NCBI RefSeq assembly: GCF_005221385.1 | Contig: NZ_CP039904.1 | Location: 1,523,501-1,587,500, forward strand | Direction: 5' to 3' | Length of the DNA stretch: 64,000 nt | Source: Agrobacterium tumefaciens | GTDB taxonomy: Bacteria > Pseudomonadota > Alphaproteobacteria > Rhizobiales > Rhizobiaceae | In this document: one piece after another, positions 1 through 64,000 of the stretch | Numbering within the stretch: the stretch's first letter is position 1 | Layout of the letters: the number at the start of each line of letters is the position of its first letter | Program-made: the position numbers and the translations under genes | The notes under the pieces: model-generated | Told to the model about the DNA's origin: nothing | The model's input: the letters and a program-made list of their open reading frames with translations, nothing else | Databases searched by the model: none

Positions 1-970
1 TCACGATGGCGTCGGTGCTGTCTTTTTGTGCCGGTGCCACACGGGCCCAGCTGTTCCAGCCAAGACGGGCGGGAGCATCGGGCTGGCCCAGCCGGCAGAA
101 GGGAATATCCTCCTTTTTCAGAATCACCTGCACATCGAAATCGAGCGCGTTTCCGACGAAGAGCCGCGTCAGCGAAAATATCTCGGCCAGCCGTTTCGAT
201 CCGGGCGTCAGCGCCAGATAATCCGCATAGGCAACCGGACCGATGACGACCCGGAAGCCGCCGCTCATATCCTCCACGGCGCTACCAGCCGTGGTATTCT
301 GCCCCAGCCGCAGCCCTGATGCCTGTCCGAGCTGGCTTTGTTCGTGAAGCGGGAGCGGTACCCATCGCCTGCGGAACTGTTCGACGACCACCGGAAGCCC
401 GGTAAATTCGCAAAGCGTCGAGGTTAGTGCCGAGACATTGCGATTGCGGTTGGCGAAAAGCCCGCTGAAGCGCAGAAGCGTATCTTCGGTCACGCCGGCC
501 TTCTCGGTCAGGCCGGCCGTGCGAAACCCGGTAAGCGCAAGCAGCGACTTGCGGAAACCGTTGTTTTTTTCCTGATCGGACCAGCGTAATCCCCTGGCGA
601 GGCGATATTTTTCCGAAGCGGTTACAAACAGCTCGCTGAATCTGGCTGCGAACAGATTGAAGAAGCTCGCCAGTGCGCCGGAGCGACTGCGCTCTTCCCG
701 TTGCAGCAATTCGCCATAGGCTGGCGGCAGCGAACCAAGTGGCCCGACAATCGGGGCGAAGGCCGATTTCAGCTGGGAAATACCGTGTTTGCGGCCGAAC
801 CCGCTGATTGCCAGCGCCGTGGGCTGCACACCACCATGCGCCGCAATCGTCAGCCCGTCATCCGAGACATGCTGGGCAACGCGAAAAGCGGTGCCCGGGT
901 CGAAACGGCCGGGATCGGCGCTGAGAAGGGCGGCCTGCTGATCTTTCAGTGTCGGTATTTGCTGTTCCAT
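1..970 (-). CDS. tssG: T6SS baseplate protein TssG (partial, C-terminus off window)
   Basis: The reading frame starts at an ATG (970) and stays open to the left edge, giving 323 codons, close to the family's usual 330-350, so little is missing. The N-terminus (MEQQIPTLKDQQAALLSADP) and the segment with FFNLFAARFSEL and YRLARGLRW resemble the ImpH/TssG family. TssG works with TssF, TssE and TssK in the baseplate that docks on the membrane complex. A GGAG motif sits just before the start, 9 bases after the tssF stop, so the two genes are co-transcribed. The later imp genes (fha, tssK, tssL, tssM) would be expected further left. Identification rests on position after tssF plus sequence character. 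Confidence 0.9.
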   Translation of the reverse strand, partial: MEQQIPTLKDQQAALLSADPGRFDPGTAFRVAQHVSDDGLTIAAHGGVQPTALAISGFGRKHGISQLKSAFAPIVGPLGSLPPAYGELLQREERSRSGALASFFNLFAARFSELFVTASEKYRLARGLRWSDQEKNNGFRKSLLALTGFRTAGLTEKAGVTEDTLLRFSGLFANRNRNVSALTSTLCEFTGLPVVVEQFRRRWVPLPLHEQSQLGQASGLRLGQNTTAGSAVEDMSGGFRVVIGPVAYADYLALTPGSKRLAEIFSLTRLFVGNALDFDVQVILKKEDIPFCRLGQPDAPARLGWNSWARVAPAQKDSTDAIV

Positions 971-979
971 CCCGATCTC

Positions 980-2761
980 CTAGAGCAAAGGCCGGTCTGC
1001 CGCGCGGGCTGGCCAGCGGGCAATCGGTTTGGAATGGCCGCGCATCGTCGCCGTCAGCCGGGTGAAACTGTTGATCGAGGTATAGAGGCCGAAGAAGTGG
1101 TTCAGCACACTGGCGAAAATGAAGGCGGCGGGGCGTGCGATGAGCGCCGGATCGAATTCCACGGTGATGTCCGTTCCCGGCACCATCGCCGAGCCGATCC
1201 GTGCGTGGGAATTCTGGGCCTCGACATTGCTGATTGATTCAACCAGCTGCCGGGTTTCCGGGCTGTCCCTGAAGGAATAAAGCGACAGAATATCCTTCAG
1301 CGGAGCGCCGCCATTGTCTGAAAGCGAGAGATGATTGAGCAGCAGATGCGAGATCAGCCGCCATTCGCGCACTGAGCGTTCGTTGACGCGGATGGCCGCC
1401 GTTGGCGGCATCAGGGCATGGATGGACTTCACGGCTTCGTTGCCGGCCGAAAGCTGGAGGAAGGGGTGTCCACCGCCAAAGGGAAGCTGGCTCGGCAATT
1501 CGCGGTTGATGCAGAGCGTATCGACGCTTGCCACCATGTCGAGCGGTCCGAGCGGCCCGCGCTTTTGATCCACGAAGGCGATATCGGTATCGGAAGAGCC
1601 ATCGTCGTCAAAGCGGCGCTGGATCTGCCAGAACACATTCGAGCCGTTATTGCGCTGGGTGCGCCCGAAAAACGGCGAGGTCTTTTCCGTCTGCCCGGAG
1701 CGGCTGGTCAGCTCGACATTTTCGACGGCGTAGATTTCACGGGTCCGCTGCCGCCTTGCGTCCGGCAAAAGGCGATATTCCGTGCGTGTTCCATCCAGGC
1801 TCAGCGGTTCGCAATTCTGCTTGAACAGGTTGATAACGGGTGAGGCGTTCAGCACGAAATCCTTGACGGAGACCATGCGCTCCAGCCGCGTATCCGCCGC
1901 ATCCAGATAGATATAGAGTTCACAATTGCCGCCGCTCCATCTGTGCAGACCGTCAATATCGAGAAAGAGGAATTTCTGCGGCAGCGCGAAAAATTCGGTG
2001 AGAAGCCGGTATCCGTCAAAACTGTTGGCCGGATAGGGCAGCATGGCCTGATCGCGTGTATAACCCGATGGCCTGAGATTGGCGGCGGGCAGAAAAACCG
2101 CCTCCTTGTCTTCGGAGTGACGTGCCAGCGCCATGCCCACGCAGTGGTTGGTCAAAAGCTCGTAAAGCGCTGTTGCCTGCTGCCAGGCGGCAGACAGGAA
2201 GATCTGGAGTTTTGTCAGCCCCATTTCCGGGAAGGTGCTGCCGCGTGGCGCCGTGCTACGCAGTGAAAGCCGCAGGCAACTCGCCGCACCGGCGAAGGAC
2301 GCCGAAAAAGGCGCATCGATCGGCTGGCCGGAAAGCGTCGCCGCAGTGATTTGCAGCGGAACGATCTCCACCTCCTGCGTCGTGCGGAAACGGCAGCTCT
2401 CGCCGCCCACCGGTTCGGCGAGAATTTCGCTGTGGCGCGGAAGCGGCTGCACGGTCGCCAGCGCGGGGCTGGGTGCAAACTGAACGACGCTCATCGAAGG
2501 GATCGGCGCAAGATAATGCGGATAGAGCGTTTCCAGCAGGCTGTCCGTCAGTTCCGGAAACTCGTCGTCCAGCTTCTGGCGTACACGGGCGGCGGAATAG
2601 GCAAAGCTCTGGATCAGCCGCTCGACATGCGGATCGTCGGCGACATCGCCCGTCATGCGTAGCCTGCCGGCGATTTTCGGAAACGCCGCTGCGAAACGCG
2701 ATGCGCGTTTTCGGAGCGCGAAAAGCTCGTCATTGTATTTTTCGAGAAAGCCGTCAGCCAT
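980..2761 (-). CDS. tssF: T6SS baseplate protein TssF
   Basis: 593 residues, typical for TssF/ImpG (about 580-630). The chosen start gives MADGFLEKYNDELFALRKRA, the usual family N-terminus; the open frame runs 41 codons further upstream into tssE but that extension is unlikely to be translated. Conserved stretches include DPHVERLIQSFAY, LYPHYLAPIPSM and the C-terminal FFGLYTSINSFTRL. TssF forms the baseplate wedge with TssG and TssE around the VgrG spike. The start overlaps the tssE stop by 8 bases (ATGGCTGA), indicating translational coupling. No disruption seen. Confidence 0.95.
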   Translation of the reverse strand: MADGFLEKYNDELFALRKRASRFAAAFPKIAGRLRMTGDVADDPHVERLIQSFAYSAARVRQKLDDEFPELTDSLLETLYPHYLAPIPSMSVVQFAPSPALATVQPLPRHSEILAEPVGGESCRFRTTQEVEIVPLQITAATLSGQPIDAPFSASFAGAASCLRLSLRSTAPRGSTFPEMGLTKLQIFLSAAWQQATALYELLTNHCVGMALARHSEDKEAVFLPAANLRPSGYTRDQAMLPYPANSFDGYRLLTEFFALPQKFLFLDIDGLHRWSGGNCELYIYLDAADTRLERMVSVKDFVLNASPVINLFKQNCEPLSLDGTRTEYRLLPDARRQRTREIYAVENVELTSRSGQTEKTSPFFGRTQRNNGSNVFWQIQRRFDDDGSSDTDIAFVDQKRGPLGPLDMVASVDTLCINRELPSQLPFGGGHPFLQLSAGNEAVKSIHALMPPTAAIRVNERSVREWRLISHLLLNHLSLSDNGGAPLKDILSLYSFRDSPETRQLVESISNVEAQNSHARIGSAMVPGTDITVEFDPALIARPAAFIFASVLNHFFGLYTSINSFTRLTATMRGHSKPIARWPARAADRPLL

Positions 2762-3281
2762 TCGTCGCCTCCACCAGGAAACGCTGCGTGGACGGATCGA
2801 TGCGGGATTCAAAGCTGATCGGCGGCATGCCTTCCTGAAGACGGAAGCTTGCCTGTATACGCATGCGAAGCGCCCGGTCGCCATCCGTGCGGTTTTTCAG
2901 GATCGTCACATGCACGTCGGCCAGACGGGTTTCGAACAGCGAAATCCGCCGCTCGATGCTGCGTGCGAGCCGCGCCTTGGAGGCATCCGTCACCAGATTG
3001 GCCGAGAGAATGCCGTCCACGCCATAGCTCACCAGCGCATCAGTAAGCTCTTTCAGCGCTGTCGGCGGGCCGGCGGGGTTACGGCGGGTATTGAGCAATG
3101 CCTCGAGATCGCGGCGGATCACCTCGCGCATCTCGCGCGCCTGATCCGTCAGGCTGACGAGCGCATCCGTTTCCGCATCCGGTGCATCATCCAGCAGCCG
3201 GTCCAGAACGGAGCGTGACAGCGTTCGCTGCCGCGCGCGATATTGCTCGAGCGGATCAACCACGGGCGATCTGCCTTTCAT
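2754..3281 (-). CDS. tssE: T6SS gp25-like baseplate protein TssE
   Basis: 175 residues with a C-terminal gp25/lysozyme-like baseplate fold (GVDGILSANLVTDASKARLARSIERRISLFETRL region), the domain that links the wedge to the contractile sheath. The family is usually 140-180 residues. The ATG at 3281 overlaps the tagJ end by 26 bases and has no clear ribosome site; a GTG at 3263, 8 bases inside the tagJ stop and preceded by AAAGG, is a plausible alternative that would shorten the protein by 6 residues. It sits between tagJ and tssF in a tightly overlapping operon. Confidence 0.88.
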   Translation of the reverse strand: MKGRSPVVDPLEQYRARQRTLSRSVLDRLLDDAPDAETDALVSLTDQAREMREVIRRDLEALLNTRRNPAGPPTALKELTDALVSYGVDGILSANLVTDASKARLARSIERRISLFETRLADVHVTILKNRTDGDRALRMRIQASFRLQEGMPPISFESRIDPSTQRFLVEATNG

Positions 3282-4080
3282 CGTCGGAGGCGGCGGAAAG
3301 GGAACCGATCTCGTGGAATGGCACAACATCGTCGCCGATCAGCAGGCAGCGCTGGCCTTGCCCCGTCGCCAGCGGTTGGTCTTCCTCGCTCCATCGGGTT
3401 TCCCGGCCGAGGAGAAGGCCGACATCGTCCTTCGCACCGTGATAGATGGCCGGAAGCAGCACGGATGCGACCGCGCCGTCGCGCAGCGTCAGTTCGCCGC
3501 CGCGGAAAGCAAGATCACGCGGGCGGCTCATGGGGTCGATAGTGAGGCTCTCGATGCGACCGTAGTCGATCCAGAGGTAGCGGCCGCCATTGGTCAGCAC
3601 TTCCAGCGCATGCGGAATCCGGTCGTCCAGGTCGCGAATATCGCCGGCGCTCTTGCCATTATGGCCGATCGGCACATTGCCGCGTTTTTCATCGAGTTCA
3701 GCCAGTGCGGCTTTGGCGGCATCCGCATCACCGCTGCGTGCGGCGATATTCGCCCTGATCGCCAGCTGATCGAGTTCCGACGGACCGCCGGGGAAATCCG
3801 GCACCGCGCCGGTTTCGAACCAGGCATTGCGTGCGGCCATGGCGCGCAGCTGGTGGCGGAAGAGGGAAAAGCCGACGCTCTCCTGCGGCGAGAATGTTGC
3901 GGCCAGATTGCATTGCGCATCGGCCTTCTCATAGTCGCCGGCAAGCACAAGCAGGTCGATATAGAAGTGCCGGCCGTCCTTGTCGGTAGGCTTCGTCTTG
4001 ACGTGTTCGCGCGCAAGACCGATCGCGTCCTGCAGCCCGTCATCATCGAGAAGGCGGGAAATGTCGTCGCGCAGCGTCAT
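3256..4080 (-). CDS. tagJ: T6SS accessory protein TagJ (ImpE family)
   Basis: 274 residues. The N-terminal half is helical and repeat-like (residues about 1-130, including DAIGLAREHVKTKPTDKDGR), followed by an ImpE-type C-terminal domain containing YLWIDYGRIESLTIDPMSRPRDLAFR and a tail with CLLIGDDVVPFHEIG. In other systems TagJ binds the N-terminal helix of TssB and modulates sheath recycling by ClpV. The ATG overlaps the upstream tssC stop (ATGA), so translation is coupled. It lies between the second tssC and tssE, the usual rhizobial arrangement. Confidence 0.9.
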   Translation of the reverse strand: MTLRDDISRLLDDDGLQDAIGLAREHVKTKPTDKDGRHFYIDLLVLAGDYEKADAQCNLAATFSPQESVGFSLFRHQLRAMAARNAWFETGAVPDFPGGPSELDQLAIRANIAARSGDADAAKAALAELDEKRGNVPIGHNGKSAGDIRDLDDRIPHALEVLTNGGRYLWIDYGRIESLTIDPMSRPRDLAFRGGELTLRDGAVASVLLPAIYHGAKDDVGLLLGRETRWSEEDQPLATGQGQRCLLIGDDVVPFHEIGSLSAASDDERQIARG

Positions 4081-5471
4081 GCGGATATCCTTTGCGGCTC
4101 GGCCGAAGGCCCGGATGCGGCGGTGGGCTGCATCATGGTTTCGGCAATGAGATGGAAGCTCGTGGAGACGTCATCGAGCTGGAAATGCGGCTGAAGGCGC
4201 ACGGTGCAGGAGAATGTTCCGGGCTTGCCGGGAACCTCGAAGACGTTGATCCCGGCAGAGCGCAGCGGGTAGCGCGTGCGCAGCGCCGCTTCCGCATCGT
4301 CATTGCCGAGTGTGTAGGAGGAAAGCCAGCTTTCCAGCTTGCGCTCGATCGTCGAGGCATCGCTCAGCTGGCCGATATCGTCGCGCATGATGACCTTGAG
4401 GTAATGCGAGAACCGGGAGGCGCACAGCACATATTGAAGCATGGCAGCCAAGCGAGCGTTTTGCCGCGCCGCTTCGCTGGAATAATGCCCGGGCGCATGC
4501 AGGGACTGGTTGGCGTTAAGGATCGCCATGCCGGACAGATAGGTGGTGGAGACGGGCACGATGCCGAGATCGGAAAATTGCTGTTCCTGCCCGGTCGTCA
4601 GCTGCACCTCGACGGGTGGCTGAGCGGAAAGGCCGTTGCTCTCGATGCCGAGATCGAGCGGCGGCAATTGCCGGGACGAGAGCATGCCGCCATCCACGGC
4701 GTCCTGCGTCACACCGCGCAAATCTGCAAACCAGCCAGAATCGACGAAATTGCGCACAACCACGGTCGCAAAGGCGAAGGCGGCGTTGCCCCACAGCAGG
4801 GTCTCTCCACTTTCCACCACTTGCTCGCGGAAGGGAAAACCGTCATCCCGTTCGCGCGCATAGGGCCTGTAGGGGGAGCGCAGCAGGATGCGCGGCGCGA
4901 CAAGGCCGATGAAGCGGGAATCGTCGCGGGCGCGAAGCGCATTCCATCGCAGCCGGGATTTATCCTGCTTCAGCGAGGAAAAATCGTGAACCCGGCTGAG
5001 TTCGGTAAAGTCTTCCAGCCCGACGGCGGAAGGTGCGGCCGCGGCCACGAAGGGGCAAAAGGCCGCTGCCGCCACCATGCCGATCTGCGACAGCGTGGTA
5101 ATGGAATCGGCGCCTTCGACATCATCGGGGGAAAACGCGTAGTCACCGATCAAAAGGCCGACCGGTTCGCCGCCCGGCATGCCGAATTCGCGGTTATAGA
5201 CGACTTCGAAAAGATGGCTCTGGTCGAAGTCGGTGGCGCGTTCCGTGTTGCGGGCAAGGTCGCGCCAGCTGGCGTTCAGCAGTTTCACCTTCACGTCGCT
5301 GCTTCGGCCTGCCTCGCGAACGACCATGGCAAGCCCGCGCCATCTCGCCTCCATCGCCTGAAAATCGGCATGGTGGAGAATGGCGTTCACTTGGCCGCTC
5401 AGCGCATCGTCGATGAGAGCGATGAGCTGGTCGGCGAAAAGACGGGCGTCCGGAAAGGACTGATGCGCCAT
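4077..5471 (-). CDS. tssC: T6SS TssC-family sheath paralogue (second copy)
   Basis: 464 residues, clearly a TssC/ImpC/VipB paralogue of the neighbouring 493-residue gene: the core with FRQVVYNREFGMPGGEP-like sequence, the DSRFIGLVAPRILLRSPYRP block and the C-terminal RFSHYLKVIMRDDIGQ are all present. It lacks most of the N-terminal extension that in canonical TssC pairs with TssB, so it may be an assembly or baseplate-proximal variant rather than a second sheath subunit. A GGAG motif precedes the start by about 9 bases. Tandem tssC copies are known in the Agrobacterium imp operon. The gene is separated from the upstream tssC by a strong hairpin. Confidence 0.9.
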   Translation of the reverse strand: MAHQSFPDARLFADQLIALIDDALSGQVNAILHHADFQAMEARWRGLAMVVREAGRSSDVKVKLLNASWRDLARNTERATDFDQSHLFEVVYNREFGMPGGEPVGLLIGDYAFSPDDVEGADSITTLSQIGMVAAAAFCPFVAAAAPSAVGLEDFTELSRVHDFSSLKQDKSRLRWNALRARDDSRFIGLVAPRILLRSPYRPYARERDDGFPFREQVVESGETLLWGNAAFAFATVVVRNFVDSGWFADLRGVTQDAVDGGMLSSRQLPPLDLGIESNGLSAQPPVEVQLTTGQEQQFSDLGIVPVSTTYLSGMAILNANQSLHAPGHYSSEAARQNARLAAMLQYVLCASRFSHYLKVIMRDDIGQLSDASTIERKLESWLSSYTLGNDDAEAALRTRYPLRSAGINVFEVPGKPGTFSCTVRLQPHFQLDDVSTSFHLIAETMMQPTAASGPSAEPQRISA

Positions 5472-5497
5472 GAGCGGGCTCCGGATGATGAACGGGG

Positions 5498-5519
5498 CCG
5501 GGGTGGCGGACCACCCCGG
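5498..5519. terminator. Hairpin between the two tssC genes
   Basis: A perfect 9-bp stem (CCGGGGTGG / CCACCCCGG) with a 4-base loop lies in the 55-bp gap between the two tssC genes and can be extended by a further G-T and G-C pair. No T-run follows on the leftward strand, so it is more likely a transcript-stabilising or partially attenuating hairpin than a full terminator. It would let TssB and the first TssC accumulate above downstream baseplate proteins. Confidence 0.55.
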
Positions 5520-5526
5520 TCCGAGC

Positions 5527-7008
5527 TCAGTTCTTGGACGGAATGCGGGCGACCATGCGCAGCGAGGTCGTCAGTTCTTCCATCTGCAACCAGGGCCGCA
5601 TCCATGCGACGGCATTATAGGCGCCCGGCTTGCCCGGCACTTCCTGCACGGTCACCTTGGCGTCACGCAGCGGATATTTGGCGCGGCTTTCCTCGCCGGC
5701 CTCGTCATTGGCGTTGACGTAGTTGGCGATCCAGCGATTGAGCCAGACTTCGCAATCGGACGCTTCCATGAAGGAGCCGATCTTGTCGCGGCCCATCACT
5801 TTGAGATAATGCGCAAAGCGCGACGTTGCCATGATGTAGGGCAGGCGGGCCGAAACGGCGGCGTTGGCCGTTGCTTCCGGCTTGTCGTAAAGTTTCGGCT
5901 TGTGCGCGGTCTGGGCACCGAAGAACACCGCATAATCCGTGTTCTTGTAGTGGCAGAGCGGCAGGAAGCCGAGCTTGCCGAGTTCGGCGTCGCGGCGGTC
6001 GGTGATGCCCACTTCGGTCGGGCATTTCAGGTCGAGATCGCCGTCATCGCTGGAGAAGACGTGCATGGGCAGATTTTCCACCCGGCCGCCATTTTCCGCG
6101 CCACGGATTGCCGTGCACCAGCCGCTTTTTGCAAAAGCCTCTGTCAGCTTCGTGCCCATGACGTAGGCGGCGTTCATCCAGCAATATTCATCATGCTGCA
6201 GATCGCCGTTCACCGCACCCTTGGTTTCGTCATAGGCGAAATCATCAATGGGGTTGGTCTTCGGGCCATAGGGCATGCGTGCCAGAACACGCGGCAGAGC
6301 GAGCGTGACGAAACGGGAATCGTCGCTTTCGCGGAAGCTGCGCCACTTGGCATATTCCACCGTGTCGAAGATCTTTTCCAGATCGCGCGGCCGGGCGAGA
6401 TCGCGATAGTCCTCGAAGCCGAACATGCGCGGGCTGGCGGCGGAAATGAACGGTGCAAAGGCCGCCGCTGCAATCGACGAGACACCCTGAAGCAGCTGCA
6501 CGTCATCGAAAGAGTTGTCGAATTCGTAGTCGCCGATGATGGCGCCGAGCGGTTCGCCGCCGGGGGTGCCGAATTCGTCTTCGTAGATCGCCTTGAAAAG
6601 CCGGGACTGATCGAACTCGACGGCCTTTTCGAGATCCCTTGCGAGTTCCCGCTTGCCGGCGTTCATGACGCGGATCTTGAGGTTGACGCTCGTTTCGGAA
6701 TTCTTGACGAGATAGTTGAGCCCCCGCCAGGTGCCTTCCAGCTTGGCGAATTCCGGCGCTTGCATGATCGCGGCGAGCTGTTCGGAAATCGTCCGATCCA
6801 GCTCGGCGATCGCGTGGTTGAGGGTGACGGTGAGGTTGCGGTCGTATTTGACCGTTCCTTTCAGGGCCTGATCGGTCAGCGTGCGCAGCAGATTTTGTGC
6901 GCGGTCCGGTTCGGTCTGGCGGGTTGCGGCAACCACCTTGGACAACAGTCCCTGATCTTCGGCGGTCGTTGCCTGTGCTTCATTCTTCAGCAGGCTTTCA
7001 GCGCTCAT
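5527..7008 (-). CDS. tssC: T6SS contractile sheath large subunit TssC
   Basis: 493 residues, the normal length of TssC/VipB. The start giving MSAESLLKNEAQ is preferred over an ATG 6 codons upstream because AAGGA lies about 12 bases before it. Conserved blocks include EGTWRGLNYLVKNSETS, EFGTPGGEPLGAIIGDYEF, DSRFVTLALPRVLARMPYG and the C-terminal SRFAHYLKVMGRDKIG and VARIPSKN. With TssB it polymerises into the cytoplasmic contractile sheath around the Hcp tube. It follows tssB after a 97-bp gap with several small hairpins, and precedes a shorter tssC paralogue. Confidence 0.96.
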   Translation of the reverse strand: MSAESLLKNEAQATTAEDQGLLSKVVAATRQTEPDRAQNLLRTLTDQALKGTVKYDRNLTVTLNHAIAELDRTISEQLAAIMQAPEFAKLEGTWRGLNYLVKNSETSVNLKIRVMNAGKRELARDLEKAVEFDQSRLFKAIYEDEFGTPGGEPLGAIIGDYEFDNSFDDVQLLQGVSSIAAAAFAPFISAASPRMFGFEDYRDLARPRDLEKIFDTVEYAKWRSFRESDDSRFVTLALPRVLARMPYGPKTNPIDDFAYDETKGAVNGDLQHDEYCWMNAAYVMGTKLTEAFAKSGWCTAIRGAENGGRVENLPMHVFSSDDGDLDLKCPTEVGITDRRDAELGKLGFLPLCHYKNTDYAVFFGAQTAHKPKLYDKPEATANAAVSARLPYIMATSRFAHYLKVMGRDKIGSFMEASDCEVWLNRWIANYVNANDEAGEESRAKYPLRDAKVTVQEVPGKPGAYNAVAWMRPWLQMEELTTSLRMVARIPSKN

Positions 7009-7105
7009 GTTCCAGTCCTTCCACATGCGGCTTTAAAATGCCGCTTGAACAGTTGAAGCCCTCGCTACAAGGGCCGTTCGGGGAGGTTATCCTCCGCACA
7101 GGCGA

Positions 7106-7615
7106 TTATTTGCTTGCGCCGTTCTTTTCCTTCAGTTCGGAAACCAGCGTTGCGAGGTCCGTCTTGTTCTGAAGGATGTCTTCGAGCATCCGCTCCAGAT
7201 CTTCCGAACGGTCGGCCTTGGAAAGCAGGTCACGCAGCTCGTTGCGTGCATCCAGAAGCGCCTTGAGCGCGGGAACCTGCTGCACGACGGCGCCGGGTTC
7301 GAAATCGTCCATGCTCTCGAATTTCAGGTTGACCTGCATGTCCGTCCCGTCTTTCTGCAGCGTATTGGCCACGGAAATGTTGAGGCCCGGCGTCATGCGA
7401 CGCATCACTTCATCGAAATTGTCACGGTCGATCTGAACGAATTTGCGCTCCCCGAACGGCTTCAGGGGCTGGGTCGGATTGCCCGAGAAATCACCCAGCA
7501 CGCCGACGACGAAGGGCAGTTCCTTGACCACCATCGCGCCTTCGGTTTCAACTTCGTATTTGATGTGGACGCGGGGCTTGCGAACCCGTTCCAGCTTTTC
7601 GTGTACACTTGCCAT
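7106..7615 (-). CDS. tssB: T6SS contractile sheath small subunit TssB
   Basis: 169 residues, matching TssB/VipA length. The start [20 protein letters not shown] is fixed by a strong AAGGAGG 6 bases upstream; an in-frame ATG 9 codons earlier lacks such a site. The family signature [15 protein letters not shown] and the block with [16 protein letters not shown] are present. The charged C-terminal helix ([14 protein letters not shown]) is the part expected to contact TssC. It is the second gene of the leftward structural operon. The ClpV-recognised N-terminal helix seen in some TssC proteins would reside in the partner. Confidence 0.96.
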
Positions 7616-7679
7616 TTCAACCTCCTTGATGCCCTTTGGCATGGATGACTGTTATGGGGCGGTGTCTGCCCCGAGTTTG

Positions 7680-8732
7680 TTATTTTCCGTTGTTTTCTCC
7701 GCCGGGTTTGATGCCGGCGGCCGTCAGAACTGCGTTGCGGGCCTGCGTTTCGGGCAGAAGCTCGGCCAGCAGTTCCGAAAAATCCATGCGTCCCCTGCGA
7801 ACCAGCGTTTCGATGGAGAGCGAGATCGGTGAGTGCGGCTCGGTACGGCGAAAGTAACGCGCAACTGAAAGAAGAGTTTCAAAAGCTTCGTCGCGCGATG
7901 ATATGCCTTCCGGGGAGGCCACGGGTGCGCGCATGACGGGTTGCCCAATTTCATCCGTGCTCGCGGCGGCTGCGGCCGCTTCAACCGGCGCCGGCTCCAG
8001 GTCCCGCCCGCCAAGCGTGCGAATGGCGGCGGCTGCTTCGATGAGCGTGTTTCGTATGTTCGAACTCGGGGGAGCGGCCTGGCCGCAACGCTCGGAAAGA
8101 ACGGCCATGATCGCATCAAATGCTGAGAGACAGGCATTCACCTCCGCCAGATGGGACGACATGGCAGCAACGCCCGCCTCGGACGCCAGCCGATACAGTT
8201 CCTCGCGGCGTTTGCTCTCGTTCGGCCGCTGCGCCAGCTGGAAATCCCAGAGACTATGTTCGGCAAATTTCCCTCCGGGGATCAGGGGCGCGAGCCGGAG
8301 CGGCTGAACAAGCGTTCCTTCGCTGCCAATGCCATTTAATCCCGCGAAAGGTGCAAATTTTTCTTCGTCATTTTCGTCGCTGATCGACCGCAATGAGTCC
8401 CAGTGGTTGTAAAAAAGATCACTGCAAAGGTCGTAGATTTCACGTAGTCCGTGAAATCCTCGCAGCCGCAGGCTTGCTTCGGCGAGCCATGCCAATATTT
8501 CTATGTCCTTGCTTTCGGAATATATAATCTGCAATCCAAGATTGCTGACACTGTCCCAGCTACTGGAGATCTTCAGGTTATCTTGAGGGGATGCAGCGCG
8601 CTCTTCTGTGCGTGCCTGGTTTCTTTCATCCTTAATTCTATAGTATATTTCACGCGTTCTTGAATCGATGCGGATGTTTTCTCCGCAATCTCCAAAAAAT
8701 TCTATATCTCTTTTAACATGCGGCGCGTTCAA
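7680..8732 (-). CDS. tssA: T6SS cap/assembly protein TssA (ImpA_N domain)
   Basis: 350 residues, the short TssA class. The N-terminal ImpA_N domain covers about residues 1-190 (GFHGLREIYDLCSDLFYNHWDSL and PFAGLNGIGSEGTLVQPLR are typical) and the C-terminal part (about 270-340, RDEAFETLLSVARYFRRTEPHSP) is the variable oligomerisation region. TssA organises baseplate priming and sheath-tail polymerisation. The only sensible start is a TTG at 8732 with GGGGATAG about 10 bases upstream; no ATG start exists nearby. The rare start codon on the first gene of the operon could hold TssA at low level. Divergent from clpV. Confidence 0.92.
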   Translation of the reverse strand: MNAPHVKRDIEFFGDCGENIRIDSRTREIYYRIKDERNQARTEERAASPQDNLKISSSWDSVSNLGLQIIYSESKDIEILAWLAEASLRLRGFHGLREIYDLCSDLFYNHWDSLRSISDENDEEKFAPFAGLNGIGSEGTLVQPLRLAPLIPGGKFAEHSLWDFQLAQRPNESKRREELYRLASEAGVAAMSSHLAEVNACLSAFDAIMAVLSERCGQAAPPSSNIRNTLIEAAAAIRTLGGRDLEPAPVEAAAAAASTDEIGQPVMRAPVASPEGISSRDEAFETLLSVARYFRRTEPHSPISLSIETLVRRGRMDFSELLAELLPETQARNAVLTAAGIKPGGENNGK

Positions 8733-8952
8733 GAGCAGTCTATCCCCAGAAAATAGTAATGGATTTTTTGTAGTTACTTCCCTTACGTAAGGCTATTCCT
8801 CAGACAGACTTATTCAAAATGTGTCTAAATTGTGGCGTCTACTGCTTAATCTCACCCGACAAAAAATAAACTTCGGGGTGGACAACTCGGTTTCATCATC
8901 ATAGTTATTCCACGTCACGTTGTGGAATGGACCGGGGCAGGAGGCTCATTGC
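8733..8952. promoter_or_regulatory. Divergent T6SS promoter region with a 12-bp palindrome
   Basis: This 220-bp AT-richer gap must contain the promoters of the leftward structural operon and the rightward clpV-hcp unit. It holds a perfect palindrome CCTTACGTAAGG at 8781-8792, about 50 bases before the tssA start, and an interrupted inverted repeat CCAC-N8-GTGG at about 8911-8926 just before the clpV ribosome site. Which regulator binds is not visible from sequence; ChvI is known to activate T6SS genes in Agrobacterium, but I did not identify a ChvI box. Confidence 0.5.
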
Positions 8953-11619
8953 ATGTCGCATATCGATCTCAATCGCCTCATCGAAGCGCTTGAGCCTGAC
9001 CTGCGCGTCACCCTTGAAGCTGCGGCTTCTGTCGCGGTGCGTCGGGGGCATAGGTACGTGGATATCCCGCATTGGCTGCTGGCGGTTGTAGATGCCGGTA
9101 TCTATGCGGAAACATTCGAAGAATTAAAAATTCCACTTCCGGTATTGCAGGCTGAAATCGGCCGCAGTCTCGACGAGGCGATTATCGGGGACGGCGACGC
9201 ATTGTCGCTCTCGCAGAACGTTCTGACAGCGGGCCGGGAGGCCTGGGTCCTCGCTTCGCTGGAGGCTGGGCGGGACCGGGTGACACTTTGCGACCTGCTG
9301 CTGGCGATGGATGAGGAAACCTCGCTCCGTTCCTTCGTCCGCTCTGCATTTCCGTCGCTGAAGGCGATGGATCGTGCGGCGCTGGAGCGCCTCCGCAGTT
9401 CAGTTGAAGGCGATACCGGTGCGAATGTGTCTTCCGCGCCTGCAAGTTCCGGACAGGCCGCCGGCCAGAACGATTTTTTGCGCCTTTACACCCAGGATAT
9501 GACCGCCGATGCCCGCAACGGCAAGGTTGATCCGGTGATTGGCCGCGATGATGAACTGCGCCAACTCGTCGATATTCTTACGCGCCGCCGACAGAACAAT
9601 CCTATCCTTGTGGGCGAGGCAGGTGTCGGAAAAACGGCGGTTGCGGAAGCGCTGGCGCTGGAGATCATATCCGGAAACGTTCCGGAAAAACTGCGTAACG
9701 TCCGTCTTCTGAACCTCGACATTTCGCTGCTTCAGGCCGGCGCCGGTGTGAAGGGCGAGTTCGAGCGTCGTCTTCATGGTGTGATCGATGCGGTAAAACG
9801 CTCGGCGGAACCCGTCATCCTGTTCATTGACGAGGCCCACGGCCTGGTTGGAGCAGGCGGTGCCGCCGGTCAGGGCGATGCGGCAAATATTCTTAAACCC
9901 GCTCTCGCAAGGGGCGAGGTGCGGACCGTCGCCGCGACGACGTGGAGCGAATACAAGAAATATTTCGAAAAGGACGCGGCGCTGACGCGTCGTTTCCAGC
10001 CCGTGCACGTGCGCGAGCCGGATGAGGCGACGGCAATACGCATGTTGCGTGGTGTCGCCGACACCTTCGTCAGCCATCACAACGTTGTCGTTCGTGATGA
10101 GGCGATCGTGGCGGCTGTGCAGCTATCCGCGCGTTATATGCCGGCAAGGCAATTGCCGGACAAGGCGGTGAGCCTTCTCGACACGGCAGCCGCCGCCGTT
10201 TCGCTGGCGCGGCAGACCCTGCCCGAACGGCTGCGCGCCTTGGAAAGCGAACGCCGCCTTCTGTCCGATGAGCTGAACTGGCTTCTGCGGGAACCGCAGG
10301 ATGAAGACATGCAAGGCCGTATCCAGTCGATACGCGACGAGCTTGAGAGGCTTGAAAGCGGGATCGATGATCTGCGCGGCCGTTATGATGCGGAAATGGC
10401 CGAACTGGCGGCGCTGGGCGAAGAGCAGTCGGCGCAGCAAACCGATGCATCGAATGTTTCCCGTCTGCGACCCATCGGTGAAGCACAGCCAGCAAACGCG
10501 GAAAGACTTGTGCCGACGGTGGTTGACCGGGATGCGATTGCATCTGTGGTGTCCCGATGGACCGGTATTCCGCTTGGCAAGCTTTTGGCGGACCAGATCG
10601 AAAGTGCGCGCACGCTGGATGATCGCATGCGGCAGCGGGTTGTGGGGCAGGATGCGGCAATTGCGCGGATTGCCGACGCCATGCGCACCGCCCGCGCTGG
10701 TTTGTCCGATCCACGCCGTCCGCCCGCCGTGTTTTTCCTTGTCGGCATGTCCGGAACCGGCAAGACCGAAACCGCACTGTCGCTGGCCGATCTGCTCTAT
10801 GGCGGCAACAGCCACCTGACGACGATCAACATGTCGGAGTTCAAGGAGGAGCACAAGGTTTCGCTGCTTCTCGGCTCGCCACCCGGCTATGTCGGTTTCG
10901 GTGAAGGCGGCGTGCTGACCGAGGCGGTGCGGCGCAGGCCGTTCGGCGTTCTGCTCCTTGATGAAATCGACAAGGCGCATCCCGGCGTCCAGGATATCTT
11001 CTATCAGGTGTTCGACAAGGGCGTGCTTCGTGATGGCGAAGGCCGCGATGTCGATTTCAAGAACACCACAATCTTCATGACGGCCAATACCGGCTCGGAA
11101 CTGCTTTCGGCACTTTCGGCCGATCCCGAAACGATGCCGGAGGGCGAGGCGCTGAAAGCGCTTCTGATGCCGGAGCTGACGAAACAGTTCAAGCCCGCTT
11201 TCCTCGGGCGCACGATCATTCTTCCCTTCATGCCGTTGGGCACGGAGGAGCTCTCGAGGATCGTGGATATGCAGATTGGCAAGATCAGCGAGCGCGTCCT
11301 TGCAACATATGGCGCCGACCTGAGCTTGTCCGATGTGGCGCGTGACGCACTGGTGGCGCGCGCCGGCGCGAGCGACATCGGCGCGCGGGCCATCGAAATC
11401 ATGATCGGCAAGGATCTCCTGCCGCCGCTTTCCAGCTTTTTCCTTGAGAAGGTCGTTGCCGGAGAGCGGGTCGGAGAGATCACTGTCGATTTTGACGGAA
11501 TCAGGTTCGGCATTCGTGCCGAAGCGGCTGGGGAAACGAATGAATTCGTCGCAACCGAAAGTGTTGGGATGGGTGAAGTTGCCGCGTCGGAAGGGTCTAC
11601 CCGACGCATGCGGCATTAG
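8953..11619 (+). CDS. tssH: T6SS sheath-recycling AAA+ ATPase ClpV (TssH)
   Basis: 888 residues, the normal ClpV length. An N-terminal Clp-N domain (1-150) precedes two AAA+ modules: Walker A GEAGVGKT at 221-228 with Walker B FIDEAH at 291-296, and Walker A GMSGTGKT at 598-605 with LLLDEID near 668. A middle coiled region (about 400-530) separates them. It disassembles contracted TssB/TssC sheath for reuse. The start is set by GGCAGGAGG about 8 bases before ATG 8953; an upstream in-frame ATG lacks a site. It is the first gene of the rightward unit, 57 bp before hcp. Confidence 0.96.
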   Translation: MSHIDLNRLIEALEPDLRVTLEAAASVAVRRGHRYVDIPHWLLAVVDAGIYAETFEELKIPLPVLQAEIGRSLDEAIIGDGDALSLSQNVLTAGREAWVLASLEAGRDRVTLCDLLLAMDEETSLRSFVRSAFPSLKAMDRAALERLRSSVEGDTGANVSSAPASSGQAAGQNDFLRLYTQDMTADARNGKVDPVIGRDDELRQLVDILTRRRQNNPILVGEAGVGKTAVAEALALEIISGNVPEKLRNVRLLNLDISLLQAGAGVKGEFERRLHGVIDAVKRSAEPVILFIDEAHGLVGAGGAAGQGDAANILKPALARGEVRTVAATTWSEYKKYFEKDAALTRRFQPVHVREPDEATAIRMLRGVADTFVSHHNVVVRDEAIVAAVQLSARYMPARQLPDKAVSLLDTAAAAVSLARQTLPERLRALESERRLLSDELNWLLREPQDEDMQGRIQSIRDELERLESGIDDLRGRYDAEMAELAALGEEQSAQQTDASNVSRLRPIGEAQPANAERLVPTVVDRDAIASVVSRWTGIPLGKLLADQIESARTLDDRMRQRVVGQDAAIARIADAMRTARAGLSDPRRPPAVFFLVGMSGTGKTETALSLADLLYGGNSHLTTINMSEFKEEHKVSLLLGSPPGYVGFGEGGVLTEAVRRRPFGVLLLDEIDKAHPGVQDIFYQVFDKGVLRDGEGRDVDFKNTTIFMTANTGSELLSALSADPETMPEGEALKALLMPELTKQFKPAFLGRTIILPFMPLGTEELSRIVDMQIGKISERVLATYGADLSLSDVARDALVARAGASDIGARAIEIMIGKDLLPPLSSFFLEKVVAGERVGEITVDFDGIRFGIRAEAAGETNEFVATESVGMGEVAASEGSTRRMRH

Positions 11620-11676
11620 ACGAAGGGTAACTCGGCCTCGAAGCAAGAGGTCATTTCAGCTACAGGAGCTTACAGC

Positions 11677-12153
11677 ATGCCAATTTATCTGCAGATTGAC
11701 GGTATCCAGGGCGACGCCACACATGAAGAACATCGCAAGTGGATGGATATCGAGGCCATTCACTGGAACGTGGCCCGCAACATGAACACCTCTGCTGGTT
11801 CTGCTGCAAACCGCGAAGCATCCGAACCGACGATTTCGGAAGTCATTCTGACCAAGGTTAGCGATTCTTCTTCCACCAAGCTTTTCCAGGAAGCCTGCGC
11901 CGGCCGCACAGGCAAGCTCGCAACGGTCCACATGGTAACCACGGGCAATCCCGGTAACACCTATATCGAGTACCTGCTGACGAATACGCTTATCGCCAGC
12001 TACTCGGTGGATTCCAGCGGTGACCGTCCGGTTGAGACCATCAAGCTCAACTTCACCAAAATGGAAGTGAAGTACACACCGTTCGACGACAACAACTCGC
12101 CGCAGTCTCCGATGATCGCTTCTTACGATCTGGCGACGACAAAGGCCGCCTGA
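11677..12153 (+). CDS. hcp: T6SS tube protein Hcp (TssD)
   Basis: 158 residues, the standard Hcp size. The N-terminus MPIYLQIDGIQGDATHEEH and the motifs SPQSPMIASYDL and VEVKYTPF-like sequence place it in the Hcp1 family. Hexameric rings stack into the tube expelled by sheath contraction, and small effectors such as Tae4 amidases can be carried in its lumen. An AGGAG lies 8 bases upstream of the ATG. A strong intrinsic terminator follows directly, so hcp is likely expressed well above the effector genes behind it. Confidence 0.97.
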   Translation: MPIYLQIDGIQGDATHEEHRKWMDIEAIHWNVARNMNTSAGSAANREASEPTISEVILTKVSDSSSTKLFQEACAGRTGKLATVHMVTTGNPGNTYIEYLLTNTLIASYSVDSSGDRPVETIKLNFTKMEVKYTPFDDNNSPQSPMIASYDLATTKAA

Positions 12154-12161
12154 TAGCGACG

Positions 12162-12200
12162 CGACCCGGTGCCGGCATTGGCCGGCACCGGGTCGTTTTC
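12162..12200 (+). terminator. Intrinsic terminator after hcp
   Basis: A perfect 14-bp GC-rich stem (12162-12175 with 12182-12195) closes a 6-base loop and is followed by TTTTC. It starts 8 bases after the hcp stop codon and lies between hcp and the immunity gene on the same strand. Transcription into tai/tae must read through it or begin downstream of it. Confidence 0.85.
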
Positions 12201-12262
12201 ATAAAAGTTTTGAAGCTCACGTCGTGATGTTTCTCATCCACGTTGGACGAGGCGGGTTTGTC

Positions 12263-12652
12263 ATGCGCTCCCCATTTGCGTTTCTTGTTTCCGTGCCCTT
12301 TGTTTTGGCTCTGTCCGGTCTTTCATCGGCTGGCGCGGCCGAGCGGACATGGATTTTCTCCGGTGCCGAACTGAAACAGGCAATCGAAGGAAAACTAGCC
12401 CCGGAAGTATCCGATCCGGAAATGCGCCGGCTGGTTTCCGTCGCGAAATCCAGCGCCTATATCGCCGGTGTGGCCGATCTGACGAGCGGATCGGACTGGT
12501 GCGGTGCGGGTGCCGTGGCGCCCCATGAACTCACCGATCGGATCTACACCTATCTCGGCGATATCCCTGCGGAAAAACTGGATGAACAGGCAGCCACTCT
12601 CGTGCGGGAGGCGCTCAAGGTCTCCTTTCCCTGTGAGCAGAAAAGTAACTAG
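12263..12652 (+). CDS. tai: Periplasmic immunity protein, Tai4/Rap1a type
   Basis: 129 residues from the ATG at 12263; a GTG at 12224 and ATG at 12227 are alternatives, but 12263 begins a clean signal peptide (MRSPFAFLVSVPFVLALSGL, cleavage near AGA-AERTW) and has a GAGG motif about 10 bases upstream. The mature part has two cysteines (in SDWCGAG and SFPCEQ), spacing typical of the Tai4/Rap1a fold, which binds Tae4 amidases as a dimer in the periplasm. Its stop overlaps the region just before the amidase gene. Immunity before effector in the transcript would protect the cell as the toxin is made. Family assignment is from pattern, not search. Confidence 0.8.
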   Translation: MRSPFAFLVSVPFVLALSGLSSAGAAERTWIFSGAELKQAIEGKLAPEVSDPEMRRLVSVAKSSAYIAGVADLTSGSDWCGAGAVAPHELTDRIYTYLGDIPAEKLDEQAATLVREALKVSFPCEQKSN

Positions 12653-12663
12653 TGGGACAAGCC

Positions 12664-13164
12664 ATGCGCGTTAACTTTGACACTCTATACGGCAATTATC
12701 CGAGCAGCGAGCCGTCACATTCCAACTATATCAGCCAGCGTGATCTTTTCACGGAAATCGGCTGGGAAGATTATATCGGCAATCCGAACTACCATAATAC
12801 CTGCGCGATCCGCGTCAGCATCGCCTTCATAAAATCGGGCATCAACATCGTGCCCGGTTCGCATCGCATCCAGAAGGGCCCCTATGCCGGCAAGGGCATC
12901 GAGGTCAATATGCGCCGCCTTGCCAATCTATTGAAAAGAACGGGCTATCTCGGCGAGCCTGAGCCTTTTACACCGGCAACGGCACGAACCGGAATTGGCG
13001 CGCGCAACGGCGTCGTGGCGTTCCACAATATCCCCGGCTATAGCGGTGGCGGTCATATCGACCTCGTGCGGGGTGGTGCGGAAGCAGCCCAATGCGCCTC
13101 GGCCTGCTATTATAATTCGGAAACGATCTGGTTCTGGCCGCTTCAGTCCGGCCGTGTATCCTGA
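12664..13164 (+). CDS. tae: T6SS peptidoglycan amidase effector, Tae4 family
   Basis: 166 residues from ATG 12664 (GTG 12652 would add 4). Catalytic features of Tae4 DL-endopeptidases are visible: Cys47 in NTCAIR and His131 with Asp133 in GGHIDLV, plus the nearby GVVAFHNI strand. A C-terminal cysteine pair (Cys144 and Cys148) could form a disulfide in the target periplasm. No signal peptide is present, as expected for cargo delivered by the T6SS tube. The enzyme cuts cross-linking stem peptides in rival cell walls. It forms a bicistron with the preceding immunity gene. No vgrG, PAAR or adaptor gene follows. Confidence 0.9.
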   Translation: MRVNFDTLYGNYPSSEPSHSNYISQRDLFTEIGWEDYIGNPNYHNTCAIRVSIAFIKSGINIVPGSHRIQKGPYAGKGIEVNMRRLANLLKRTGYLGEPEPFTPATARTGIGARNGVVAFHNIPGYSGGGHIDLVRGGAEAAQCASACYYNSETIWFWPLQSGRVS

Positions 13165-13301
13165 TCAGGACAGGTCCTGAAAACAACCAGCCATCGTCCT
13201 GCGATTTCGTTCAGGCGAAGGGTGTTCTGAAAAATTGTCTTCGCCGCCCGGCGAGGACCAGCTTCTGCCGTGGGCAGTTGCGATGAACGGTCGCGATTTT
13301 C

Positions 13302-15248
13302 CTATAATGCGGTGCGTCTTGCCTGGCGCTCGGAAAGAAATTCATCGACATCTTCTTCTCGCAACGGCGGCGCATAAACATAGCCCTGCACCAGCGTGGC
13401 GCCAAGGCCTTCCAGGGCTGCAAGCTCTTCCGGTGTTTCAACCCCCTCCACCACACATTCCAGTTCCATATCCCGGCTGAGGGTGAGAAGAGATTTCACG
13501 ATCTTGTAGCTCGCCGGCTTTTCGTGCAGATTCGTAACGAAACTGCGGTCGATCTTGATCTTGGTGAGAGGCAGGGCATGCAGCCGCGTCAGGCTGGAAT
13601 AACCAGTGCCGAAATCGTCCAGCGAAATGCCGCAGCCAAGACGCCGCAACATTTCGACCGATTGCCTGACCTGTTCGAAATCATGTGCAAAGGCGGTCTC
13701 GGTAATTTCCAAATCCAGACGACGTGCGTCGAAACCGCTGTTTTCAATAATGCCGATCAGCGACAGCACGCCTTCGCAGGAATTGAGATCATGGGCCGAG
13801 AGGTTGAATGATAGCCTGAGGGAGGGTTCCCATTGTGACGCGGAAGCCAGTGCCTTCTTGAGAAGCGGCCGCGTCAGCGAACTGACGATGCCGGCTCGCT
13901 CGGCGATGGAGAAAAATTGGGCGGGCGGCACATGCCCGAGGATCGGGCTATGCCAGCGCGCCAGCGCTTCAAAACCGTCGGTCCCTCCATCGCGTATATC
14001 GACGATCGGCTGGAACACAACTGAAAGCTCGTTTTCCATATCGCGCTGCTTGAGCAGATGTTCGATGCGGGCTTCGATATTGATCTGCTTTTCGTGTTCC
14101 GCGTCGAACAGGACGGCATCGCCGCGCCGGGTCTTCTTGGCATGGTAAAGGGCATAATCTGCCCTGTCGAAAAGCTGTTCCAGCGTGGAGGCGAGATTTG
14201 GAAAGACGGCTATCCCCATTGAGGCGGAAACATGCACCGTTCCCTCCGGCATATGGTAGGGTGCTCTCAGCTGTTCCGAAATTGCGTTGGCATTGGCAAC
14301 GAGTTGCGCATCATCAGGTATGATCGGAGCAACGATGGCAAATTCGTCGCCGCCCAGCCGGAACGCCTTGCTGGCTTTCAGACAGACGGTAAGGCGTTTG
14401 CTGACACTGACCAGCAGTCTGTCGCCGACGGAGTGTCCGTAGAGGTCGTTGACCGGCTTGAAGCCGTCGAGATCGATAACGCCCAGCGCCAGACGGGTTC
14501 CTGCGGCTCTGGCCTTTTCCAGCTCGACTTCCAGATGGGTGAAAAAAGCACGGCGATTGGGTAGCTCGGTCAGGCTATCCATATTGGCGAGCAGCAGGTT
14601 CTCGTTGCTCAGCGCTTCCGTACGCTGCTGGGAGACGACCATACGCTCGAAATTGCGGTAGTTGGTCAACAGGATGGACATCATGCCGGCGCAGACCAAG
14701 AGAACATTGATGGCAATGGCGATGAATGTCGGTTGCCGTGACGCCAGAAAGAAGACGATGAATGCGCCGTTGACGATGAGGGTAACAATGAAGGCGGCAG
14801 AGCGCACATACATCAGACAGAAGATGCAGGAAATCACGGTAATCGCCATGTAGAAGGCGACGTGAGACTGCGTATAGGCGTCCCCATAAGGCACCAGCGA
14901 AAAAGACCAGAGCGTGAATGCCATGGCGATGCCGACCGCCAGGCGGTTTGTGCGCTGGAGTGCCGCGTGAGCCATTTTCGGATTCGGGTCGATGCCGCGT
15001 GTCTTCCACCAGAATGCGACCCTGAGGGTGCAGCCAAGGGTGAAAAGAGCAGGAATTCCAACGGTGAGCCAAAACGGCGCCAATTGCATATGCGTAGTGG
15101 CAAGCGCCCAAGTACTTGAAAGAAGTATGAAATACATCATCGGCATCTGCCGTGTGAAGGCGCGATACTGTGCTTTCAGCAAGTCCGGATTGTCAGATCG
15201 AACAGACATGAAATTTTGAATTTTTTGTTTGGCACTCAGTATTTTCAT
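13302..15248 (-). CDS. Membrane GGDEF-EAL cyclic-di-GMP protein
   Basis: 648 residues. Residues about 35-195 form five or six membrane segments with no recognised periplasmic sensor domain. A GGDEF domain follows with intact GGDEF at 299-303, then an EAL domain with EAL at 427-429 and DDFGTGYS at 544-551, and a VEGVET motif further on. Both catalytic signatures look complete, so the protein may make and degrade cyclic-di-GMP. It is convergent with the T6SS effector gene and separated from it by 137 bp. The start at 15248 has only a weak ribosome site; an ATG at 15209 is an alternative. Confidence 0.9.
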   Translation of the reverse strand: MKILSAKQKIQNFMSVRSDNPDLLKAQYRAFTRQMPMMYFILLSSTWALATTHMQLAPFWLTVGIPALFTLGCTLRVAFWWKTRGIDPNPKMAHAALQRTNRLAVGIAMAFTLWSFSLVPYGDAYTQSHVAFYMAITVISCIFCLMYVRSAAFIVTLIVNGAFIVFFLASRQPTFIAIAINVLLVCAGMMSILLTNYRNFERMVVSQQRTEALSNENLLLANMDSLTELPNRRAFFTHLEVELEKARAAGTRLALGVIDLDGFKPVNDLYGHSVGDRLLVSVSKRLTVCLKASKAFRLGGDEFAIVAPIIPDDAQLVANANAISEQLRAPYHMPEGTVHVSASMGIAVFPNLASTLEQLFDRADYALYHAKKTRRGDAVLFDAEHEKQINIEARIEHLLKQRDMENELSVVFQPIVDIRDGGTDGFEALARWHSPILGHVPPAQFFSIAERAGIVSSLTRPLLKKALASASQWEPSLRLSFNLSAHDLNSCEGVLSLIGIIENSGFDARRLDLEITETAFAHDFEQVRQSVEMLRRLGCGISLDDFGTGYSSLTRLHALPLTKIKIDRSFVTNLHEKPASYKIVKSLLTLSRDMELECVVEGVETPEELAALEGLGATLVQGYVYAPPLREEDVDEFLSERQARRTAL

Positions 15249-15586
15249 TGGCCGCTCATCAAGTGCAGAGCGGCGTTCATAACATAAGTGCGGTTACATC
15301 ATTGGAAATACACAGGGTTAATTGAGGAAGAACCAAATCAACCTCGAGATGCATGTGGTTGTCTTTCGCAACATCCCATTTGCATTGAACAAAGCGCGCT
15401 GATACGTCTTGAACGATCCAAGACAAGCGTTTAATTCGGCGTCATCAATTGCGATGGATGTCGTGCGCTGACAGGATTGGCGATGTCCGATCCGACACAA
15501 TCAATTCCTCCAAAATCGGGCTTGAAAACATTGAACACGTGTGCAATATGAACACGCGTTCACTCTAAGGGAAATGGTTGTTGCGC
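15249..15586. promoter_or_regulatory. Intergenic region with tandem 14-bp near-palindromes
   Basis: This 338-bp gap separates the divergent GGDEF-EAL gene and the organophosphate operon. Most of it shows no convincing gene. Its right end contains two near-palindromic copies, TGAACACGTGTGCA at 15532-15545 and TGAACACGCGTTCA at 15549-15562, 17 bp apart centre to centre, ending 24 bp before the IMPase start. Such tandem dyads are typical of repressor operators. AAGGGAA at 15568-15574 is the likely ribosome site. Confidence 0.6.
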
Positions 15587-16432
15587 ATGGACTCGATGCC
15601 TTATCCGGATACATTGACGGCTCGCGCCGAACTCTGCCGCAGCGTTATTCTTTCCGCCGGGGAACTGGTGCTGAAAGGCTTTCAGGGCGAAGCGACGCGC
15701 AGCTTTTCGATGAAGGGGCCGCAGGATTTCCTGACGGTGACGGATGCTGCCTCCGAAGCGCATATTCGCGGCGCGATCGCGGCGTGTTTTCCTGACGACA
15801 GCTTTTTCGGGGAAGAAGGCGGCGGGGAGATTGGCGAGCGCGTCTGGGTCGTGGATCCCATCGACGGAACCGCGAATTTCGCACGCGGCATTCCGCATTT
15901 CTGCATATCGATCGCTTATGTCGAAAACGGACAGACCGAGCTCGGCGCGATCTATAACCCCGCCCTTGATGAGCTTTATTTTGCCCGCCGCGGCGAGGGG
16001 GCGACGCGTAACGGCTTGCCGATCCGGGTGTCGGAGACGGAACGTTTCGATGCGGCGTCGATCGAAATGGGCTGGTCGACCCGCGTGGCGAATGACATCT
16101 ATCTCGATGTCGTCAAGAACCTGCTCGATATGGGCACCAATGTCCGCCGCGCCGGCTCCGGGGCCATGGCGCTTGCCTATGTGGCTGATGGCCGTTCCGA
16201 TGCCTATCTCGAATTGCATATGAATTCATGGGATTGTCTTGCGGGACTGCTACTCGTCAGCGAAGCTGGCGGCGATGTCTGCCCCTTCCTGGAAGTCGGT
16301 AGTCTTGAGGATGGCGGGCCGGTGCTGGCGGCAGCCGGCGGTGTTGCCAAAGGTGTCAGTGAGGCATCGAGCATACCTTTGGCCGGGCGGCAGCCGTCGG
16401 GTGGGCAGCGGGCCGCATCGGCCTTATTTTAG
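15587..16432 (+). CDS. Inositol-monophosphatase-family phosphatase (copy 1)
   Basis: 281 residues from ATG 15587 (a TTG at 15578 is possible). The Mg-dependent IMPase fold signatures are intact: GEEGG at 75-79, DPIDGT at 90-95 and WDCLAG from 215. Family members hydrolyse inositol phosphate, sugar phosphates, fructose-1,6-bisphosphate or PAP; which one is not determined here. It is the first gene of a four-gene rightward run with a protein-phosphatase-like gene, a metallophosphoesterase and a Na/Pi transporter. A paralogue occurs at 28534-29451 with the same downstream partner. It is cytoplasmic (no signal peptide). Confidence 0.88.
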   Translation: MDSMPYPDTLTARAELCRSVILSAGELVLKGFQGEATRSFSMKGPQDFLTVTDAASEAHIRGAIAACFPDDSFFGEEGGGEIGERVWVVDPIDGTANFARGIPHFCISIAYVENGQTELGAIYNPALDELYFARRGEGATRNGLPIRVSETERFDAASIEMGWSTRVANDIYLDVVKNLLDMGTNVRRAGSGAMALAYVADGRSDAYLELHMNSWDCLAGLLLVSEAGGDVCPFLEVGSLEDGGPVLAAAGGVAKGVSEASSIPLAGRQPSGGQRAASALF

Positions 16433-16481
16433 GCGAAGCTTGGTCCTTGAAAGGGCGGCTTGGTGCATGTGGAGGAATGAC

Positions 16482-17090
16482 ATGGATGGACCCGTTTATG
16501 CCCGGCCTGCAATCAGCCTGATCGCGGAAGGGCTTGGCCCGCATAATGCTGCGCTTTATATCGGCGGCAGCGATGGTGCGAGCGATCTCGGGCTCCTGCG
16601 CCGCCACAGCATTACCACCGTTGTCAATTGCGCCGTCAACCTCGATATCAATCTCGTGCAGGCAATGGCGGAAGAGGGCGACAAACGCGCTGTGGGGTAT
16701 GGTGACATCCGCTATTACAAGCTTGGCCTGATCGACGGGGAGGGCAGCCCCGACACGATGATGCTGGGGGCCTATTATATTCTTGACGGTGCGCTTCGCC
16801 AGACCATGCCGAAACGCGAGACCTATCCGTTTCCAGATGGCGGCAATGTGCTGGTCAACTGCCGCAGTGGCCGCAGCCGCTCCGTCTCGCTGGTGGCGCT
16901 TTTCCTCCATAAGCAGCAGCCGCATCTTTACCCCACCCTTGACGACGCGGTTTCCGTGATCCGCACTAGGCGGGAATTGCGGCCCGACGAATGGTTCGAG
17001 ACGCCGAAACCCATGCTTTATGCCGCCGCCCGCCGTGCTTCCGACTGGATCGACATGGTTGAAGGCAGAAAGACCGCCCAATCATGCTGA
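16482..17090 (+). CDS. Dual-specificity/PTP-like phosphatase (copy 1)
   Basis: 202 residues; ATG 16482 has GGAGG 6 bases upstream. The signature loop is NCRSGRSRS (Cys127, Arg133), that is C-X5-R, but the usual preceding His is Asn126. Asp85 in LIDGEG may be the general acid. The fold is that of cysteine phosphatases that act on phosphoproteins, phosphoinositides or, in PTP-like phytases, inositol phosphates. It follows the IMPase gene by 49 bp and its stop overlaps the metallophosphoesterase start. A close paralogue is at 29484-30110 with the same His-to-Asn change. Substrate unknown. Confidence 0.82.
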   Translation: MDGPVYARPAISLIAEGLGPHNAALYIGGSDGASDLGLLRRHSITTVVNCAVNLDINLVQAMAEEGDKRAVGYGDIRYYKLGLIDGEGSPDTMMLGAYYILDGALRQTMPKRETYPFPDGGNVLVNCRSGRSRSVSLVALFLHKQQPHLYPTLDDAVSVIRTRRELRPDEWFETPKPMLYAAARRASDWIDMVEGRKTAQSC

Positions 17091-18769
17091 CACGTGCGCT
17101 TCCCTCCGTTGCCGTCATTGCAGACGCGCATTTTCATGACACGGCCGCCGATTTCGGATTTCCGGGCATCGAGATCGATGGTGAGCGCATCACCATGCGC
17201 AGCTGGTCGGACACACGCGAATCCACCCGGGTTTTCAACGAGAGTGCCGATGCGCTGCATGCCGCACTCGAAGCGGTTCGGCAACGCGGCATCCGCCATG
17301 TCGTGCTGCTTGGCGATTATACCGATGACGGCCAGCGGGCGACCACCGAAACGCTGAAGGGCATTCTCGAGCGTCATCGTGACGCCCATGGCACCGCTTT
17401 TTATGCATTGCCCGGAAACCACGATATTTTCGGCCCGCGCGGCCGGCACCATACCAAGGAGTTCCTGACGGAAAATGGCCGATGCGTTTCTGTTTCGAGC
17501 GATGCACGGCGCGCTGGAGAGCGGGTTGTTATTAGCGACCGGATGTATTGCGAGGGCTATCCAGTGGGCCTCGGGCCCATGTCGGCTTTCGGATATTTCC
17601 GCCAGCCGGACTATATTCACTGGGAAACGCCGTTCGGCCTCTCCGACTTGGCGGAGGACCGCCTTTACGAGGTGCGCTCGCCCGATGGGCACAATGTCTA
17701 CCAGCTGATGGACGCCTCCTATCTCGTCGAGCCGGAGCCGGGTCTCTGGCTACTGATGATCGACGCCAATATTTTCGAACCGCTCGACGGTGCGTTCGAA
17801 AAAGGTGAGGAAGCGGCCTTCACCGATAGCACCTCCGGTGGCTGGAACGCGCTTTTGCGCTGCAAGCCCTTCATCATCGACTGGATTGCCGATGTGCGGC
17901 ATAGGGCAGAGGCGCTCGGCAAAACGTTGCTTGGCTTTTCCCACTATCCGGCGCTCGATCCGTTTGATGGCGCAAGCGGTGCCGAAGGTGCACTGTTTGG
18001 CGAAACCAATGTCGTGCGCCGCACGCCGCGCAAGGCGGTGGAGGATGCGTTGCGTAACGCCGGGCTTGCCATCCATTTCAGCGGGCACCTGCATGTGGAA
18101 GGTGTGACAAGGTGCGGGGACGGGGAGAATTCGCTTACCAATATCGCCGTGCCGTCGCTGGTTGCCTTTCCGCCCGCGTTCAAGGTTGTCCACCCGTCGC
18201 GGCAGGAAATCACTGTGGAGACGGTGGAGATGGATGCTCTGCCGATCAACAGCCGCATTTGCCGAGGCTATGCGCAGGAAACGGCTCTGGCTGGCGAGGA
18301 TGAGGACCAGGCGTTTGCGGCGGGCACCTACGGTGATTTTCTGCTTGGCCACAAACGGGCGCTGGTCAGGTACCGTTATTTCATCAAGGAATGGCCGGCG
18401 GAGGTTGTGGCGGCCATTGCGAATAAAACCGTGCAGGACGTTATTGGCTTGATCGGAAAAAAAGGCGGCTCCCCATCTGATGGCCTCGTGCTGGCTTCTG
18501 AACTGCCGATGTTCGAGCTGATTGCCGATTGGTATTGCCTTCGTCAGGGCGCGGGTCTTGCCCTGCCGCATATCCAGCCGGAGCGGCTTTCCCTCTATCG
18601 GGTGCTGGCGGAACGCTTCGGCCGTGAGGCGGATCGTCACGACGGTTCCGTTCAAAGCTTTATCGAAATCTTCTTCGGTGCGCTCGGCCTGTTTATAGAG
18701 CGTGCTGAAGGCAGTTCGCGTGATCTCACGCTTCAGCTCGCTCCACAATATGAGCGCGTAGCGGTTTGA
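17084..18769 (+). CDS. Calcineurin-like metallophosphoesterase
   Basis: 561 residues. The five metal-binding blocks are present: DAHFH (D14, H16), GDYTDDGQ (D78), GNHD (111-114), SHYP (H287) and GHLH (H335, H337). The last 200 residues form an extra C-terminal region of unknown role, including a stretch LPMFELIADWYCLRQGAGLALP. No signal peptide, so it acts in the cytoplasm. Relatives hydrolyse phosphodiesters such as glycerophosphodiesters and cyclic nucleotides. The ATG overlaps the previous stop by 7 bases, so the two are translated together. In context it could supply a diesterase step before the monoesterases. Confidence 0.88.
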   Translation: MLTRALPSVAVIADAHFHDTAADFGFPGIEIDGERITMRSWSDTRESTRVFNESADALHAALEAVRQRGIRHVVLLGDYTDDGQRATTETLKGILERHRDAHGTAFYALPGNHDIFGPRGRHHTKEFLTENGRCVSVSSDARRAGERVVISDRMYCEGYPVGLGPMSAFGYFRQPDYIHWETPFGLSDLAEDRLYEVRSPDGHNVYQLMDASYLVEPEPGLWLLMIDANIFEPLDGAFEKGEEAAFTDSTSGGWNALLRCKPFIIDWIADVRHRAEALGKTLLGFSHYPALDPFDGASGAEGALFGETNVVRRTPRKAVEDALRNAGLAIHFSGHLHVEGVTRCGDGENSLTNIAVPSLVAFPPAFKVVHPSRQEITVETVEMDALPINSRICRGYAQETALAGEDEDQAFAAGTYGDFLLGHKRALVRYRYFIKEWPAEVVAAIANKTVQDVIGLIGKKGGSPSDGLVLASELPMFELIADWYCLRQGAGLALPHIQPERLSLYRVLAERFGREADRHDGSVQSFIEIFFGALGLFIERAEGSSRDLTLQLAPQYERVAV

Positions 18770-18849
18770 TCTGAAGGTTTTGCAACGGGCCGCTGCATCG
18801 CAGCCCTGAGTGCAGAGCGGGCGGCAGGAACGACACGCGAGGTGATCCG

Positions 18850-20493
18850 ATGGAATCGGTCGTTGTCAGCATCAATCTGTTCGGCGCGGTGGCATTGCTG
18901 CTTTTCGGCCTTGCGCAGATTAAGGACGGCATGTCGCGCGCATTTGGCGCCAGGCTTCGCACCGGTCTTGCCGCCGGCACGCGGGGCGGATTTCGCTCCT
19001 TCTTTGCCGGTCTCGTGGCGACGATCGCCTTGCAGAGTTCGACCGCGACCGCGCTGATGGTCGCTTCCTTCGTTGAAAAAGACCTTATCGCGCCGGCCAT
19101 GGCGCAGGTTGTGCTGCTGGGGGCCAATGTTGGCACCGCGATGACAGCGTGGATTGTCGCGCTCGGGCTTGGCTGGCTGTCGCCAATGCTCATCCTTGCC
19201 GGCGTCATCCTGCTCCGCGGAAAATCGGCGCAGCGGCAGGGAGCGGGTGCGGCCCTTGCCGGTGTCGGCCTGATGCTGCTTTCCCTGCATCTTCTTTCCG
19301 CGGCGACCGATCCGATCAGACAATCTCCGGCGCTTGGTCTCTTCATTTCATTGCTTGGCAATGCCTGGCCGGTGGCGCTGATTTTCTCCGCCGTCCTGGC
19401 GGTGCTGGCTTCTTCCAGTCTTGCGATTGTCGTTCTCATCCTGTCGCTCGCGGCAAGTGGCGGCATCGAAACGAGCTTAATCATCGTGCTGGTTCTCGGC
19501 GCCAATCTCGGCGGCGCGGTTCCGCCGGTGCTGGCAACGCTGAAAGCGCCGATTGCGGCGCGGCGGGTGACTGTCGGCAACCTCATCGTCAGGGCCATCG
19601 GCTGTCTTCTGGCCCTGCCTCTTGCCGGTTACGGTGCGGCGCTTCTGGATATGTCACCCTTTTCGCACGCCAATCTCGCTGTTGATGCGCATCTTTTCTT
19701 CAATCTGGCTGTTGCCGCCATCGCATGGCCGCTCTCGCCGCTGCTTTTGCGGGTAACGAAGGCAATGCTGCCGGAAAAAGAGGGGAGCGAAAGCAGCCGC
19801 AGCTATCTCGACAGTCACGATCTCGACCAGCCGGTCGCAGCACTTGCTGGTGCGAGCCGCGAGGTGCTGCTGGTCGGCGACCTGATCGAGCGCATGCTAC
19901 GGCAGGCAAGCGAAGCGATGCGCGATAGCGACGTGACGAAACTCAACGATATCAGCATGCTGGAAGGCCGGGTCGACCGTATCCAGCATGACATCAAGGT
20001 CTATGTCTCCAAGGTCGGGCAGGATGGGCTTTGCCGCAAAGACCAGCGCCGCGCGATGGATATCGTCGAATATGCCATCAATCTCGAACATATCGGCGAT
20101 ATCATCGAGAAAGGCATCCGTCCGGAAATCGCCAAGAAGATCGATCTTGGCCTGCAGTTTTCCGCTGACGGCAAGAGTGAGCTGGAGCGTCTTTTCGCCG
20201 TCACACTCGACAATATCCGCATGGCGCAATCGGTTTTCGCGACCCGCAATGCCGATCTTGCCCGGCGGCTGGTGGAAGTGAAGGAAGATGTGCGGCGCCT
20301 CGAAAAACAGTCTTCGGAACGCCACCTGCAACGCCTGCGCGATGGCCGGGCCGACAGCATCCAGACCAGCTCCGTGCATCTGGATATGTTGCGCGATCTC
20401 AAACGCATCAACGCCCATATCGCCGCCGTCGCCCATCCGATCCTTGATGAAAGCGGCCTCCTGATCGAAAGCCGCATCAAGCAGGCGGGTTAG
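18850..20493 (+). CDS. Na/Pi cotransporter-family protein with PhoU-like C-terminal domain
   Basis: 547 residues. Residues 1-310 hold about eight membrane segments in two Na_Pi_cotrans repeats; the first carries the diagnostic ALQSSTATALMV, and the second has the degenerate ASSSLAIVVLIL. Residues about 330-540 are a cytoplasmic helical PhoU-like domain. The E. coli relative YjbB exports phosphate, so release of Pi freed from organophosphates is a reasonable role, but direction cannot be read from sequence. GAGGTGAT precedes the start. The stop overlaps the stop of the convergent LacI gene by 3 bases. Confidence 0.88.
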   Translation: MESVVVSINLFGAVALLLFGLAQIKDGMSRAFGARLRTGLAAGTRGGFRSFFAGLVATIALQSSTATALMVASFVEKDLIAPAMAQVVLLGANVGTAMTAWIVALGLGWLSPMLILAGVILLRGKSAQRQGAGAALAGVGLMLLSLHLLSAATDPIRQSPALGLFISLLGNAWPVALIFSAVLAVLASSSLAIVVLILSLAASGGIETSLIIVLVLGANLGGAVPPVLATLKAPIAARRVTVGNLIVRAIGCLLALPLAGYGAALLDMSPFSHANLAVDAHLFFNLAVAAIAWPLSPLLLRVTKAMLPEKEGSESSRSYLDSHDLDQPVAALAGASREVLLVGDLIERMLRQASEAMRDSDVTKLNDISMLEGRVDRIQHDIKVYVSKVGQDGLCRKDQRRAMDIVEYAINLEHIGDIIEKGIRPEIAKKIDLGLQFSADGKSELERLFAVTLDNIRMAQSVFATRNADLARRLVEVKEDVRRLEKQSSERHLQRLRDGRADSIQTSSVHLDMLRDLKRINAHIAAVAHPILDESGLLIESRIKQAG

Positions 20494-21476
20494 CGCGCGG
20501 TGATGCGCTCGACCATGGAAACGGGCACGACCTGAAGCCGGGTTTCCGGCAGGTCGCTGTCAAGCGCAGTCAGGACTTTCTCTGTCAACGCGTCGAAGGA
20601 TTGAGCAACGGTGGTCAGCTGATAGCTTTTCCAGCCAGCCTGTGGAATATCATCGAAACCGACGATCGAGAGATCTTCCGGCACCCGGCGACCCATTTCC
20701 AGACGTGCGGCGTCCATAAAACCGAGCGCCAGCAGATCGGTCACGCAGAAAGCGCCATCGATCGCCTTGTCGGCCAGCAATTCGCAGCCGGCCTGATAAC
20801 CGCTGTCATAACTTGTCGGACCGCCGGACCAGGCAACGACCTCGATGCCTTCTATGGTCATGCGCTGGGTGAAGGCGCCGGCGCGGCGCAGCTGCGCCGG
20901 GGTCTGGCTGCCGCTGGAAATGACCGCGACCTTCCGGCATTTGGCCGCCACGAGCCGCATGGCGGCAAGGTCGGCACCGTGGGAATCGTCGCTCAGCACC
21001 ATATTGGTATCGGTGCGGTCGAGACGCTGGTTGATGAGGATGAGGCGCACGCCATTGGCAATGCATTCGTCGACGATCGAAGCCGGCGGTTCACCAGAGA
21101 GAACGACGATTGCCTGGGCGCGGAACTCGAAAAGAAGCTCGATCAGCGGTGCGATGTCCTTGCGCGCATCCGCCGCATTCAAGAGCAGGCATTGCAGGCC
21201 GCGACGCAGAAGGCCGATGCTGAGCAGATCGAGCTGCTTTGAAATAAAGGGCGAACTCAGGTTGGCGCCGACGACACCGATGAGGTTGGAGCGATCATTA
21301 TTAAGGCCCTGCGCCAGACGATTGACGCGATAGCCAAGTTCCTGCGCGGCTTTCAGCACTTTGCGCCGCACCACCTTCGAAACGCTGCCGCCGGGAGTGA
21401 AGGTGCGCGAGACGGCGGAGCGCGAGACCCCGGCCTTTTTTGCCACCTCTTCGGCTGTCACGAACCCTCTCGCCAT
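20490..21476 (-). CDS. LacI-family transcriptional regulator (organophosphate locus)
   Basis: 328 residues. The N-terminal helix-turn-helix reads VTAEEVAKKAGVSRSAVSRTFTPGGSV, followed by the hinge (LAQGLNNDRSNLIG) and a periplasmic-binding-protein-like sensor domain. It sits between the Na/Pi transporter and a divergent ABC importer, so it probably controls one or both. The shared promoter gap holds two copies of AAAAGACGTTTT in opposite orientation, one overlapping a TTGACA -35 element of the importer operon. The likely effector is the imported compound or a sugar/polyol phosphate derived from it; this is inference. Confidence 0.92.
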   Translation of the reverse strand: MARGFVTAEEVAKKAGVSRSAVSRTFTPGGSVSKVVRRKVLKAAQELGYRVNRLAQGLNNDRSNLIGVVGANLSSPFISKQLDLLSIGLLRRGLQCLLLNAADARKDIAPLIELLFEFRAQAIVVLSGEPPASIVDECIANGVRLILINQRLDRTDTNMVLSDDSHGADLAAMRLVAAKCRKVAVISSGSQTPAQLRRAGAFTQRMTIEGIEVVAWSGGPTSYDSGYQAGCELLADKAIDGAFCVTDLLALGFMDAARLEMGRRVPEDLSIVGFDDIPQAGWKSYQLTTVAQSFDALTEKVLTALDSDLPETRLQVVPVSMVERITAR

Positions 21477-21993
21477 TCAACTTCCCCGGTTGCGAAATCC
21501 TAAGCCTGATATCACAGGCGATGTGGCGTCGGCTATTCCTATCGAAATTTTTCGACTGCCTGCCGCTGCGCTGGAGCAGGATGACCTGGCATATCCCGGT
21601 GAAACGTCTCATTCGTTCCATTGTCGTCGCGCCGGGAAAAACATTCCGCTGAATAGCGCACTCAAAAAATTACAGTTTTGTGACAAAAAGACGTTTTAAA
21701 ACAAATAAATAAGATAGTGATCACGTGTGCATTTTTTCGTTGACAAAACGTCTTTTAAGACGGATCATGCATTCCAAGGTGAAGTGAGTTATGGAATTTT
21801 TATTCCACTTCCGCTTTGCCGGCGATGTTTTCGGGAGGAGCTGGGATCATCGTTGTGGGCGGGTTGGAAGCCCGCTTCTGAAGCATTGATGCATTGTTGA
21901 AGGTCACGCACGCGCCGTCTGTTTTTCAGGCTGCGCGAAGGCAGGTGCTTGCCGGCGTGTCGGGGCAATGGTGTGGCCATACGGGGAGAGATA
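21477..21993. promoter_or_regulatory. Divergent LacI/ABC promoter, paired operator-like sites and long leader
   Basis: A 517-bp gap. AAAAGACGTTTT occurs at 21686-21697 and its reverse complement at 21745-21756; the second merges into CGTCTT-TT-AAGACG (21749-21762). TTGACA at 21740-21745 with a weak GATCAT 17 bases on is a candidate promoter that the second site would occlude. The remaining leader of about 215 bases contains a GGAAT/ATTCC hairpin and a possible short leader ORF. GGGGAGAG precedes the permease ATG at 21994. Confidence 0.6.
21791..21889 (+). CDS. Possible 32-residue leader peptide
   Basis: A short frame begins MEFLFHFRFAGDVF and ends LLKH before TGA at 21887-21889. AAGGTGAAG lies about 7 bases before the ATG, better than chance, and the frame lies wholly in the leader of the ABC importer operon. 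The first codons overlap an inverted repeat (GGAAT TTTT ATTCC). Nothing in the peptide resembles a known attenuator, so it may simply be fortuitous. Confidence 0.22.
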   Translation: MEFLFHFRFAGDVFGRSWDHRCGRVGSPLLKH

Positions 21994-23847
21994 ATGGCTC
22001 TTTTAAGCGAATCAACGAAGGCGGAGGCATTGGGGCGTCCCCCTGCGACCGCGCCTTCGGCATGGCAGGCCTGGCGATATCGCCTCAAGGTCGCGCTCCG
22101 GGAGCCGACGACGCTGATCGGCGTTCTGACAGCCCTGCTTTTTACCTATCTGATCGTCGTTCCGATCATTTCGATCATTCTCGACGCTGTCCGCGTCCAG
22201 TTTGGCCATGAAAGGCGCCTTGGCAAGGATGTTGGCGACCTCACGCTTTATTATCTCGACAGGGCGTTTTTCTCGCCTGTCGCGACTGACCTCTTCTGGC
22301 GGCCGCTCTTTAACACGCTGACAGTGGCTTTCGGGGCGATTTCGCTTTCGCTGGTCATCGGCACCGTGCTTGCCTGGCTTATCAGCCGCACGGATATGTT
22401 CGGTCGGCGCTGGTTCGCCACCGCGCTGATTGTGCCTTATATGCTGCCGGCCTGGACCTTTGCGCTGGCCTGGACGACCCTGTTCAAGAACCGCACCGTG
22501 GGCGGCCAGCCCGGCTGGTTTGAGGCAATCGGCCTGACGCCGCCGGACTGGGTTGCATATGGGCGTTTCCCGATCACCATCATCCTTGCGCTGCATTATA
22601 CGCCTTTCGTCATCCTGCTGTTCGGCTCGGCGCTTCGCCGTTTCGATTCGCAGCTTGAAGATTCCGCGCGTATTCTCGGTGCACACCGCTATCAGGTGGC
22701 CTTGCAGGTCATCATGCCGCTGATGCGCCCGGCGCTGTTGTCTTCCATGGTGCTGATCTTTGCGAAGTGCCTCGGTGAATTCGGCGTACCCTATGTTCTC
22801 GGGCTGCCCGTGAAGTTCGAAGTCCTGTCCACTTCGCTGTTTCGCAGCATCGCCTCGCGCCAGACCGGTGTTGCCGGTGTCGTTGCGGCCTCGATCATGC
22901 TCATCGGTATCATCACGCTGATGATCGATGCGCGCCTCGTTCGCGAAGCGCGCCGGTTCGTGACCATCGGTTCGAAAGGCTCGATGAACCGGCAAAACCG
23001 CCTCGGCAAGATGCGGCTTCCGGCAACCGGCTTTGCGGCCGCCATCTTCATCCTCAGCGTCGGCCTGCCGCTTCTGACGCTGGCGCTCTCGACCATCATG
23101 AAAATGCCGGCCAAATTCACGCTCGACAACTTCACGCTCGATTACTGGATTGGCACCAACCTCAATACCGTGGCCTTGCAGACCGGCGTTCTTTTGAGCC
23201 CCGATCTATGGGCGGCGGCGAAAAACACGATGATGATCGTCGGGCTTGCCTCGCTGACATCAGGCGTTCTCGGTCTCCTGGTCGGTTATGTTGTCATCCG
23301 CACGCCGGTGCGCGCCCTGTCGGTCTATTTGCGACAGGTAACGTTCCTGCCCTATCTCGTGCCTGGCATCGCTTTTGCCGCCGCTTATCTGTCGCTCTTT
23401 GCCGTTCCGCGCGGGCCGATGCCGGCGCTCTATGGCACGGTGACGATCCTTATCCTGGCGCTGATTGCCGACCAGATGCCCTATGCCTCACGCGCCGGCA
23501 TCTCGGCCATGACGCAGCTTGGAAAGGACCCGGAAGAGGCGGCGCAGATTGCCGGCGCTGGCTGGTTCCGCCGCATGATCTCCATTGTGATCCCGATCCA
23601 GAAGGGATCGCTGGTGACCGGGGTTCTCCTGCCCTTCATTTCGGGCATCAAGGGCTTGAGCCTCTTCGTCATCCTCGCCGTGCCGAGCACGGACGTGCTG
23701 ACCACCTATTCGCTGCGGCTGGTCGATTACCACTACACGCAGGCCGCCAACGCCGTGGTGCTGATCATCGCCGGCATCGCCTATTTCGGCACGCTGCTGG
23801 CCCAGAAACTGACCCGCACAAATCTTGCAGAAGGACTTGGAAGCTGA
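21994..23847 (+). CDS. Fbp-type ABC importer permease, two fused membrane domains
   Basis: 617 residues with about 12 membrane segments in two homologous halves, the layout of SfuB/FbpB-type ferric iron permeases and their organophosphate or phosphonate relatives. Each half carries an EAA-like loop: EDSARILGAHRYQVALQVIMPLM in the first and EEAAQIAGAGWFRRMISIVIP in the second. ATG 21994 has GGGGAGAG 3-4 bases upstream, preferred over an earlier in-frame ATG. The stop overlaps the ATPase start (TGATG). It forms the channel for the three binding proteins encoded downstream. Confidence 0.9.
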   Translation: MALLSESTKAEALGRPPATAPSAWQAWRYRLKVALREPTTLIGVLTALLFTYLIVVPIISIILDAVRVQFGHERRLGKDVGDLTLYYLDRAFFSPVATDLFWRPLFNTLTVAFGAISLSLVIGTVLAWLISRTDMFGRRWFATALIVPYMLPAWTFALAWTTLFKNRTVGGQPGWFEAIGLTPPDWVAYGRFPITIILALHYTPFVILLFGSALRRFDSQLEDSARILGAHRYQVALQVIMPLMRPALLSSMVLIFAKCLGEFGVPYVLGLPVKFEVLSTSLFRSIASRQTGVAGVVAASIMLIGIITLMIDARLVREARRFVTIGSKGSMNRQNRLGKMRLPATGFAAAIFILSVGLPLLTLALSTIMKMPAKFTLDNFTLDYWIGTNLNTVALQTGVLLSPDLWAAAKNTMMIVGLASLTSGVLGLLVGYVVIRTPVRALSVYLRQVTFLPYLVPGIAFAAAYLSLFAVPRGPMPALYGTVTILILALIADQMPYASRAGISAMTQLGKDPEEAAQIAGAGWFRRMISIVIPIQKGSLVTGVLLPFISGIKGLSLFVILAVPSTDVLTTYSLRLVDYHYTQAANAVVLIIAGIAYFGTLLAQKLTRTNLAEGLGS

Positions 23848-24980
23848 TGCCTACCATCAACCTGCGCGGTGCGCAGAAAAACTACGGTGTAAATTCCGCA
23901 AATGCGGTTTCCGATCTCGATCTCGAAATCCGCGACGGCGAATTCATGTGCCTGCTCGGCCCTTCCGGCTGCGGCAAAACCACGACGCTGCGGATGATCG
24001 CCGGCCTTGAAAACCTCTCCGGCGGGGAAATCCGCGTCGGCGACCGGGTAATCGATTCCGTTACCGATGGCATCTTCGTGCCGCCGGAAAAGCGTGAAAT
24101 GGGCCTCGTCTTCCAGAGCTACGCGCTGTGGCCGCACCTGACGATCGAGCGCAACACGGATTTCGGCCTGCGCCTGCGCAAGCTGCCTAAGGCCGAGCGC
24201 GAAGCCCGTGTCGAACGCGTCATGCAGGCGCTCGACATCGCCAAATATCGCGATCGTTATCCGTCGCAGCTTTCCGGTGGGCAGCAGCAGCGCGTGGCGC
24301 TTGCCCGTATGCTTGCTGTCAATCCCGGCGTTCTGCTTCTGGACGAGCCGCTCTCCAATCTGGATGCGCGGCTGCGGCTGGAAATGCGCGCCGAACTGAA
24401 GCGGCTGCACAAAGAGTTCAAGACCACCATCGTCTTCGTGACGCATGACCAGTGGGAAGCCATGACGCTTGCCACCACCATTGCCGTCATGAACGAGGGC
24501 ACGCTGCAGCAGATGGGCACGCCCAACGACATTTACGACCGCCCGGCCAACCGCTTCGTTGCCGAATTCGTTGGCAGCCCGCCGATCAATATCCTGACCT
24601 TCGGCCAGCCCGGCGTTTCTGATGTTGCCGACAAGGGGGAAGCCTATTTTGCGGCGCGTTATCCGCAACTGCGCGGCATTGCCTCGGTTGGCATGCGACC
24701 GGAGGCGATGGGTTACGTGATGAAGCCGGAAGATGTGCCGCAGGGCAGCTTCTCCGGTGAAATGACGGTGACGGGCGTGCTGCCGACCGGCGGCAGCTGG
24801 ATTCTTGAGCTGAGAAGCGAAAACCACACGCTGTTCCTGACCACCCATTCCCTGCCGCGTATCGACAGCGGCGACCGCGTGTTTTTCCACGTACCGCCGG
24901 AGGCCCTGCACGCTTTCGATGCAAAGGGGCAGCGGGTCACCGAGGCGGACGCCGTTCTACGCAACAGCACCTACAACTGA
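23847..24980 (+). CDS. ABC importer ATPase (organophosphate-locus transporter)
   Basis: 377 residues. Walker A GPSGCGKTT (about 38-46), the Q-loop in VFQSYALWPHLT, signature LSGGQQQRVALARM, Walker B VLLLDEPLSNLDA and the H-loop THDQWEAM are all intact. The C-terminal 130 residues form a TOBE-type domain. It energises the upstream fused permease. The ATG lies inside the permease stop, giving coupling. The set resembles FbpC/PotA-like ATPases; substrate cannot be told from this subunit. Confidence 0.93.
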   Translation: MPTINLRGAQKNYGVNSANAVSDLDLEIRDGEFMCLLGPSGCGKTTTLRMIAGLENLSGGEIRVGDRVIDSVTDGIFVPPEKREMGLVFQSYALWPHLTIERNTDFGLRLRKLPKAEREARVERVMQALDIAKYRDRYPSQLSGGQQQRVALARMLAVNPGVLLLDEPLSNLDARLRLEMRAELKRLHKEFKTTIVFVTHDQWEAMTLATTIAVMNEGTLQQMGTPNDIYDRPANRFVAEFVGSPPINILTFGQPGVSDVADKGEAYFAARYPQLRGIASVGMRPEAMGYVMKPEDVPQGSFSGEMTVTGVLPTGGSWILELRSENHTLFLTTHSLPRIDSGDRVFFHVPPEALHAFDAKGQRVTEADAVLRNSTYN

Positions 24981-25014
24981 AAACGCCGGCAAAAACGGCT
25001 GAAGGAGAAACAGT

Positions 25015-26139
25015 ATGAAGCGGACAAAGACGGGTTTGAGCCGGCTGTTATGTGCAACGGCAATTGTCGCAACGTTTGGCGGCGCGGCGAAGGCCGAAGA
25101 GCCGTTCGACCTCAATGCCCTGATCGAGGCGGCAAAAAAGGAAAAACCGATCACCGTTTATGACAGCACCGGCAAGATCGTCGAAATGGCGAAGAACTTC
25201 GCCGCGAAATATGGCGTGGGTGCCGAGGGTGCGAAGGTCAAGGCCTCGGCCCAGCTGGAGATGATCATCCGCGAGGCGCGCGCCAACAATATTCAGGGCG
25301 ACGTTTCGATCATCAGCGATGCGCCGGCGGCGATGGCTCAGCTTATTCCTATGGGTTTTGTCGAAAGCTGGCTGCCGCCGGATATGGCCGGCAATATTCC
25401 GCCGGAATATCAGGATCCGCTTACCGTCGTCACCAGCGCCAATGTCTGGGCCTATAATAGCGAGCTTTTCGACAAATGCCCCGTTTCCAATATCTGGGAA
25501 CTGACCGACCCGAAGTGGAAGGGCAAGGTGGCGATGCAGGATCCGCTCGGCAAGGCATCCTATGTCGACTGGTTCAACCAGATGGCCAAGCACGGCGATG
25601 GCGAGGTGAAGGCGGCCTACAAGGCGCTCTACGGCAAGGATCTCGAAACCGCAGAGACGAGCGCGACCGCAGCCTGGGTAAAGGCGCTTGCCGCCAACGC
25701 CCCGCTTCTGACCGATGCCGATGCCGCGGCCGCTGAAGCCGTGGGTTCGCCCGGCCAGAAGGACGCGTTCATGGGCCTTATCAGCTCGGCCAAGTTCCGT
25801 GACAACGCCGAAAAGGGCATGAAACTCGGCCTCTGCAAGGAACTGAAGCCGTGGGCCGGCTGGCTTTATCCGGGCGTCGGCCTGATTACCAAGGGCACTA
25901 ACAGCCCGAACGCGGCGAAGCTCTTCATTCATTACATCATGACCGCTGAAGGCATCGCGCCGCAGGCGATCGACGGCAAGATGTCGACGAACAAGGAGGT
26001 GAGCCTGCCTGCCGACGAGCCTTCGGGTATCGGCGCGGTTCTCGATGATATTCTGCCTTACAGCATGGCCACCAGCCTAGACGACTGGGATGCGCGCGAA
26101 ACCTGGCAGGACTTCTGGCGTGTGAACTACAAAAAATAA
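25015..26139 (+). CDS. Periplasmic solute-binding protein, Fbp-like (paralogue 1)
   Basis: 374 residues with a signal peptide (MKRTKTGLSRLLCATAIVAT, cleavage near AKA-EEPFD). AAGGAG lies 8 bases before the ATG. It is a class of extracellular solute-binding protein related to iron(III)/phosphonate binders. Two cysteines in DKCPVSNIW and LGLCKEL are conserved in the two paralogues downstream and may form a disulfide. The C-terminus WQDFWRVNYKK is almost identical in all three. It is the first of three tandem copies behind a single permease and ATPase. Confidence 0.9.
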   Translation: MKRTKTGLSRLLCATAIVATFGGAAKAEEPFDLNALIEAAKKEKPITVYDSTGKIVEMAKNFAAKYGVGAEGAKVKASAQLEMIIREARANNIQGDVSIISDAPAAMAQLIPMGFVESWLPPDMAGNIPPEYQDPLTVVTSANVWAYNSELFDKCPVSNIWELTDPKWKGKVAMQDPLGKASYVDWFNQMAKHGDGEVKAAYKALYGKDLETAETSATAAWVKALAANAPLLTDADAAAAEAVGSPGQKDAFMGLISSAKFRDNAEKGMKLGLCKELKPWAGWLYPGVGLITKGTNSPNAAKLFIHYIMTAEGIAPQAIDGKMSTNKEVSLPADEPSGIGAVLDDILPYSMATSLDDWDARETWQDFWRVNYKK

Positions 26140-26164
26140 CGGGGGGACCGACGCAGTGACTACA

Positions 26165-27304
26165 ATGAAGCAGAACCGATATGGTGGGCAGCGCGGGCGG
26201 CGAATGGCCGCCTCCGCGCTCTCCCTCATCTTCTCGCTGGCAGTTGGCGCTGCCGCGCATGCGCAGGACGCTTTTAATCTCGATGCGCTGATCGATGCCG
26301 CGAAGAAGGAAAAGCCGATCACCGTTTATGCGGTGACCGGCAAGATCGTCGATACGGCGCTGGCCTTCACCGCCAAATACGGCGTGCAGGCCAGCGGCAA
26401 GAAGGTGAACGAGGCGACGCAGGTTGAGCTGATGATCCGCGAGCATCGGGCCGGCAATGTTGTCGGCGATGTCAGCGTCGCAACGGATGTCGCCTCCGCC
26501 ATGGGTGAGCTTCTGCCGGAAGGCATCGCCACCAGTTGGTCGCCGCCGGATATGGAAGGCGATATTCCGCAAAAGCTGCGCGATCCGCTCGTGGTCGTCT
26601 CGGACCCGCATGTGTGGACCTACAATACCGAGAAATACGGCACATGCCCGGTCACCAACATCTGGCAGCTGACGGAGCCGAAGTGGAAGGGCAAGCTTGC
26701 CATGCTCGATCTCTTCGACAAGCCGCTTTATGCCGACTGGTTCAACCAGATCGAAACCCACCACGATGCCGATGTCGCCAGGGCCTATGAGGACCTCTAC
26801 GGCAAGAAGCTGGAAACGGGCGAAAAAAGCGCAACCGCGGCCTGGGTGAAGGCCTTTGCCGAAAATGCGCCTTTGCTGACGGATTCGAGTTCGGTTGCGG
26901 ATGCGGCCGGTGCGCCGGGGCAGGCCGATCCGTTTTTTGTCATCACCTCGGTGGCGAAATATCGTGACAACGAGGCCAAGGGGCTGAAGCTCGGGCTTTG
27001 CAGCGGCGTAAAGCCCTTTTCCGGATTTCTCTATCCCGGTTTCGGCCTGATTGCCGGGCAGACGAAAAGCCCGAATGCGGCAAAGCTCTTCCTGCATTAC
27101 CTGATGACGCAAGAGGGTATCGCACCCCAGACCGCCGATGGCAAACTCTCCGGCAATACGAAAATCGCCCTGCCGACGGATGAGCCCTCGAAGGTCGCCG
27201 ATCATCTCGATGAGCTGATGGCGTTCGATGCCGCAACGGCGGCCGACGACCTCGACAAGCGCGAAGGCTGGCAGGATTTCTGGCGTGTGAACTACAAAAA
27301 ATAA
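26165..27304 (+). CDS. Periplasmic solute-binding protein, Fbp-like (paralogue 2)
   Basis: 379 residues from ATG 26165; a GTG at 26156 is possible. The signal peptide includes GRRMAASALSLIFSLAVG with cleavage near AHA-QDAFN. It shares KKEKPITVY, GTCPVTNIWQL, LGLCSGVKPF and WQDFWRVNYKK with its neighbours. The divergence is largest in the central region (EHRAGNVVGDVSVATDV), which suggests altered ligand specificity rather than simple duplication. It begins 25 bp after paralogue 1. Confidence 0.9.
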   Translation: MKQNRYGGQRGRRMAASALSLIFSLAVGAAAHAQDAFNLDALIDAAKKEKPITVYAVTGKIVDTALAFTAKYGVQASGKKVNEATQVELMIREHRAGNVVGDVSVATDVASAMGELLPEGIATSWSPPDMEGDIPQKLRDPLVVVSDPHVWTYNTEKYGTCPVTNIWQLTEPKWKGKLAMLDLFDKPLYADWFNQIETHHDADVARAYEDLYGKKLETGEKSATAAWVKAFAENAPLLTDSSSVADAAGAPGQADPFFVITSVAKYRDNEAKGLKLGLCSGVKPFSGFLYPGFGLIAGQTKSPNAAKLFLHYLMTQEGIAPQTADGKLSGNTKIALPTDEPSKVADHLDELMAFDAATAADDLDKREGWQDFWRVNYKK

Positions 27305-27309
27305 ACGGA

Positions 27310-27334
27310 AGGCGGGTGCCAAGCCCGCCTGTCT
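27310..27334 (+). terminator. Hairpin between binding-protein paralogues 2 and 3
   Basis: A 7-bp stem AGGCGGG / CCCGCCT with a 7-base loop is followed by GTCTTTTCC, six bases after the stop of paralogue 2. It is terminator-like but short, so partial termination or message protection is more likely than a full stop. Confidence 0.5.
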
Positions 27335-27354
27335 TTTCCTTGGGAGGGGAAACG

Positions 27355-28470
27355 ATGAAAAGAACGAATTTGAGAACGGCGTCAGTCATTGCTGCGGCAA
27401 TGATCGGACTGTCTGCCATGACTGCTGTGGCCGAAGAGGCATTCGATCTGGATACGATCCTGGCGGCGGCGAAGCAGGAAAAGCCGATCAATATCTATGA
27501 CAGCACCGGCAAGATCGTCGAAATGGCCGAGAAGTTCAGCGCCAAATACGGGCTGAAGGCAACGGGTGTAAAGGTTTCCGCCAATAGCCAGCTGGAGATG
27601 ATCATCCGCGAAAGCCAGTCCGGCAACGTGCAGGGTGATGTGGTGCTGATCACCGATGCGCCATCGGCTCTCGCGCAGCTTCTGCCGGCGGGTTTTGTCG
27701 AGAACTACCTGCCAGGCGACATGGCGGCGAAAATCCCGGCGCAGTTTCAGAACCCGCTGGCAATTTCCACCAACGCCAATGTCTGGGCCTATAATACCGA
27801 AGCCCATGACAAATGCCCGGTGGGCAATATCTGGGAACTGACCGAGCCGCAATGGAAAGGCAAGGTCGCCATGGTCGATCCCTTGAGCAAGAGCACATAT
27901 ACGGACTGGTTCAACCAGCTCGAAGCCCATGGAAATCAGAAGGTGGCGGCAGCCTACAAGGCCCATTTCGGCAAGGAGATAGAGGAAAAGGGCGCGTCGG
28001 CCGCATGGATCAAGGCAATGGCTGCAAACGGCCCGCTTGCCACCGAAGGTGATGACCCGGTGGCGGAAGCTGTCGGTGCGCCCGGCCAGAAACAGCCTTT
28101 CTTCGGCCTCATCAGTTCGGCGAAGTTTCGCGACAATGCCGACAAGGGTTACAAGCTCGGCCTCTGCACGGGCCTCGATCCATGGGTCGGCTGGACCTAC
28201 ATCAAGCTTGGGTTGATCGCCTCCAGGACCAAGAGCCCGAACATGGCGAAGCTCTTCATCCATTACGTCCTGACGGAAGAGGGCATCGCCCCGCAGATGA
28301 AGGACGGCAAGCTGCCGACCAATATCGACATCAAGATGCCGGCTGACGAACCCTCGGGGCTTATGAAGGTCGCCGACAGGCTGATGGGATATGATTCCGC
28401 CACCGGCCTTGATGACTTCGACCGACGGGAGGAATGGCAGGACGTCTGGCGCGTCAACTACAGGAAATAA
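27355..28470 (+). CDS. Periplasmic solute-binding protein, Fbp-like (paralogue 3)
   Basis: 371 residues. ATG 27355 has TGGGAGGGG about 6 bases upstream and begins a signal peptide (MKRTNLRTASVIAAAMIGL, cleavage near AVA-EEAFD). It is closer to paralogue 1 than to paralogue 2 across YDSTGKIVEMAEKFSAKYG. The conserved cysteines occur in DKCPVGNIW and LGLCTGLDPW. The end, WQDVWRVNYRK, matches the other copies. Three binding proteins with one channel imply uptake of several related ligands, or backups with different affinity. Confidence 0.9.
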   Translation: MKRTNLRTASVIAAAMIGLSAMTAVAEEAFDLDTILAAAKQEKPINIYDSTGKIVEMAEKFSAKYGLKATGVKVSANSQLEMIIRESQSGNVQGDVVLITDAPSALAQLLPAGFVENYLPGDMAAKIPAQFQNPLAISTNANVWAYNTEAHDKCPVGNIWELTEPQWKGKVAMVDPLSKSTYTDWFNQLEAHGNQKVAAAYKAHFGKEIEEKGASAAWIKAMAANGPLATEGDDPVAEAVGAPGQKQPFFGLISSAKFRDNADKGYKLGLCTGLDPWVGWTYIKLGLIASRTKSPNMAKLFIHYVLTEEGIAPQMKDGKLPTNIDIKMPADEPSGLMKVADRLMGYDSATGLDDFDRREEWQDVWRVNYRK

Positions 28471-28477
28471 TCCCGGC

Positions 28478-28516
28478 CGGCGCGGCTCAGGCCGCGCCGC
28501 CGCCTCCTTCTTTTTT
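28478..28516 (+). terminator. Terminator-like hairpin after the third binding protein
   Basis: A 9-bp stem CGGCGCGGC / GCCGCGCCG with a TCAG loop (28478-28499) is followed 10 bases later by TTCTTTTTT. It starts 7 bases after the stop of the third binding-protein gene and precedes the second IMPase gene. It would reduce but not necessarily end transcription into the phosphatase pair. Confidence 0.6.
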
Positions 28517-28533
28517 GAACGAACAGACTGGAT

Positions 28534-29451
28534 ATGCCAATGCACACCTCATCTTCAACCGAGCGAAAATCTGGAAATGAGGAGGCGCTTTCCCGCTCGA
28601 TGCGGCTGATGAAAATCGCCGAGACGGCGGCGCGTGCCGTGCGCGATCCGCTGCTTTCGGCGTTCCGCTCGGAAATGGCGGTGGACTATAAAGTCGATCT
28701 CCACGACATCGTCACCATTCATGACAGGCGTGCTGAAGCCGCCATTCGTGCCGTCATTCTAGCAAGCGAACCTAATTCAGCGATTATGGGCGAAGAAGGC
28801 GGCCAGATCGGCAGCGGCGAGGTGCAATGGTATGTCGATCCGATCGACGGCACTGCGAATTTCGCCCGTGGCCTTGCCTTCTGGTGCGTGTCGATTGCCG
28901 CCGTCATTGACGGCGAGGCCGTTGCCGGCGTGGTCTATGATCCCGTGGCGGAGCAGATGTTTTCCGCCAACCTTGAAGCTTCCTATCTGGACGGAGACAA
29001 GCTGCGCTCCCGCAGTGTTGCAGACGAGACCCGGGCGACCTTGATCACCGGTTATCCTGTCTCGCGTGATTTCCGGCTGGATGGGCGGGAAGCGGCGCTC
29101 GCCAATTTCGGCGCTCTTGTCGAGACCTTCTCGACATTGCGCCGGCCTGGCAGCGCCGCGCTCAGCATCGCCCATGTTGCGGCGGGCTGGACGGATGCGG
29201 CCGCTGGTTTTGGCGTTAATGCCTGGGATGTGGCGGCAGCCATTCTTATCCTCAAGAATGCGGGCGGAACCTATGAACCGCTCACCCTCGGAAAGGTGGC
29301 GCAGGGTTCCGCAGATTTCCTCTGCCCCGGTTATATCGCCACGGGCAAGGGGGCGAATTACCCGACATTGCAGAGAGTGGCGCGATCCATATCCGCAGAC
29401 CGCATCGCAAAGGCGGCAGCGCAGCATAGCCAGCCGGCCACAAAGGCCTGA
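28534..29451 (+). CDS. Inositol-monophosphatase-family phosphatase (copy 2)
   Basis: 305 residues from ATG 28534 (28540 is also possible). IMPase motifs: MGEEGG, DPIDGTANFARG and NAWDVAAA. The third motif reads WDVAAA where copy 1 has WDCLAG. Shared features with copy 1 include the run DPIDGTANFARG-(I/L), supporting common origin. The C-terminal tail of about 30 residues is extra. It follows the ABC importer genes and precedes a PTP-like gene, repeating the order of 15587-17090. Likely a cytoplasmic phosphomonoesterase acting on the product of imported substrate; specificity unknown. Confidence 0.87.
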   Translation: MPMHTSSSTERKSGNEEALSRSMRLMKIAETAARAVRDPLLSAFRSEMAVDYKVDLHDIVTIHDRRAEAAIRAVILASEPNSAIMGEEGGQIGSGEVQWYVDPIDGTANFARGLAFWCVSIAAVIDGEAVAGVVYDPVAEQMFSANLEASYLDGDKLRSRSVADETRATLITGYPVSRDFRLDGREAALANFGALVETFSTLRRPGSAALSIAHVAAGWTDAAAGFGVNAWDVAAAILILKNAGGTYEPLTLGKVAQGSADFLCPGYIATGKGANYPTLQRVARSISADRIAKAAAQHSQPATKA

Positions 29452-29483
29452 AGACGTAATATCGGCACCGACGGAGACATGAC

Positions 29484-30110
29484 ATGCCACAACCGGAAAA
29501 AATCCAATCCCCAGAGCAGGACTCCGGCGAATTGCCGAAACTCAGCCGCATCTATGAGCGGCATCCGCTTTATGGCGTCGATCTGTTCATTTCGGGTAAG
29601 GAGGGCGCAAGCGACCTCAACCTTCTGCGTGAGAACGGCATCACAACCGTCGTCAATTGCGCCGTCAATCTCGATTTCAATTTTGTGGAGCAGCCGCAAA
29701 TCGTTTCCGATCATGAGGGCAGCGTCTATGGGCCGGGCGAAATCCGCTATTACAAGATCGGCCTGATCGATGGCGCCGGAAACCCCGATACACAGATGGT
29801 TGCTGCCCACTACATTCTGCGGGCGGCGCTGGAGCAGATATTGCCCGACAAGCCGTCCTATCCCCGGCGGGAGCGCGGCAGCGTGCTCATCAATTGCCGG
29901 GGAGGGCGTTCGCGTTCCGTCGCCGTCGTTGCGCTCTTTCTGCACCTGACGCTGCCGGTGGAATTTCCGACGCTCGATGATGCGATCAGCTTCGTTCGCG
30001 TAAAGCGTGAACTGCCGGAAAACGAATGGTTCAAGGCGCCAAAACCCGTGCTTGCGGATGCTGCCCGCCGTGCCGCCGGCTGGATCTCGATGATCGACGC
30101 CGCGCACTAA
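29484..30110 (+). CDS. Dual-specificity/PTP-like phosphatase (copy 2)
   Basis: 208 residues. The loop reads INCRGGRSRS, again C-X5-R with Asn in place of His before the Cys. Shared blocks with copy 1 include ASDLNLLRENGITTVVNCAVNLD, FNFV versus INLV, RYYKIGLIDG and ELPENEWFKAPKP. An ATG preceded by GGAGACAT starts the gene 32 bp after copy 2 of the IMPase. It is the last gene of the organophosphate locus and ends before a pair of hairpins separating it from the convergent TerC-type gene. Confidence 0.82.
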   Translation: MPQPEKIQSPEQDSGELPKLSRIYERHPLYGVDLFISGKEGASDLNLLRENGITTVVNCAVNLDFNFVEQPQIVSDHEGSVYGPGEIRYYKIGLIDGAGNPDTQMVAAHYILRAALEQILPDKPSYPRRERGSVLINCRGGRSRSVAVVALFLHLTLPVEFPTLDDAISFVRVKRELPENEWFKAPKPVLADAARRAAGWISMIDAAH

Positions 30111-30153
30111 AGAAAGACCGTCTCGGTCCTCGCTGATTTCGGGGCAGTGACAA

Positions 30154-30230
30154 ACCCTCGGCACGAGGCCGAGGGTGACGCCTTGTGTGCCGAGAGGTTG
30201 CCCGTTTAGCATCCTCTCGGCGTTCGGTTT
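30154..30230. terminator. Two hairpins in the convergent gap
   Basis: The first is a perfect 9-bp stem ACCCTCGGC / GCCGAGGGT with a 5-base loop at 30154-30176. The second pairs GCCGAGAGG (30189-30197) with CCTCTCGGC (30213-30221), followed by GTTCGGTTTT. Located between convergent genes, they probably terminate transcription from both sides. Confidence 0.65.
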
Positions 30231-31786
30231 TAAGCTTCGCTCACCACGCCATTCCACGCCCGGACCTTCTCGATGTTCCGTTCCGAGCGGGATACGATCT
30301 CGAAAGCGAAGCCGTCGCCGGAAACACGCTCGCCGACCTCGGGGAGGCGATTGAGACGCCACAGAATGTAGCCCGCGACGGTGGAATAACGATCGGCCTC
30401 GTCCACCAGATCGATGTCGAGAAGATAAGACGCCCTTCTGACATCGACGGCGCCATCGATAAGCCAGGAGCCGTCTTCCGCCTTTTCCGAAATCAGCAGT
30501 TCTTCGCCTTCGTCAGGGAATTCGCCGGCGATTGCCTCGAGAATATCCGTCGGCGTGGCGATACCCTGCAGCGTACCGTATTCATCGATGATGACGGCCA
30601 TCTGCAACGGGGATTTGCGCAGCTGTTCCATGACCTGCAGGGCCGTGGCGCTCTCATGCACCACAAGCGGCTGCCGCAGCGAGCTTTCGAGGTTCAGGCT
30701 GCCGTCACGCAGAAGATCGCGCAACAGGTCCTTTGTGGCCGCGACGCCGAGGAAGGAGTCCAGCTTGCCCTGCGCGAGCATCAGCCGGGAATGGTCGAGT
30801 TCCAGCAGGCGGTGGCGCAGCGTCTCCGGGTCGGCGTCGATATCCAGCCAGTCGATCTCGGTGCGTGGTGTCATGATCGACACGACAGGGCGTTCGGCAA
30901 GTGTCAGAACCCCGCGGATCATGTCCTTTTCTTCGGATTTGAACAGGTCGCTGAGGGTGGCCTGTTCGGCGATAAGATCGGCCGTCTCGCCAAGCGGCTG
31001 TTCACCGACCCGGCCGCCGAGAAGCCGCAGTATGGCGTCGGAGGTGCGCTCACGCATATCACCGGCGGTGATGCGCTTTTCGCGGTTGCGCCTGCCAAGC
31101 TGGTTTGCCGCCTCAATGAGCACGGAAAAGCCGATGGCCGCATAGAGATAACCCTTCGGAAGATGGAAACCGAAACCTTCGACGATCAGGCTGAAACCGA
31201 TCATCAACAGGAAGCCAAGGCAGAGAATGACCACGGTCGGATGTTTCGACACGAATGTCATCAGCGGCCTGGAGGCTGCCATCATCACGGCCATGGCCAA
31301 GCAGACGGCGGTGATCATTACCCAGAGATTGTTGACCATGCCGACGGCGGTAATGACGCTGTCGAGCGAGAACACGGCGTCAAGCACGACGATCTGCACG
31401 ATGACTTGCCAGAAGACCGCGTGGACCACCTTGCCCTGTTTCGGCTTGTGGTCACCTTCAAGCCGTTCGTGCAGCTCCATGGTTCCCTTGGCAAGCAGGA
31501 AGGCGCCGCCGATGATGAGGATGAGATCGCGTCCGGAGAAGGAGAAATCCGCGATTGTAAACAGTGGCCGCGTCAGCGTGACGATCCATGAGATCGAAAA
31601 TAGCAGCAGGATGCGCATGATGAGCGCCAGCGACAGGCCGATGACGCGAGCCTTGTGGCGCTGGTGTGGTGGTAGCTTGTCGGCAAGGATCGCGATGAAA
31701 ACGAGATTGTCGATGCCGAGAACGACTTCGAGAACGATAAGGGTGACGAGGCCGATCCAGATGTTCGGATCTGCTAGGAATTCCAT
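30230..31786 (-). CDS. TerC-family membrane protein with CBS and CorC/HlyC domains
   Basis: 518 residues. Residues 1-240 form a seven-segment TerC-type membrane domain with acidic residues in helices (E20 and D26 in [12 protein letters not shown], plus [15 protein letters not shown]). Two CBS motifs follow (about 300-420, [14 protein letters not shown] and [21 protein letters not shown]), then a C-terminal CorC/HlyC transporter-associated domain. This matches the YegH/YoaE architecture. TerC proteins are linked to manganese and other metal efflux at the membrane; the exact ion is not evident. It stands alone with a structured leader upstream. Confidence 0.9.
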
Positions 31787-32164
31787 GTTCAGGAGCCTTT
31801 ATGGGAATGGATGCGAACACGCAAAGCCCCGGACTGAACATCCGAGGCTGAAAGCTGTCGCGTTGAGGAAAACAAGAAAATTCGAGGCTGGCTACGCTTC
31901 ACGCGAGCCAGCCTCGTTCGGTGTCGACTACTGTCGGTACTGTCGCCTTCGTCAGGCATAGAGCGAATTTATCCCGCTATCCGTGAATTCTTGTGCCGGC
32001 CGAATTAGCAGATTTCGGGCGGATGGAAAAGCGCTTTTTGCTTAAGGTTACATTGTGAAGGTACGGCTTGGCAATCTTTGCGTGTGTATCTGTGGGTTTT
32101 TACCCGAAAACATCCGATCGTGTACAATCTAGGCGATTGACTACTATTCGAAAACAAAAAAGCG
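31787..32164. promoter_or_regulatory. Structured leader upstream of the TerC-family gene
   Basis: A 378-bp AT-richer gap. On the leftward strand it contains an 11-bp stem CGAGGCTGGCT / AGCCAGCCTCG (31883-31916) followed by AATTTTCTTG, then a 9-bp stem (31825-31849, one G-T pair) about 40 bases before the gene. The first resembles an intrinsic terminator, either for the upstream DUF1402-like gene 250 bp away or as a leader attenuator. I could not match the manganese yybP-ykoY riboswitch consensus. No convincing gene is in the gap. Confidence 0.45.
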
Positions 32165-33181
32165 TTATCGCGTTTTTTCGCCGATGTCCGATGTCGTCCG
32201 CTGGTCGACGCCCTTGCCGTCAAGAATGTTTTTCAGGATATCGAGGCGGTCGTTGATCAGCCATCCATAATAATTTTCAACCGGCAGGCGGGTTTTTGCG
32301 CCCGCATCCACGGCTGCCCGAAGGCGTTCGGCGCGCCGCCTTGGCTGGCCGACATTGTAGAGCGTCGCGGTAATTCCGGGATTACCTGAGATATCGAAGC
32401 CCTTTTCCCGGTAGGCATCGATGGAATCCCTGAGGATGGCGGCGATGTAGATGATGCTGCGGTCGGGATCCATAACGTCGTGGTAGATTTCCTTCGGCCT
32501 CTCCGCCGTGAGTTTCGGCAGGCCGCTTGTCCTGTTTACGAGATCGGTGACCTGCAGGGCCGTCAGCGGGCTGATCTGGCCAAGTCCAAAGGTCTGCCCC
32601 GCATAAAACGGCTGGAAGAAGGCACGCTGGAACGAGATGGCCTCGTATCTCGCACCATCCACGACCTTGCCGCGAAAGTCCTCATCCCAGACGGTGTCGC
32701 GGCAGCTCCATTGTTCGGAGGTGGTGGGAAGCGGCTCGCAGGACCGGAATTCCGGCCGCTGGAGGAATGTCTTCAGGGAAACGCCATTATAGCTGAACCT
32801 GATATCGAGTTCGGCGTAGGAAATCGCCTTGACGTAATAGGTCTGCAGGCGGTCCACGGCCGAGACGTTGAAGGTATGTTCTCCGACGATGGCGCCGACA
32901 ATATGTATCGGATCGATGCCATAGGCCGCTGCTGCCTTCTTGATCTTGCTGAGAAGGGCGGGCTCGCTGTTCAGGAGATCAATCGTCTTGCCGAACTTTT
33001 CCTCGTAGGTTGTGTAGAAAGCCTTGGTCCGGATCGCCGAGGCTTGTGGTATTTCCGGCTGCTGGGCGGAGCGATTTCCGGGAGGAACGACAGTCATCTG
33101 CTGCGCGACGGCGTAAGAAGGAAGGCAGGCCAGCGTCATGATGACGGTGGCTGTGCGGGTGATCTTCGCAAACAGGCTCAT
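32165..33181 (-). CDS. Secreted DUF1402-like protein
   Basis: 338 residues with a signal peptide (MSLFAKITRTATVIMTLACL, cleavage near AVA-QQMTV). The body contains AAYGIDPIHIVGAIVGEHTFN and GLGQISPLTA, a pattern recalling lytic-transglycosylase-like or lysozyme-like domains (a Glu in GEH and a downstream GQI/S motif), and I recall such proteins as the DUF1402 family. Enzymatic activity is not established. It is divergent from a LapG-like protease gene, 230 bp apart, so a shared envelope role is possible. Confidence 0.7.
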   Translation of the reverse strand: MSLFAKITRTATVIMTLACLPSYAVAQQMTVVPPGNRSAQQPEIPQASAIRTKAFYTTYEEKFGKTIDLLNSEPALLSKIKKAAAAYGIDPIHIVGAIVGEHTFNVSAVDRLQTYYVKAISYAELDIRFSYNGVSLKTFLQRPEFRSCEPLPTTSEQWSCRDTVWDEDFRGKVVDGARYEAISFQRAFFQPFYAGQTFGLGQISPLTALQVTDLVNRTSGLPKLTAERPKEIYHDVMDPDRSIIYIAAILRDSIDAYREKGFDISGNPGITATLYNVGQPRRRAERLRAAVDAGAKTRLPVENYYGWLINDRLDILKNILDGKGVDQRTTSDIGEKTR

Positions 33182-33411
33182 GCAACGTTCTCTGTAACGT
33201 GGATTTATCGTGGGTGTCGGTCTTTCTTAGGCAGGCCATCCATGCATGGCAAGTTTGCCACCGCTCACATTCCCGTTGTTGGCCACTGCGAAGGGTGTCG
33301 CACGACCCGGCGGTAGCAGGCGCGCCAATTTTCCGGATCGTTAAAAGTCGAGTGGTTTGTTTCATTTGAACTCAAACCGGCAGCGATAGGTCATGTCATC
33401 AGGAGATGAAC

Positions 33412-34080
33412 ATGAGCTATTTCAACAAATTGCTGCAGGCATGTTTTGTTCTGACCGTTGCCGGTCTGTTGTCACCGGCAGAGGCTTCGCCGTCCATGTT
33501 GACGGGTGCGATCACCTCCCAGCCGGTTGGACATTATGAATTCTGCCAGCGGCATTCGGTTGAGTGTCAGCCCATGAAGGCCATGCCACCGCTTCATCTC
33601 ACGCCCGACAACTGGAAAACCATGGTTTCGGTCAACAGCGCCGTCAATGTCGAAATCGACCAGCGTTCCGATATGGAAGTATGGGGTTACGAGGACTATT
33701 GGGAATATCCCTACAAGGGTGCCGGGGATTGCGACGACATCGTGCTGGAAAAGCGCAAGCGGCTGATGGATATCGGTCTGCCGGCCTCCAACCTGTTGAT
33801 TACCGTTGTCCGTGACGAGCGGGGAGATGGCCATGCGATCCTCACGGTGAGGACGGATCGTGGTGATTTCATCCTCGACAATATGAAGCCGACAATCCTT
33901 CGCTGGGACGAAACGCCCTATAGCTATCTCAAGCGCCAATCCACCGATCATGCCGGTCGCTGGGTGGATATTGATGGCTCTGGTTCGCCGGCCATCGCCG
34001 CGCGCGAGGTTGATCGTGGTACCGCCGTGCCCGCAACCACCGCGCGCCGCAACATCATCGATCTGTTCAGGAACCGCTGA
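33412..34080 (+). CDS. Transglutaminase-like cysteine protease (BTLCP/LapG type)
   Basis: 222 residues; AGGAG lies 6 bases before ATG 33412, preferred over an ATG two codons earlier. A signal peptide runs to about AEA-SPSML. The catalytic triad can be seen: Cys107 in GAGDCDDIV, His141 in GDGHAILTV and Asp156 in FILDNM. The family includes LapG, a periplasmic protease that releases surface adhesins under cyclic-di-GMP control through LapD. No LapD or large adhesin gene is in the window, so its target is unknown. Confidence 0.85.
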   Translation: MSYFNKLLQACFVLTVAGLLSPAEASPSMLTGAITSQPVGHYEFCQRHSVECQPMKAMPPLHLTPDNWKTMVSVNSAVNVEIDQRSDMEVWGYEDYWEYPYKGAGDCDDIVLEKRKRLMDIGLPASNLLITVVRDERGDGHAILTVRTDRGDFILDNMKPTILRWDETPYSYLKRQSTDHAGRWVDIDGSGSPAIAAREVDRGTAVPATTARRNIIDLFRNR

Positions 34081-34126
34081 ACCGGGCGGCTTTGCGGGAA
34101 AGCTGCGGCTGAAAGCGTCGTAACGA

Positions 34127-34357
34127 TCAGTCGCGGCGTTTCAGGGCGTCGACAGCGGCTTCGGCGCGTGCAGCGGCCTCGCTTGCTTCACGCGCAGCGT
34201 CGGACACGGCCTGTGTGTCGGTTGAGGAACCGTCATAGCCGCCCATGGCGCGCTCCCCTATGCCGATGTGAAAATCTTTCAGCTGGAAAGCCGCAAATGC
34301 CAGTGTGCCGGCGGCGGCGATGATAAAGCAGGTCGTCATGTTCAGCTTCATCTGCAT
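34127..34357 (-). CDS. Small membrane protein, unknown function
   Basis: 76 residues from ATG 34357 (34351 also possible, GAAGAG upstream). One hydrophobic segment near the N-terminus (MTTCFIIAAAGTLAFAAF) is followed by a charged region and an Ala-rich helix (DAAREASEAAARAEAAVDAL) likely to be a coiled coil. The frame is open further upstream but without support. It resembles no family I recognise. It is convergent with the cysteine protease gene. Confidence 0.5.
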   Translation of the reverse strand: MQMKLNMTTCFIIAAAGTLAFAAFQLKDFHIGIGERAMGGYDGSSTDTQAVSDAAREASEAAARAEAAVDALKRRD

Positions 34358-34603
34358 TTGTCTGCTCTTCAGCCGGTGATGTGCAATTCGGTTGCCTGTG
34401 ACGAAAGCAGCCGATGAAGCGGCATATCGGGTTCCCGACGGCGGCGCGGTCGATCGCAGCATCCGACTGCGATCACAGGCGCTGTTATATGTTCTCGTCG
34501 AGGATAACGCCACCGGGAAAAGGGTCTGGTTTCTGGCCTTGCAGCGTTCCCCGAGGTCATTGGAAATATCGCTTGGGGAGCGCGCTTTTTTCCTGCGCTG
34601 CGC
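34358..34603. other. Intergenic stretch with no identified feature
   Basis: About 246 bases lie between the small membrane protein start and the end of the sugar ABC ATPase gene. I see no convincing gene, operator or strong hairpin. It probably carries the promoter for the small protein. Confidence 0.4.
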
Positions 34604-35689
34604 TTACCGTTTTGCGAGACCGGTGCCCGTTTCCTCATCAAAGAGGTGCAGATCGGTGGGGGCGATATCGAGGCCTATGACCTCGCCGGCCTTGACCTCG
34701 CTGCGTCCCTGCACCGCGATGACCAGTTCTGTGGATGTTCCTGTTGTGAGGAACGTGGCTGAGCCGGTGGTTTCCACGGCGGAAACGGGCAGCGTCAATG
34801 CCGCCCCGTTTGCCGCTGCTGGCCTTATGTGCTCCGGCCTGATGCCGACGATCACATGTTTGCCTGGCGGCAGGGCGGCCGGATTCCTGATCTGCTGCTG
34901 CGGCTCACCTTCGCCGAACCGCAATTGAAGCGAAGCGCCGTCCGGGCTGACGATGGCCGGAATGAAATTCATCGCCGGTGAGCCAATGAAGCCCGCCACG
35001 AAGCGGTTGACCGGGTGATCGTATAGTTCCAGCGGCGTACCCTGCTGTTCGATGATGCCATCGCGCATGACGACGACATGATCGGCCATGGTCATCGCCT
35101 CGATCTGGTCATGGGTGACATAGACCGAGGTTGCGTGCAGGCGGTCGTGAAGCGCGCGAATTTCCTTGCGCATATGGACGCGCAGGGCCGCATCGAGATT
35201 GGAAAGCGGTTCGTCAAACAGGAAGGCCTGGGGATTACGGATGATCGCCCGGCTCATGGCCACGCGCTGGCGCTGGCCGCCGGAGAGTTCGCGCGGATAA
35301 CGCTTCATCAGCTTGGAAAGTCCCGTCGTTGCGGCAACCTCTTCGGCTGCCTTGCGGGCCTCGGCCTTGGCGACGCCACGCATGCGCAGCGAATAGGTGA
35401 GGTTTTCCTCCACCGTCATATGCGGATAGAGCGCATAGGATTGGAACACCATCGCTACATCGCGCTTGCGCGGCGGCACGCCGTTCATGAGCGTGCCGGC
35501 GATGCGCATGTCACCGGCCGATATGGTCTCCAGCCCGGCCAGCGAACGCAAAAGGGTGGATTTACCGCAGCCGGAGGGGCCGACAAGTGCCACGAAGGTG
35601 CCCTTCTTGATGGAAAGGCCGATATTTTTCAGGGCATGAAAGGCGCCGTAATATTTGTTGACGCCGGAAAGTTCGATCTGAAGGGTCAT
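34604..35689 (-). CDS. Sugar ABC transporter ATPase (MalK/UgpC type)
   Basis: 361 residues starting MTLQIELSGVNKYYG. Walker A GPSGCGKST, signature LSGGQRQRVAMSRA, Walker B FLFDEPLSNLDA and THDQIEAMTMAD are intact. The C-terminal TOBE/OB region (about 240-361) is of MalK type and usually contacts regulators. It is last in the leftward transporter operon, overlapping the permease stop by 4 bases. Together with two permeases and a binding protein it forms a CUT1-family importer for an oligosaccharide, polyol or glycoside. Confidence 0.93.
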   Translation of the reverse strand: MTLQIELSGVNKYYGAFHALKNIGLSIKKGTFVALVGPSGCGKSTLLRSLAGLETISAGDMRIAGTLMNGVPPRKRDVAMVFQSYALYPHMTVEENLTYSLRMRGVAKAEARKAAEEVAATTGLSKLMKRYPRELSGGQRQRVAMSRAIIRNPQAFLFDEPLSNLDAALRVHMRKEIRALHDRLHATSVYVTHDQIEAMTMADHVVVMRDGIIEQQGTPLELYDHPVNRFVAGFIGSPAMNFIPAIVSPDGASLQLRFGEGEPQQQIRNPAALPPGKHVIVGIRPEHIRPAAANGAALTLPVSAVETTGSATFLTTGTSTELVIAVQGRSEVKAGEVIGLDIAPTDLHLFDEETGTGLAKR

Positions 35690-36513
35690 TTGAGTGCTCC
35701 TGAGGTCAGGCCGGACACGATGCGGCGCTGCAAGAGAATGAAGAGGGCGAGAATGGGCGTCACATACATGGTCGCATAGGCCATGATGTTGTTCCATTCG
35801 CTGGTATTGGGGCCCATGAAGGAATTGAGGCCGACGCTGGCGGGCTGCAATTCGGCCGCCTGTATCATCGATTTCGAATAGACGAACTCGCCGAAGGCCT
35901 GCATGAAGATGAGGATGGCGCTGACGAGGATGCCGTTTCTGGCAAGGGGCAGCACGATGTTGAAGAAGGCGCCGACCCGGGAATTACCGTCCACCAGTGC
36001 CGCCTCCTCCAGCTCCTGCGGCACGGCCATGAAGGTGGCGCGCACAAGGACCACGAAGAACGGCATGCTTTTCGCCGCAATGGCGAGAATGACCGACAGG
36101 CGCGGATAATCCAGAAGTCCGAATTGCGAGAAGCCGACGAAGATCGGTGTGATCATCAGCGATGCCGGCAGAACCTGCAGCATGAGGATGAGGAACAGAC
36201 CGATATCCACCCAGACATTGCGATAGCGCGCCAGCACATAGGCGCAACCGACACCGAGAATGGTGATCAGCAGCACAGCGCCGGAGGCGATCAGTACCGA
36301 ATTCCAGAGATATCGGCCCATGTTGCGGCTTTGCCAGACATAGGCATAGGTCTGCCATTGCGGGTCTGTCGGCCAGAAACCGGGCGGATTGGCGAACATC
36401 TCCGATCCGCTTTTGAGCGAGGTCAGATACATCCAGTAAAGCGGAAAGAGGTAGATGATGGCGAGCACGATGGCGATTGCCAGCATCAGGCGGTTACGGT
36501 TGGTGGTGCTCAT
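35686..36513 (-). CDS. Sugar ABC transporter permease (MalG type)
   Basis: 275 residues with six membrane segments. The EAA loop reads ELEEAALVDGNSRVGAFFNIVLP, as in CUT1 MalG proteins. It overlaps the MalF-type gene by 4 bases upstream and the ATPase gene by 4 bases downstream. The C-terminal QRRIVSGLTSGALK is typical of this permease class. Inner membrane. Confidence 0.93.
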   Translation of the reverse strand: MSTTNRNRLMLAIAIVLAIIYLFPLYWMYLTSLKSGSEMFANPPGFWPTDPQWQTYAYVWQSRNMGRYLWNSVLIASGAVLLITILGVGCAYVLARYRNVWVDIGLFLILMLQVLPASLMITPIFVGFSQFGLLDYPRLSVILAIAAKSMPFFVVLVRATFMAVPQELEEAALVDGNSRVGAFFNIVLPLARNGILVSAILIFMQAFGEFVYSKSMIQAAELQPASVGLNSFMGPNTSEWNNIMAYATMYVTPILALFILLQRRIVSGLTSGALK

Positions 36514-37412
36514 CCGCGCACCTCATGTCGTGTGGAACGCACATAGACGATGGAAGCCAGCATGACGAAAACGATCATGATGACGGAGATTGTCGCGCCC
36601 TTGCCGAAATCATATTGCCGGAAGGACAGGTCCCAAGCCCAATATTGCGCCACGTTGGAGCTGTTGTTCGGTCCGCCATCGGTAATGGCGGCGAAAAGAT
36701 CGAATTGCTGCAGGGTAAAGATCAGCCCGAGGGAGACGATCGCGCCGATGGTGGAGCGCATCATCGGCAGGGTGATGGTGTAGAAGCGTTGCCAGGCGTT
36801 CGCCCCGTCCAGTTCCGCCGCTTCGTAAAGATCGCCGGGGATTGAGGCGAGGCCGACGGAAAGCAGGATCATGTTGAAGGAAGTGCCGAGCCAGACATTG
36901 GCGATGACGACGGCCCAGAGCGAAAAATTCGCATCCGAACGCCAGAAGATATTGCCTGAAATCAGGCCGCTTTCCCGCAGGAAGAAATTCAGCACACCGA
37001 AGTCGCCGGACAGGATCCAGTTCCAGATGGCGCCGACGACGAGGCCGGGCATGACCCAGGACACGAGGAACAGGCCGCGCAGCCAGGTGGCGCCCGGAAA
37101 ATTCACCCAGAAGAACAGCGCCAGTCCGAAGCCGATGGCGAATTGCCCGGCAATGGAGGCGACGACGAAGGTGACGGTGTTGAAGAGGATCGGCAGGGTT
37201 TCCGGCTGCCGGAACAGATCGAAGTAATTCTTGAAGCCGACGAAGGGGCGCACGAAGGTGCCCAGGCTGAACATGTCGACTTCCTGAAAGCTCATGACAA
37301 TGTTGTAGAGCAGCGGCAGACCCGCCATGACGAACAGGAAACTCAAGGGCAGGGCGACAAGGACGATGTCGAAACCGCGACCGTCACTGACGCTGGAAAA
37401 CAGTTTTTTCAT
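36510..37412 (-). CDS. Sugar ABC transporter permease (MalF type)
   Basis: 300 residues from MKKLFSSVSDGRGF, six predicted membrane segments. EAA motif: YEAAELDGANAWQRFYTITLP. The frame stays open 20 codons upstream without ribosome site support. It pairs with the adjacent MalG-type permease. A 113-bp gap separates it from the binding-protein gene and can fold into a GC-rich stem near 37490-37515, which may keep the binding protein in excess. Confidence 0.92.
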   Translation of the reverse strand: MKKLFSSVSDGRGFDIVLVALPLSFLFVMAGLPLLYNIVMSFQEVDMFSLGTFVRPFVGFKNYFDLFRQPETLPILFNTVTFVVASIAGQFAIGFGLALFFWVNFPGATWLRGLFLVSWVMPGLVVGAIWNWILSGDFGVLNFFLRESGLISGNIFWRSDANFSLWAVVIANVWLGTSFNMILLSVGLASIPGDLYEAAELDGANAWQRFYTITLPMMRSTIGAIVSLGLIFTLQQFDLFAAITDGGPNNSSNVAQYWAWDLSFRQYDFGKGATISVIMIVFVMLASIVYVRSTRHEVRG

Positions 37413-37525
37413 GAAACATCCTCGCAAGCTCCGCTTGGGGCCGCCGTCGCATTTTGCGACAGGCGACCCCACCGGGAGGAACCCTGCGGATGGGCGTCGG
37501 ACACTCCGCTCGCCCGTCCGTCCAA

Positions 37526-39722
<2,197 letters not shown>

Positions 39723-39734
39723 GTCTTTCAGTCC

Positions 39735-40769
39735 TTATGCTGCAATGGAAACACGCTGACCAAGGCGGGCGCTTTCAATCGCGCCGATCACCATGGCAAG
39801 GCTGTTGATGTTGTCGAAAGAGGCTGTCTCCGGCATCCGGCCGGTGCGGATGGACTCCAGGAACGAGAGAATGACGCTGGCGTGGCCGCGCGTATCCCGT
39901 TCAGAAACGGCATCGGAAACGTTTACGGTCGTAGAGCCTCGTAACAGGCCCTGTTCATCACCCGCCACGGAGGCCGAAAAACCGTCTTCTCCATCCCAGA
40001 GGATCATTCCCTTCGAACCGATCAAACGCCAGCGGGCTTCCCAGCTGGTTCTTTCACCCTCGGCGCACCAGGAGCCACGATAGGTGAAGACCACATCGTT
40101 GGAGAATTCGAAAATGGCATTGGCGCTTGCCCCATGGGCATACCAGGAACCGGCTGGATTCTTTTCCACGCAAAAGACGGAGAGGGGCTTTTCATTGGCA
40201 ACAAAACGGGCGGCGTCAAAGGTATGGATCGCCATGTCGAGAAGCAGGACGTTCTTCATCTCTTCACGGAAGCCACCGAAATGAGGACCAAGGAAAAAGT
40301 CGCAATGAATGGCCGTCAAGTCGCCGATGATGCCGTCTTCCACGGCGTGTCGTAGCCGCCGGATACCCGCCACGAATCGCCGATTTTGCACCACCGCGTG
40401 GACTTTACCGGCATTTTTGGCCAGTTCCACCAGGCTCGCAGCCTCTTCCATCGATGCCGCAAGCGGCTTTTCGCTGAGCACGTGGCACCCGGCCTCAAGG
40501 CCTGCCGCGACCACGGCAAAGCGCGCCTGCGGGATGACGACGTCAAATAATATGTCTGCATTTGTTTGCGCCAGCACCTCACGGAGATCGGTGCCGATGA
40601 CCGCATCTGCCAGCCCGAATTCTTCGGCAAGCCCGCGGGCCGTGCTCTCATTCAGATCAACCAGCCCGGCGATCCTGATCGAGCCGGCAATTTCCGGCGT
40701 GGATTGAATGGCGCGCAGCCAGCCTTTGGCCATGGCTCCGCACCCGCATAAAACGGCATTGAATGTCAT
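39735..40769 (-). CDS. Gfo/Idh/MocA-family oxidoreductase
   Basis: 344 residues. A Rossmann N-terminus (VLCGCGAMAKGWLRAI) binds NAD(P), the EKP motif occurs in HVLSEKPLAAS, and LLLDMAIHTFDAARFV provides the catalytic D/H. It heads the leftward operon of isomerase and transporter, so it likely performs the first oxidation of the imported sugar or polyol. It is divergent from a LacI regulator with a perfect operator palindrome in the shared gap. A near-copy of that operator lies inside this gene. Confidence 0.9.
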   Translation of the reverse strand: MTFNAVLCGCGAMAKGWLRAIQSTPEIAGSIRIAGLVDLNESTARGLAEEFGLADAVIGTDLREVLAQTNADILFDVVIPQARFAVVAAGLEAGCHVLSEKPLAASMEEAASLVELAKNAGKVHAVVQNRRFVAGIRRLRHAVEDGIIGDLTAIHCDFFLGPHFGGFREEMKNVLLLDMAIHTFDAARFVANEKPLSVFCVEKNPAGSWYAHGASANAIFEFSNDVVFTYRGSWCAEGERTSWEARWRLIGSKGMILWDGEDGFSASVAGDEQGLLRGSTTVNVSDAVSERDTRGHASVILSFLESIRTGRMPETASFDNINSLAMVIGAIESARLGQRVSIAA

Positions 40770-40814
40770 CTCATCTCCCCGGACTCTTTCGCAAACTCCT
40801 CTTTGCGCAGAGTG

Positions 40815-40830
40815 TCGTAAACGTTTACGA
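40815..40830. promoter_or_regulatory. Perfect 16-bp LacI-type operator
   Basis: TCGTAAACGTTTACGA is a perfect palindrome in the 139-bp gap between the divergent dehydrogenase and LacI genes. Its central CG and AAACGTTT core are typical of LacI/GalR operators. It should bind the adjacent regulator and control both directions. Confidence 0.8.
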
Positions 40831-40908
40831 GACTATGACGATGATGTTAGATATGTCAAGACCGTAGAGGGGCGCGTTGATGGCGCGCCGGGCTTTGGAG
40901 GGGAGTGC

Positions 40909-41943
40909 ATGAAAGGAATTCGTCAGCTTGCCGATTATCTGGAGATATCGATAGGCACCGTTTCCCGTGCCCTGAACGGCAAGCCCGATGTGAACGAGGA
41001 AACGCGCCGCCGTGTTCTGGAAGCGGCGGAAAAGCTTGGTTATGTCGCCAATCAATCGGGCCGCAGCCTGCGGCAAGGTACCACCAATGTTATCGGCCTG
41101 ATGACCGGCAGCGACGCGCAGACGGTGGAGAATTCCGACAACTTCTTCATGGGCGTGACGGATGGTCTGCAAAGCGTGTTTTCCGGCCACAATCTCGATC
41201 TTATCGTTCTTCCCTGTCCGGGGGAGGAAGATCCGGACGAATATCTAAAGCGCATGGTGGCGCGCCGCATGGTTGACGCGATGATCATTTCCTCGACCCG
41301 TCGGATCGACAAGCGTGTGGATTTCTTGAAGCAGACCCGTCTACCCTTCGTCGCGCTGGGCCGCACCTCGTCTAGCACGGACCATGCCTGGATCGATCTC
41401 GATTTCGAAGGCGTGGCAAAAAGCGCCGTCGACCGGCTGGTGGCCGCAGGTCATCGTAGCATTGCGGTGGCGGCCGCCGATAACGACATCAATCTCGGTT
41501 ATGTCTTTCTGGAGGCATATAAACGCGCCCTCGAGGAAAAAGGCATAACATACGATCCGTCTCTGGTTATCCGGACAAAATCGAGCGAGCAGGGCGGATA
41601 TCATGCCGCCAGTGAGTGGCTTCAGATGCGCCCACGGCCGACGGCCATCGTGCTGATCTATGAGTTGATGGCGGTCGGTCTTTATCGGCGGCTTGCCGAA
41701 GTCGGCCTCAAACCGGGGCGCGATCTCGCCGTCATCGGCTTTCGTGATGGTCCACGCGGCCAGTTTCTGGAACCGCGCCTGACCAGTTTTCGCATGTCCC
41801 TGCATGATCTTGGCGTGACGGTTGCCCAGACGCTTCTATCGACCATGCCGGCCTTTGCGCCTTTCTATCCCGATCAGGCCCGCCATTGCATCTGGCCGAT
41901 GCTGCTTGTGGCGGGAGAGAGTGACCTTGCACCTGCACCTTAG
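40909..41943 (+). CDS. LacI-family regulator of the adjacent sugar operon
   Basis: 344 residues from ATG 40909, preceded by GGAGGGGAG. The DNA-binding N-terminus is MKGIRQLADYLEISIGTVSRALNGKPDVNEETRRRV; hinge and sensor domain follow. It is divergent from the Gfo/Idh-isomerase-ABC operon, with a perfect 16-bp palindrome between them, and so is the probable repressor of that operon and itself. The open frame extends upstream through the operator region but is not the true start. Confidence 0.93.
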   Translation: MKGIRQLADYLEISIGTVSRALNGKPDVNEETRRRVLEAAEKLGYVANQSGRSLRQGTTNVIGLMTGSDAQTVENSDNFFMGVTDGLQSVFSGHNLDLIVLPCPGEEDPDEYLKRMVARRMVDAMIISSTRRIDKRVDFLKQTRLPFVALGRTSSSTDHAWIDLDFEGVAKSAVDRLVAAGHRSIAVAAADNDINLGYVFLEAYKRALEEKGITYDPSLVIRTKSSEQGGYHAASEWLQMRPRPTAIVLIYELMAVGLYRRLAEVGLKPGRDLAVIGFRDGPRGQFLEPRLTSFRMSLHDLGVTVAQTLLSTMPAFAPFYPDQARHCIWPMLLVAGESDLAPAP

Positions 41944-41968
41944 GCGCCAGCGGCGGCTCGCCCTTATG

Positions 41969-42847
41969 TCAGAGTTTGTAGTCTTGAATGCTCACGACGC
42001 CGAACGGATTGAATTTGTAGCTATCGTCCTCGTACCGCATGTCATTGGACAGGGTGGCCTGATGAGCCGTTACTGTCGTTTGCACACCATCGCGCGCCAT
42101 CTGATCGGCAATATCGTCCATCAGCGCGGCGATCTTCAATTGCTCCGGATTGGTTGACGGCAGGTTTTCGTCTTTTCGGATGAAGCCCACCTCGACATCA
42201 GGCAGCCCGACCAGATGAAATCCGACGCTTGCCATGCCCTTGGCATCGTCGCCGATGGGGCGGCGTGCAAAAGCGAGACGGCAGGTTTTGGCGAGCGCCA
42301 GCAGATCACCGGAGGCGGCGTCGCTGCGCGACTGTTCGAAAAGCTCTTTCCAGCGTCGTGCTCCATGCGCGACGCCTGCGCTTTCGCCTTTGACGGCAAT
42401 GGCGCCGTGGTCAAGCATATGTTGCACGAACTGCAAGGCCGTGGCGGATGTCATGACCGCGTTTTCTGCGGCCATCGACGGGCCAAGCACGTAAAGAACC
42501 GAGCCGTGTCCGGCGACAGCTTCTTCGTCAGCCTCCTGATAGGTGTTCGGATCAACACGGTCCCAGCAGACATTGAAGGAGCGCTCCATCCGGTCGTCCG
42601 GTTCATCCTGCGAATATTCTTCATCGATACTGAAATCGGTAGCAAATGTGTCGACTGCGGTGCGAGCGCTTTGTTGGAGCGCTGCCAGACCTTTTTCTGT
42701 TCCGAGGAAACACAGAACATGCCGGGGTTGGTACTCGGACCGGGATTCGGCAAAGGCCGATGATTTGCTTGCTGCTTTGCTGAGGGATGGCGCCCCCAGA
42801 ACAAGGCTGCCCAAAAAAGCGAGAACACCGCGACGCCCTGAATTCAT
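41969..42847 (-). CDS. Secreted protein of unknown function
   Basis: 292 residues. The N-terminus (MNSGRRGVLAFLGSLVLGAP) has a twin arginine before a hydrophobic core, compatible with Tat or Sec export, cleaved near SKA. The rest is soluble with no motif I recognise; notable stretches are HVLCFLGTEKGL, GHGSVLYVLGPSM and FGVVSIQDYKL. It stands alone, convergent with the LacI gene and 185 bp from the SDR gene. No function is proposed. Confidence 0.6.
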   Translation of the reverse strand: MNSGRRGVLAFLGSLVLGAPSLSKAASKSSAFAESRSEYQPRHVLCFLGTEKGLAALQQSARTAVDTFATDFSIDEEYSQDEPDDRMERSFNVCWDRVDPNTYQEADEEAVAGHGSVLYVLGPSMAAENAVMTSATALQFVQHMLDHGAIAVKGESAGVAHGARRWKELFEQSRSDAASGDLLALAKTCRLAFARRPIGDDAKGMASVGFHLVGLPDVEVGFIRKDENLPSTNPEQLKIAALMDDIADQMARDGVQTTVTAHQATLSNDMRYEDDSYKFNPFGVVSIQDYKL

Positions 42848-43032
42848 CCGCTCCCCCTAAATGGCTCCGTCAACGGGATGGGGAGTTTTATACCGGCATA
42901 TTCATTCAGGCCATATGACATATGTCTTTTTATGGTCCCGCGGCCGTCGAATTTGGTCATGCCCGCCAAAAGAAAGGTGGCGAAAACGTCTGCACGCTTC
43001 GCCACCACACCATCGAAGAAGATCGATCGAGA

Positions 43033-43806
43033 TTATTTGGTGGTGTAACCGCCATTGACCAGAATGGTCTGCCCCGTCATCCACCAGCCGTCAGTAACGA
43101 GAAAGCGGATATAGGGAACGATGTCCTCGATATCGGTAAGGCCGGTTTTCGAGAAGCCGGAGAGTGCCGCGGCGCTCTTGTGATAGGCCTGCGCTTCCGG
43201 CGTCTCCTGCCCGTAGAAAAACGGCGTATCCATGGGGCCGGGACCGATCGCCGTCACCGAGATGCCGCGTTCGCCGAATTCCTTGGCGGCTGCGCGGGTG
43301 AAGTGCTCCACCGGCGCCTTGGTGCCGGCATAGCTGGCGTAAAACGGCGTGAATGCTCCAAGCAGGGAGGTAACGAGAGTGCAGATCTTGCCATTGTCGT
43401 TGACGTGGCGGCCGGCCTGCTGGAGGAAAAAGAAGGCCGACTTGGCGTTGACGGCGGTCATCTCGTCATATTCGGCTTCCGATGTTTCGAGGATCGGTTT
43501 CTTCAGCACCTTGCCGACCGTGTTGATGGCGATATCCGGCCGGCCGATGGCGGCGACGGCATCGGCAAACAGTTTTTCGACCGCGCCTGCCGTGGTGAGA
43601 TCGGCCTGAAGGGCAACGCCCTGCGCGCCGGCTGCCTTCACGGCCGCCACGGTTGCGTCGGCGTCGGCCTTTGTGGCGGGACTATTATAGTGGATGGCGA
43701 TTGCGCCTGCGCCCTGGCTGGCGAAATCGCGTGCGATCAGCCCGCCGAGGTTTTTTGCGCCGCCGGCGATGATGATTGTTTTACCTTTGATGGAATGATC
43801 GGTCAT
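43033..43806 (-). CDS. SDR-family NAD(P)-dependent oxidoreductase
   Basis: 257 residues from ATG 43806, with AAGGAGG 7 bases upstream. The cofactor loop GGAKNLGG is at 15-22, a variant of TGxxxGxG with G for T. Catalytic Ser147, Tyr159 and Lys163 (YAGTK) are present. The end TGQTILVNGGYTTK is typical. It is divergent from a LysR regulator with an inverted repeat between, so it is probably LysR-controlled. Substrate unknown; resembles 3-oxoacyl reductase-like or sugar-alcohol SDRs. Confidence 0.9.
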   Translation of the reverse strand: MTDHSIKGKTIIIAGGAKNLGGLIARDFASQGAGAIAIHYNSPATKADADATVAAVKAAGAQGVALQADLTTAGAVEKLFADAVAAIGRPDIAINTVGKVLKKPILETSEAEYDEMTAVNAKSAFFFLQQAGRHVNDNGKICTLVTSLLGAFTPFYASYAGTKAPVEHFTRAAAKEFGERGISVTAIGPGPMDTPFFYGQETPEAQAYHKSAAALSGFSKTGLTDIEDIVPYIRFLVTDGWWMTGQTILVNGGYTTK

Positions 43807-43900
43807 GGGGTTGGCCTCCTTCTGTCGGTACACAGCGATGCCTGCTGCGCTTTCATGCAGCAAAGATATCGTCTAGAATTGCGTGATAAAGTCCGTCATT

Positions 43901-43917
43901 CTGACATGACTTGTCAG
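43901..43917. promoter_or_regulatory. Candidate LysR operator
   Basis: CTGACA-N5-TGTCAG, a perfect 6-bp inverted repeat, lies in the 137-bp divergent gap, 27 bases before the LysR start. Position fits autoregulation and control of the SDR gene. It is not an exact T-N11-A box. Confidence 0.5.
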
Positions 43918-43943
43918 AAAATCCGCACAGTAAGGGATGTCCA

Positions 43944-44843
43944 TTGGATCGCATCGACCTGTTCCGTATCTTCGCGCGTGTCGTAGACTGTGCGAGCTTC
44001 ACGCGGGCCGCCGATACGCTTGGCATTCCGCGCTCCTCGGTTTCGGCAGCGGTGCAGGAACTGGAGGCGCGCGTTGGCGCACGCCTGCTCAACCGCACCA
44101 CGCGCAAGGTCTCTCCGACCGAGGATGGGTCGGCTTTTTACGAGCGGTGCCAGCGGCTTATCGCCGACGTCGAAGATGCGGAAAACCTGTTCAGGCAAAG
44201 CGCGGCGCAACCCTCGGGGCGGCTGCGGATCGATGTGCCGGGCCGGATCGGACGCCTTGTCATCGCACCCGCCTTGCCTGAATTTCTCGACCTTTACCCG
44301 CAGATAGACATCAGTCTCGGCGTGACGGACAGGGCCGTCGATCTGGTGGAGGACAATATCGATTGTGTGCTGCGCGTTGGTGCGCTCAGCGATTCCGGTC
44401 TCATCGCAAGGCCGATCGGCAAGCTGCCGCTGATCAATGTCGCCAGCCCCGCTTATCTCGAGCGTCACGGCATGCCGCAGCTTCCCCATGATCTTTCCCG
44501 CCACTGGGCCGTCAATTACGCTTCTCCTTCCAGCGGGCGCGTGGAAAACTGGGAATGGCTCGAAGGCGAGGCGCTGCATTCGGTTTCCATGCGCGGCCGC
44601 GTCACCGTCAATAGTGCCGAGGCCTATATTGCCTGTTGTCTGGCCGGTCTCGGCTTGATCCAGATACCCGCTTACGATGTCAGGCCGCATATCGAGAGCG
44701 GTGAACTCGTCGAGATCATGCCTGCCTATCAGGCCGAACCGATGCCGATGACGCTGCTTTATCCGCACCGCCGGCATCTGTCGCGGCGATTGCAGGTCTT
44801 TGCGGACTGGCTGGAAGCTCTGTTGCGGCAACGGCTTCTTTAG
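43944..44843 (+). CDS. LysR-family transcriptional regulator
   Basis: 299 residues if the TTG at 43944 is used; AAGGGAT lies about 6 bases upstream. A TTG at 43911 would add 11 residues. The LysR helix-turn-helix is clear (LFRIFARVVDCASFTRAADTLG, then SSVSAAVQELEARVGARLLNR), followed by a substrate-binding domain. The sequence is of the CrgA/DsdC-like small LysR type that often controls an adjacent oxidoreductase. Divergent from the SDR gene. Confidence 0.9.
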   Translation: MDRIDLFRIFARVVDCASFTRAADTLGIPRSSVSAAVQELEARVGARLLNRTTRKVSPTEDGSAFYERCQRLIADVEDAENLFRQSAAQPSGRLRIDVPGRIGRLVIAPALPEFLDLYPQIDISLGVTDRAVDLVEDNIDCVLRVGALSDSGLIARPIGKLPLINVASPAYLERHGMPQLPHDLSRHWAVNYASPSSGRVENWEWLEGEALHSVSMRGRVTVNSAEAYIACCLAGLGLIQIPAYDVRPHIESGELVEIMPAYQAEPMPMTLLYPHRRHLSRRLQVFADWLEALLRQRLL

Positions 44844-44886
44844 CCTGCCGGCACCATATTATTTGCGCGAGATTGTGCTGAAACAG

Positions 44887-44904
44887 TTGATTGATTTCCA
44901 TCAG
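44887..44904. promoter_or_regulatory. Candidate operator 1 of the LacI regulator at 44979
   Basis: TTGATTGATTTCCATCAG lies 75 bp before the LacI gene. It matches a second 18-mer at 46041-46058 at 15 of 18 positions, including the whole TTTCCATCAG half. It fits autoregulation. Confidence 0.6.
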
Positions 44905-44978
44905 GAAGACGATAGTCGTTATAGCCGTGCGGGCGAAAATAATGAACACACAGGCAGGCGATGCGGAGGAGCTTGGGG

Positions 44979-46028
44979 ATGGTGTCGAAACGGCAGGGCA
45001 GGCGTGTCACGATCACGGATGTTGCCGAACGGGCAGGGGTCGGCACGGCAAGCGTCGACCGGGTCCTCAATGATCGCGGCAATGTCAGCGAGGCGGTCAG
45101 CAAACGGGTCCTCCAGGCGGCGAAGGAACTTGGCCTGCGCCGCATGTTGCCGCAGGCGCATCGCAGGCTTATCCGGATCGACGTCATCCTTGCCCGGCCG
45201 GAACTGCCGCTCATCGCCCGCATGGGTTTCGAGTTCCGGCGGATCGCAACCTCGCTCGACAGATCGATCGTCATTCACCGGACGGTGCTGGAGGATGAGC
45301 GGCCGGAAACCCTGGCGAAGGCGCTGGCAAAGACCGGCTGCGATGCGGTGGTTTCCTATATGCAGGATCATCCGCTCGTTCATGCGGCGGTGGAGGAGTT
45401 GAGCGCGCGGGGCATTCCCGTCGTCACCGTCATCTCCGATGTTCCCGGCTCGGCACGGATCGGTTATGCCGGAACGGATCACTATCGCGCCGGCCGCTCG
45501 GCCGGTTATTTCATCAGCAGGATGGCGCGCAAACCGGGGCCGGTCATCCTGTTGTGCAATCATCTCGGCTTCCAGTCACATGCCGACCGCGTGCGCGGTG
45601 TCACGCAGTTTCTGGCGGAAAAGGCGCCGGGCTGGCATGTGGCGCGTATCGTCGAAGGGGGCGACGACCGCGCTCGCTCGGAGCTTCATCTGCGCGAGGC
45701 CTTTCATGCCGAACCCGATACTGTCGCCGTCTATAATGTGGGGGCGGCCAATATCGGCGTGGCGCGGGCCATCCGCGCCGATATTCTCCCGGATCGCCCC
45801 GTCTTTGTCGGGCACGAACTGACGCGCAATACCGCCGCTTTTCTGCGGGAAGGACTGATGTCGCTCACGATCGACCAAAGCCCGGAACTGCAGGTGCGGC
45901 TGGCGGTGAACATCCTGCTTCGCCATTTCGAATTCTTCGATGCCGGGCAGGGATCCTTTCCGCCTGAAACGGAGGTGCCTGTCGTCCTTTACGGGCCGGA
46001 AAACCTCCCGAATCCGCTGCCTTTCTGA
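44979..46028 (+). CDS. LacI-family regulator (upstream of two dehydrogenases)
   Basis: 349 residues from ATG 44979 with GGAGGAG about 8 bases upstream. The DNA-binding segment is VTITDVAERAGVGTASVDRVLNDRGNV, with a D in place of the usual S in the recognition turn. The sensor domain includes RIGYAGTDHYRAGRSAGYFI. It precedes, on the same strand, two Gfo/Idh dehydrogenase genes, and matched 18-bp sites lie before it and before them. Confidence 0.92.
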   Translation: MVSKRQGRRVTITDVAERAGVGTASVDRVLNDRGNVSEAVSKRVLQAAKELGLRRMLPQAHRRLIRIDVILARPELPLIARMGFEFRRIATSLDRSIVIHRTVLEDERPETLAKALAKTGCDAVVSYMQDHPLVHAAVEELSARGIPVVTVISDVPGSARIGYAGTDHYRAGRSAGYFISRMARKPGPVILLCNHLGFQSHADRVRGVTQFLAEKAPGWHVARIVEGGDDRARSELHLREAFHAEPDTVAVYNVGAANIGVARAIRADILPDRPVFVGHELTRNTAAFLREGLMSLTIDQSPELQVRLAVNILLRHFEFFDAGQGSFPPETEVPVVLYGPENLPNPLPF

Positions 46029-46040
46029 GAAGCCGCACGG

Positions 46041-46058
46041 CTGATGGTTTTCCATCAG
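46041..46058. promoter_or_regulatory. Candidate operator 2 of the LacI regulator at 44979
   Basis: CTGATGG-TTTT-CCATCAG is a perfect inverted repeat in the 129-bp gap between the LacI gene and the first dehydrogenase gene, extendable to 8 bp on each arm (46040-46059). Confidence 0.65.
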
Positions 46059-46157
46059 CATGGCATTTGCCGGGCATGAAGCGCCGGGGCATGTTTGCCG
46101 CGTCGGAGGGCTTGGTCGGCCGATCAAAGGCGGGCGTCCCTCCAGGGAGGATACATT

Positions 46158-47174
46158 ATGAACGACACCATCGCCCCCGTTCGGTGGGGCATACTCGGCG
46201 CTGCGCGTATTGCGGACGGTGCCATCATTCCGGGTCTGGTCAAAAGCACCACCTGCGAGCCGCTCGCCATCGGCGCGCGCAGCCTGGAACGGGCAAGAAC
46301 CATGGCGGACCGGCACGGCATTCAGCGTGCCTATGGCAGCTATGAAGAGGTGCTTGCCGATCCGGATGTTGAGGCGGTCTATATCGCCCTGCCGAACCAT
46401 CTGCATGTGGAATGGACTCGCAAGGCGGCAGATGCCGGCAAACATGTTCTGTGTGAAAAACCGGCAGCCATGACGGCTGCGGAACTCGATCAGCTCAGGG
46501 ATATCGATCCGGCGTTGAAGATTTCCGAGGCCTTCATGGTTCGCCAGCAGCCCCGCTGGATCAGGCTACGGCAAATCTTTCAGGCGGAGGATTATGGCAG
46601 ACCGCTTTCCTTCTCCTCGCTCCTGTCCTTCATGATGACCAATGAGGCGGATTTCCGCCAGAAACCGGAATTCGGCGGCGGGGCCTATTACGATCTTGGC
46701 TGCTACACCGCCATGGCGGCGCGTTATGTCTTTGGCTCCGAACCGAAACGCGCTTTCGCCGCCGCCACCCATAATGCTGGCGGCATCGACATGTTCACCT
46801 CGGTCATCCTCGATTTTGGCGACGGCAGACACGCGACTTTCATGGTTTCGATGGCGCAGGCCTCCTCGCAATCGATCCAGATCGTCTGCGAAAGGGCCTT
46901 CATATCGTTGCCGCAGGCCTATGTGCCCTCACGCGTCAGCCCCAACATCATCGCCATCGACACCTCGGCCGATCATGCGAATTCGGACATCCACACGCTC
47001 GAATTTCCGCCACTCGACCAATACGAGGAAGAGGTGACGAATTTTTCCCGGGCAATTCGCGGCGAGGCGGTGCCCTATTTCGACATGCGGGATGCGCGAG
47101 CCAATGCGGCCGTGGCCGACGCGGTTTTCGCCTCGGCAAAAAGCGGCGCATGGGTTGATGTGAAAGGATATTGA
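46158..47174 (+). CDS. Gfo/Idh/MocA-family oxidoreductase (first of pair)
   Basis: 338 residues; ATG 46158 has CAGGGAGG about 6 bases upstream. Rossmann motif GILGAARIADGAI, EKP in HVLCEKPAAMT and GGAYYDLGCYTAMAARYVFG (a D-x3-Y active site arrangement like glucose-fructose and deoxyglucose relatives). It differs from the next gene, where a His replaces the Tyr region, so the two likely act on different substrates or steps. It ends one base before the IolG-like gene. Confidence 0.9.
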   Translation: MNDTIAPVRWGILGAARIADGAIIPGLVKSTTCEPLAIGARSLERARTMADRHGIQRAYGSYEEVLADPDVEAVYIALPNHLHVEWTRKAADAGKHVLCEKPAAMTAAELDQLRDIDPALKISEAFMVRQQPRWIRLRQIFQAEDYGRPLSFSSLLSFMMTNEADFRQKPEFGGGAYYDLGCYTAMAARYVFGSEPKRAFAAATHNAGGIDMFTSVILDFGDGRHATFMVSMAQASSQSIQIVCERAFISLPQAYVPSRVSPNIIAIDTSADHANSDIHTLEFPPLDQYEEEVTNFSRAIRGEAVPYFDMRDARANAAVADAVFASAKSGAWVDVKGY

Positions 47175-47175
47175 A

Positions 47176-48165
47176 ATGACGATCAAACTTGCCCTCATTG
47201 GCGCAGGACGTATCGCAAAGGTGCATGCGCAGGCGATTGCCGGCAGTGCCGATGCCGAACTTGCAGCAGTTTCGGACGCTCTGCCGGCCGCAGCGGAAGC
47301 TCTGGCGCGGGCCTCGGGCGCGAGGGCGGCGGATGTGGATGCCATTGCGGCGGATCAATCCATCGACGCCGTGCTGATCTGCACGCCGACCGACACCCAT
47401 GCCGACCTTATTGAAAAATTCGCGAAAGCCGGCAAGCACGTCTTTTGCGAAAAGCCTGTCGATCTCGATCTTGCCCGGGCCGAAGAGGTGGTCTCGATTG
47501 CCAGGGCGGCGGGTGTGACGCTGATGCTCGGCTTCAACCGCCGTTACGACCCGAATTTTGCCGGTGTGCGCGCCGCGATTGATGCCGGGCGCATTGGCGA
47601 TGTTGAAATGGTGACGATCACTTCGCGTGATCCGGGTGCACCGGATTTGTCCTATGCTGCGCGTTCGGGCGGCATTTTCCGCGACATGACGATCCATGAT
47701 CTCGACATGGCTCGCTTCCTGCTCGGCGAAGAGCCGGTTGTGGTGTCGGCCCATGCTTCGGTTCTCGTGAAACCGGAGCTGAAGGGCATAGGCGATTTCG
47801 ACAGCGCCACCGTCATTCTCGAAACGGCGTCGGGCCGCCAGGCGGTCATTACCAATTCGCGCCGCGCCACCTATGGTTATGACCAGCGGGTGGAAGTGCA
47901 CGGTTCGCTTGGTGTTGCCCGTGCGGAAAACCACCATGAGAACACGGTCGTCATCGGCAATGCGGATGGTTATCGTAGCGCGCCCCTGCAGAACTTCTTC
48001 ATGACGCGTTACACCGCGTCTTATGCCGGTGAAATTGCCGAGTTTATCGCGGCCCTCAAGCAAGGCAGGCAACCGGCCACCACCGGTGAAGACGGCGTGG
48101 TGGCCCTCAAACTTGCCAATGCCTGCGTTCAATCGGTGGAAACCGGAAAGCGCGTTACCGTTTAA
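47176..48165 (+). CDS. iolG: Inositol 2-dehydrogenase-like enzyme (IolG type)
   Basis: 329 residues. NAD motif GAGRIAKVHA at the N-terminus, Lys93 in CEKP and the pair Asp170/His174 in FRDMTIHDLDMARF match the catalytic Lys-Asp-His of IolG. GGIFRDMTIHDLDMARFLLGEE is characteristic of inositol 2-dehydrogenases, which oxidise myo-inositol to scyllo-inosose. No other iol genes (iolB, iolC, iolD, iolE) are in the window, so it may serve a related polyol. It starts one base after the previous stop. Confidence 0.83.
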   Translation: MTIKLALIGAGRIAKVHAQAIAGSADAELAAVSDALPAAAEALARASGARAADVDAIAADQSIDAVLICTPTDTHADLIEKFAKAGKHVFCEKPVDLDLARAEEVVSIARAAGVTLMLGFNRRYDPNFAGVRAAIDAGRIGDVEMVTITSRDPGAPDLSYAARSGGIFRDMTIHDLDMARFLLGEEPVVVSAHASVLVKPELKGIGDFDSATVILETASGRQAVITNSRRATYGYDQRVEVHGSLGVARAENHHENTVVIGNADGYRSAPLQNFFMTRYTASYAGEIAEFIAALKQGRQPATTGEDGVVALKLANACVQSVETGKRVTV

Positions 48166-48214
48166 GGCAAAACGCAGCAATTGCATGACGCGTCCCGACC
48201 CGGCGCGCCGTGCT

Positions 48215-49210
48215 TCAGATTTGCAGGCCGGAGGAGCGCCGGATAATCAGTTCCGGCGCTATGACGAGGTTGCGGATCGGTGCTGATGGGTCGGCGAGCC
48301 GCGTTGTCAGCGTTTCGACGGCAGCGGCAACCATGTCCGGCACCTTCTGGCGGATGGTGGTGAGTGAAATCGGTTCGGAGGCGGCCATGGGTATGTCGTC
48401 GAAGCCGACGACCGCCACCTCATCCGGCACCCGGAAGCCGTGCCCGGCAAGCCGGCTGATGACGCCAAGCGCAATAAGGTCGTTGGCCGCAAAGATTGCG
48501 GTCGGGCGGTCCTTTCGGGCCATCAGCGCATCGGTTGCCGCGCTGCCGGCGTCAACGTCATACCGGCCCTCGGCGATGATGGGTTTCAGGCCCTGCCGTT
48601 GCATCGTGTCGCGATAGGCGTTTGCGCGGCTGTTGGCGCCGGCGCCGCTGCCGCCGGTAATATGGGCGATGGCGCGATGACCGAGCCCCAGCAGGAACTC
48701 CGTTGCCAGCCGGGCGCCTAGCGCATCATCCGAGCTTACGCTTTCCACCGTCTCCGTTGCCAGATTGCGGCCGATATAAACCGTCGGTAGCAGCTTCGAA
48801 ACGGCAGCGATCTCTTCACGCTCCCCCGGTGCGCCGATGAGGACGAGGCCGGCAATGCGCTGGTCGATGAAGGCGCGCAGCGTGGCGGCCGTGCCGGAAA
48901 CGGCCAGCATGGCGAAATAACCGGCATCCCGCAAAGCTTTATCGCATTCGCGCGCCAGCATTGCCTCGTAAGGGTTGAGCACATCGCCGACAACAAGGCC
49001 TATCGTGCGGCTCTGGCGGCTTGCCAGCGTCTGGGCGGCAAGGTTCGGCGTATAATTGAGGCTGGCGGCAGTGGCGAGGATATGCGCTTTCGTGTCGCCA
49101 CGGACTCCGGGGTCGTTTCGCAGCGCGCGCGATGCCTGCGAGCGTGAAACACCCGCCGCCTTGGCGACATCTTCAAGCGTTACTCCGGGACGGGCGGGAA
49201 AGTTGCTCAT
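48215..49210 (-). CDS. LacI-family regulator (orphan-SBP/dehydrogenase unit)
   Basis: 331 residues. DNA-binding segment: VTLEDVAKAAGVSRSQASRALRNDPGV. AGGAAAGC precedes the start. It is the last gene of the leftward run dehydrogenase, TIM-barrel, LacI, separated from the TIM-barrel gene by 75 bp with a strong hairpin. It probably binds the duplicated 15-mer in the divergent promoter at 51466 and 51677 and so controls its own operon and the binding-protein gene. Confidence 0.92.
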   Translation of the reverse strand: MSNFPARPGVTLEDVAKAAGVSRSQASRALRNDPGVRGDTKAHILATAASLNYTPNLAAQTLASRQSRTIGLVVGDVLNPYEAMLARECDKALRDAGYFAMLAVSGTAATLRAFIDQRIAGLVLIGAPGEREEIAAVSKLLPTVYIGRNLATETVESVSSDDALGARLATEFLLGLGHRAIAHITGGSGAGANSRANAYRDTMQRQGLKPIIAEGRYDVDAGSAATDALMARKDRPTAIFAANDLIALGVISRLAGHGFRVPDEVAVVGFDDIPMAASEPISLTTIRQKVPDMVAAAVETLTTRLADPSAPIRNLVIAPELIIRRSSGLQI

Positions 49211-49276
49211 GCTTTCCTATAAAGAAGGCTGATGGAAACTGGCAAGCGCCGGCGCTTTAATTTCGCGGTGCGACCC

Positions 49277-49302
49277 CAGCAGGCGTCATTTGACGCCTGC
49301 TG
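49277..49302. terminator. Hairpin at the end of the TIM-barrel gene
   Basis: A perfect 12-bp stem CAGCAGGCGTCA / TGACGCCTGCTG with a 2-base centre overlaps the last codons of the TIM-barrel gene. No T-run follows on the leftward strand, so it probably attenuates or stabilises rather than ends the message before the LacI gene. Confidence 0.5.
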
Positions 49303-50230
49303 ATTGTTCTATGCAGAAGCGCAGGGTGGTTGCCGATGTGGCGACGGCTTCGAGCGGCGGCATGGAGTAGTCCTCGTTCTCGATGCTGATGACGTCATCA
49401 TAACCGGCCTTGCGCAACGCCCTGATAATATCGAGCCAGCCATGCACGGCGGTGCCGTGGCCGAGCGAGACGAAATTCCATGAGCGGCCTTCGACTGGCA
49501 TCACATGTTTCGTGTCGAGCAGGCCATCGATCCGCGCGCGCAGTTCGATGCGTGAATCCTTGCCATGGACATGGTAGATACACTCACCCAGCGCCTCGAT
49601 GGCGGAGATCGGATCGCCGCCCATCCAGATCAGGTGGCTGGGGTCGAAATTGACACCGACGGTCGGCCCGACTGCGTCGCGCAGGCGGAAGAAACTCTCG
49701 CTATTATAAACGCACTGGCGTCCGTGCTGCTCGACGCAGATCTTCAGGCCCTTTTCGGCCGCGGCTGCTGCGAATTTTCTCCAGAAGGGCAGAACCCTTT
49801 CGCTCCATTGCCATTCCAGCATTTCCATGGCCTCGAGCGGCCAGGAAGAGGTGATCCAGTTCGGGTTCCGGTCCTCTGCCCCGCCGGCGGGAAGGCCGGA
49901 CATCATGACGATCCGTTCGACGCCGAGCAGGGCGGCCAGCTCCAGCGTGTCATAGGCAAGTTTGCCGTCGTCGATCCCGATCTTTCCCGGATGCAGCGGA
50001 TTGCCCGAGCAATTGAGCGCCGATATTTGGAGGTTACGTTCCTTCAGCATGCCCTTCAGGCGATCTCGCGAGGCCGTATGGGCAAGCAGATCAGCGATAT
50101 CCACATGCGGTGCGCTCGACCAGCCGCCAAGCCCGAATTCGACATGGGTAAGGCCAAGCTCCGCGATCTGGTCGAGGCAGGCGGCAAGCGGCAGCGCGCC
50201 GAAGCCGTCGGTATTGAGACCAATTTTCAT
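49286..50230 (-). CDS. Sugar phosphate isomerase/epimerase-like protein (MocC/IolE-like)
   Basis: 314 residues; of two adjacent ATGs the second (50230) is better spaced from AAAGGAG. TIM-barrel metal ligands appear in KICVEQHGRQC (E), VGVNFDPSHLIWMG (D, H), IYHVHGKDSRIE (H, D) and DVISIENEDY (E). Family members include IolE, MocC and sugar epimerases. It follows the dehydrogenase gene by 17 bp. With the adjacent dehydrogenase and RbsB-type binder it mirrors the mocA-mocB-mocC gene set of rhizopine users; that is inference. Confidence 0.86.
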   Translation of the reverse strand: MKIGLNTDGFGALPLAACLDQIAELGLTHVEFGLGGWSSAPHVDIADLLAHTASRDRLKGMLKERNLQISALNCSGNPLHPGKIGIDDGKLAYDTLELAALLGVERIVMMSGLPAGGAEDRNPNWITSSWPLEAMEMLEWQWSERVLPFWRKFAAAAAEKGLKICVEQHGRQCVYNSESFFRLRDAVGPTVGVNFDPSHLIWMGGDPISAIEALGECIYHVHGKDSRIELRARIDGLLDTKHVMPVEGRSWNFVSLGHGTAVHGWLDIIRALRKAGYDDVISIENEDYSMPPLEAVATSATTLRFCIEQSAGVK

Positions 50231-50247
50231 CATTTGCTCCTTTGGCA

Positions 50248-51423
50248 TCAGACGGAGATGTGTCTGACCTTAACGGGCTGGTTGGTATCCGCGCTTTGCT
50301 GGATCGCATCGAGGATTTCGCTGGCGCGCAGCCCATCGAGGATGGAGCCATTCGTCATCGGCCCGCCCTTGGCGATGGCGTCGAGGAATTCATGGATCAT
50401 GAAACCGAAGACCTCGGCATAACCGATGGCGACGCCGTCATGCGGCACCGGCAGCAGCGCGGCGAAAGGCAGGGCCGGATGGTTGGCGACGATGGTGAAG
50501 GGCGACTGGCCTGAACCGTCGAAACGGGCGATCTCGTAATGCGCCGGCGTACGGGAGTTGTAGCGAACCGTACCTTTCGTGCCGGTGATCGCAACGGTCA
50601 GGCTGTTGCCCATGCCCACGGCAACGCGGCTGGCAAGAAAAGTGCCTTGGCAACCATTTTCGAAGCGTAGCAGGGCGGACATGACATCGTCATTGTCGAC
50701 CAGTCGGCTTTCCGTGCTCAACGCTACATGGTTGTGGCCGATGCTGGCGCCGGCCGGCAGGAAACGCTGCTTGATGGAAATGGTCGCGATTGCACCGGCG
50801 ATCTCTTCGACTTCACCGCACAGGAAACGGGCTAAGTCGACGGCATGGGTGCCGATGTCGAGTAGTGCGCCCGGTCCGGCCCGGTCGCGCTCGTAACGCC
50901 AGCTATGGGGCAGCTGCGCATCGGCGGCATATTCGCTTTCATACTGGACGAGCGCGTTGACCGGTTCGCCGATCTCGCCGTTCTGGATCAATTGCCGGAT
51001 TGCCGCGATGGCGGGAATGCGGCGATAGTTGAAGACGGTTGCGGAAACGGTGGGGGTCGCTCTCGAGGCCTCATAGATGCGGGCCGCCGTTTCCGCATCA
51101 AGCGCCAGCGGCTTTTCGCAGATGACGTGTTTGCCGGCCGCGAGTGCGGCCAGCGTGACTTCCGCATGCAGGAAATTCGGCAGGCAGATGCTGACAATGC
51201 CGATTTCCGGATCTGCAAGCACGTCTTTCCAGTCCGAAGCGATGGTTTCGAAACCCCAGTTTGCCGCCATCGAGGCGGCAAGCTCACCATTGGCGTCGCA
51301 GATGGTCTTCAGGCGCAGGCCGGGGAGCCGGCCCGAGATCCGATCGATATTGACCTTGTAGCCGAAGGCATGCGCAGCGCCGATCATGCCGGCGCCGATG
51401 ACCGCGATTGCCGATCCTGTCAT
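50248..51423 (-). CDS. Gfo/Idh/MocA-family oxidoreductase (MocA-like)
   Basis: 391 residues from ATG 51423, with GGGAGGAA 5 bases upstream; the open frame runs 69 codons further but crosses the operator. Motifs: VIGAGMIGAAHAFGY, HVICEKPLALD and LLDIGTHAVDLARFLCGE. The length is at the long end for the family, like the 380-400 residue MocA-type dehydrogenases. It heads a leftward operon with a TIM-barrel protein and a LacI regulator, and is divergent from a periplasmic sugar-binding protein. Confidence 0.9.
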   Translation of the reverse strand: MTGSAIAVIGAGMIGAAHAFGYKVNIDRISGRLPGLRLKTICDANGELAASMAANWGFETIASDWKDVLADPEIGIVSICLPNFLHAEVTLAALAAGKHVICEKPLALDAETAARIYEASRATPTVSATVFNYRRIPAIAAIRQLIQNGEIGEPVNALVQYESEYAADAQLPHSWRYERDRAGPGALLDIGTHAVDLARFLCGEVEEIAGAIATISIKQRFLPAGASIGHNHVALSTESRLVDNDDVMSALLRFENGCQGTFLASRVAVGMGNSLTVAITGTKGTVRYNSRTPAHYEIARFDGSGQSPFTIVANHPALPFAALLPVPHDGVAIGYAEVFGFMIHEFLDAIAKGGPMTNGSILDGLRASEILDAIQQSADTNQPVKVRHISV

Positions 51424-51764
51424 ATGTTCCTCCCAGAGACGGATATGTAATCTGCAATTTTGATATGAGAGCGCTCCCATATTGTCAATATCGCTGTGAG
51501 TTCCATCGAGGATGGGCTGGTTGTCGTTAGATTGTCCGGATTCTGCAGGGTTTTGATATCCAGCGCCAAGGTCGCTATTTTGTTTTGGAATATGGATGCT
51601 CGAGAAATAATTGTGATGGGATTCAATCAAGCGCTGCGGTGCAGGCCCTTCGCCAAGATTATCGAGGTTGACAGACTGAGAGCGCTCCCATTATTGCTGG
51701 CGGCGAGGGTTGAGGAGCCCTTGGTCAACATGGCGCCGCACGCCGGCGTATTGAGGAGGAACCG
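51424..51764. promoter_or_regulatory. Divergent promoter with two identical 15-bp sites
   Basis: TGAGAGCGCTCCCAT occurs at 51466-51480 and again, identical and in the same orientation, at 51677-51691. The first is 43 bases from the leftward dehydrogenase start, the second 74 bases before the binding-protein start. The GAGCGCTC core is a palindrome typical of LacI operators. No credible gene lies in this 341-bp gap. GAGGAGG precedes ATG 51765. Confidence 0.75.
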
Positions 51765-52703
51765 ATGAAATCCCTACTGTCCGCACTGCTTTTGTCGTCC
51801 GCGCTTTTTACGACGGCGAATGCCGCCAATATCGGCGTTGCAATGTCGAGTTTCGATGACAACTTCCTGACGATCCTGCGGCTTGCCATGCAGAGTTCGG
51901 CCGAAGGCAAGCCGGATATTCAGCTGCAATTCGAGGATGCCCAGACCGATATCGGCAGGCAGCTTGATCAGGTTAATAATTTCGTCGCCCAGGGGCTGGA
52001 TGCGATCATCGTCAACCCGGTGGATGCCTCCGCGACCCAGCCGATCACGGCTGCTGCTGCGGCCGCCGGCATTCCGCTGATTTATGTGAACCGTCAGCCG
52101 GTCGAAAAACTGCCGGAAAGCGGCGTCAGCTTCGTTGGCAGCGATGAATATCAGGCCGGCACCCTGCAGATGACCGAAGTGTGCCGGTTGCTCGGCGGCA
52201 AGGGCAAGGTCAATATCATCATGGGCGATCTTGCCTATGAGGCTGCCCGCGTTCGCACCAAGGCGGCCGAGGATGTGCTGAAGAAACCGGAATGCGCCGG
52301 CATCACGGTTGCCGACAAGCAGGCCGGCAAGTGGACCCGTATTTCCGGTGCAGACCTCGTCACCAACTGGCTGAGCGCCGGCCTCGACGTCAACGCGATC
52401 ATCGCCAATAATGACGAGATGGCGCTCGGCGCGATACAGGCGCTGAAGGGTGTAAAAAAGCCGCTTGGCGCCGGCGAAGGCAAGATCGTGGTCGGCGGCA
52501 TAGATGCGACGCAGGATGCGATGAAGGCCATGAAGGCGGACGAGCTTGCCGTCACCGTGTTTCAGGATGCGGCGGGGCAGGGTAAGGGCGCATTGGAAAC
52601 CGCCCTCAAGATGATCGCCAAGGAGCCGGTCGAGCAGAATGTCTGGATTCCGTTCGAACTGGTCACCCCCGCAAATCTGGCCACCTACGACAGCCGCAAC
52701 TGA
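51765..52703 (+). CDS. RbsB/MocB-type periplasmic sugar-binding protein (orphan)
   Basis: 312 residues with a signal peptide (MKSLLSALLLSSALFTTANA, then ANIGVAMSS). Cluster-B ribose/inositol-binder features: SFDDNFLTILRLAM, QGLDAIIVNPVDAS, IPLIYVNRQPVE, ANNDEMALGAIQAL and VVGGIDATQDAM. No CUT2 permease or ATPase gene accompanies it; the next genes belong to an unrelated ABC type on the other strand. Ligand unknown but a polyol or inositol derivative fits the neighbours. Confidence 0.9.
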   Translation: MKSLLSALLLSSALFTTANAANIGVAMSSFDDNFLTILRLAMQSSAEGKPDIQLQFEDAQTDIGRQLDQVNNFVAQGLDAIIVNPVDASATQPITAAAAAAGIPLIYVNRQPVEKLPESGVSFVGSDEYQAGTLQMTEVCRLLGGKGKVNIIMGDLAYEAARVRTKAAEDVLKKPECAGITVADKQAGKWTRISGADLVTNWLSAGLDVNAIIANNDEMALGAIQALKGVKKPLGAGEGKIVVGGIDATQDAMKAMKADELAVTVFQDAAGQGKGALETALKMIAKEPVEQNVWIPFELVTPANLATYDSRN

Positions 52704-52721
52704 CGCTCTGGCAGAATAGAT

Positions 52722-52755
52722 GCATGGCGGCGGGCGCGCCGCCATGCGGTGCCGT
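52722..52755. terminator. Bidirectional terminator in a convergent gap
   Basis: A perfect 11-bp stem GCATGGCGGCG / CGCCGCCATGC with a 4-base loop (52722-52747), followed by GGTGCCGTTTT, lies in the 57-bp gap between the orphan binding protein and the convergent ATPase gene. Confidence 0.7.
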
Positions 52756-52760
52756 TTTGG

Positions 52761-53762
52761 TCAGATGTAGTGCAGCTGACGTTCGGCGACGCTAAGAGTG
52801 ACATGTTGGCCGGGTGGCGGGTAAAGCGCATCCTGAGCGCTTGCATGTTCGACCTTGAGCGCCACGCCGGATGCATCAAGTTGATAACGGACCGTGGGGC
52901 CGACGATGCTGATGTCTTTCACCTCGGCGGTGAAAGCCACGCCATTCCCGTCTGCCGCGTTGCCGATCGTGAAGGCATGTGGCGGGATGATGCAGGTCCG
53001 TTCGAAGTGGTTGCCGGTGATGCGTGACATGTCTTCGGCGGTGATGATATTGGCGTCACCGATAAAACCGGCCACGAACAGGTCGGCCGGCCGATAATAG
53101 AGCTCCTGCGGCGACGCTGTCTGGGCGATGCGGCCGGCATTCATCACCGATATGCGGTCGCCCAGCGACAGGGCCTCGTCCTGATCATGGGTGACGAAGA
53201 TGCTGGTGAGGCCGCTTTCGCGCTGGATGCGTTTCAACTCATCGCGCAGGCGCTTGCGGATCTGGGCATCGAGTGCGGAAAGCGGTTCGTCCAGCAGAAG
53301 CAGCTTGGGTTCGAGCACCAGCGCGCGGGCAAGTGCCACACGCTGTTTCTGGCCGCCGGAGAGCTGATGCGGCCGCCGGTCGGCGCGATCGCTGAGGGAA
53401 ACGGTTTCGAGCGCGGAGGAGACTTTGTCGTCGATGGTCTTTTTCGCGAGCCGGCGCTGTTCCAGACCGAAAGCGAGGTTCTGCCGCACCGTCATATTGG
53501 GAAAAAGCGCATAATGCTGGAACACCATGCCGATACCACGATCCTTCGGCGGCAAGGTGTCGATGCGCCGGCCATCCAGTGTGATCGAGCCGGATGAGGG
53601 CGAAACGAGCCCGGCAATGGAGCGCAGCAATGTCGTCTTGCCGCAGCCGGACGGCCCCAGCAGAACATGCATCTCACCCGTGTCGATGCCAAGCTCGATA
53701 GCGTCGAGAACGGTGGCGTTGCCATAAATGGCGCTGATATTATGGATCGCGAGATGGGTCAT
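52761..53762 (-). CDS. ABC importer ATPase (phosphonate-type or PotA-like)
   Basis: 333 residues. Walker A GPSGCGKTT, signature LSGGQKQRVALARAL, Walker B LLLDEPLSALDA and THDQDEALSLGD are intact, followed by a TOBE-type domain. It is last in a leftward operon with an Fbp-like binding protein, a phosphatase-superfamily hydrolase and two permeases. PhnT of 2-aminoethylphosphonate importers has this type and position. It overlaps the permease stop by 4 bases. Confidence 0.9.
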   Translation of the reverse strand: MTHLAIHNISAIYGNATVLDAIELGIDTGEMHVLLGPSGCGKTTLLRSIAGLVSPSSGSITLDGRRIDTLPPKDRGIGMVFQHYALFPNMTVRQNLAFGLEQRRLAKKTIDDKVSSALETVSLSDRADRRPHQLSGGQKQRVALARALVLEPKLLLLDEPLSALDAQIRKRLRDELKRIQRESGLTSIFVTHDQDEALSLGDRISVMNAGRIAQTASPQELYYRPADLFVAGFIGDANIITAEDMSRITGNHFERTCIIPPHAFTIGNAADGNGVAFTAEVKDISIVGPTVRYQLDASGVALKVEHASAQDALYPPPGQHVTLSVAERQLHYI

Positions 53763-54553
53763 GATGCACGCTCCGTTTCCCGGACCATCCGAAAGGCAAT
53801 CAGGGTAAAGGCAAGAATGAGCAGGAAATAGAGAATGACGATGACGCTGGTGATGCGGCCGCTGAGGCTGCGCTGGGCGAACATGTACATTTGCAGGGTT
53901 TCGAAATTGCCGCCGACCAGCATCTTGGCGTAGACGAATTCGCTGAACAGCGTCGCGAAATTCAGCACGATGGCGACTGCGATGGACGGCAGGATGCTGG
54001 GCAGGACGACGCGCCGTAAAATGGCGAGGTCGCTGGCGCCGATCAGCCGGCCGGCATCCAGAAGCTCGTTGATGTCGAGGTTGCGCAGGCCATTCTTCAC
54101 GGCGATGTAAAACATCGAAAAGCAGAGCGGCACATAGGTCAGCACCAGTACCAGCGGCGAACCGCCGATCTGCAGCGGCGGGGCGGAAAATATCCTGAGA
54201 TAACCGACCACGAGAATGATGCCGGGTGCGGCATAGGGCAATATCACCAGACGTGCGAACCAGCGGTCAAGTGCTGGCCAGTAGATGTGGGCGGAAACGA
54301 CGGCCGGGACGATGATGATCGTCGCGATCGTCAGGGCGGCTGCGGCAACCAGCGTGGAACGCAACAGTGCCGCATGGAAACGTGGGTCCGACAGGATGGT
54401 GACGAAATTATCCCCCGTCAGCCCGGCCGGCAGCAGGGTTCCGGACCAGTCGGTCGCCACCGCATTCATCATCGTCGCCAGCAGCGGCGATATCATGATG
54501 AGCGCCATCAGCCACAGAAACAGGCTTGTGCCTTTGAAACCATGCCTTGTCAT
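53759..54553 (-). CDS. ABC importer permease 2
   Basis: 264 residues from MTRHGFKGTSLFLW, about six membrane segments. EAA-like loop: IGASDLAILRRVVLPSILPSIAV. The open frame continues upstream but overlaps the first permease and has no support. It forms the channel with the upstream permease, which it overlaps by 4 bases. PotC/PhnV-like class. Confidence 0.88.
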   Translation of the reverse strand: MTRHGFKGTSLFLWLMALIMISPLLATMMNAVATDWSGTLLPAGLTGDNFVTILSDPRFHAALLRSTLVAAAALTIATIIIVPAVVSAHIYWPALDRWFARLVILPYAAPGIILVVGYLRIFSAPPLQIGGSPLVLVLTYVPLCFSMFYIAVKNGLRNLDINELLDAGRLIGASDLAILRRVVLPSILPSIAVAIVLNFATLFSEFVYAKMLVGGNFETLQMYMFAQRSLSGRITSVIVILYFLLILAFTLIAFRMVRETERAS

Positions 54554-55374
54554 CGGTGCTTTTCTCCCGCCAATATCTGGCTTGCGGTGATGGGCACGAG
54601 AAGCACGACCAGAAGGCATATGGCGATGGCATTGGCGAGATTGGGATCGGAGAAAATGTCGCCGGATACCAGTTCGCTGATGCGGATGGTGACGACATTG
54701 ATGCTCGTGCCTGTCAGAGCGAAGGTGGTCGCGAAAGTGCCCATGGCATTGGCGAAGAGCAGAATGGCGATCGCCACCAGTTGCCGGGCGACGGTGGGCA
54801 GGCCGACCCTTAGCCAGAACCGCAGCTTGCCGACGCCGATCAGCGCTGCCGCCTCTTCGATGTCCTGTCCAACGGCGGCAAGTGCCGGCGTAATAAGCAG
54901 CGTGGCCAGCGCCACCTGAAAATAACAATAGGCGATGATGAGCCCGGTAAATGAATAGACGTTGAAATCGTCGATCAGCCCCAGTTCCTTCAGCAAAAGC
55001 GTGAACATGCCGTTCAGCCCGAAAAGGAAGATGAGCGCCATGGCGAGCGGCACGCCGGCGAAGTTGGCGCCAATATTGGCGAAGGCCATGACGGTGCGGC
55101 GGGCGGCGCTAGACCTTGCGCGGAGTGCTACCGCCACCAGAAAGCCGAAAACGAGGCCCGTTGCCGTGCTGATGAGCGAGATGACCGTCGTAGTCGCAAA
55201 GGACTGGAGGTAAAAGGCATCCGTGAGAATGGTCCGGTAATTCGCAAGCGACAGCGCACCGGCGGCGAAAAAGCTGTCACTGATGACGCTCGCCAGCGGC
55301 CAGATGACGAGAATGGCGATCACGCCCAGAAACGGCGCTGCCAGCAGCCGCATTTTGCGGTTCTGCACGCTCAT
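54550..55374 (-). CDS. ABC importer permease 1
   Basis: 274 residues with six membrane segments. EAA-like loop: QDIEEAAALIGVGKLRFWLRVGLP. It overlaps the hydrolase gene stop by 4 bases and the second permease by 4 bases. PotB/PhnU-like class. With the second permease it makes a heterodimeric channel, unlike the fused permease of the organophosphate locus. Confidence 0.88.
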   Translation of the reverse strand: MSVQNRKMRLLAAPFLGVIAILVIWPLASVISDSFFAAGALSLANYRTILTDAFYLQSFATTTVISLISTATGLVFGFLVAVALRARSSAARRTVMAFANIGANFAGVPLAMALIFLFGLNGMFTLLLKELGLIDDFNVYSFTGLIIAYCYFQVALATLLITPALAAVGQDIEEAAALIGVGKLRFWLRVGLPTVARQLVAIAILLFANAMGTFATTFALTGTSINVVTIRISELVSGDIFSDPNLANAIAICLLVVLLVPITASQILAGEKHR

Positions 55375-56177
55375 GCGGACAACAGCCCTGGCGGTACCGG
55401 CAGGCCATGATCGAGAATGGCGAGAAGCGCGCAGAGCAGCCCGGCAATATCCGTCTGCGCCAGCTTTGCATCCGCAGCCGGCGTAAAGGCCTCACCGAAT
55501 GTATAGAACGGCACCAGAGCCTCGGTCTCATGCGGCCCGCCGTGATTGCCGTCATCGCTCATGCCGTGATCGCTGGTAACGATGATGCTGTAACCCGCAG
55601 CGTGCCAGGCCGGCAGATAACGCGCCAGCAGGTCACCGGCGTTACGGGCGGTATTGCGATATTCTCGCGAGCTGCCGCCATGCCTGTGGCCTTCATTGTC
55701 GATATTCATCGGGTGGATCAGCAGGAAATCCGGGCTGTGCCGGCGCAGCAGAACATCCGCATCGGCAAAGACATGGTCGTCCGGATAATGATCGGCCCAA
55801 TAAAACGAGCCGTGATGAATGCCGCCATCGAAATTCTCGATATGGCGGAATTCCGGGCAGAAGGGAGCCTGATTGTAAAGTTCGAAATACCAGTGATAGG
55901 CGGAGGCAGCGGTGGTGCGGCCGGCAGCAGTTGCCAGCGAGAAGACATTGGGAAAACGGGAGCGGCGAACAACGCCGTTGCTGGTGACACCATGAACCAC
56001 CGGCGGCAGCCCGGTCATCAGCGTTTCGTAAAGCGGCCGCGAAATCGACGGCAATTCGCTGCGCACGGCGTGGATACCGGCCTTTCCGGCCGTAACCAGC
56101 CCTTCCATATATCCGAGGCAATCCCTTGCTGTCGCATATCGGAGGCCATCCAGCAGGATGAAGATCGTCTTGTGCAT
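55371..56177 (-). CDS. Alkaline phosphatase superfamily hydrolase
   Basis: 268 residues from MHKTIFILLDGLRY. Metal and catalytic sites of the NPP/phosphonoacetate hydrolase branch are visible: Asp10, probable nucleophile Ser46 (in PSISRP), Asp160 and His164 in NIDNEGH, Asp203-His204 in TSDHGM and His212. The nucleophile position holds Ser rather than the commoner Thr. No signal peptide, so it acts on imported substrate in the cytoplasm. It is the second gene of the operon, between the binding protein and the permeases. Substrate could be a phosphonate, phosphodiester or phosphocholine-like ester; not determined. Confidence 0.85.
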   Translation of the reverse strand: MHKTIFILLDGLRYATARDCLGYMEGLVTAGKAGIHAVRSELPSISRPLYETLMTGLPPVVHGVTSNGVVRRSRFPNVFSLATAAGRTTAASAYHWYFELYNQAPFCPEFRHIENFDGGIHHGSFYWADHYPDDHVFADADVLLRRHSPDFLLIHPMNIDNEGHRHGGSSREYRNTARNAGDLLARYLPAWHAAGYSIIVTSDHGMSDDGNHGGPHETEALVPFYTFGEAFTPAADAKLAQTDIAGLLCALLAILDHGLPVPPGLLSA

Positions 56178-56229
56178 CACTTTCGTCTCGTCTGTTTGTG
56201 GTTCGGTTTGCCCGAGCACTTTTTAGCAC

Positions 56230-56256
56230 GTTCCGCGGGCTCGTTGCCCGCGGAAC
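56230..56256 (-). terminator. Hairpin between binding protein and hydrolase genes
   Basis: A perfect 11-bp stem GTTCCGCGGGC / GCCCGCGGAAC with a 5-base loop; leftward it is followed by GTGCTAAAAAG without a T-run. Likely keeps binding-protein message more abundant than the downstream genes. Confidence 0.55.
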
Positions 56257-56285
56257 AGTCATTTGGTTTTCAGGCCGTTGCCTGA

Positions 56286-57329
56286 TTACATCTTCGGGGC
56301 GACGCTGGCGCGCCAGAGGTTGACCAGCTTGCCGGCGGCCTGGGTCCAGACGGCGGCATTGATCGGGCGGGCCTTGGCATATTGTTCCGACGGCAGCAGG
56401 CGTTCCTTCGCCTCGGCCGGCAGAGTGATGCGGTCAACGCGGATCGGACGGGCGTAACCATTGGCCAGGTTGATCTGGCCGGCATCGCTGAGGATATATT
56501 CGCGTGCCAGCTTGGCGGCGTTGGGTTGCTTGGAGAATTTGTTGATGATGGTGGCGTAACCGCTGGTCACCGAACCATCAGAAGGAATGACGACCTTGAA
56601 CTTCTCGCGGCCAACCACGTCGCGGTAGTTGAGGGCGTTGAAGTCCCACATCGGCGCGACCTGTATTTCGCCCTTTTCCATCGTGGCGGGGTTTGCACCA
56701 TTGGCCAGCAGGCGGCCTTTTTCCGCAAGCTTGGCGAAGAGATCGACGCCCGGCTGGAGGTTTTCCTCACCGCCGCCCATGGCGATGGCGGCGGCCAATA
56801 CGGCGGCGTTGTCCTGTGCGCCGGAACCGACATTGCCGAGCGAGACCTTGTAGTCGCCCTTCAGCAGATCGGCCCAGGACGCGGGTGGGTTCTTGACATC
56901 GGCGGAGATCAGGAAGGCGATGGTACCGGTGTAACCGATGACCCAATGGCCGTCCTTGTCCTTGGCCCAGTCGGGGATCTGGTCCCAGGTCGTGGTCTTG
57001 TAAGGCTGGGTGACACCGCGGGCGACAGCAATCGGGCCGAATTCGAGACCGACATCGCCGATATCTGCCGTCGCATTGGCGCCTTCATTGGCGAACTTGG
57101 CGATCTCCTCGCCGCTGCTCATGTCCGTATCGGCGTGTTTCAGGCCGTATTTTTCGGTCAGCTGGTTCCAGGTGTCCTTCCAGTTCGCCCAGCCGTCCGG
57201 CATGCCGACGCTGTAGATGGCGCCTTCTTTGCGGGCGGCCGCTTCGAGGGCCGGAACGTCCTGCGCCTGAGCGGTGAGGGGAAGGGAAAAAACGGTGAGA
57301 AGGGAGAGGGAGAGAATGGAATTTTTCAC
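56286..57329 (-). CDS. Periplasmic binding protein, Fbp/PhnS-like
   Basis: 347 residues with a signal peptide (MKNSILSLSLLTVFSLPLTA, cleavage near AQA-QDVPA). The fold markers GAIYSVGMPDGWANWKDTW and GEEIAKFANEGANATADIGDVG are typical of extracellular solute-binding proteins of the iron/2-aminoethylphosphonate group. It heads a leftward operon and is divergent from a GntR/UTRA regulator with a dre-like operator 14 bases upstream of its start. It is unrelated at close range to the three paralogues at 25-28.5 kb. Confidence 0.88.
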   Translation of the reverse strand: MKNSILSLSLLTVFSLPLTAQAQDVPALEAAARKEGAIYSVGMPDGWANWKDTWNQLTEKYGLKHADTDMSSGEEIAKFANEGANATADIGDVGLEFGPIAVARGVTQPYKTTTWDQIPDWAKDKDGHWVIGYTGTIAFLISADVKNPPASWADLLKGDYKVSLGNVGSGAQDNAAVLAAAIAMGGGEENLQPGVDLFAKLAEKGRLLANGANPATMEKGEIQVAPMWDFNALNYRDVVGREKFKVVIPSDGSVTSGYATIINKFSKQPNAAKLAREYILSDAGQINLANGYARPIRVDRITLPAEAKERLLPSEQYAKARPINAAVWTQAAGKLVNLWRASVAPKM

Positions 57330-57342
57330 GGGGCTTGCTCCT

Positions 57343-57426
57343 TGGTCTAGACCAGTTGCATGCTCATTATCGGTTCGCTATGACAGGCCAATGACGTTTT
57401 CGGCGCGGACATAACGCGCCCGTTAT
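57343..57426. promoter_or_regulatory. GntR operator candidates in the divergent promoter
   Basis: TGGTCTAGACCA at 57343-57354 is a perfect palindrome and, read on the minus strand with flanks, matches the DasR/NagR dre consensus (ACTGGTCTAGACCACT) at 14 of 16 positions as I recall it. A second dyad, ATAACG-CGCC-CGTTAT, lies at 57411-57426, 18 bases before the regulator gene. Confidence 0.7.
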
Positions 57427-57443
57427 TTTTTGACGGCCATGGA

Positions 57444-58217
57444 ATGAGGGCGGCGATGCCAGCCAGAGAAACGATAGGCAGCAACCGCGATATCGAAGCT
57501 GGCCGGCGCGGCGGGCTGGAGCGGCAATTGCGCCGGGCCATTGCTGCAGGCGAGGTGGTGAAGGATGGTCGGCTTTTTTCCGAGCGGCAATTGATTGCGA
57601 AATATGCCACCACGCGCATCACCCTGCGCGAGGCGCTTTTCCATCTCGAGATCGACGGGCTGATCTTTCGCGAAAGCCGGCGCGGCTGGTTCGTTTCCGG
57701 ACCACGCCTTGTCTACAGCCCGCTGCACCGCTCCCACTTCCATCGCATGGCCGCCGAACAGGGACGCTCTGCCGAAACCCTTCTGGTGGAAGCGGAGGCC
57801 ACAGCGCTGCCCGAGGAGCTTGCGCCCCTCATGCGCTGTGCGCCGGGAACGCCGTTCTGGCGCATCCGCAGAAAGCGCAGCATCGACGGACGGCTGGTGC
57901 TTTTTGTCGAGCACTATCTTTCCATGGAGATTTTCCCCGATATCGTGCAGCACGACCTCACCAAGTCACTGACTACGATTTACCAGGACAGTTACGCCGT
58001 CACCTATGGTCCGGCCTATTTCGAAATTAATCCGGTCGCGTTGCGGGGATATCCGGCTCATCATCTCGGTTGCAGCGAAGGGGCTTACGGCCTGAAAATC
58101 ACGCGCGTCAATCAGGACCAGCATGGCCGCATCATCGATTGTGATCTCGAATATTGGCGCCATGACGCCATATCGGTACGGGTCGAGACCGGCCAGCCGG
58201 ATCAGCCTGCTGGTTGA
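57444..58217 (+). CDS. GntR-family regulator, HutC/UTRA type (PhnR-like)
   Basis: 257 residues (ATG 57444; ATG 57456 is an alternative). The winged helix includes GGLERQLRRAIAAGEVVKDGRLFSERQLI and TTRITLREALFHLEIDGLI; residues about 90-240 form a UTRA ligand-binding domain. It is divergent from the ABC/hydrolase operon and the gap holds a dre-like palindrome, the operator type of HutC-subfamily regulators. Likely represses the operon until the imported phosphorus compound or its product is present. Confidence 0.9.
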   Translation: MRAAMPARETIGSNRDIEAGRRGGLERQLRRAIAAGEVVKDGRLFSERQLIAKYATTRITLREALFHLEIDGLIFRESRRGWFVSGPRLVYSPLHRSHFHRMAAEQGRSAETLLVEAEATALPEELAPLMRCAPGTPFWRIRRKRSIDGRLVLFVEHYLSMEIFPDIVQHDLTKSLTTIYQDSYAVTYGPAYFEINPVALRGYPAHHLGCSEGAYGLKITRVNQDQHGRIIDCDLEYWRHDAISVRVETGQPDQPAG

Positions 58218-58239
58218 AGCTCCGGCGGTTGGAATATCT

Positions 58240-59271
58240 TCAGGATTGCGGCAGCAGCACGCCGACGGCGAATTCCTCATCCGTCGCTATGTGGCCGATC
58301 TGCGTCTTGCGATATTCACTGGGGCTGAAACCGCGCTCGGCCCGCAAGGTGCGAGAAAGATGCGGCGCGTCGCAAAACCCGGTGGCAAGCGCGATCTGGG
58401 TGACCGTGTCTTCGGTCTTGCGAAGCAGGGACAGGGCGCGGTCCAGCCGCAGTTCGAGATAGACCTTTGATGGCGTTGCCTTCAGGTCGCTGAGAAAACG
58501 CCGTTCGAGGCTGCGGCGACCGAGGCCAAGGTCGCGGGCAAGTTCAAGCACGGTTCTCGGCACTTCAATATTCTGCTGCATGCGCAGGATCGCCTTTTTG
58601 ACCAGCGGGTCCGTGGCTCTGCGTGCGCTCTGCTGGCCGGGTTGGGGTTTTTCGCCGCTCAACGCGCTGTCGATCATCATGATGTTGAGGCTCTTGATGG
58701 CGGCGGACTGACCGACATGACGCTCCACCAGGAAGGCCGCCAGATGCGCGGAGCCGTGGCCGCCCGAACAGGTCAGCCGGTCGCGGTCGATGACGAAAAT
58801 CTGGTCGGAGACCATCTGCACCGTGTCGAAACGGTCGAGAAAATCCTGATGGTGGAACCAGCTCACACAGCAGCGATAACCATCGAGCAGACCCGCCTCG
58901 TGCAGAATGAAAACGCCGGTGCAGAGCCCGATAATGGGAGTGCCGGTCGCCGCACGCTGTTTGAGGAACCGCAGCGCTTCCGGCGGCAGGGCGCTGTGAT
59001 CGCTGATCAACCCACCGGCAACGACGATATAGTCGTAATGCCCGGCGTCGATCAGCCGCGTATCGGGCTGCACCTTCACACCGCAGCTCGATTGAACGCT
59101 GCCCATGGTCGCCGACAGCACCGACCATTCGCAGAGAATTGGCCGCGAGCGGTCGGCCTCGTCGGCGGCAAGGCGCAGCACATCGACGAAATTCGCAAAG
59201 GCCGACAGCGTGAATCGATCGGCAAGCAGGAAAGCGACGCTGAGGCGTTTCTTGGCGCGGTGAGAGGTCAT
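58240..59271 (-). CDS. GlxA-type AraC regulator (DJ-1-like domain plus AraC helix-turn-helix)
   Basis: 343 residues from ATG 59271 (59286 is possible). Residues about 10-180 are a DJ-1/PfpI-like domain with the nucleophile-elbow Cys in GLCTGVFILHEAGLL; the C-terminus has two AraC helix-turn-helix motifs (ELARDLGLGRRSLERRF and ALATGFCDAPHLSRTLRAERG). This architecture is shared by GbdR, CdhR and SouR, which control choline, carnitine and sarcosine catabolism. It is divergent from soxB, supporting a sarcosine or betaine-responsive activator. Confidence 0.9.
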   Translation of the reverse strand: MTSHRAKKRLSVAFLLADRFTLSAFANFVDVLRLAADEADRSRPILCEWSVLSATMGSVQSSCGVKVQPDTRLIDAGHYDYIVVAGGLISDHSALPPEALRFLKQRAATGTPIIGLCTGVFILHEAGLLDGYRCCVSWFHHQDFLDRFDTVQMVSDQIFVIDRDRLTCSGGHGSAHLAAFLVERHVGQSAAIKSLNIMMIDSALSGEKPQPGQQSARRATDPLVKKAILRMQQNIEVPRTVLELARDLGLGRRSLERRFLSDLKATPSKVYLELRLDRALSLLRKTEDTVTQIALATGFCDAPHLSRTLRAERGFSPSEYRKTQIGHIATDEEFAVGVLLPQS

Positions 59272-59273
59272 GG

Positions 59274-59330
59274 CGCAAATATTCATGCAAAGAGACGCGA
59301 TTGTCCAGCCGTCGCAACGCAAATCTTCAT
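59274..59330. promoter_or_regulatory. 13-bp direct repeat before soxB
   Basis: CGCAAATATTCAT at 59274-59286 and CGCAAATCTTCAT at 59318-59330 differ at one base and are 44 bp apart, about four helical turns. Direct repeats on one DNA face are the usual sites of AraC-type activators. The left copy overlaps the start region of the divergent regulator, which would allow autorepression. Confidence 0.65.
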
Positions 59331-59371
59331 AGCTTTTGCGACACGAGATTTTCCAACCATCGGGTCCGCTC

Positions 59372-60625
59372 ATGACGCGTTTTAATGCTTTCAATCTTTT
59401 GAAGAACGCCCTGACCGGCCATAAGAACTGGGATGAGCAATGGCCCGACAGCCAGCCGAAGGCCGAATATGACGTGGTCATCGTCGGCGCCGGCGGCCAT
59501 GGTCTGGGGGCTGCCTATTATCTCGCCAGCCAACACGGCATCACCAATGTCGCCGTTATCGACAAGGGCTGGCTCGGCGGCGGCAATACCGGCCGCAACA
59601 CGACCATCATCCGCTCCAACTATCTCTATGATGAAAGCGCCCGTCTTTACGATCACGCCGTCGACCTGTGGGAGAACTTGAGCCAGGAACTGAACTACAA
59701 CGTCATGTATTCAAAGCGCGGCGTGCTGATGCTCGCCCATAACGTTCACGACGTGCAGAGTTTCAAGCGCCATATCCATTCCAACCGCTTGAACGGCGTC
59801 GACAATCGCTGGCTCACGACTGAGGAATGCAAGGAATATTGCCCGCCGCTCAGCATTTCCCCCAATGCCCGTTATCCGGTCATGGGTGGTGCGTTGCAGG
59901 AACGGGCCGGCACGGCGCGCCATGATGCGGTCGCCTGGGGGTATGCGCGCGGTGCCGCCGCCCGCGGTGTCGATATCATCCAGAACTGCCCTGTTACCGC
60001 TATTCGCCGCAATGCCGATGGTTCCGTCGCCGGTGTCGAGACGGCGCGAGGCTTCATCAAGGCGAAAAAGGTTGCGGTTTCCGCCGCCGGCCACACATCC
60101 GTCGTCATGGATACCGCAGGCGTTCGCCTGCCGCTGGAAAGCTATCCGCTGCAGGCGCTGGTGTCGGAGCCGATCAAGCCGATTTTCCCCTGCGTAGTCA
60201 TGTCCAACGCGGTTCATGCCTATATCAGCCAGTCCGACAAGGGCGAGCTGGTGATCGGTTCGGGTACGGACCAGTACACCTCCTATTCGCAGCGCGGTGG
60301 CCTGCCGCTGATCGAACATACGATTGCGGCGATCGTCGAAATCTTCCCGATCTTCAACCGCATGCGGATGTTGCGCAAATGGGGTGGCATCGTCGATGTC
60401 ACGCCGGATCGTTCGGCCATTCTCGGCAAGACGCCGGTCGCAGGGCTTTACGTCAATTGCGGTTGGGGCACGGGCGGTTTCAAGGCGACGCCGGGCGCTG
60501 CCCACACCTTTGCCTGGACTATCGCCAAAAACGAACCGCACCCGATCAACGCGCCGTTTACGCTGGAACGTTTCCGTTCCGGCCGCCTGATCGACGAGGC
60601 CGCCGCCGCCGCCGTGGCGCATTAA
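59372..60625 (+). CDS. soxB: Sarcosine oxidase beta subunit
   Basis: 417 residues from MTRFNAFNLLKNAL, the standard SoxB length. FAD-binding GAGGHG at 39-44 and the typical GWLGGGNTGRNTTIIRSNYL. The C-terminal GLYVNCGWGTGGFKATPGA is characteristic. The subunit oxidises sarcosine to glycine with FAD and carries covalent FMN in the family. It begins the sox operon, divergent from a GlxA-type regulator; soxD follows after 66 bp. Confidence 0.94.
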   Translation: MTRFNAFNLLKNALTGHKNWDEQWPDSQPKAEYDVVIVGAGGHGLGAAYYLASQHGITNVAVIDKGWLGGGNTGRNTTIIRSNYLYDESARLYDHAVDLWENLSQELNYNVMYSKRGVLMLAHNVHDVQSFKRHIHSNRLNGVDNRWLTTEECKEYCPPLSISPNARYPVMGGALQERAGTARHDAVAWGYARGAAARGVDIIQNCPVTAIRRNADGSVAGVETARGFIKAKKVAVSAAGHTSVVMDTAGVRLPLESYPLQALVSEPIKPIFPCVVMSNAVHAYISQSDKGELVIGSGTDQYTSYSQRGGLPLIEHTIAAIVEIFPIFNRMRMLRKWGGIVDVTPDRSAILGKTPVAGLYVNCGWGTGGFKATPGAAHTFAWTIAKNEPHPINAPFTLERFRSGRLIDEAAAAAVAH

Positions 60626-60691
60626 TTTCACGCATTTTCCGGACGTAAAACCGCTTCGCACTTTTACTGGAAATGCTCCGAGGACAAGACC

Positions 60692-61012
60692 ATGCTTTTG
60701 ATCCGCTGCCCCTATTGCAACGAAACATTGCCTGAAGCCGAATTCACCTATGCCGGACAGGCCCATGTTGTCCGTGCCGCCGATCCCTCGTCGCAGACGG
60801 ATGAACAGTGGGAAGAATTCCTGTTCATCCGCGAAAACGTGAAAGGTCCGCATTTCGAGCGCTGGCGGCACCTGCATGGCTGCGGGCGCTTCTTCAACGC
60901 CGTGCGCGACACGGTCAGCGACCGGTTCCTCACGACCTATCGGGCGGGCGAGCCGCGTCCGGAGCTTTCTTCCCTGACCCGCGCAGCAACCAGTTCCGAG
61001 GTGTCGAAATGA
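60692..61012 (+). CDS. soxD: Sarcosine oxidase delta subunit
   Basis: 106 residues, typical of the small zinc-binding delta subunit. Cys6 and Cys9 in RCPYCNE plus a downstream HGCGRFF motif provide zinc ligands; FNAVRDTVSDRFLTTYRAGE is the conserved core. The stop overlaps the soxA ATG (ATGA). Confidence 0.93.
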   Translation: MLLIRCPYCNETLPEAEFTYAGQAHVVRAADPSSQTDEQWEEFLFIRENVKGPHFERWRHLHGCGRFFNAVRDTVSDRFLTTYRAGEPRPELSSLTRAATSSEVSK

Positions 61013-63999
61013 ATTCCTATCGCGTTTCCGGCCGTGGCCGTGTGGATGCCGCCCGCTCGGTAAGCTTTACCTTTGACGGCAAGACCTATCGCGGCGTGAA
61101 GGGCGATACGGTCGCCTCGGCACTTCTGGCCAATGGCGTGCATCTTATGGGCCGCTCGTTCAAATACCACCGCCCGCGCGGCCCGGTGGCGGCGGGTTCC
61201 GAGGAGCCGAATGCGCTGATCGGCACCCGCCGTGGCACCGGTCAGTTCGAGCCGAACACCCGCGCCACCGTGCAGGAAATCTGGAACGGGCTGCAAACCA
61301 CCTCCCAGAACAAATATCCGAGCCTGAAATTCGATATCGGCGCGGTCAACGACATGGCCTATATGCTGTTTTCGGCGGGCTTCTACTACAAGACCTTCAT
61401 GTGGCCGAAGAGCTTCTGGAACAGGGTCTATGAACCCTTCATCCGCGCGGCGGCTGGTCTCGGCGTTTCGCCGACGGAGGAAGACCCGGACACCTATGCC
61501 TCGCGCAACCTGCATTGCGACGTGCTGATCGTCGGTGCCGGTCCTGCCGGCCTCGCTGCGGCGCGGGCGGCGGCGGTCGATGGCCTTAAGGTTGTGCTGG
61601 TCGATGAAAATGCAGAAGCCGGCGGCACGCTTTTGTCAGAACCGCAGGCGAATATCGACGGCAAGCCCGCCTGGACCTGGCTGGCGGATGAATTGAAGGC
61701 GCTGAAGGAGCGCGGAGTCAGGATCATGACCCGCACGACGGCCATTGCCTATTACCACCAGAACATGATCGGTCTCTGCGAAAAGCTGACTGATCATCTC
61801 GAAACCGTGCCGAAGGATACGCCGCGCGAGCGCCTGTGGCGGGTCAGGGCACGTCAGGTGGTGCTGGCGCAGGGCGCGCTGGAAAAGCCGCTGGTCTTCC
61901 ACGGCAACGACCGTCCGGGCGTGATGCTGGCGGGCGCCGCCCAGACCTATCTCAACCGCTATGGCGTCAAGGTCGGTAAAAGCCCGGTGGTGGTGACAAG
62001 CCATGACAGCGCCTGGTATGCGGCCTTCGATCTTCACGGCGCGGGTGCACGTGTTCAGGCCATTATCGATACCCGCGCGACGGTGCGTGAAGAGCTTGTC
62101 AACGAGGCGCGCGCGCTCGGCATTCCGGTGAAGCTATCACATACAGTGACGGCGACCTCCGGGCGGCTGCGGGTCAAGTCGGTCCGAGTCAACCCGGTCA
62201 AGGGCTCCTCGGTCGGCGCGGGACAGGAGATCACCTGTGATGCGGTGCTGATGTCCGGCGGCTGGACGCCGTCGCTGCATCTGTTTTCCCATACGCAGGG
62301 CAAGCTCGCCTGGGATGACGAGCGGACCACCTTCCTGCCTGCCCTCACCAATGAGGATTGCGTGATTGCCGGGGCCGGCCGCGGACTGTGGGGCATCGAG
62401 GCGGCGCTGAAGGACGGCGCGGAGCGGGGGCGTGAAGTCGCCGAAGCGCTCGGCAAGGCCGCCAATGCTTCCAGCCATGCGGTGGAACATGACCGCACTG
62501 GCAATGGTGTGTCGCACACGGAACTGCCGAGCGACCGCGATGCCGGGAAGGCCAAGGCCTTCGTCGATTACCAGAACGATGTGACCGCCAAGGATCTGCG
62601 ACTTGCCGTGCGCGAAGGCATGCGCTCCATCGAGCATGTCAAGCGCTACACCACCAACGGCATGGCGACCGATCAGGGCAAGATGTCGAACATTAACGGC
62701 CTGAACATTGCGGCGGAAGCGCTTGGCAAACCCCAGCCGCAGGTGGGGCTGACCACCTTCCGCCCGCCCTATACGCCAACGACCTTCGGAGCCTTCGCCG
62801 GTTATCACCGTGGCGCGCATTTTGAAGTAACGCGCAAGACGCAGATCGATGGCTGGGCTGAGGCGCATGGCGCGGTTTACGAGCCGGTCGGGCAATGGCG
62901 TCGCGCCTGGTATTTCCCCAAACCGGGCGAAGATATGGACGCGGCGGTCGGCCGCGAATGCCGGGCGGTGCGTCAGAGCGTGGGCATTTTCGATGCTTCG
63001 ACACTCGGCAAGATCGAAGTGGTCGGTCCTGATGCGGTCGAGTTCATGAACCGCATGTATACCAATCCGTGGTCGAAGCTCGCCCCCGGCCGTTGCCGTT
63101 ACGGCCTGCTGCTTGGCGATGACGGCTTCATCCGTGATGACGGCGTCATCGGTCGCATGACCGAAGATCGTTTCCACGTCACCACCACGACAGGCGGTGC
63201 CGCCCGGGTGCTGAACATGATGGAGGATTACCTCCAGACGGAGTGGCCCGATCTCAATGTCTGGCTGACCTCGACGACAGAACAATGGTCCACCATCGCA
63301 CTGAACGGCCCGAATGCGGCAAAGCTGCTCGCGCCGCTGGTGGAAGGTATCGAACTGACGGAAGAGGCTTTCCCGCATATGTCCTGCGTGGAATGCACGG
63401 TCGCCGGCATGCCGGCGCGGCTGTTCCGGGTCAGCTTCACCGGCGAGATCGGCTTTGAGGTCAATGTGCCGGCCCCGCTTGGCCGCAAGCTCTGGGAAAT
63501 CCTGTGGGAGGCCGGCCAGCAATATGGCATCACCGCTTATGGCACTGAAACCATGCATGTTCTGCGCGCCGAAAAGGGTTACATCATCGTCGGACAGGAT
63601 ACCGACGGCACCGTGACGCCCTATGATGCGGCGATGGGCTGGGCCGTGGGAAAGGCAAAGCCAGATTTCGTCGGCAAGCGCGGTCTTGCCCGCCCCGATC
63701 TCGTCGCCAAGGGCCGCCGACACCTCGTTGGCCTTCTCACCGAAGACCGTTCGAAGCTGGAAGAGGGGGCGCAGATCGTCTTCGATCCGAAACAGCCGCT
63801 TCCGATGAAGATGGTGGGGCATGTGACCTCCTCCTATCATTCGGATGCGGTCGGTCAGCCGATTGCGCTGGCGCTGGTCGAGGGTGGTCATGAGCGGATG
63901 GGCGAGACCGTCTATATCCCGATGCTGGACCGTACCATTGCCGCGAAAATCACCGGGATGGGGTTTGTCGATCCCGAAAACACCCGCCTGAAAATCTGA
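61009..63999 (+). CDS. soxA: Sarcosine oxidase alpha subunit
   Basis: 996 residues, full length; the stop is the last three bases of the window. An N-terminal ferredoxin-like segment (FTFDGKTYRGVKGDTVASAL) precedes an NAD-binding GAGPAG at 176-181, then a GcvT-type aminomethyltransferase domain in the last 380 residues (KLAPGRCRYGLLLGDDGFI, EIGFEVNVPA, EKGYIIVGQDTDGT). It passes the one-carbon unit to tetrahydrofolate. The ATG overlaps soxD by 4 bases. soxG would be expected just beyond the edge. Confidence 0.95.
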   Translation: MNSYRVSGRGRVDAARSVSFTFDGKTYRGVKGDTVASALLANGVHLMGRSFKYHRPRGPVAAGSEEPNALIGTRRGTGQFEPNTRATVQEIWNGLQTTSQNKYPSLKFDIGAVNDMAYMLFSAGFYYKTFMWPKSFWNRVYEPFIRAAAGLGVSPTEEDPDTYASRNLHCDVLIVGAGPAGLAAARAAAVDGLKVVLVDENAEAGGTLLSEPQANIDGKPAWTWLADELKALKERGVRIMTRTTAIAYYHQNMIGLCEKLTDHLETVPKDTPRERLWRVRARQVVLAQGALEKPLVFHGNDRPGVMLAGAAQTYLNRYGVKVGKSPVVVTSHDSAWYAAFDLHGAGARVQAIIDTRATVREELVNEARALGIPVKLSHTVTATSGRLRVKSVRVNPVKGSSVGAGQEITCDAVLMSGGWTPSLHLFSHTQGKLAWDDERTTFLPALTNEDCVIAGAGRGLWGIEAALKDGAERGREVAEALGKAANASSHAVEHDRTGNGVSHTELPSDRDAGKAKAFVDYQNDVTAKDLRLAVREGMRSIEHVKRYTTNGMATDQGKMSNINGLNIAAEALGKPQPQVGLTTFRPPYTPTTFGAFAGYHRGAHFEVTRKTQIDGWAEAHGAVYEPVGQWRRAWYFPKPGEDMDAAVGRECRAVRQSVGIFDASTLGKIEVVGPDAVEFMNRMYTNPWSKLAPGRCRYGLLLGDDGFIRDDGVIGRMTEDRFHVTTTTGGAARVLNMMEDYLQTEWPDLNVWLTSTTEQWSTIALNGPNAAKLLAPLVEGIELTEEAFPHMSCVECTVAGMPARLFRVSFTGEIGFEVNVPAPLGRKLWEILWEAGQQYGITAYGTETMHVLRAEKGYIIVGQDTDGTVTPYDAAMGWAVGKAKPDFVGKRGLARPDLVAKGRRHLVGLLTEDRSKLEEGAQIVFDPKQPLPMKMVGHVTSSYHSDAVGQPIALALVEGGHERMGETVYIPMLDRTIAAKITGMGFVDPENTRLKI

Positions 64000-64000
64000 T

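Follow-up and report, generated by a model that had tools for sequence, protein, structure and literature searches.

What is the substrate of a gene block in Agrobacterium tumefaciens that combines two inositol monophosphatase (IMPase) family genes, two Cys-based dual-specificity-type phosphatases (DSPs), a calcineurin-type phosphoesterase (MPE), a Na/Pi carrier with a PhoU tail, a LacI regulator, and an Fbp-type ABC importer with three binding proteins? The block occupies positions 15587-30110 of the stretch of 64,000 nucleotides analyzed here (the window). The first-pass annotation had named these families, and the ORF list together with Pfam and NCBIfam comparisons located all of them:

15587-16432, + strand: IMPase 1, SuhB-like inositol monophosphatase family (PF00459, 203 bits, 6.4e-60)
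16482-17090, + strand: DSP 1, Cys-based dual-specificity-type phosphatase, VHR-like with a CX5R motif (DSPc, 33.1 bits)
17084-18769, + strand: MPE, calcineurin-type phosphoesterase with a helical C-terminal part (PF00149)
18850-20493, + strand: Na/Pi carrier with a PhoU-like C-terminal domain (PF02690, PF01895; TIGR01013 above cut-off)
20490-21476, - strand: LacI-family regulator (PF00356 and PF13377)
21994-23847, + strand: ABC permease, two fused transmembrane domains, Fbp/PhnU2-like (PF00528 in two stretches)
23844-24980, + strand: ABC ATPase (PF00005, 1.3e-33)
25015-26139, + strand: binding protein 1
26156-27304, + strand: binding protein 2 (56% identity to binding protein 1)
27316-28470, + strand: binding protein 3 (61% identity to binding protein 1; translation may in fact begin at the ATG at 27355)
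28534-29451, + strand: IMPase 2 (PF00459, 163 bits, 1.4e-47)
29484-30110, + strand: DSP 2, Cys-based dual-specificity-type phosphatase (DSPc, 32.1 bits, 1.2e-7)

The Pfam scan covered 10 window proteins, with binding protein 1 as the only binding protein among them. We favor, with a probability of about 0.6, a LacI-controlled module for the import and utilization of inositol phosphates, a substrate predicted from sequence comparisons.

A lack of co-conservation between the phosphatase and transporter genes had been named in advance as grounds for giving up a joint function; instead they were strongly co-conserved, with exceptions. DSP alone was used as the query, and 80 of the 174 loci found were kept. 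With a match set at no less than 60 bits, LacI was present in 77 of these loci, an IMPase in 77, a binding protein in 76, the permease in 76, and the ATPase in 78, the last two counts including some generic ABC paralogues. The Na/Pi carrier was matched in 52 and the MPE in 42; most MPE misses (L030-L050, L052-L056, and L062) have the gene order of the window, which is expected to place the MPE outside the 10-kb flank. This grouping is beyond chance. The importer, IMPase, DSP, and LacI co-occur in alpha- and gammaproteobacteria in varying gene order, and the carriers of the conserved set are root-nodule and soil bacteria, plus marine and gut relatives. A survey of 297 genomes of the order detected the DSP in 12 (E 1e-15), the permease in 8 (E 1e-100), and both in 5. 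The three genomes with the permease but no DSP were L117 and L118, which have close permease relatives without the phosphatases of the block, and L119, where the permease locus contains an IMPase at 38%; the neighbors of the L117 permease are a two-component system and a phosphonate-binding-type protein. Remote DSPs (30-44%) in seven genomes (L120-L126) accompany another ABC importer and a LacI, with no IMPase match, and on a Paracoccus plasmid of similar appearance the permease and DSP genes are separated by one for an MBL-fold protein. Two Agrobacterium loci (L096 and L107) are reduced to IMPase/DSP/MPE/LacI or DSP/MPE/LacI.

Both promoters of the block carry the same type of operator:

15532-15545 and 15549-15562: two LacI-type operators directly upstream of IMPase 1 (TGNNCACGYGNNCA matches)
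21718-21731: LacI-type operator in the divergent LacI/permease promoter (TGNNCACGYGNNCA match)
21740-21768, + strand: putative sigma-70-type promoter of the importer operon (TTGACA-17-GATCAT, consensus match)

The motif TGNNCACGYGNNCA occurs at three distinct places in the 64 kb, all of them in these two promoters, a count reached by 0 of 100 shuffles. With one position relaxed, it was present in 45/45 LacI/permease regions of relatives and in 13/15 of their regions before IMPase 1. Because the motif is confined to the two block promoters and kept in relatives, 15587-30110 looks like a single regulon under LacI. Sites resembling the sigma-70-type promoter numbered 3 in the region against 4.6 expected. 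The exact operator was not found in the compact modules L111, L112, L114, L141, and L142, so the regulator there probably reads another site. In the window's own genome, a degenerate operator gave 14 matches against 18 for a reversed control; additional regulon members elsewhere in the genome are therefore not claimed. The LacI protein reached no NCBIfam equivalog cut-off.

These operators also bear on whether the block might be a phosphonate or simple phosphate-starvation scavenging locus of the PhoB regulon, which we regard as scarcely credible. The permease and ATPase are distantly similar to the 2-aminoethylphosphonate importer components PhnU2 and PhnT2, scoring below the NCBIfam equivalog cut-offs (139 vs. 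593 bits and 326 vs. 458 bits), and an aminoethylphosphonate locus lies next to the related module in Vibrio. No gene for C-P cleavage turned up when the block was scanned with Pfam. One Pho-box-like site with two mismatches lies at 21670-21686. The window has no excess of such sites (41 vs. 34 expected; 13/100 shuffles reach 41), and both promoters have the LacI operator.

The importer has the hallmark of AfuABC-type systems: an Fbp-like type II binding protein, a permease, and an ATPase in one operon. The cluster is annotated partly as 'iron ABC transporter'. In ferric FbpABC, iron is bound by a Tyr-Tyr dyad in the second lobe; a pattern count without alignment found YY at residues 151-330 in only 6/153 close binding proteins of L030-L109, and iron uptake was not favored. 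AfuA was the best single-sequence PDB match of the binding protein (E 1.6e-5; ~21% identity in structural alignment), and AfuA, VcA0625, and P5PA have the same fold as the binding proteins. According to the respective reports, AfuABC of Actinobacillus and Citrobacter is a hexose-phosphate importer whose AfuA, long annotated as iron transport, binds glucose-6-phosphate (G6P) (PMC4546632), and P5PA binds pyridoxal-5'-phosphate (PMC8427247); both systems thus resemble the block in their type II binding protein, permease, and ATPase, and import an intact phosphate monoester. The block departs from them in its double permease, made as one fused protein, and in its three binding proteins, where relatives have between one and three; it also includes phosphatases inherited with the importer, a LacI regulator, and a Na/Pi carrier. 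Assignment of pocket residues through the AfuA alignment (His205-Asp206-Glu229 for sugar recognition; Ser37/Thr150 for phosphate) was abandoned, as the second lobe did not align.

The block could thus be read as an AfuABC variant plus phosphatases, importing another phosphorylated sugar or polyol (a hexose phosphate or sugar bisphosphate) with the IMPase and DSP serving as sugar phosphatases of wide specificity. We consider this unlikely. AfuA and VcA0625 both bind G6P and sugars are the usual signal of LacI regulators; in AfuABC users, however, G6P would go straight into metabolism, leaving phosphatases unneeded. The close binding proteins contain TGK in 153/153 and AK[FYLM]R in 152/153, motifs that may speak against a plain sugar-phosphate binder, depending on where they lie relative to the pocket. 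The nearest solved folds, above or tied with AfuA, were MctA (Mg-citrate), FutA, and FbpA, so that a metal-citrate binder would match the fold as well. Inositol phosphates chelate metals strongly, and a metal chelate of an inositol phosphate or other organophosphate could be taken up with metal and ligand entering together. The chance of this is slender: the second-lobe YY is missing in 147/153 close binding proteins, the regulator is a LacI and not of Fur type, and the phosphatases are inherited along with the importer.

Both IMPases belong to the inositol monophosphatase family, with PF00459 above cut-off and metal-site motifs present, and IMPase 1 matched SuhB/IMPase structures at E values down to 2e-44. 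Among the IMPases of L030-L109, GEE was found in 97/97 and DP[IL]DGTxNF in 83/97. The window IMPases reached no NCBIfam equivalog cut-off, and enzymes of this family act on many substrates. DSPc was the best Pfam match of DSP 1 and DSP 2, just below the 33.5-bit cut-off, and VHR/DUSP3 their closest solved relatives. VHR-like dual-specificity features, a Cys-X5-Arg loop and an acid Asp, are present: the loop reads [NH]CR[GS]GRSRS in 80/82 DSPs and NCRAGRSRS in the other two, the acid-loop pattern occurs in 72/82, and C138, R144, and D96 of DSP 2 are invariant (6/6). In Klebsiella, IMPase and DSP are fused in one protein of 479 aa.

The neighborhoods of related modules point to inositol phosphates. 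A histidine phosphatase adjoins 9/14 gammaproteobacterial modules in three genera (Klebsiella, Vibrio, and Vreelandella/Halomonas). In a Klebsiella plasmid module, a KdgM porin is accompanied by a histidine phosphatase closest to the Klebsiella 3-phytase 2wnh (E 8e-82), with a second, related Klebsiella plasmid alike; a Vibrio plasmid module has a porin and a MINPP-type enzyme whose nearest match is 6rxd (E 5e-70). MINPP-like and porin matches follow LacI in 6/6 Vreelandella/Halomonas loci, and all five MINPP-like ORFs scanned contained Pfam His_Phos_2. Glucose-1-phosphatase is listed at 1e-38 in the same histidine-phosphatase branch, as import of other sugar phosphates might predict, but both neighbors compared with the PDB were 3-phytase- and MINPP-like rather than Agp-like. 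No histidine-phosphatase match was found beside the alphaproteobacterial modules searched, beside four Marinomonas modules, or beside L154. The window's genome had no match at E 0.001 to the three phytase families searched (PF00328, PF02333, and the PTP-like phytase family PF14566); it does encode iolB (334.6 bits). In four Marinomonas genomes a DSP paralogue lies near iolCDEBG; this was downgraded as proof, given FucP on its other side and its convergent orientation to iol (with a small ORF between in L140). Among the substrates suggested by the first-pass annotation, the phytase/MINPP-like neighbors and the IMPase-DSP fusion favor inositol phosphates as the predicted ligand. Counted against inositol phosphates were the alphaproteobacterial modules without a phytase match, the folds near Mg-citrate and iron binders, glucose-1-phosphatase in the histidine-phosphatase branch, the broad substrate range of IMPases, the operator missing from compact modules, the Marinomonas gene order, the permeases without phosphatases, and the reduced L096 and L107.

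The first-pass annotation had also proposed import of an ester or diester followed by diester cleavage. The module for organophosphate uptake and breakdown stands, but diester cleavage was not upheld as its core step because no MPE match was found within the flanks searched in any of 14 gammaproteobacterial modules; MPE matches were also absent from some compact alphaproteobacterial modules (L114 and L142), and the Na/Pi carrier was not found in the 14 gammaproteobacterial modules. The MPE occurs in 14/151 genomes of the family at 15 places, 5 within a module and 10 in other neighborhoods. With one member per cluster scanned, 7 of these 10 lie beside an ABC exporter, 6 of the 7 with a cNMP-binding-type protein and some also with an MBL protein and a glycosyltransferase; these contexts gave no help as a clue to substrate. 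Since it went unmatched in the 14 gammaproteobacterial modules and has relatives in other neighborhoods, the MPE seems to be an accessory that many alphaproteobacterial modules carry. Its fold resembles the phosphodiesterases Lmo2642, Rv0805, and GpdQ, and it shares a predicted operon and operator type with the rest of the block. A route that starts with import of a sugar or glycerol phosphodiester and continues with cleavage by MPE and dephosphorylation by IMPase and DSP is nevertheless improbable in light of the 0/14 gammaproteobacterial count and the paralogues in exporter contexts.

The parallel drawn earlier with agrocinopine catabolism holds in its logic but not in its parts. Acc uses another ABC family and a phosphodiesterase of the GDPD type; none of the 10 window proteins scanned gave a GDPD-type Pfam match, the MPE being calcineurin-type, and no T-DNA or effector source of a substrate was seen here. 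In both agrocinopine and xanthosan utilization, a phosphorylated sugar compound is imported and then processed by phosphoesterases, but XanT is a TonB-type transporter and XanP a 2H phosphodiesterase, and the block differs in both (PMC12807533). An analogous K. aerogenes locus (LR134122) unites LacI, IMPase, an organophosphate carrier, and a 3-phytase in one cluster; its carrier is of the MFS GlpT/PgtP/UhpC kind in place of the ABC importer, and its 25 kb gave no match to the DSP, the MPE, or the Na/Pi carrier. Bacterial phytases (AppA/PhyK, MINPP, beta-propeller, and PTP-like) would act on the same substrate class as the block if our reading is right. The PTP-like class and the block both include a Cys-based phosphatase, but the block DSPs are VHR-like, and its phosphatases are predicted to work in the cytosol, after import.

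In the scheme that we infer, from ligand and enzyme order to phosphate flow, inducer, and repression itself, the binding proteins would capture inositol phosphates set free from phytate, in some gammaproteobacteria by the cell's own phytase and in rhizobia through other organisms or a different enzyme. The Fbp-type ABC transporter would import them with phosphates still attached, the cytosolic DSP would strip phosphates by a cysteine-phosphate mechanism, the Mg-dependent IMPase would take off the last one, and myo-inositol would feed into the iol pathway. In many alphaproteobacterial versions this core is joined by a further IMPase and DSP, by the phosphodiesterase-like MPE, perhaps for glycerophospho-inositol or a cyclic inositol phosphate, and by the Na/Pi carrier, which perhaps lets out surplus Pi. 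Both promoters would be repressed by LacI until an inducer appears. More tentatively, InsP2 and higher forms, possibly as metal chelates, may be what the transporter imports intact for the VHR-like phosphatase and IMPase under one LacI repressor, making the locus a second branch of phytate use, located inside the cell.

Bacterial phytate use is usually pictured as dephosphorylation by phytases outside the cell, followed by uptake of free inositol. Among the results listed for the open-licence PMC literature, no paper on the locus was found, and passages of PMC12712290 and PMC12838507 do not describe it. The locus is also present on pSymB of Sinorhizobium meliloti 1021 (L110), with two binding proteins at 20275-22549 and operators at 10692 and 16955 of L110, and the reading is therefore testable. 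If it is true, bacteria that, like the one of the window, have no phytase from the three families searched could live on the products of phytase-makers; a cluster partly annotated as iron transport would be explained, and bacterial VHR-like phosphatases would gain a metabolic role. Both the model symbiont S. meliloti 1021 and mobile plasmids would then carry this intracellular branch of phytate use.

The block at 15587-30110 is best read, with a probability of about 0.6, as a system that imports phosphorylated inositol and dephosphorylates it in the cytosol to myo-inositol. Its component parts are known families: inositol monophosphatase-family enzymes (IMPases), Cys-based dual-specificity-type phosphatases (DSPs), a calcineurin-type phosphoesterase (MPE), a Na/Pi carrier, a LacI regulator and an Fbp-type importer. 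Genes and candidate operators are arranged as follows.

15532 and 15549, palindrome TGNNCACGYGNNCA, two copies directly before IMPase 1
15587-20493, IMPase 1, DSP 1, MPE and Na/Pi carrier with a PhoU-like tail, in that order
next in order, LacI, opposite strand
21718, palindrome TGNNCACGYGNNCA, in the LacI/permease intergenic region
21994-30110, importer half: fused double permease, ATPase, three related binding proteins, IMPase 2 and DSP 2

ORF, Pfam and NCBIfam scans bore out the gene calls of the first-pass annotation, and the genes that it termed PTP-like were refined to VHR-like dual-specificity phosphatases (nearest solved structures, VHR/DUSP3). The DSP loop reads [NH]CR[GS]GRSRS in 80/82 relatives and NCRAGRSRS in the remaining two. 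Comparison with solved structures identified IMPase 1 as SuhB-like, and neither window IMPase reached an NCBIfam equivalog cut-off. The window (G000:C2:1523501-1587500 in our numbering, within a 5.5-Mb genome) encodes proteins that share 93-100% identity with their counterparts in "Rhizobium rhizogenes" GBBC3284 and Agrobacterium tumefaciens UMA610 (loci L030, L031, L088 and L105). Elsewhere in the window, type VI secretion genes (8920-13164) include a ClpV-like ATPase (by look) and Hcp (PF05638), as well as a Rap1a-type immunity gene (PF18602) followed by one for a Tae4 amidase effector (PF14113), and at 32168-34080 a DUF1402 protein adjoins a bacterial transglutaminase-like cysteine proteinase (PF06035).

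Queried against GTDB genomes, the DSP gave 174 relatives, the best 80 of which were made into loci with 10-kb flanks. At a presence limit of 60 bits, the co-conservation of phosphatase and transporter genes implied by the first-pass annotation held for LacI (77), IMPase (77), permease (76), binding protein (76) and ATPase (78), and less fully for the Na/Pi carrier (52) and MPE (42). Some gaps are contig edges (L037, L087 and L100), and those for MPE in L030-L050, L052-L056 and L062 fall at the edge of the 10-kb flank, as the window's spacing predicts. Others look real: Agrobacterium locus L096 keeps only IMPase, DSP, MPE and LacI, and L107 only DSP, MPE and LacI, and the flanks of both gave no match to the permease, the binding proteins or the Na/Pi carrier, as if these had been lost by deletion. 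The annotation's proposed route, in which an imported organophosphate is cleaved first as a diester and then as a monoester, is considered improbable, and scavenging under Pi starvation or from phosphonates very improbable indeed. MPE paralogues also occur in a separate conserved neighborhood beside a large ABC exporter (L018, L020-L023, L026 and L027), with a cNMP-binding-type protein in 6/7 and, in some, an MBL protein and glycosyltransferase.

When neighboring ORFs from 94 loci were clustered, the module's eight families each occurred in 55 to 81 loci and the next cluster in 12. One further cluster, found in seven loci (five Aminobacter or Mesorhizobium, Microvirga and Bosea), had one scanned member, a HAD-type phosphatase. 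Four arrangements were found.

Arrangements of the module
1, the window's own gene order
2, permease-ATPase-binding proteins-IMPase 2-IMPase 1-DSP-MPE-LacI, often with Na/Pi carrier; Aminobacter, Devosia, Martelella
3, LacI-IMPase-permease-binding protein-ATPase-DSP-MPE-Na/Pi, with a different ABC subfamily; L016, L019, L086, L089, L090, L102
4 (compact), permease-ATPase-binding protein-IMPase-DSP-LacI; gammaproteobacteria and a few alphaproteobacteria (L114, L142)

That content stays constant while order changes argues for joint function of these genes. The module is patchy, as low survey counts indicate: DSP was found in 12/297 genomes of the order and permease in 8/297, with both in 5; three genomes had permease without DSP, one of them with IMPase. 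DSP occurred in 6/398 genomes across the phylum and 6/390 of the Marinomonas order, and plasmid-borne cases exist (89/72,556 plasmid records with a DSP match, remote ones included). Seven genomes in the order survey carry a remote DSP (30-44%) in a sister system (L120-L126) with LacI and a different, Fbp-like ABC importer and no IMPase match. A similar-looking Paracoccus plasmid (L116 1968-7429) has an MBL-fold hydrolase between permease and DSP; both possibly apply the same trick to another phosphate ester.

Within the 64 kb, TGNNCACGYGNNCA, a LacI-type palindrome, occurs only at the three listed positions (5 hits on both strands versus 0.51 expected, a count reached in 0/100 shuffles). The intergenic copy lies 8 bases before a TTGACA-17-GATCAT promoter-type match. 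With one position relaxed, TGNNCRCGYGNNCA was present in 45/45 LacI/permease intergenic regions of L030-L109 (34/34 once near-duplicates were dropped) and in 13/15 regions preceding IMPase 1, with loci of the window's order and of the LacI-IMPase order pooled. Its reversed control was in none of these regions, and TGNNCRCGYGNNCA turned up in dinucleotide shuffles at rates of only 0.004 and 0.000. Sinorhizobium meliloti 1021 has exact TGNNCACGYGNNCA at both places (L110 10692 and 16955). Where the order is LacI-IMPase-permease, a like site directly precedes IMPase in L086, L089 and L090, and an operator-type site lies upstream of LacI itself in 1/4 such loci. The site looks like an operator tying both halves into one regulon. 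Against this, exact TGNNCACGYGNNCA is absent from compact modules L111, L112, L114, L141 and L142. Across the window's whole genome the degenerate operator was not enriched (14 hits versus 18 for the reversed control), and therefore no further targets are claimed. A second inverted motif, AAAAGACGTTTT / AAAACGTCTTTT (21680-21760), brackets the LacI operator and overlaps the promoter, and another regulator may bind it.

Several clues to the substrate come from gammaproteobacteria. On a Klebsiella pneumoniae plasmid, genes ahead of the module encode a histidine phosphatase and a porin of the KdgM type; among solved structures the phosphatase is nearest to Klebsiella 3-phytases (2wnh, E 8e-82, versus 1e-38 for glucose-1-phosphatase). 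A second, related Klebsiella plasmid shows the same setting. On a Vibrio plasmid the module adjoins a porin gene and one for a MINPP-type enzyme (nearest structure 6rxd, E 5e-70). In Vreelandella/Halomonas, a MINPP-like match and porin follow LacI in 6/6 loci; the ORF is His_Phos_2 in all five loci scanned, L085 having the match without a long ORF listed, and one such protein is 29% identical to the Vibrio enzyme. The catalytic motifs fit the 3-phytase-like and MINPP-like classes: Klebsiella has RHGVR and HDS, whereas Vibrio and L095, the one Vreelandella protein checked, have RHGxR and HAE. In different genera, then, two phytase classes were coupled to the same importer. A histidine phosphatase adjoins 9/14 gammaproteobacterial modules examined and is missing from four Marinomonas loci (L141, L151, L152 and L153) and L154. 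Among 101 loci searched for phytases of the histidine-phosphatase class, only eight matched (six Vreelandella/Halomonas, L111 and L112), none alphaproteobacterial.

In Klebsiella, IMPase and DSP are fused in one 479-residue protein (L111 8161-9600), which makes it probable that the two work on a single substrate or one after the other. K. aerogenes has consecutive genes for LacI, IMPase, a GlpT/UhpC-type organophosphate carrier (annotated in three pieces) and a 3-phytase precursor (L146 8618-13149), a logic like that of the module but with a different carrier. In four Marinomonas genomes a paralogue of the DSP, which in L140 stands at 65% to the Vibrio one, lies between FucP and an iolCDEBG cluster, named by NCBIfam in L140 and by tblastn in the other three; this neighborhood is no more than suggestive. 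Fbp-type importers can carry phosphate esters, as reports on the hexose-phosphate importer AfuABC and the pyridoxal-5'-phosphate binding protein P5PA show (PMC4546632, PMC8427247). A different sugar phosphate ranks next as substrate, though it is unlikely, and a metal chelate is more doubtful than even the diester-first route. Among the open-licence papers listed in literature searches, a coverage that omits most subscription journals, none concerned an importer of inositol phosphates paired with a dedicated cytosolic DSP and IMPase.

The window's own genome has iolB but gave no match to phytases of the histidine, beta-propeller or PTP-like types. A report on phosphate stress in S. meliloti notes a probable phytase-type phosphodiesterase, SMc00620 (PMC8829014), so rhizobia may have another source of inositol phosphates. 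On the preferred reading, phosphorylated inositol would enter through the importer and then be dephosphorylated in the cytosol, yielding myo-inositol.
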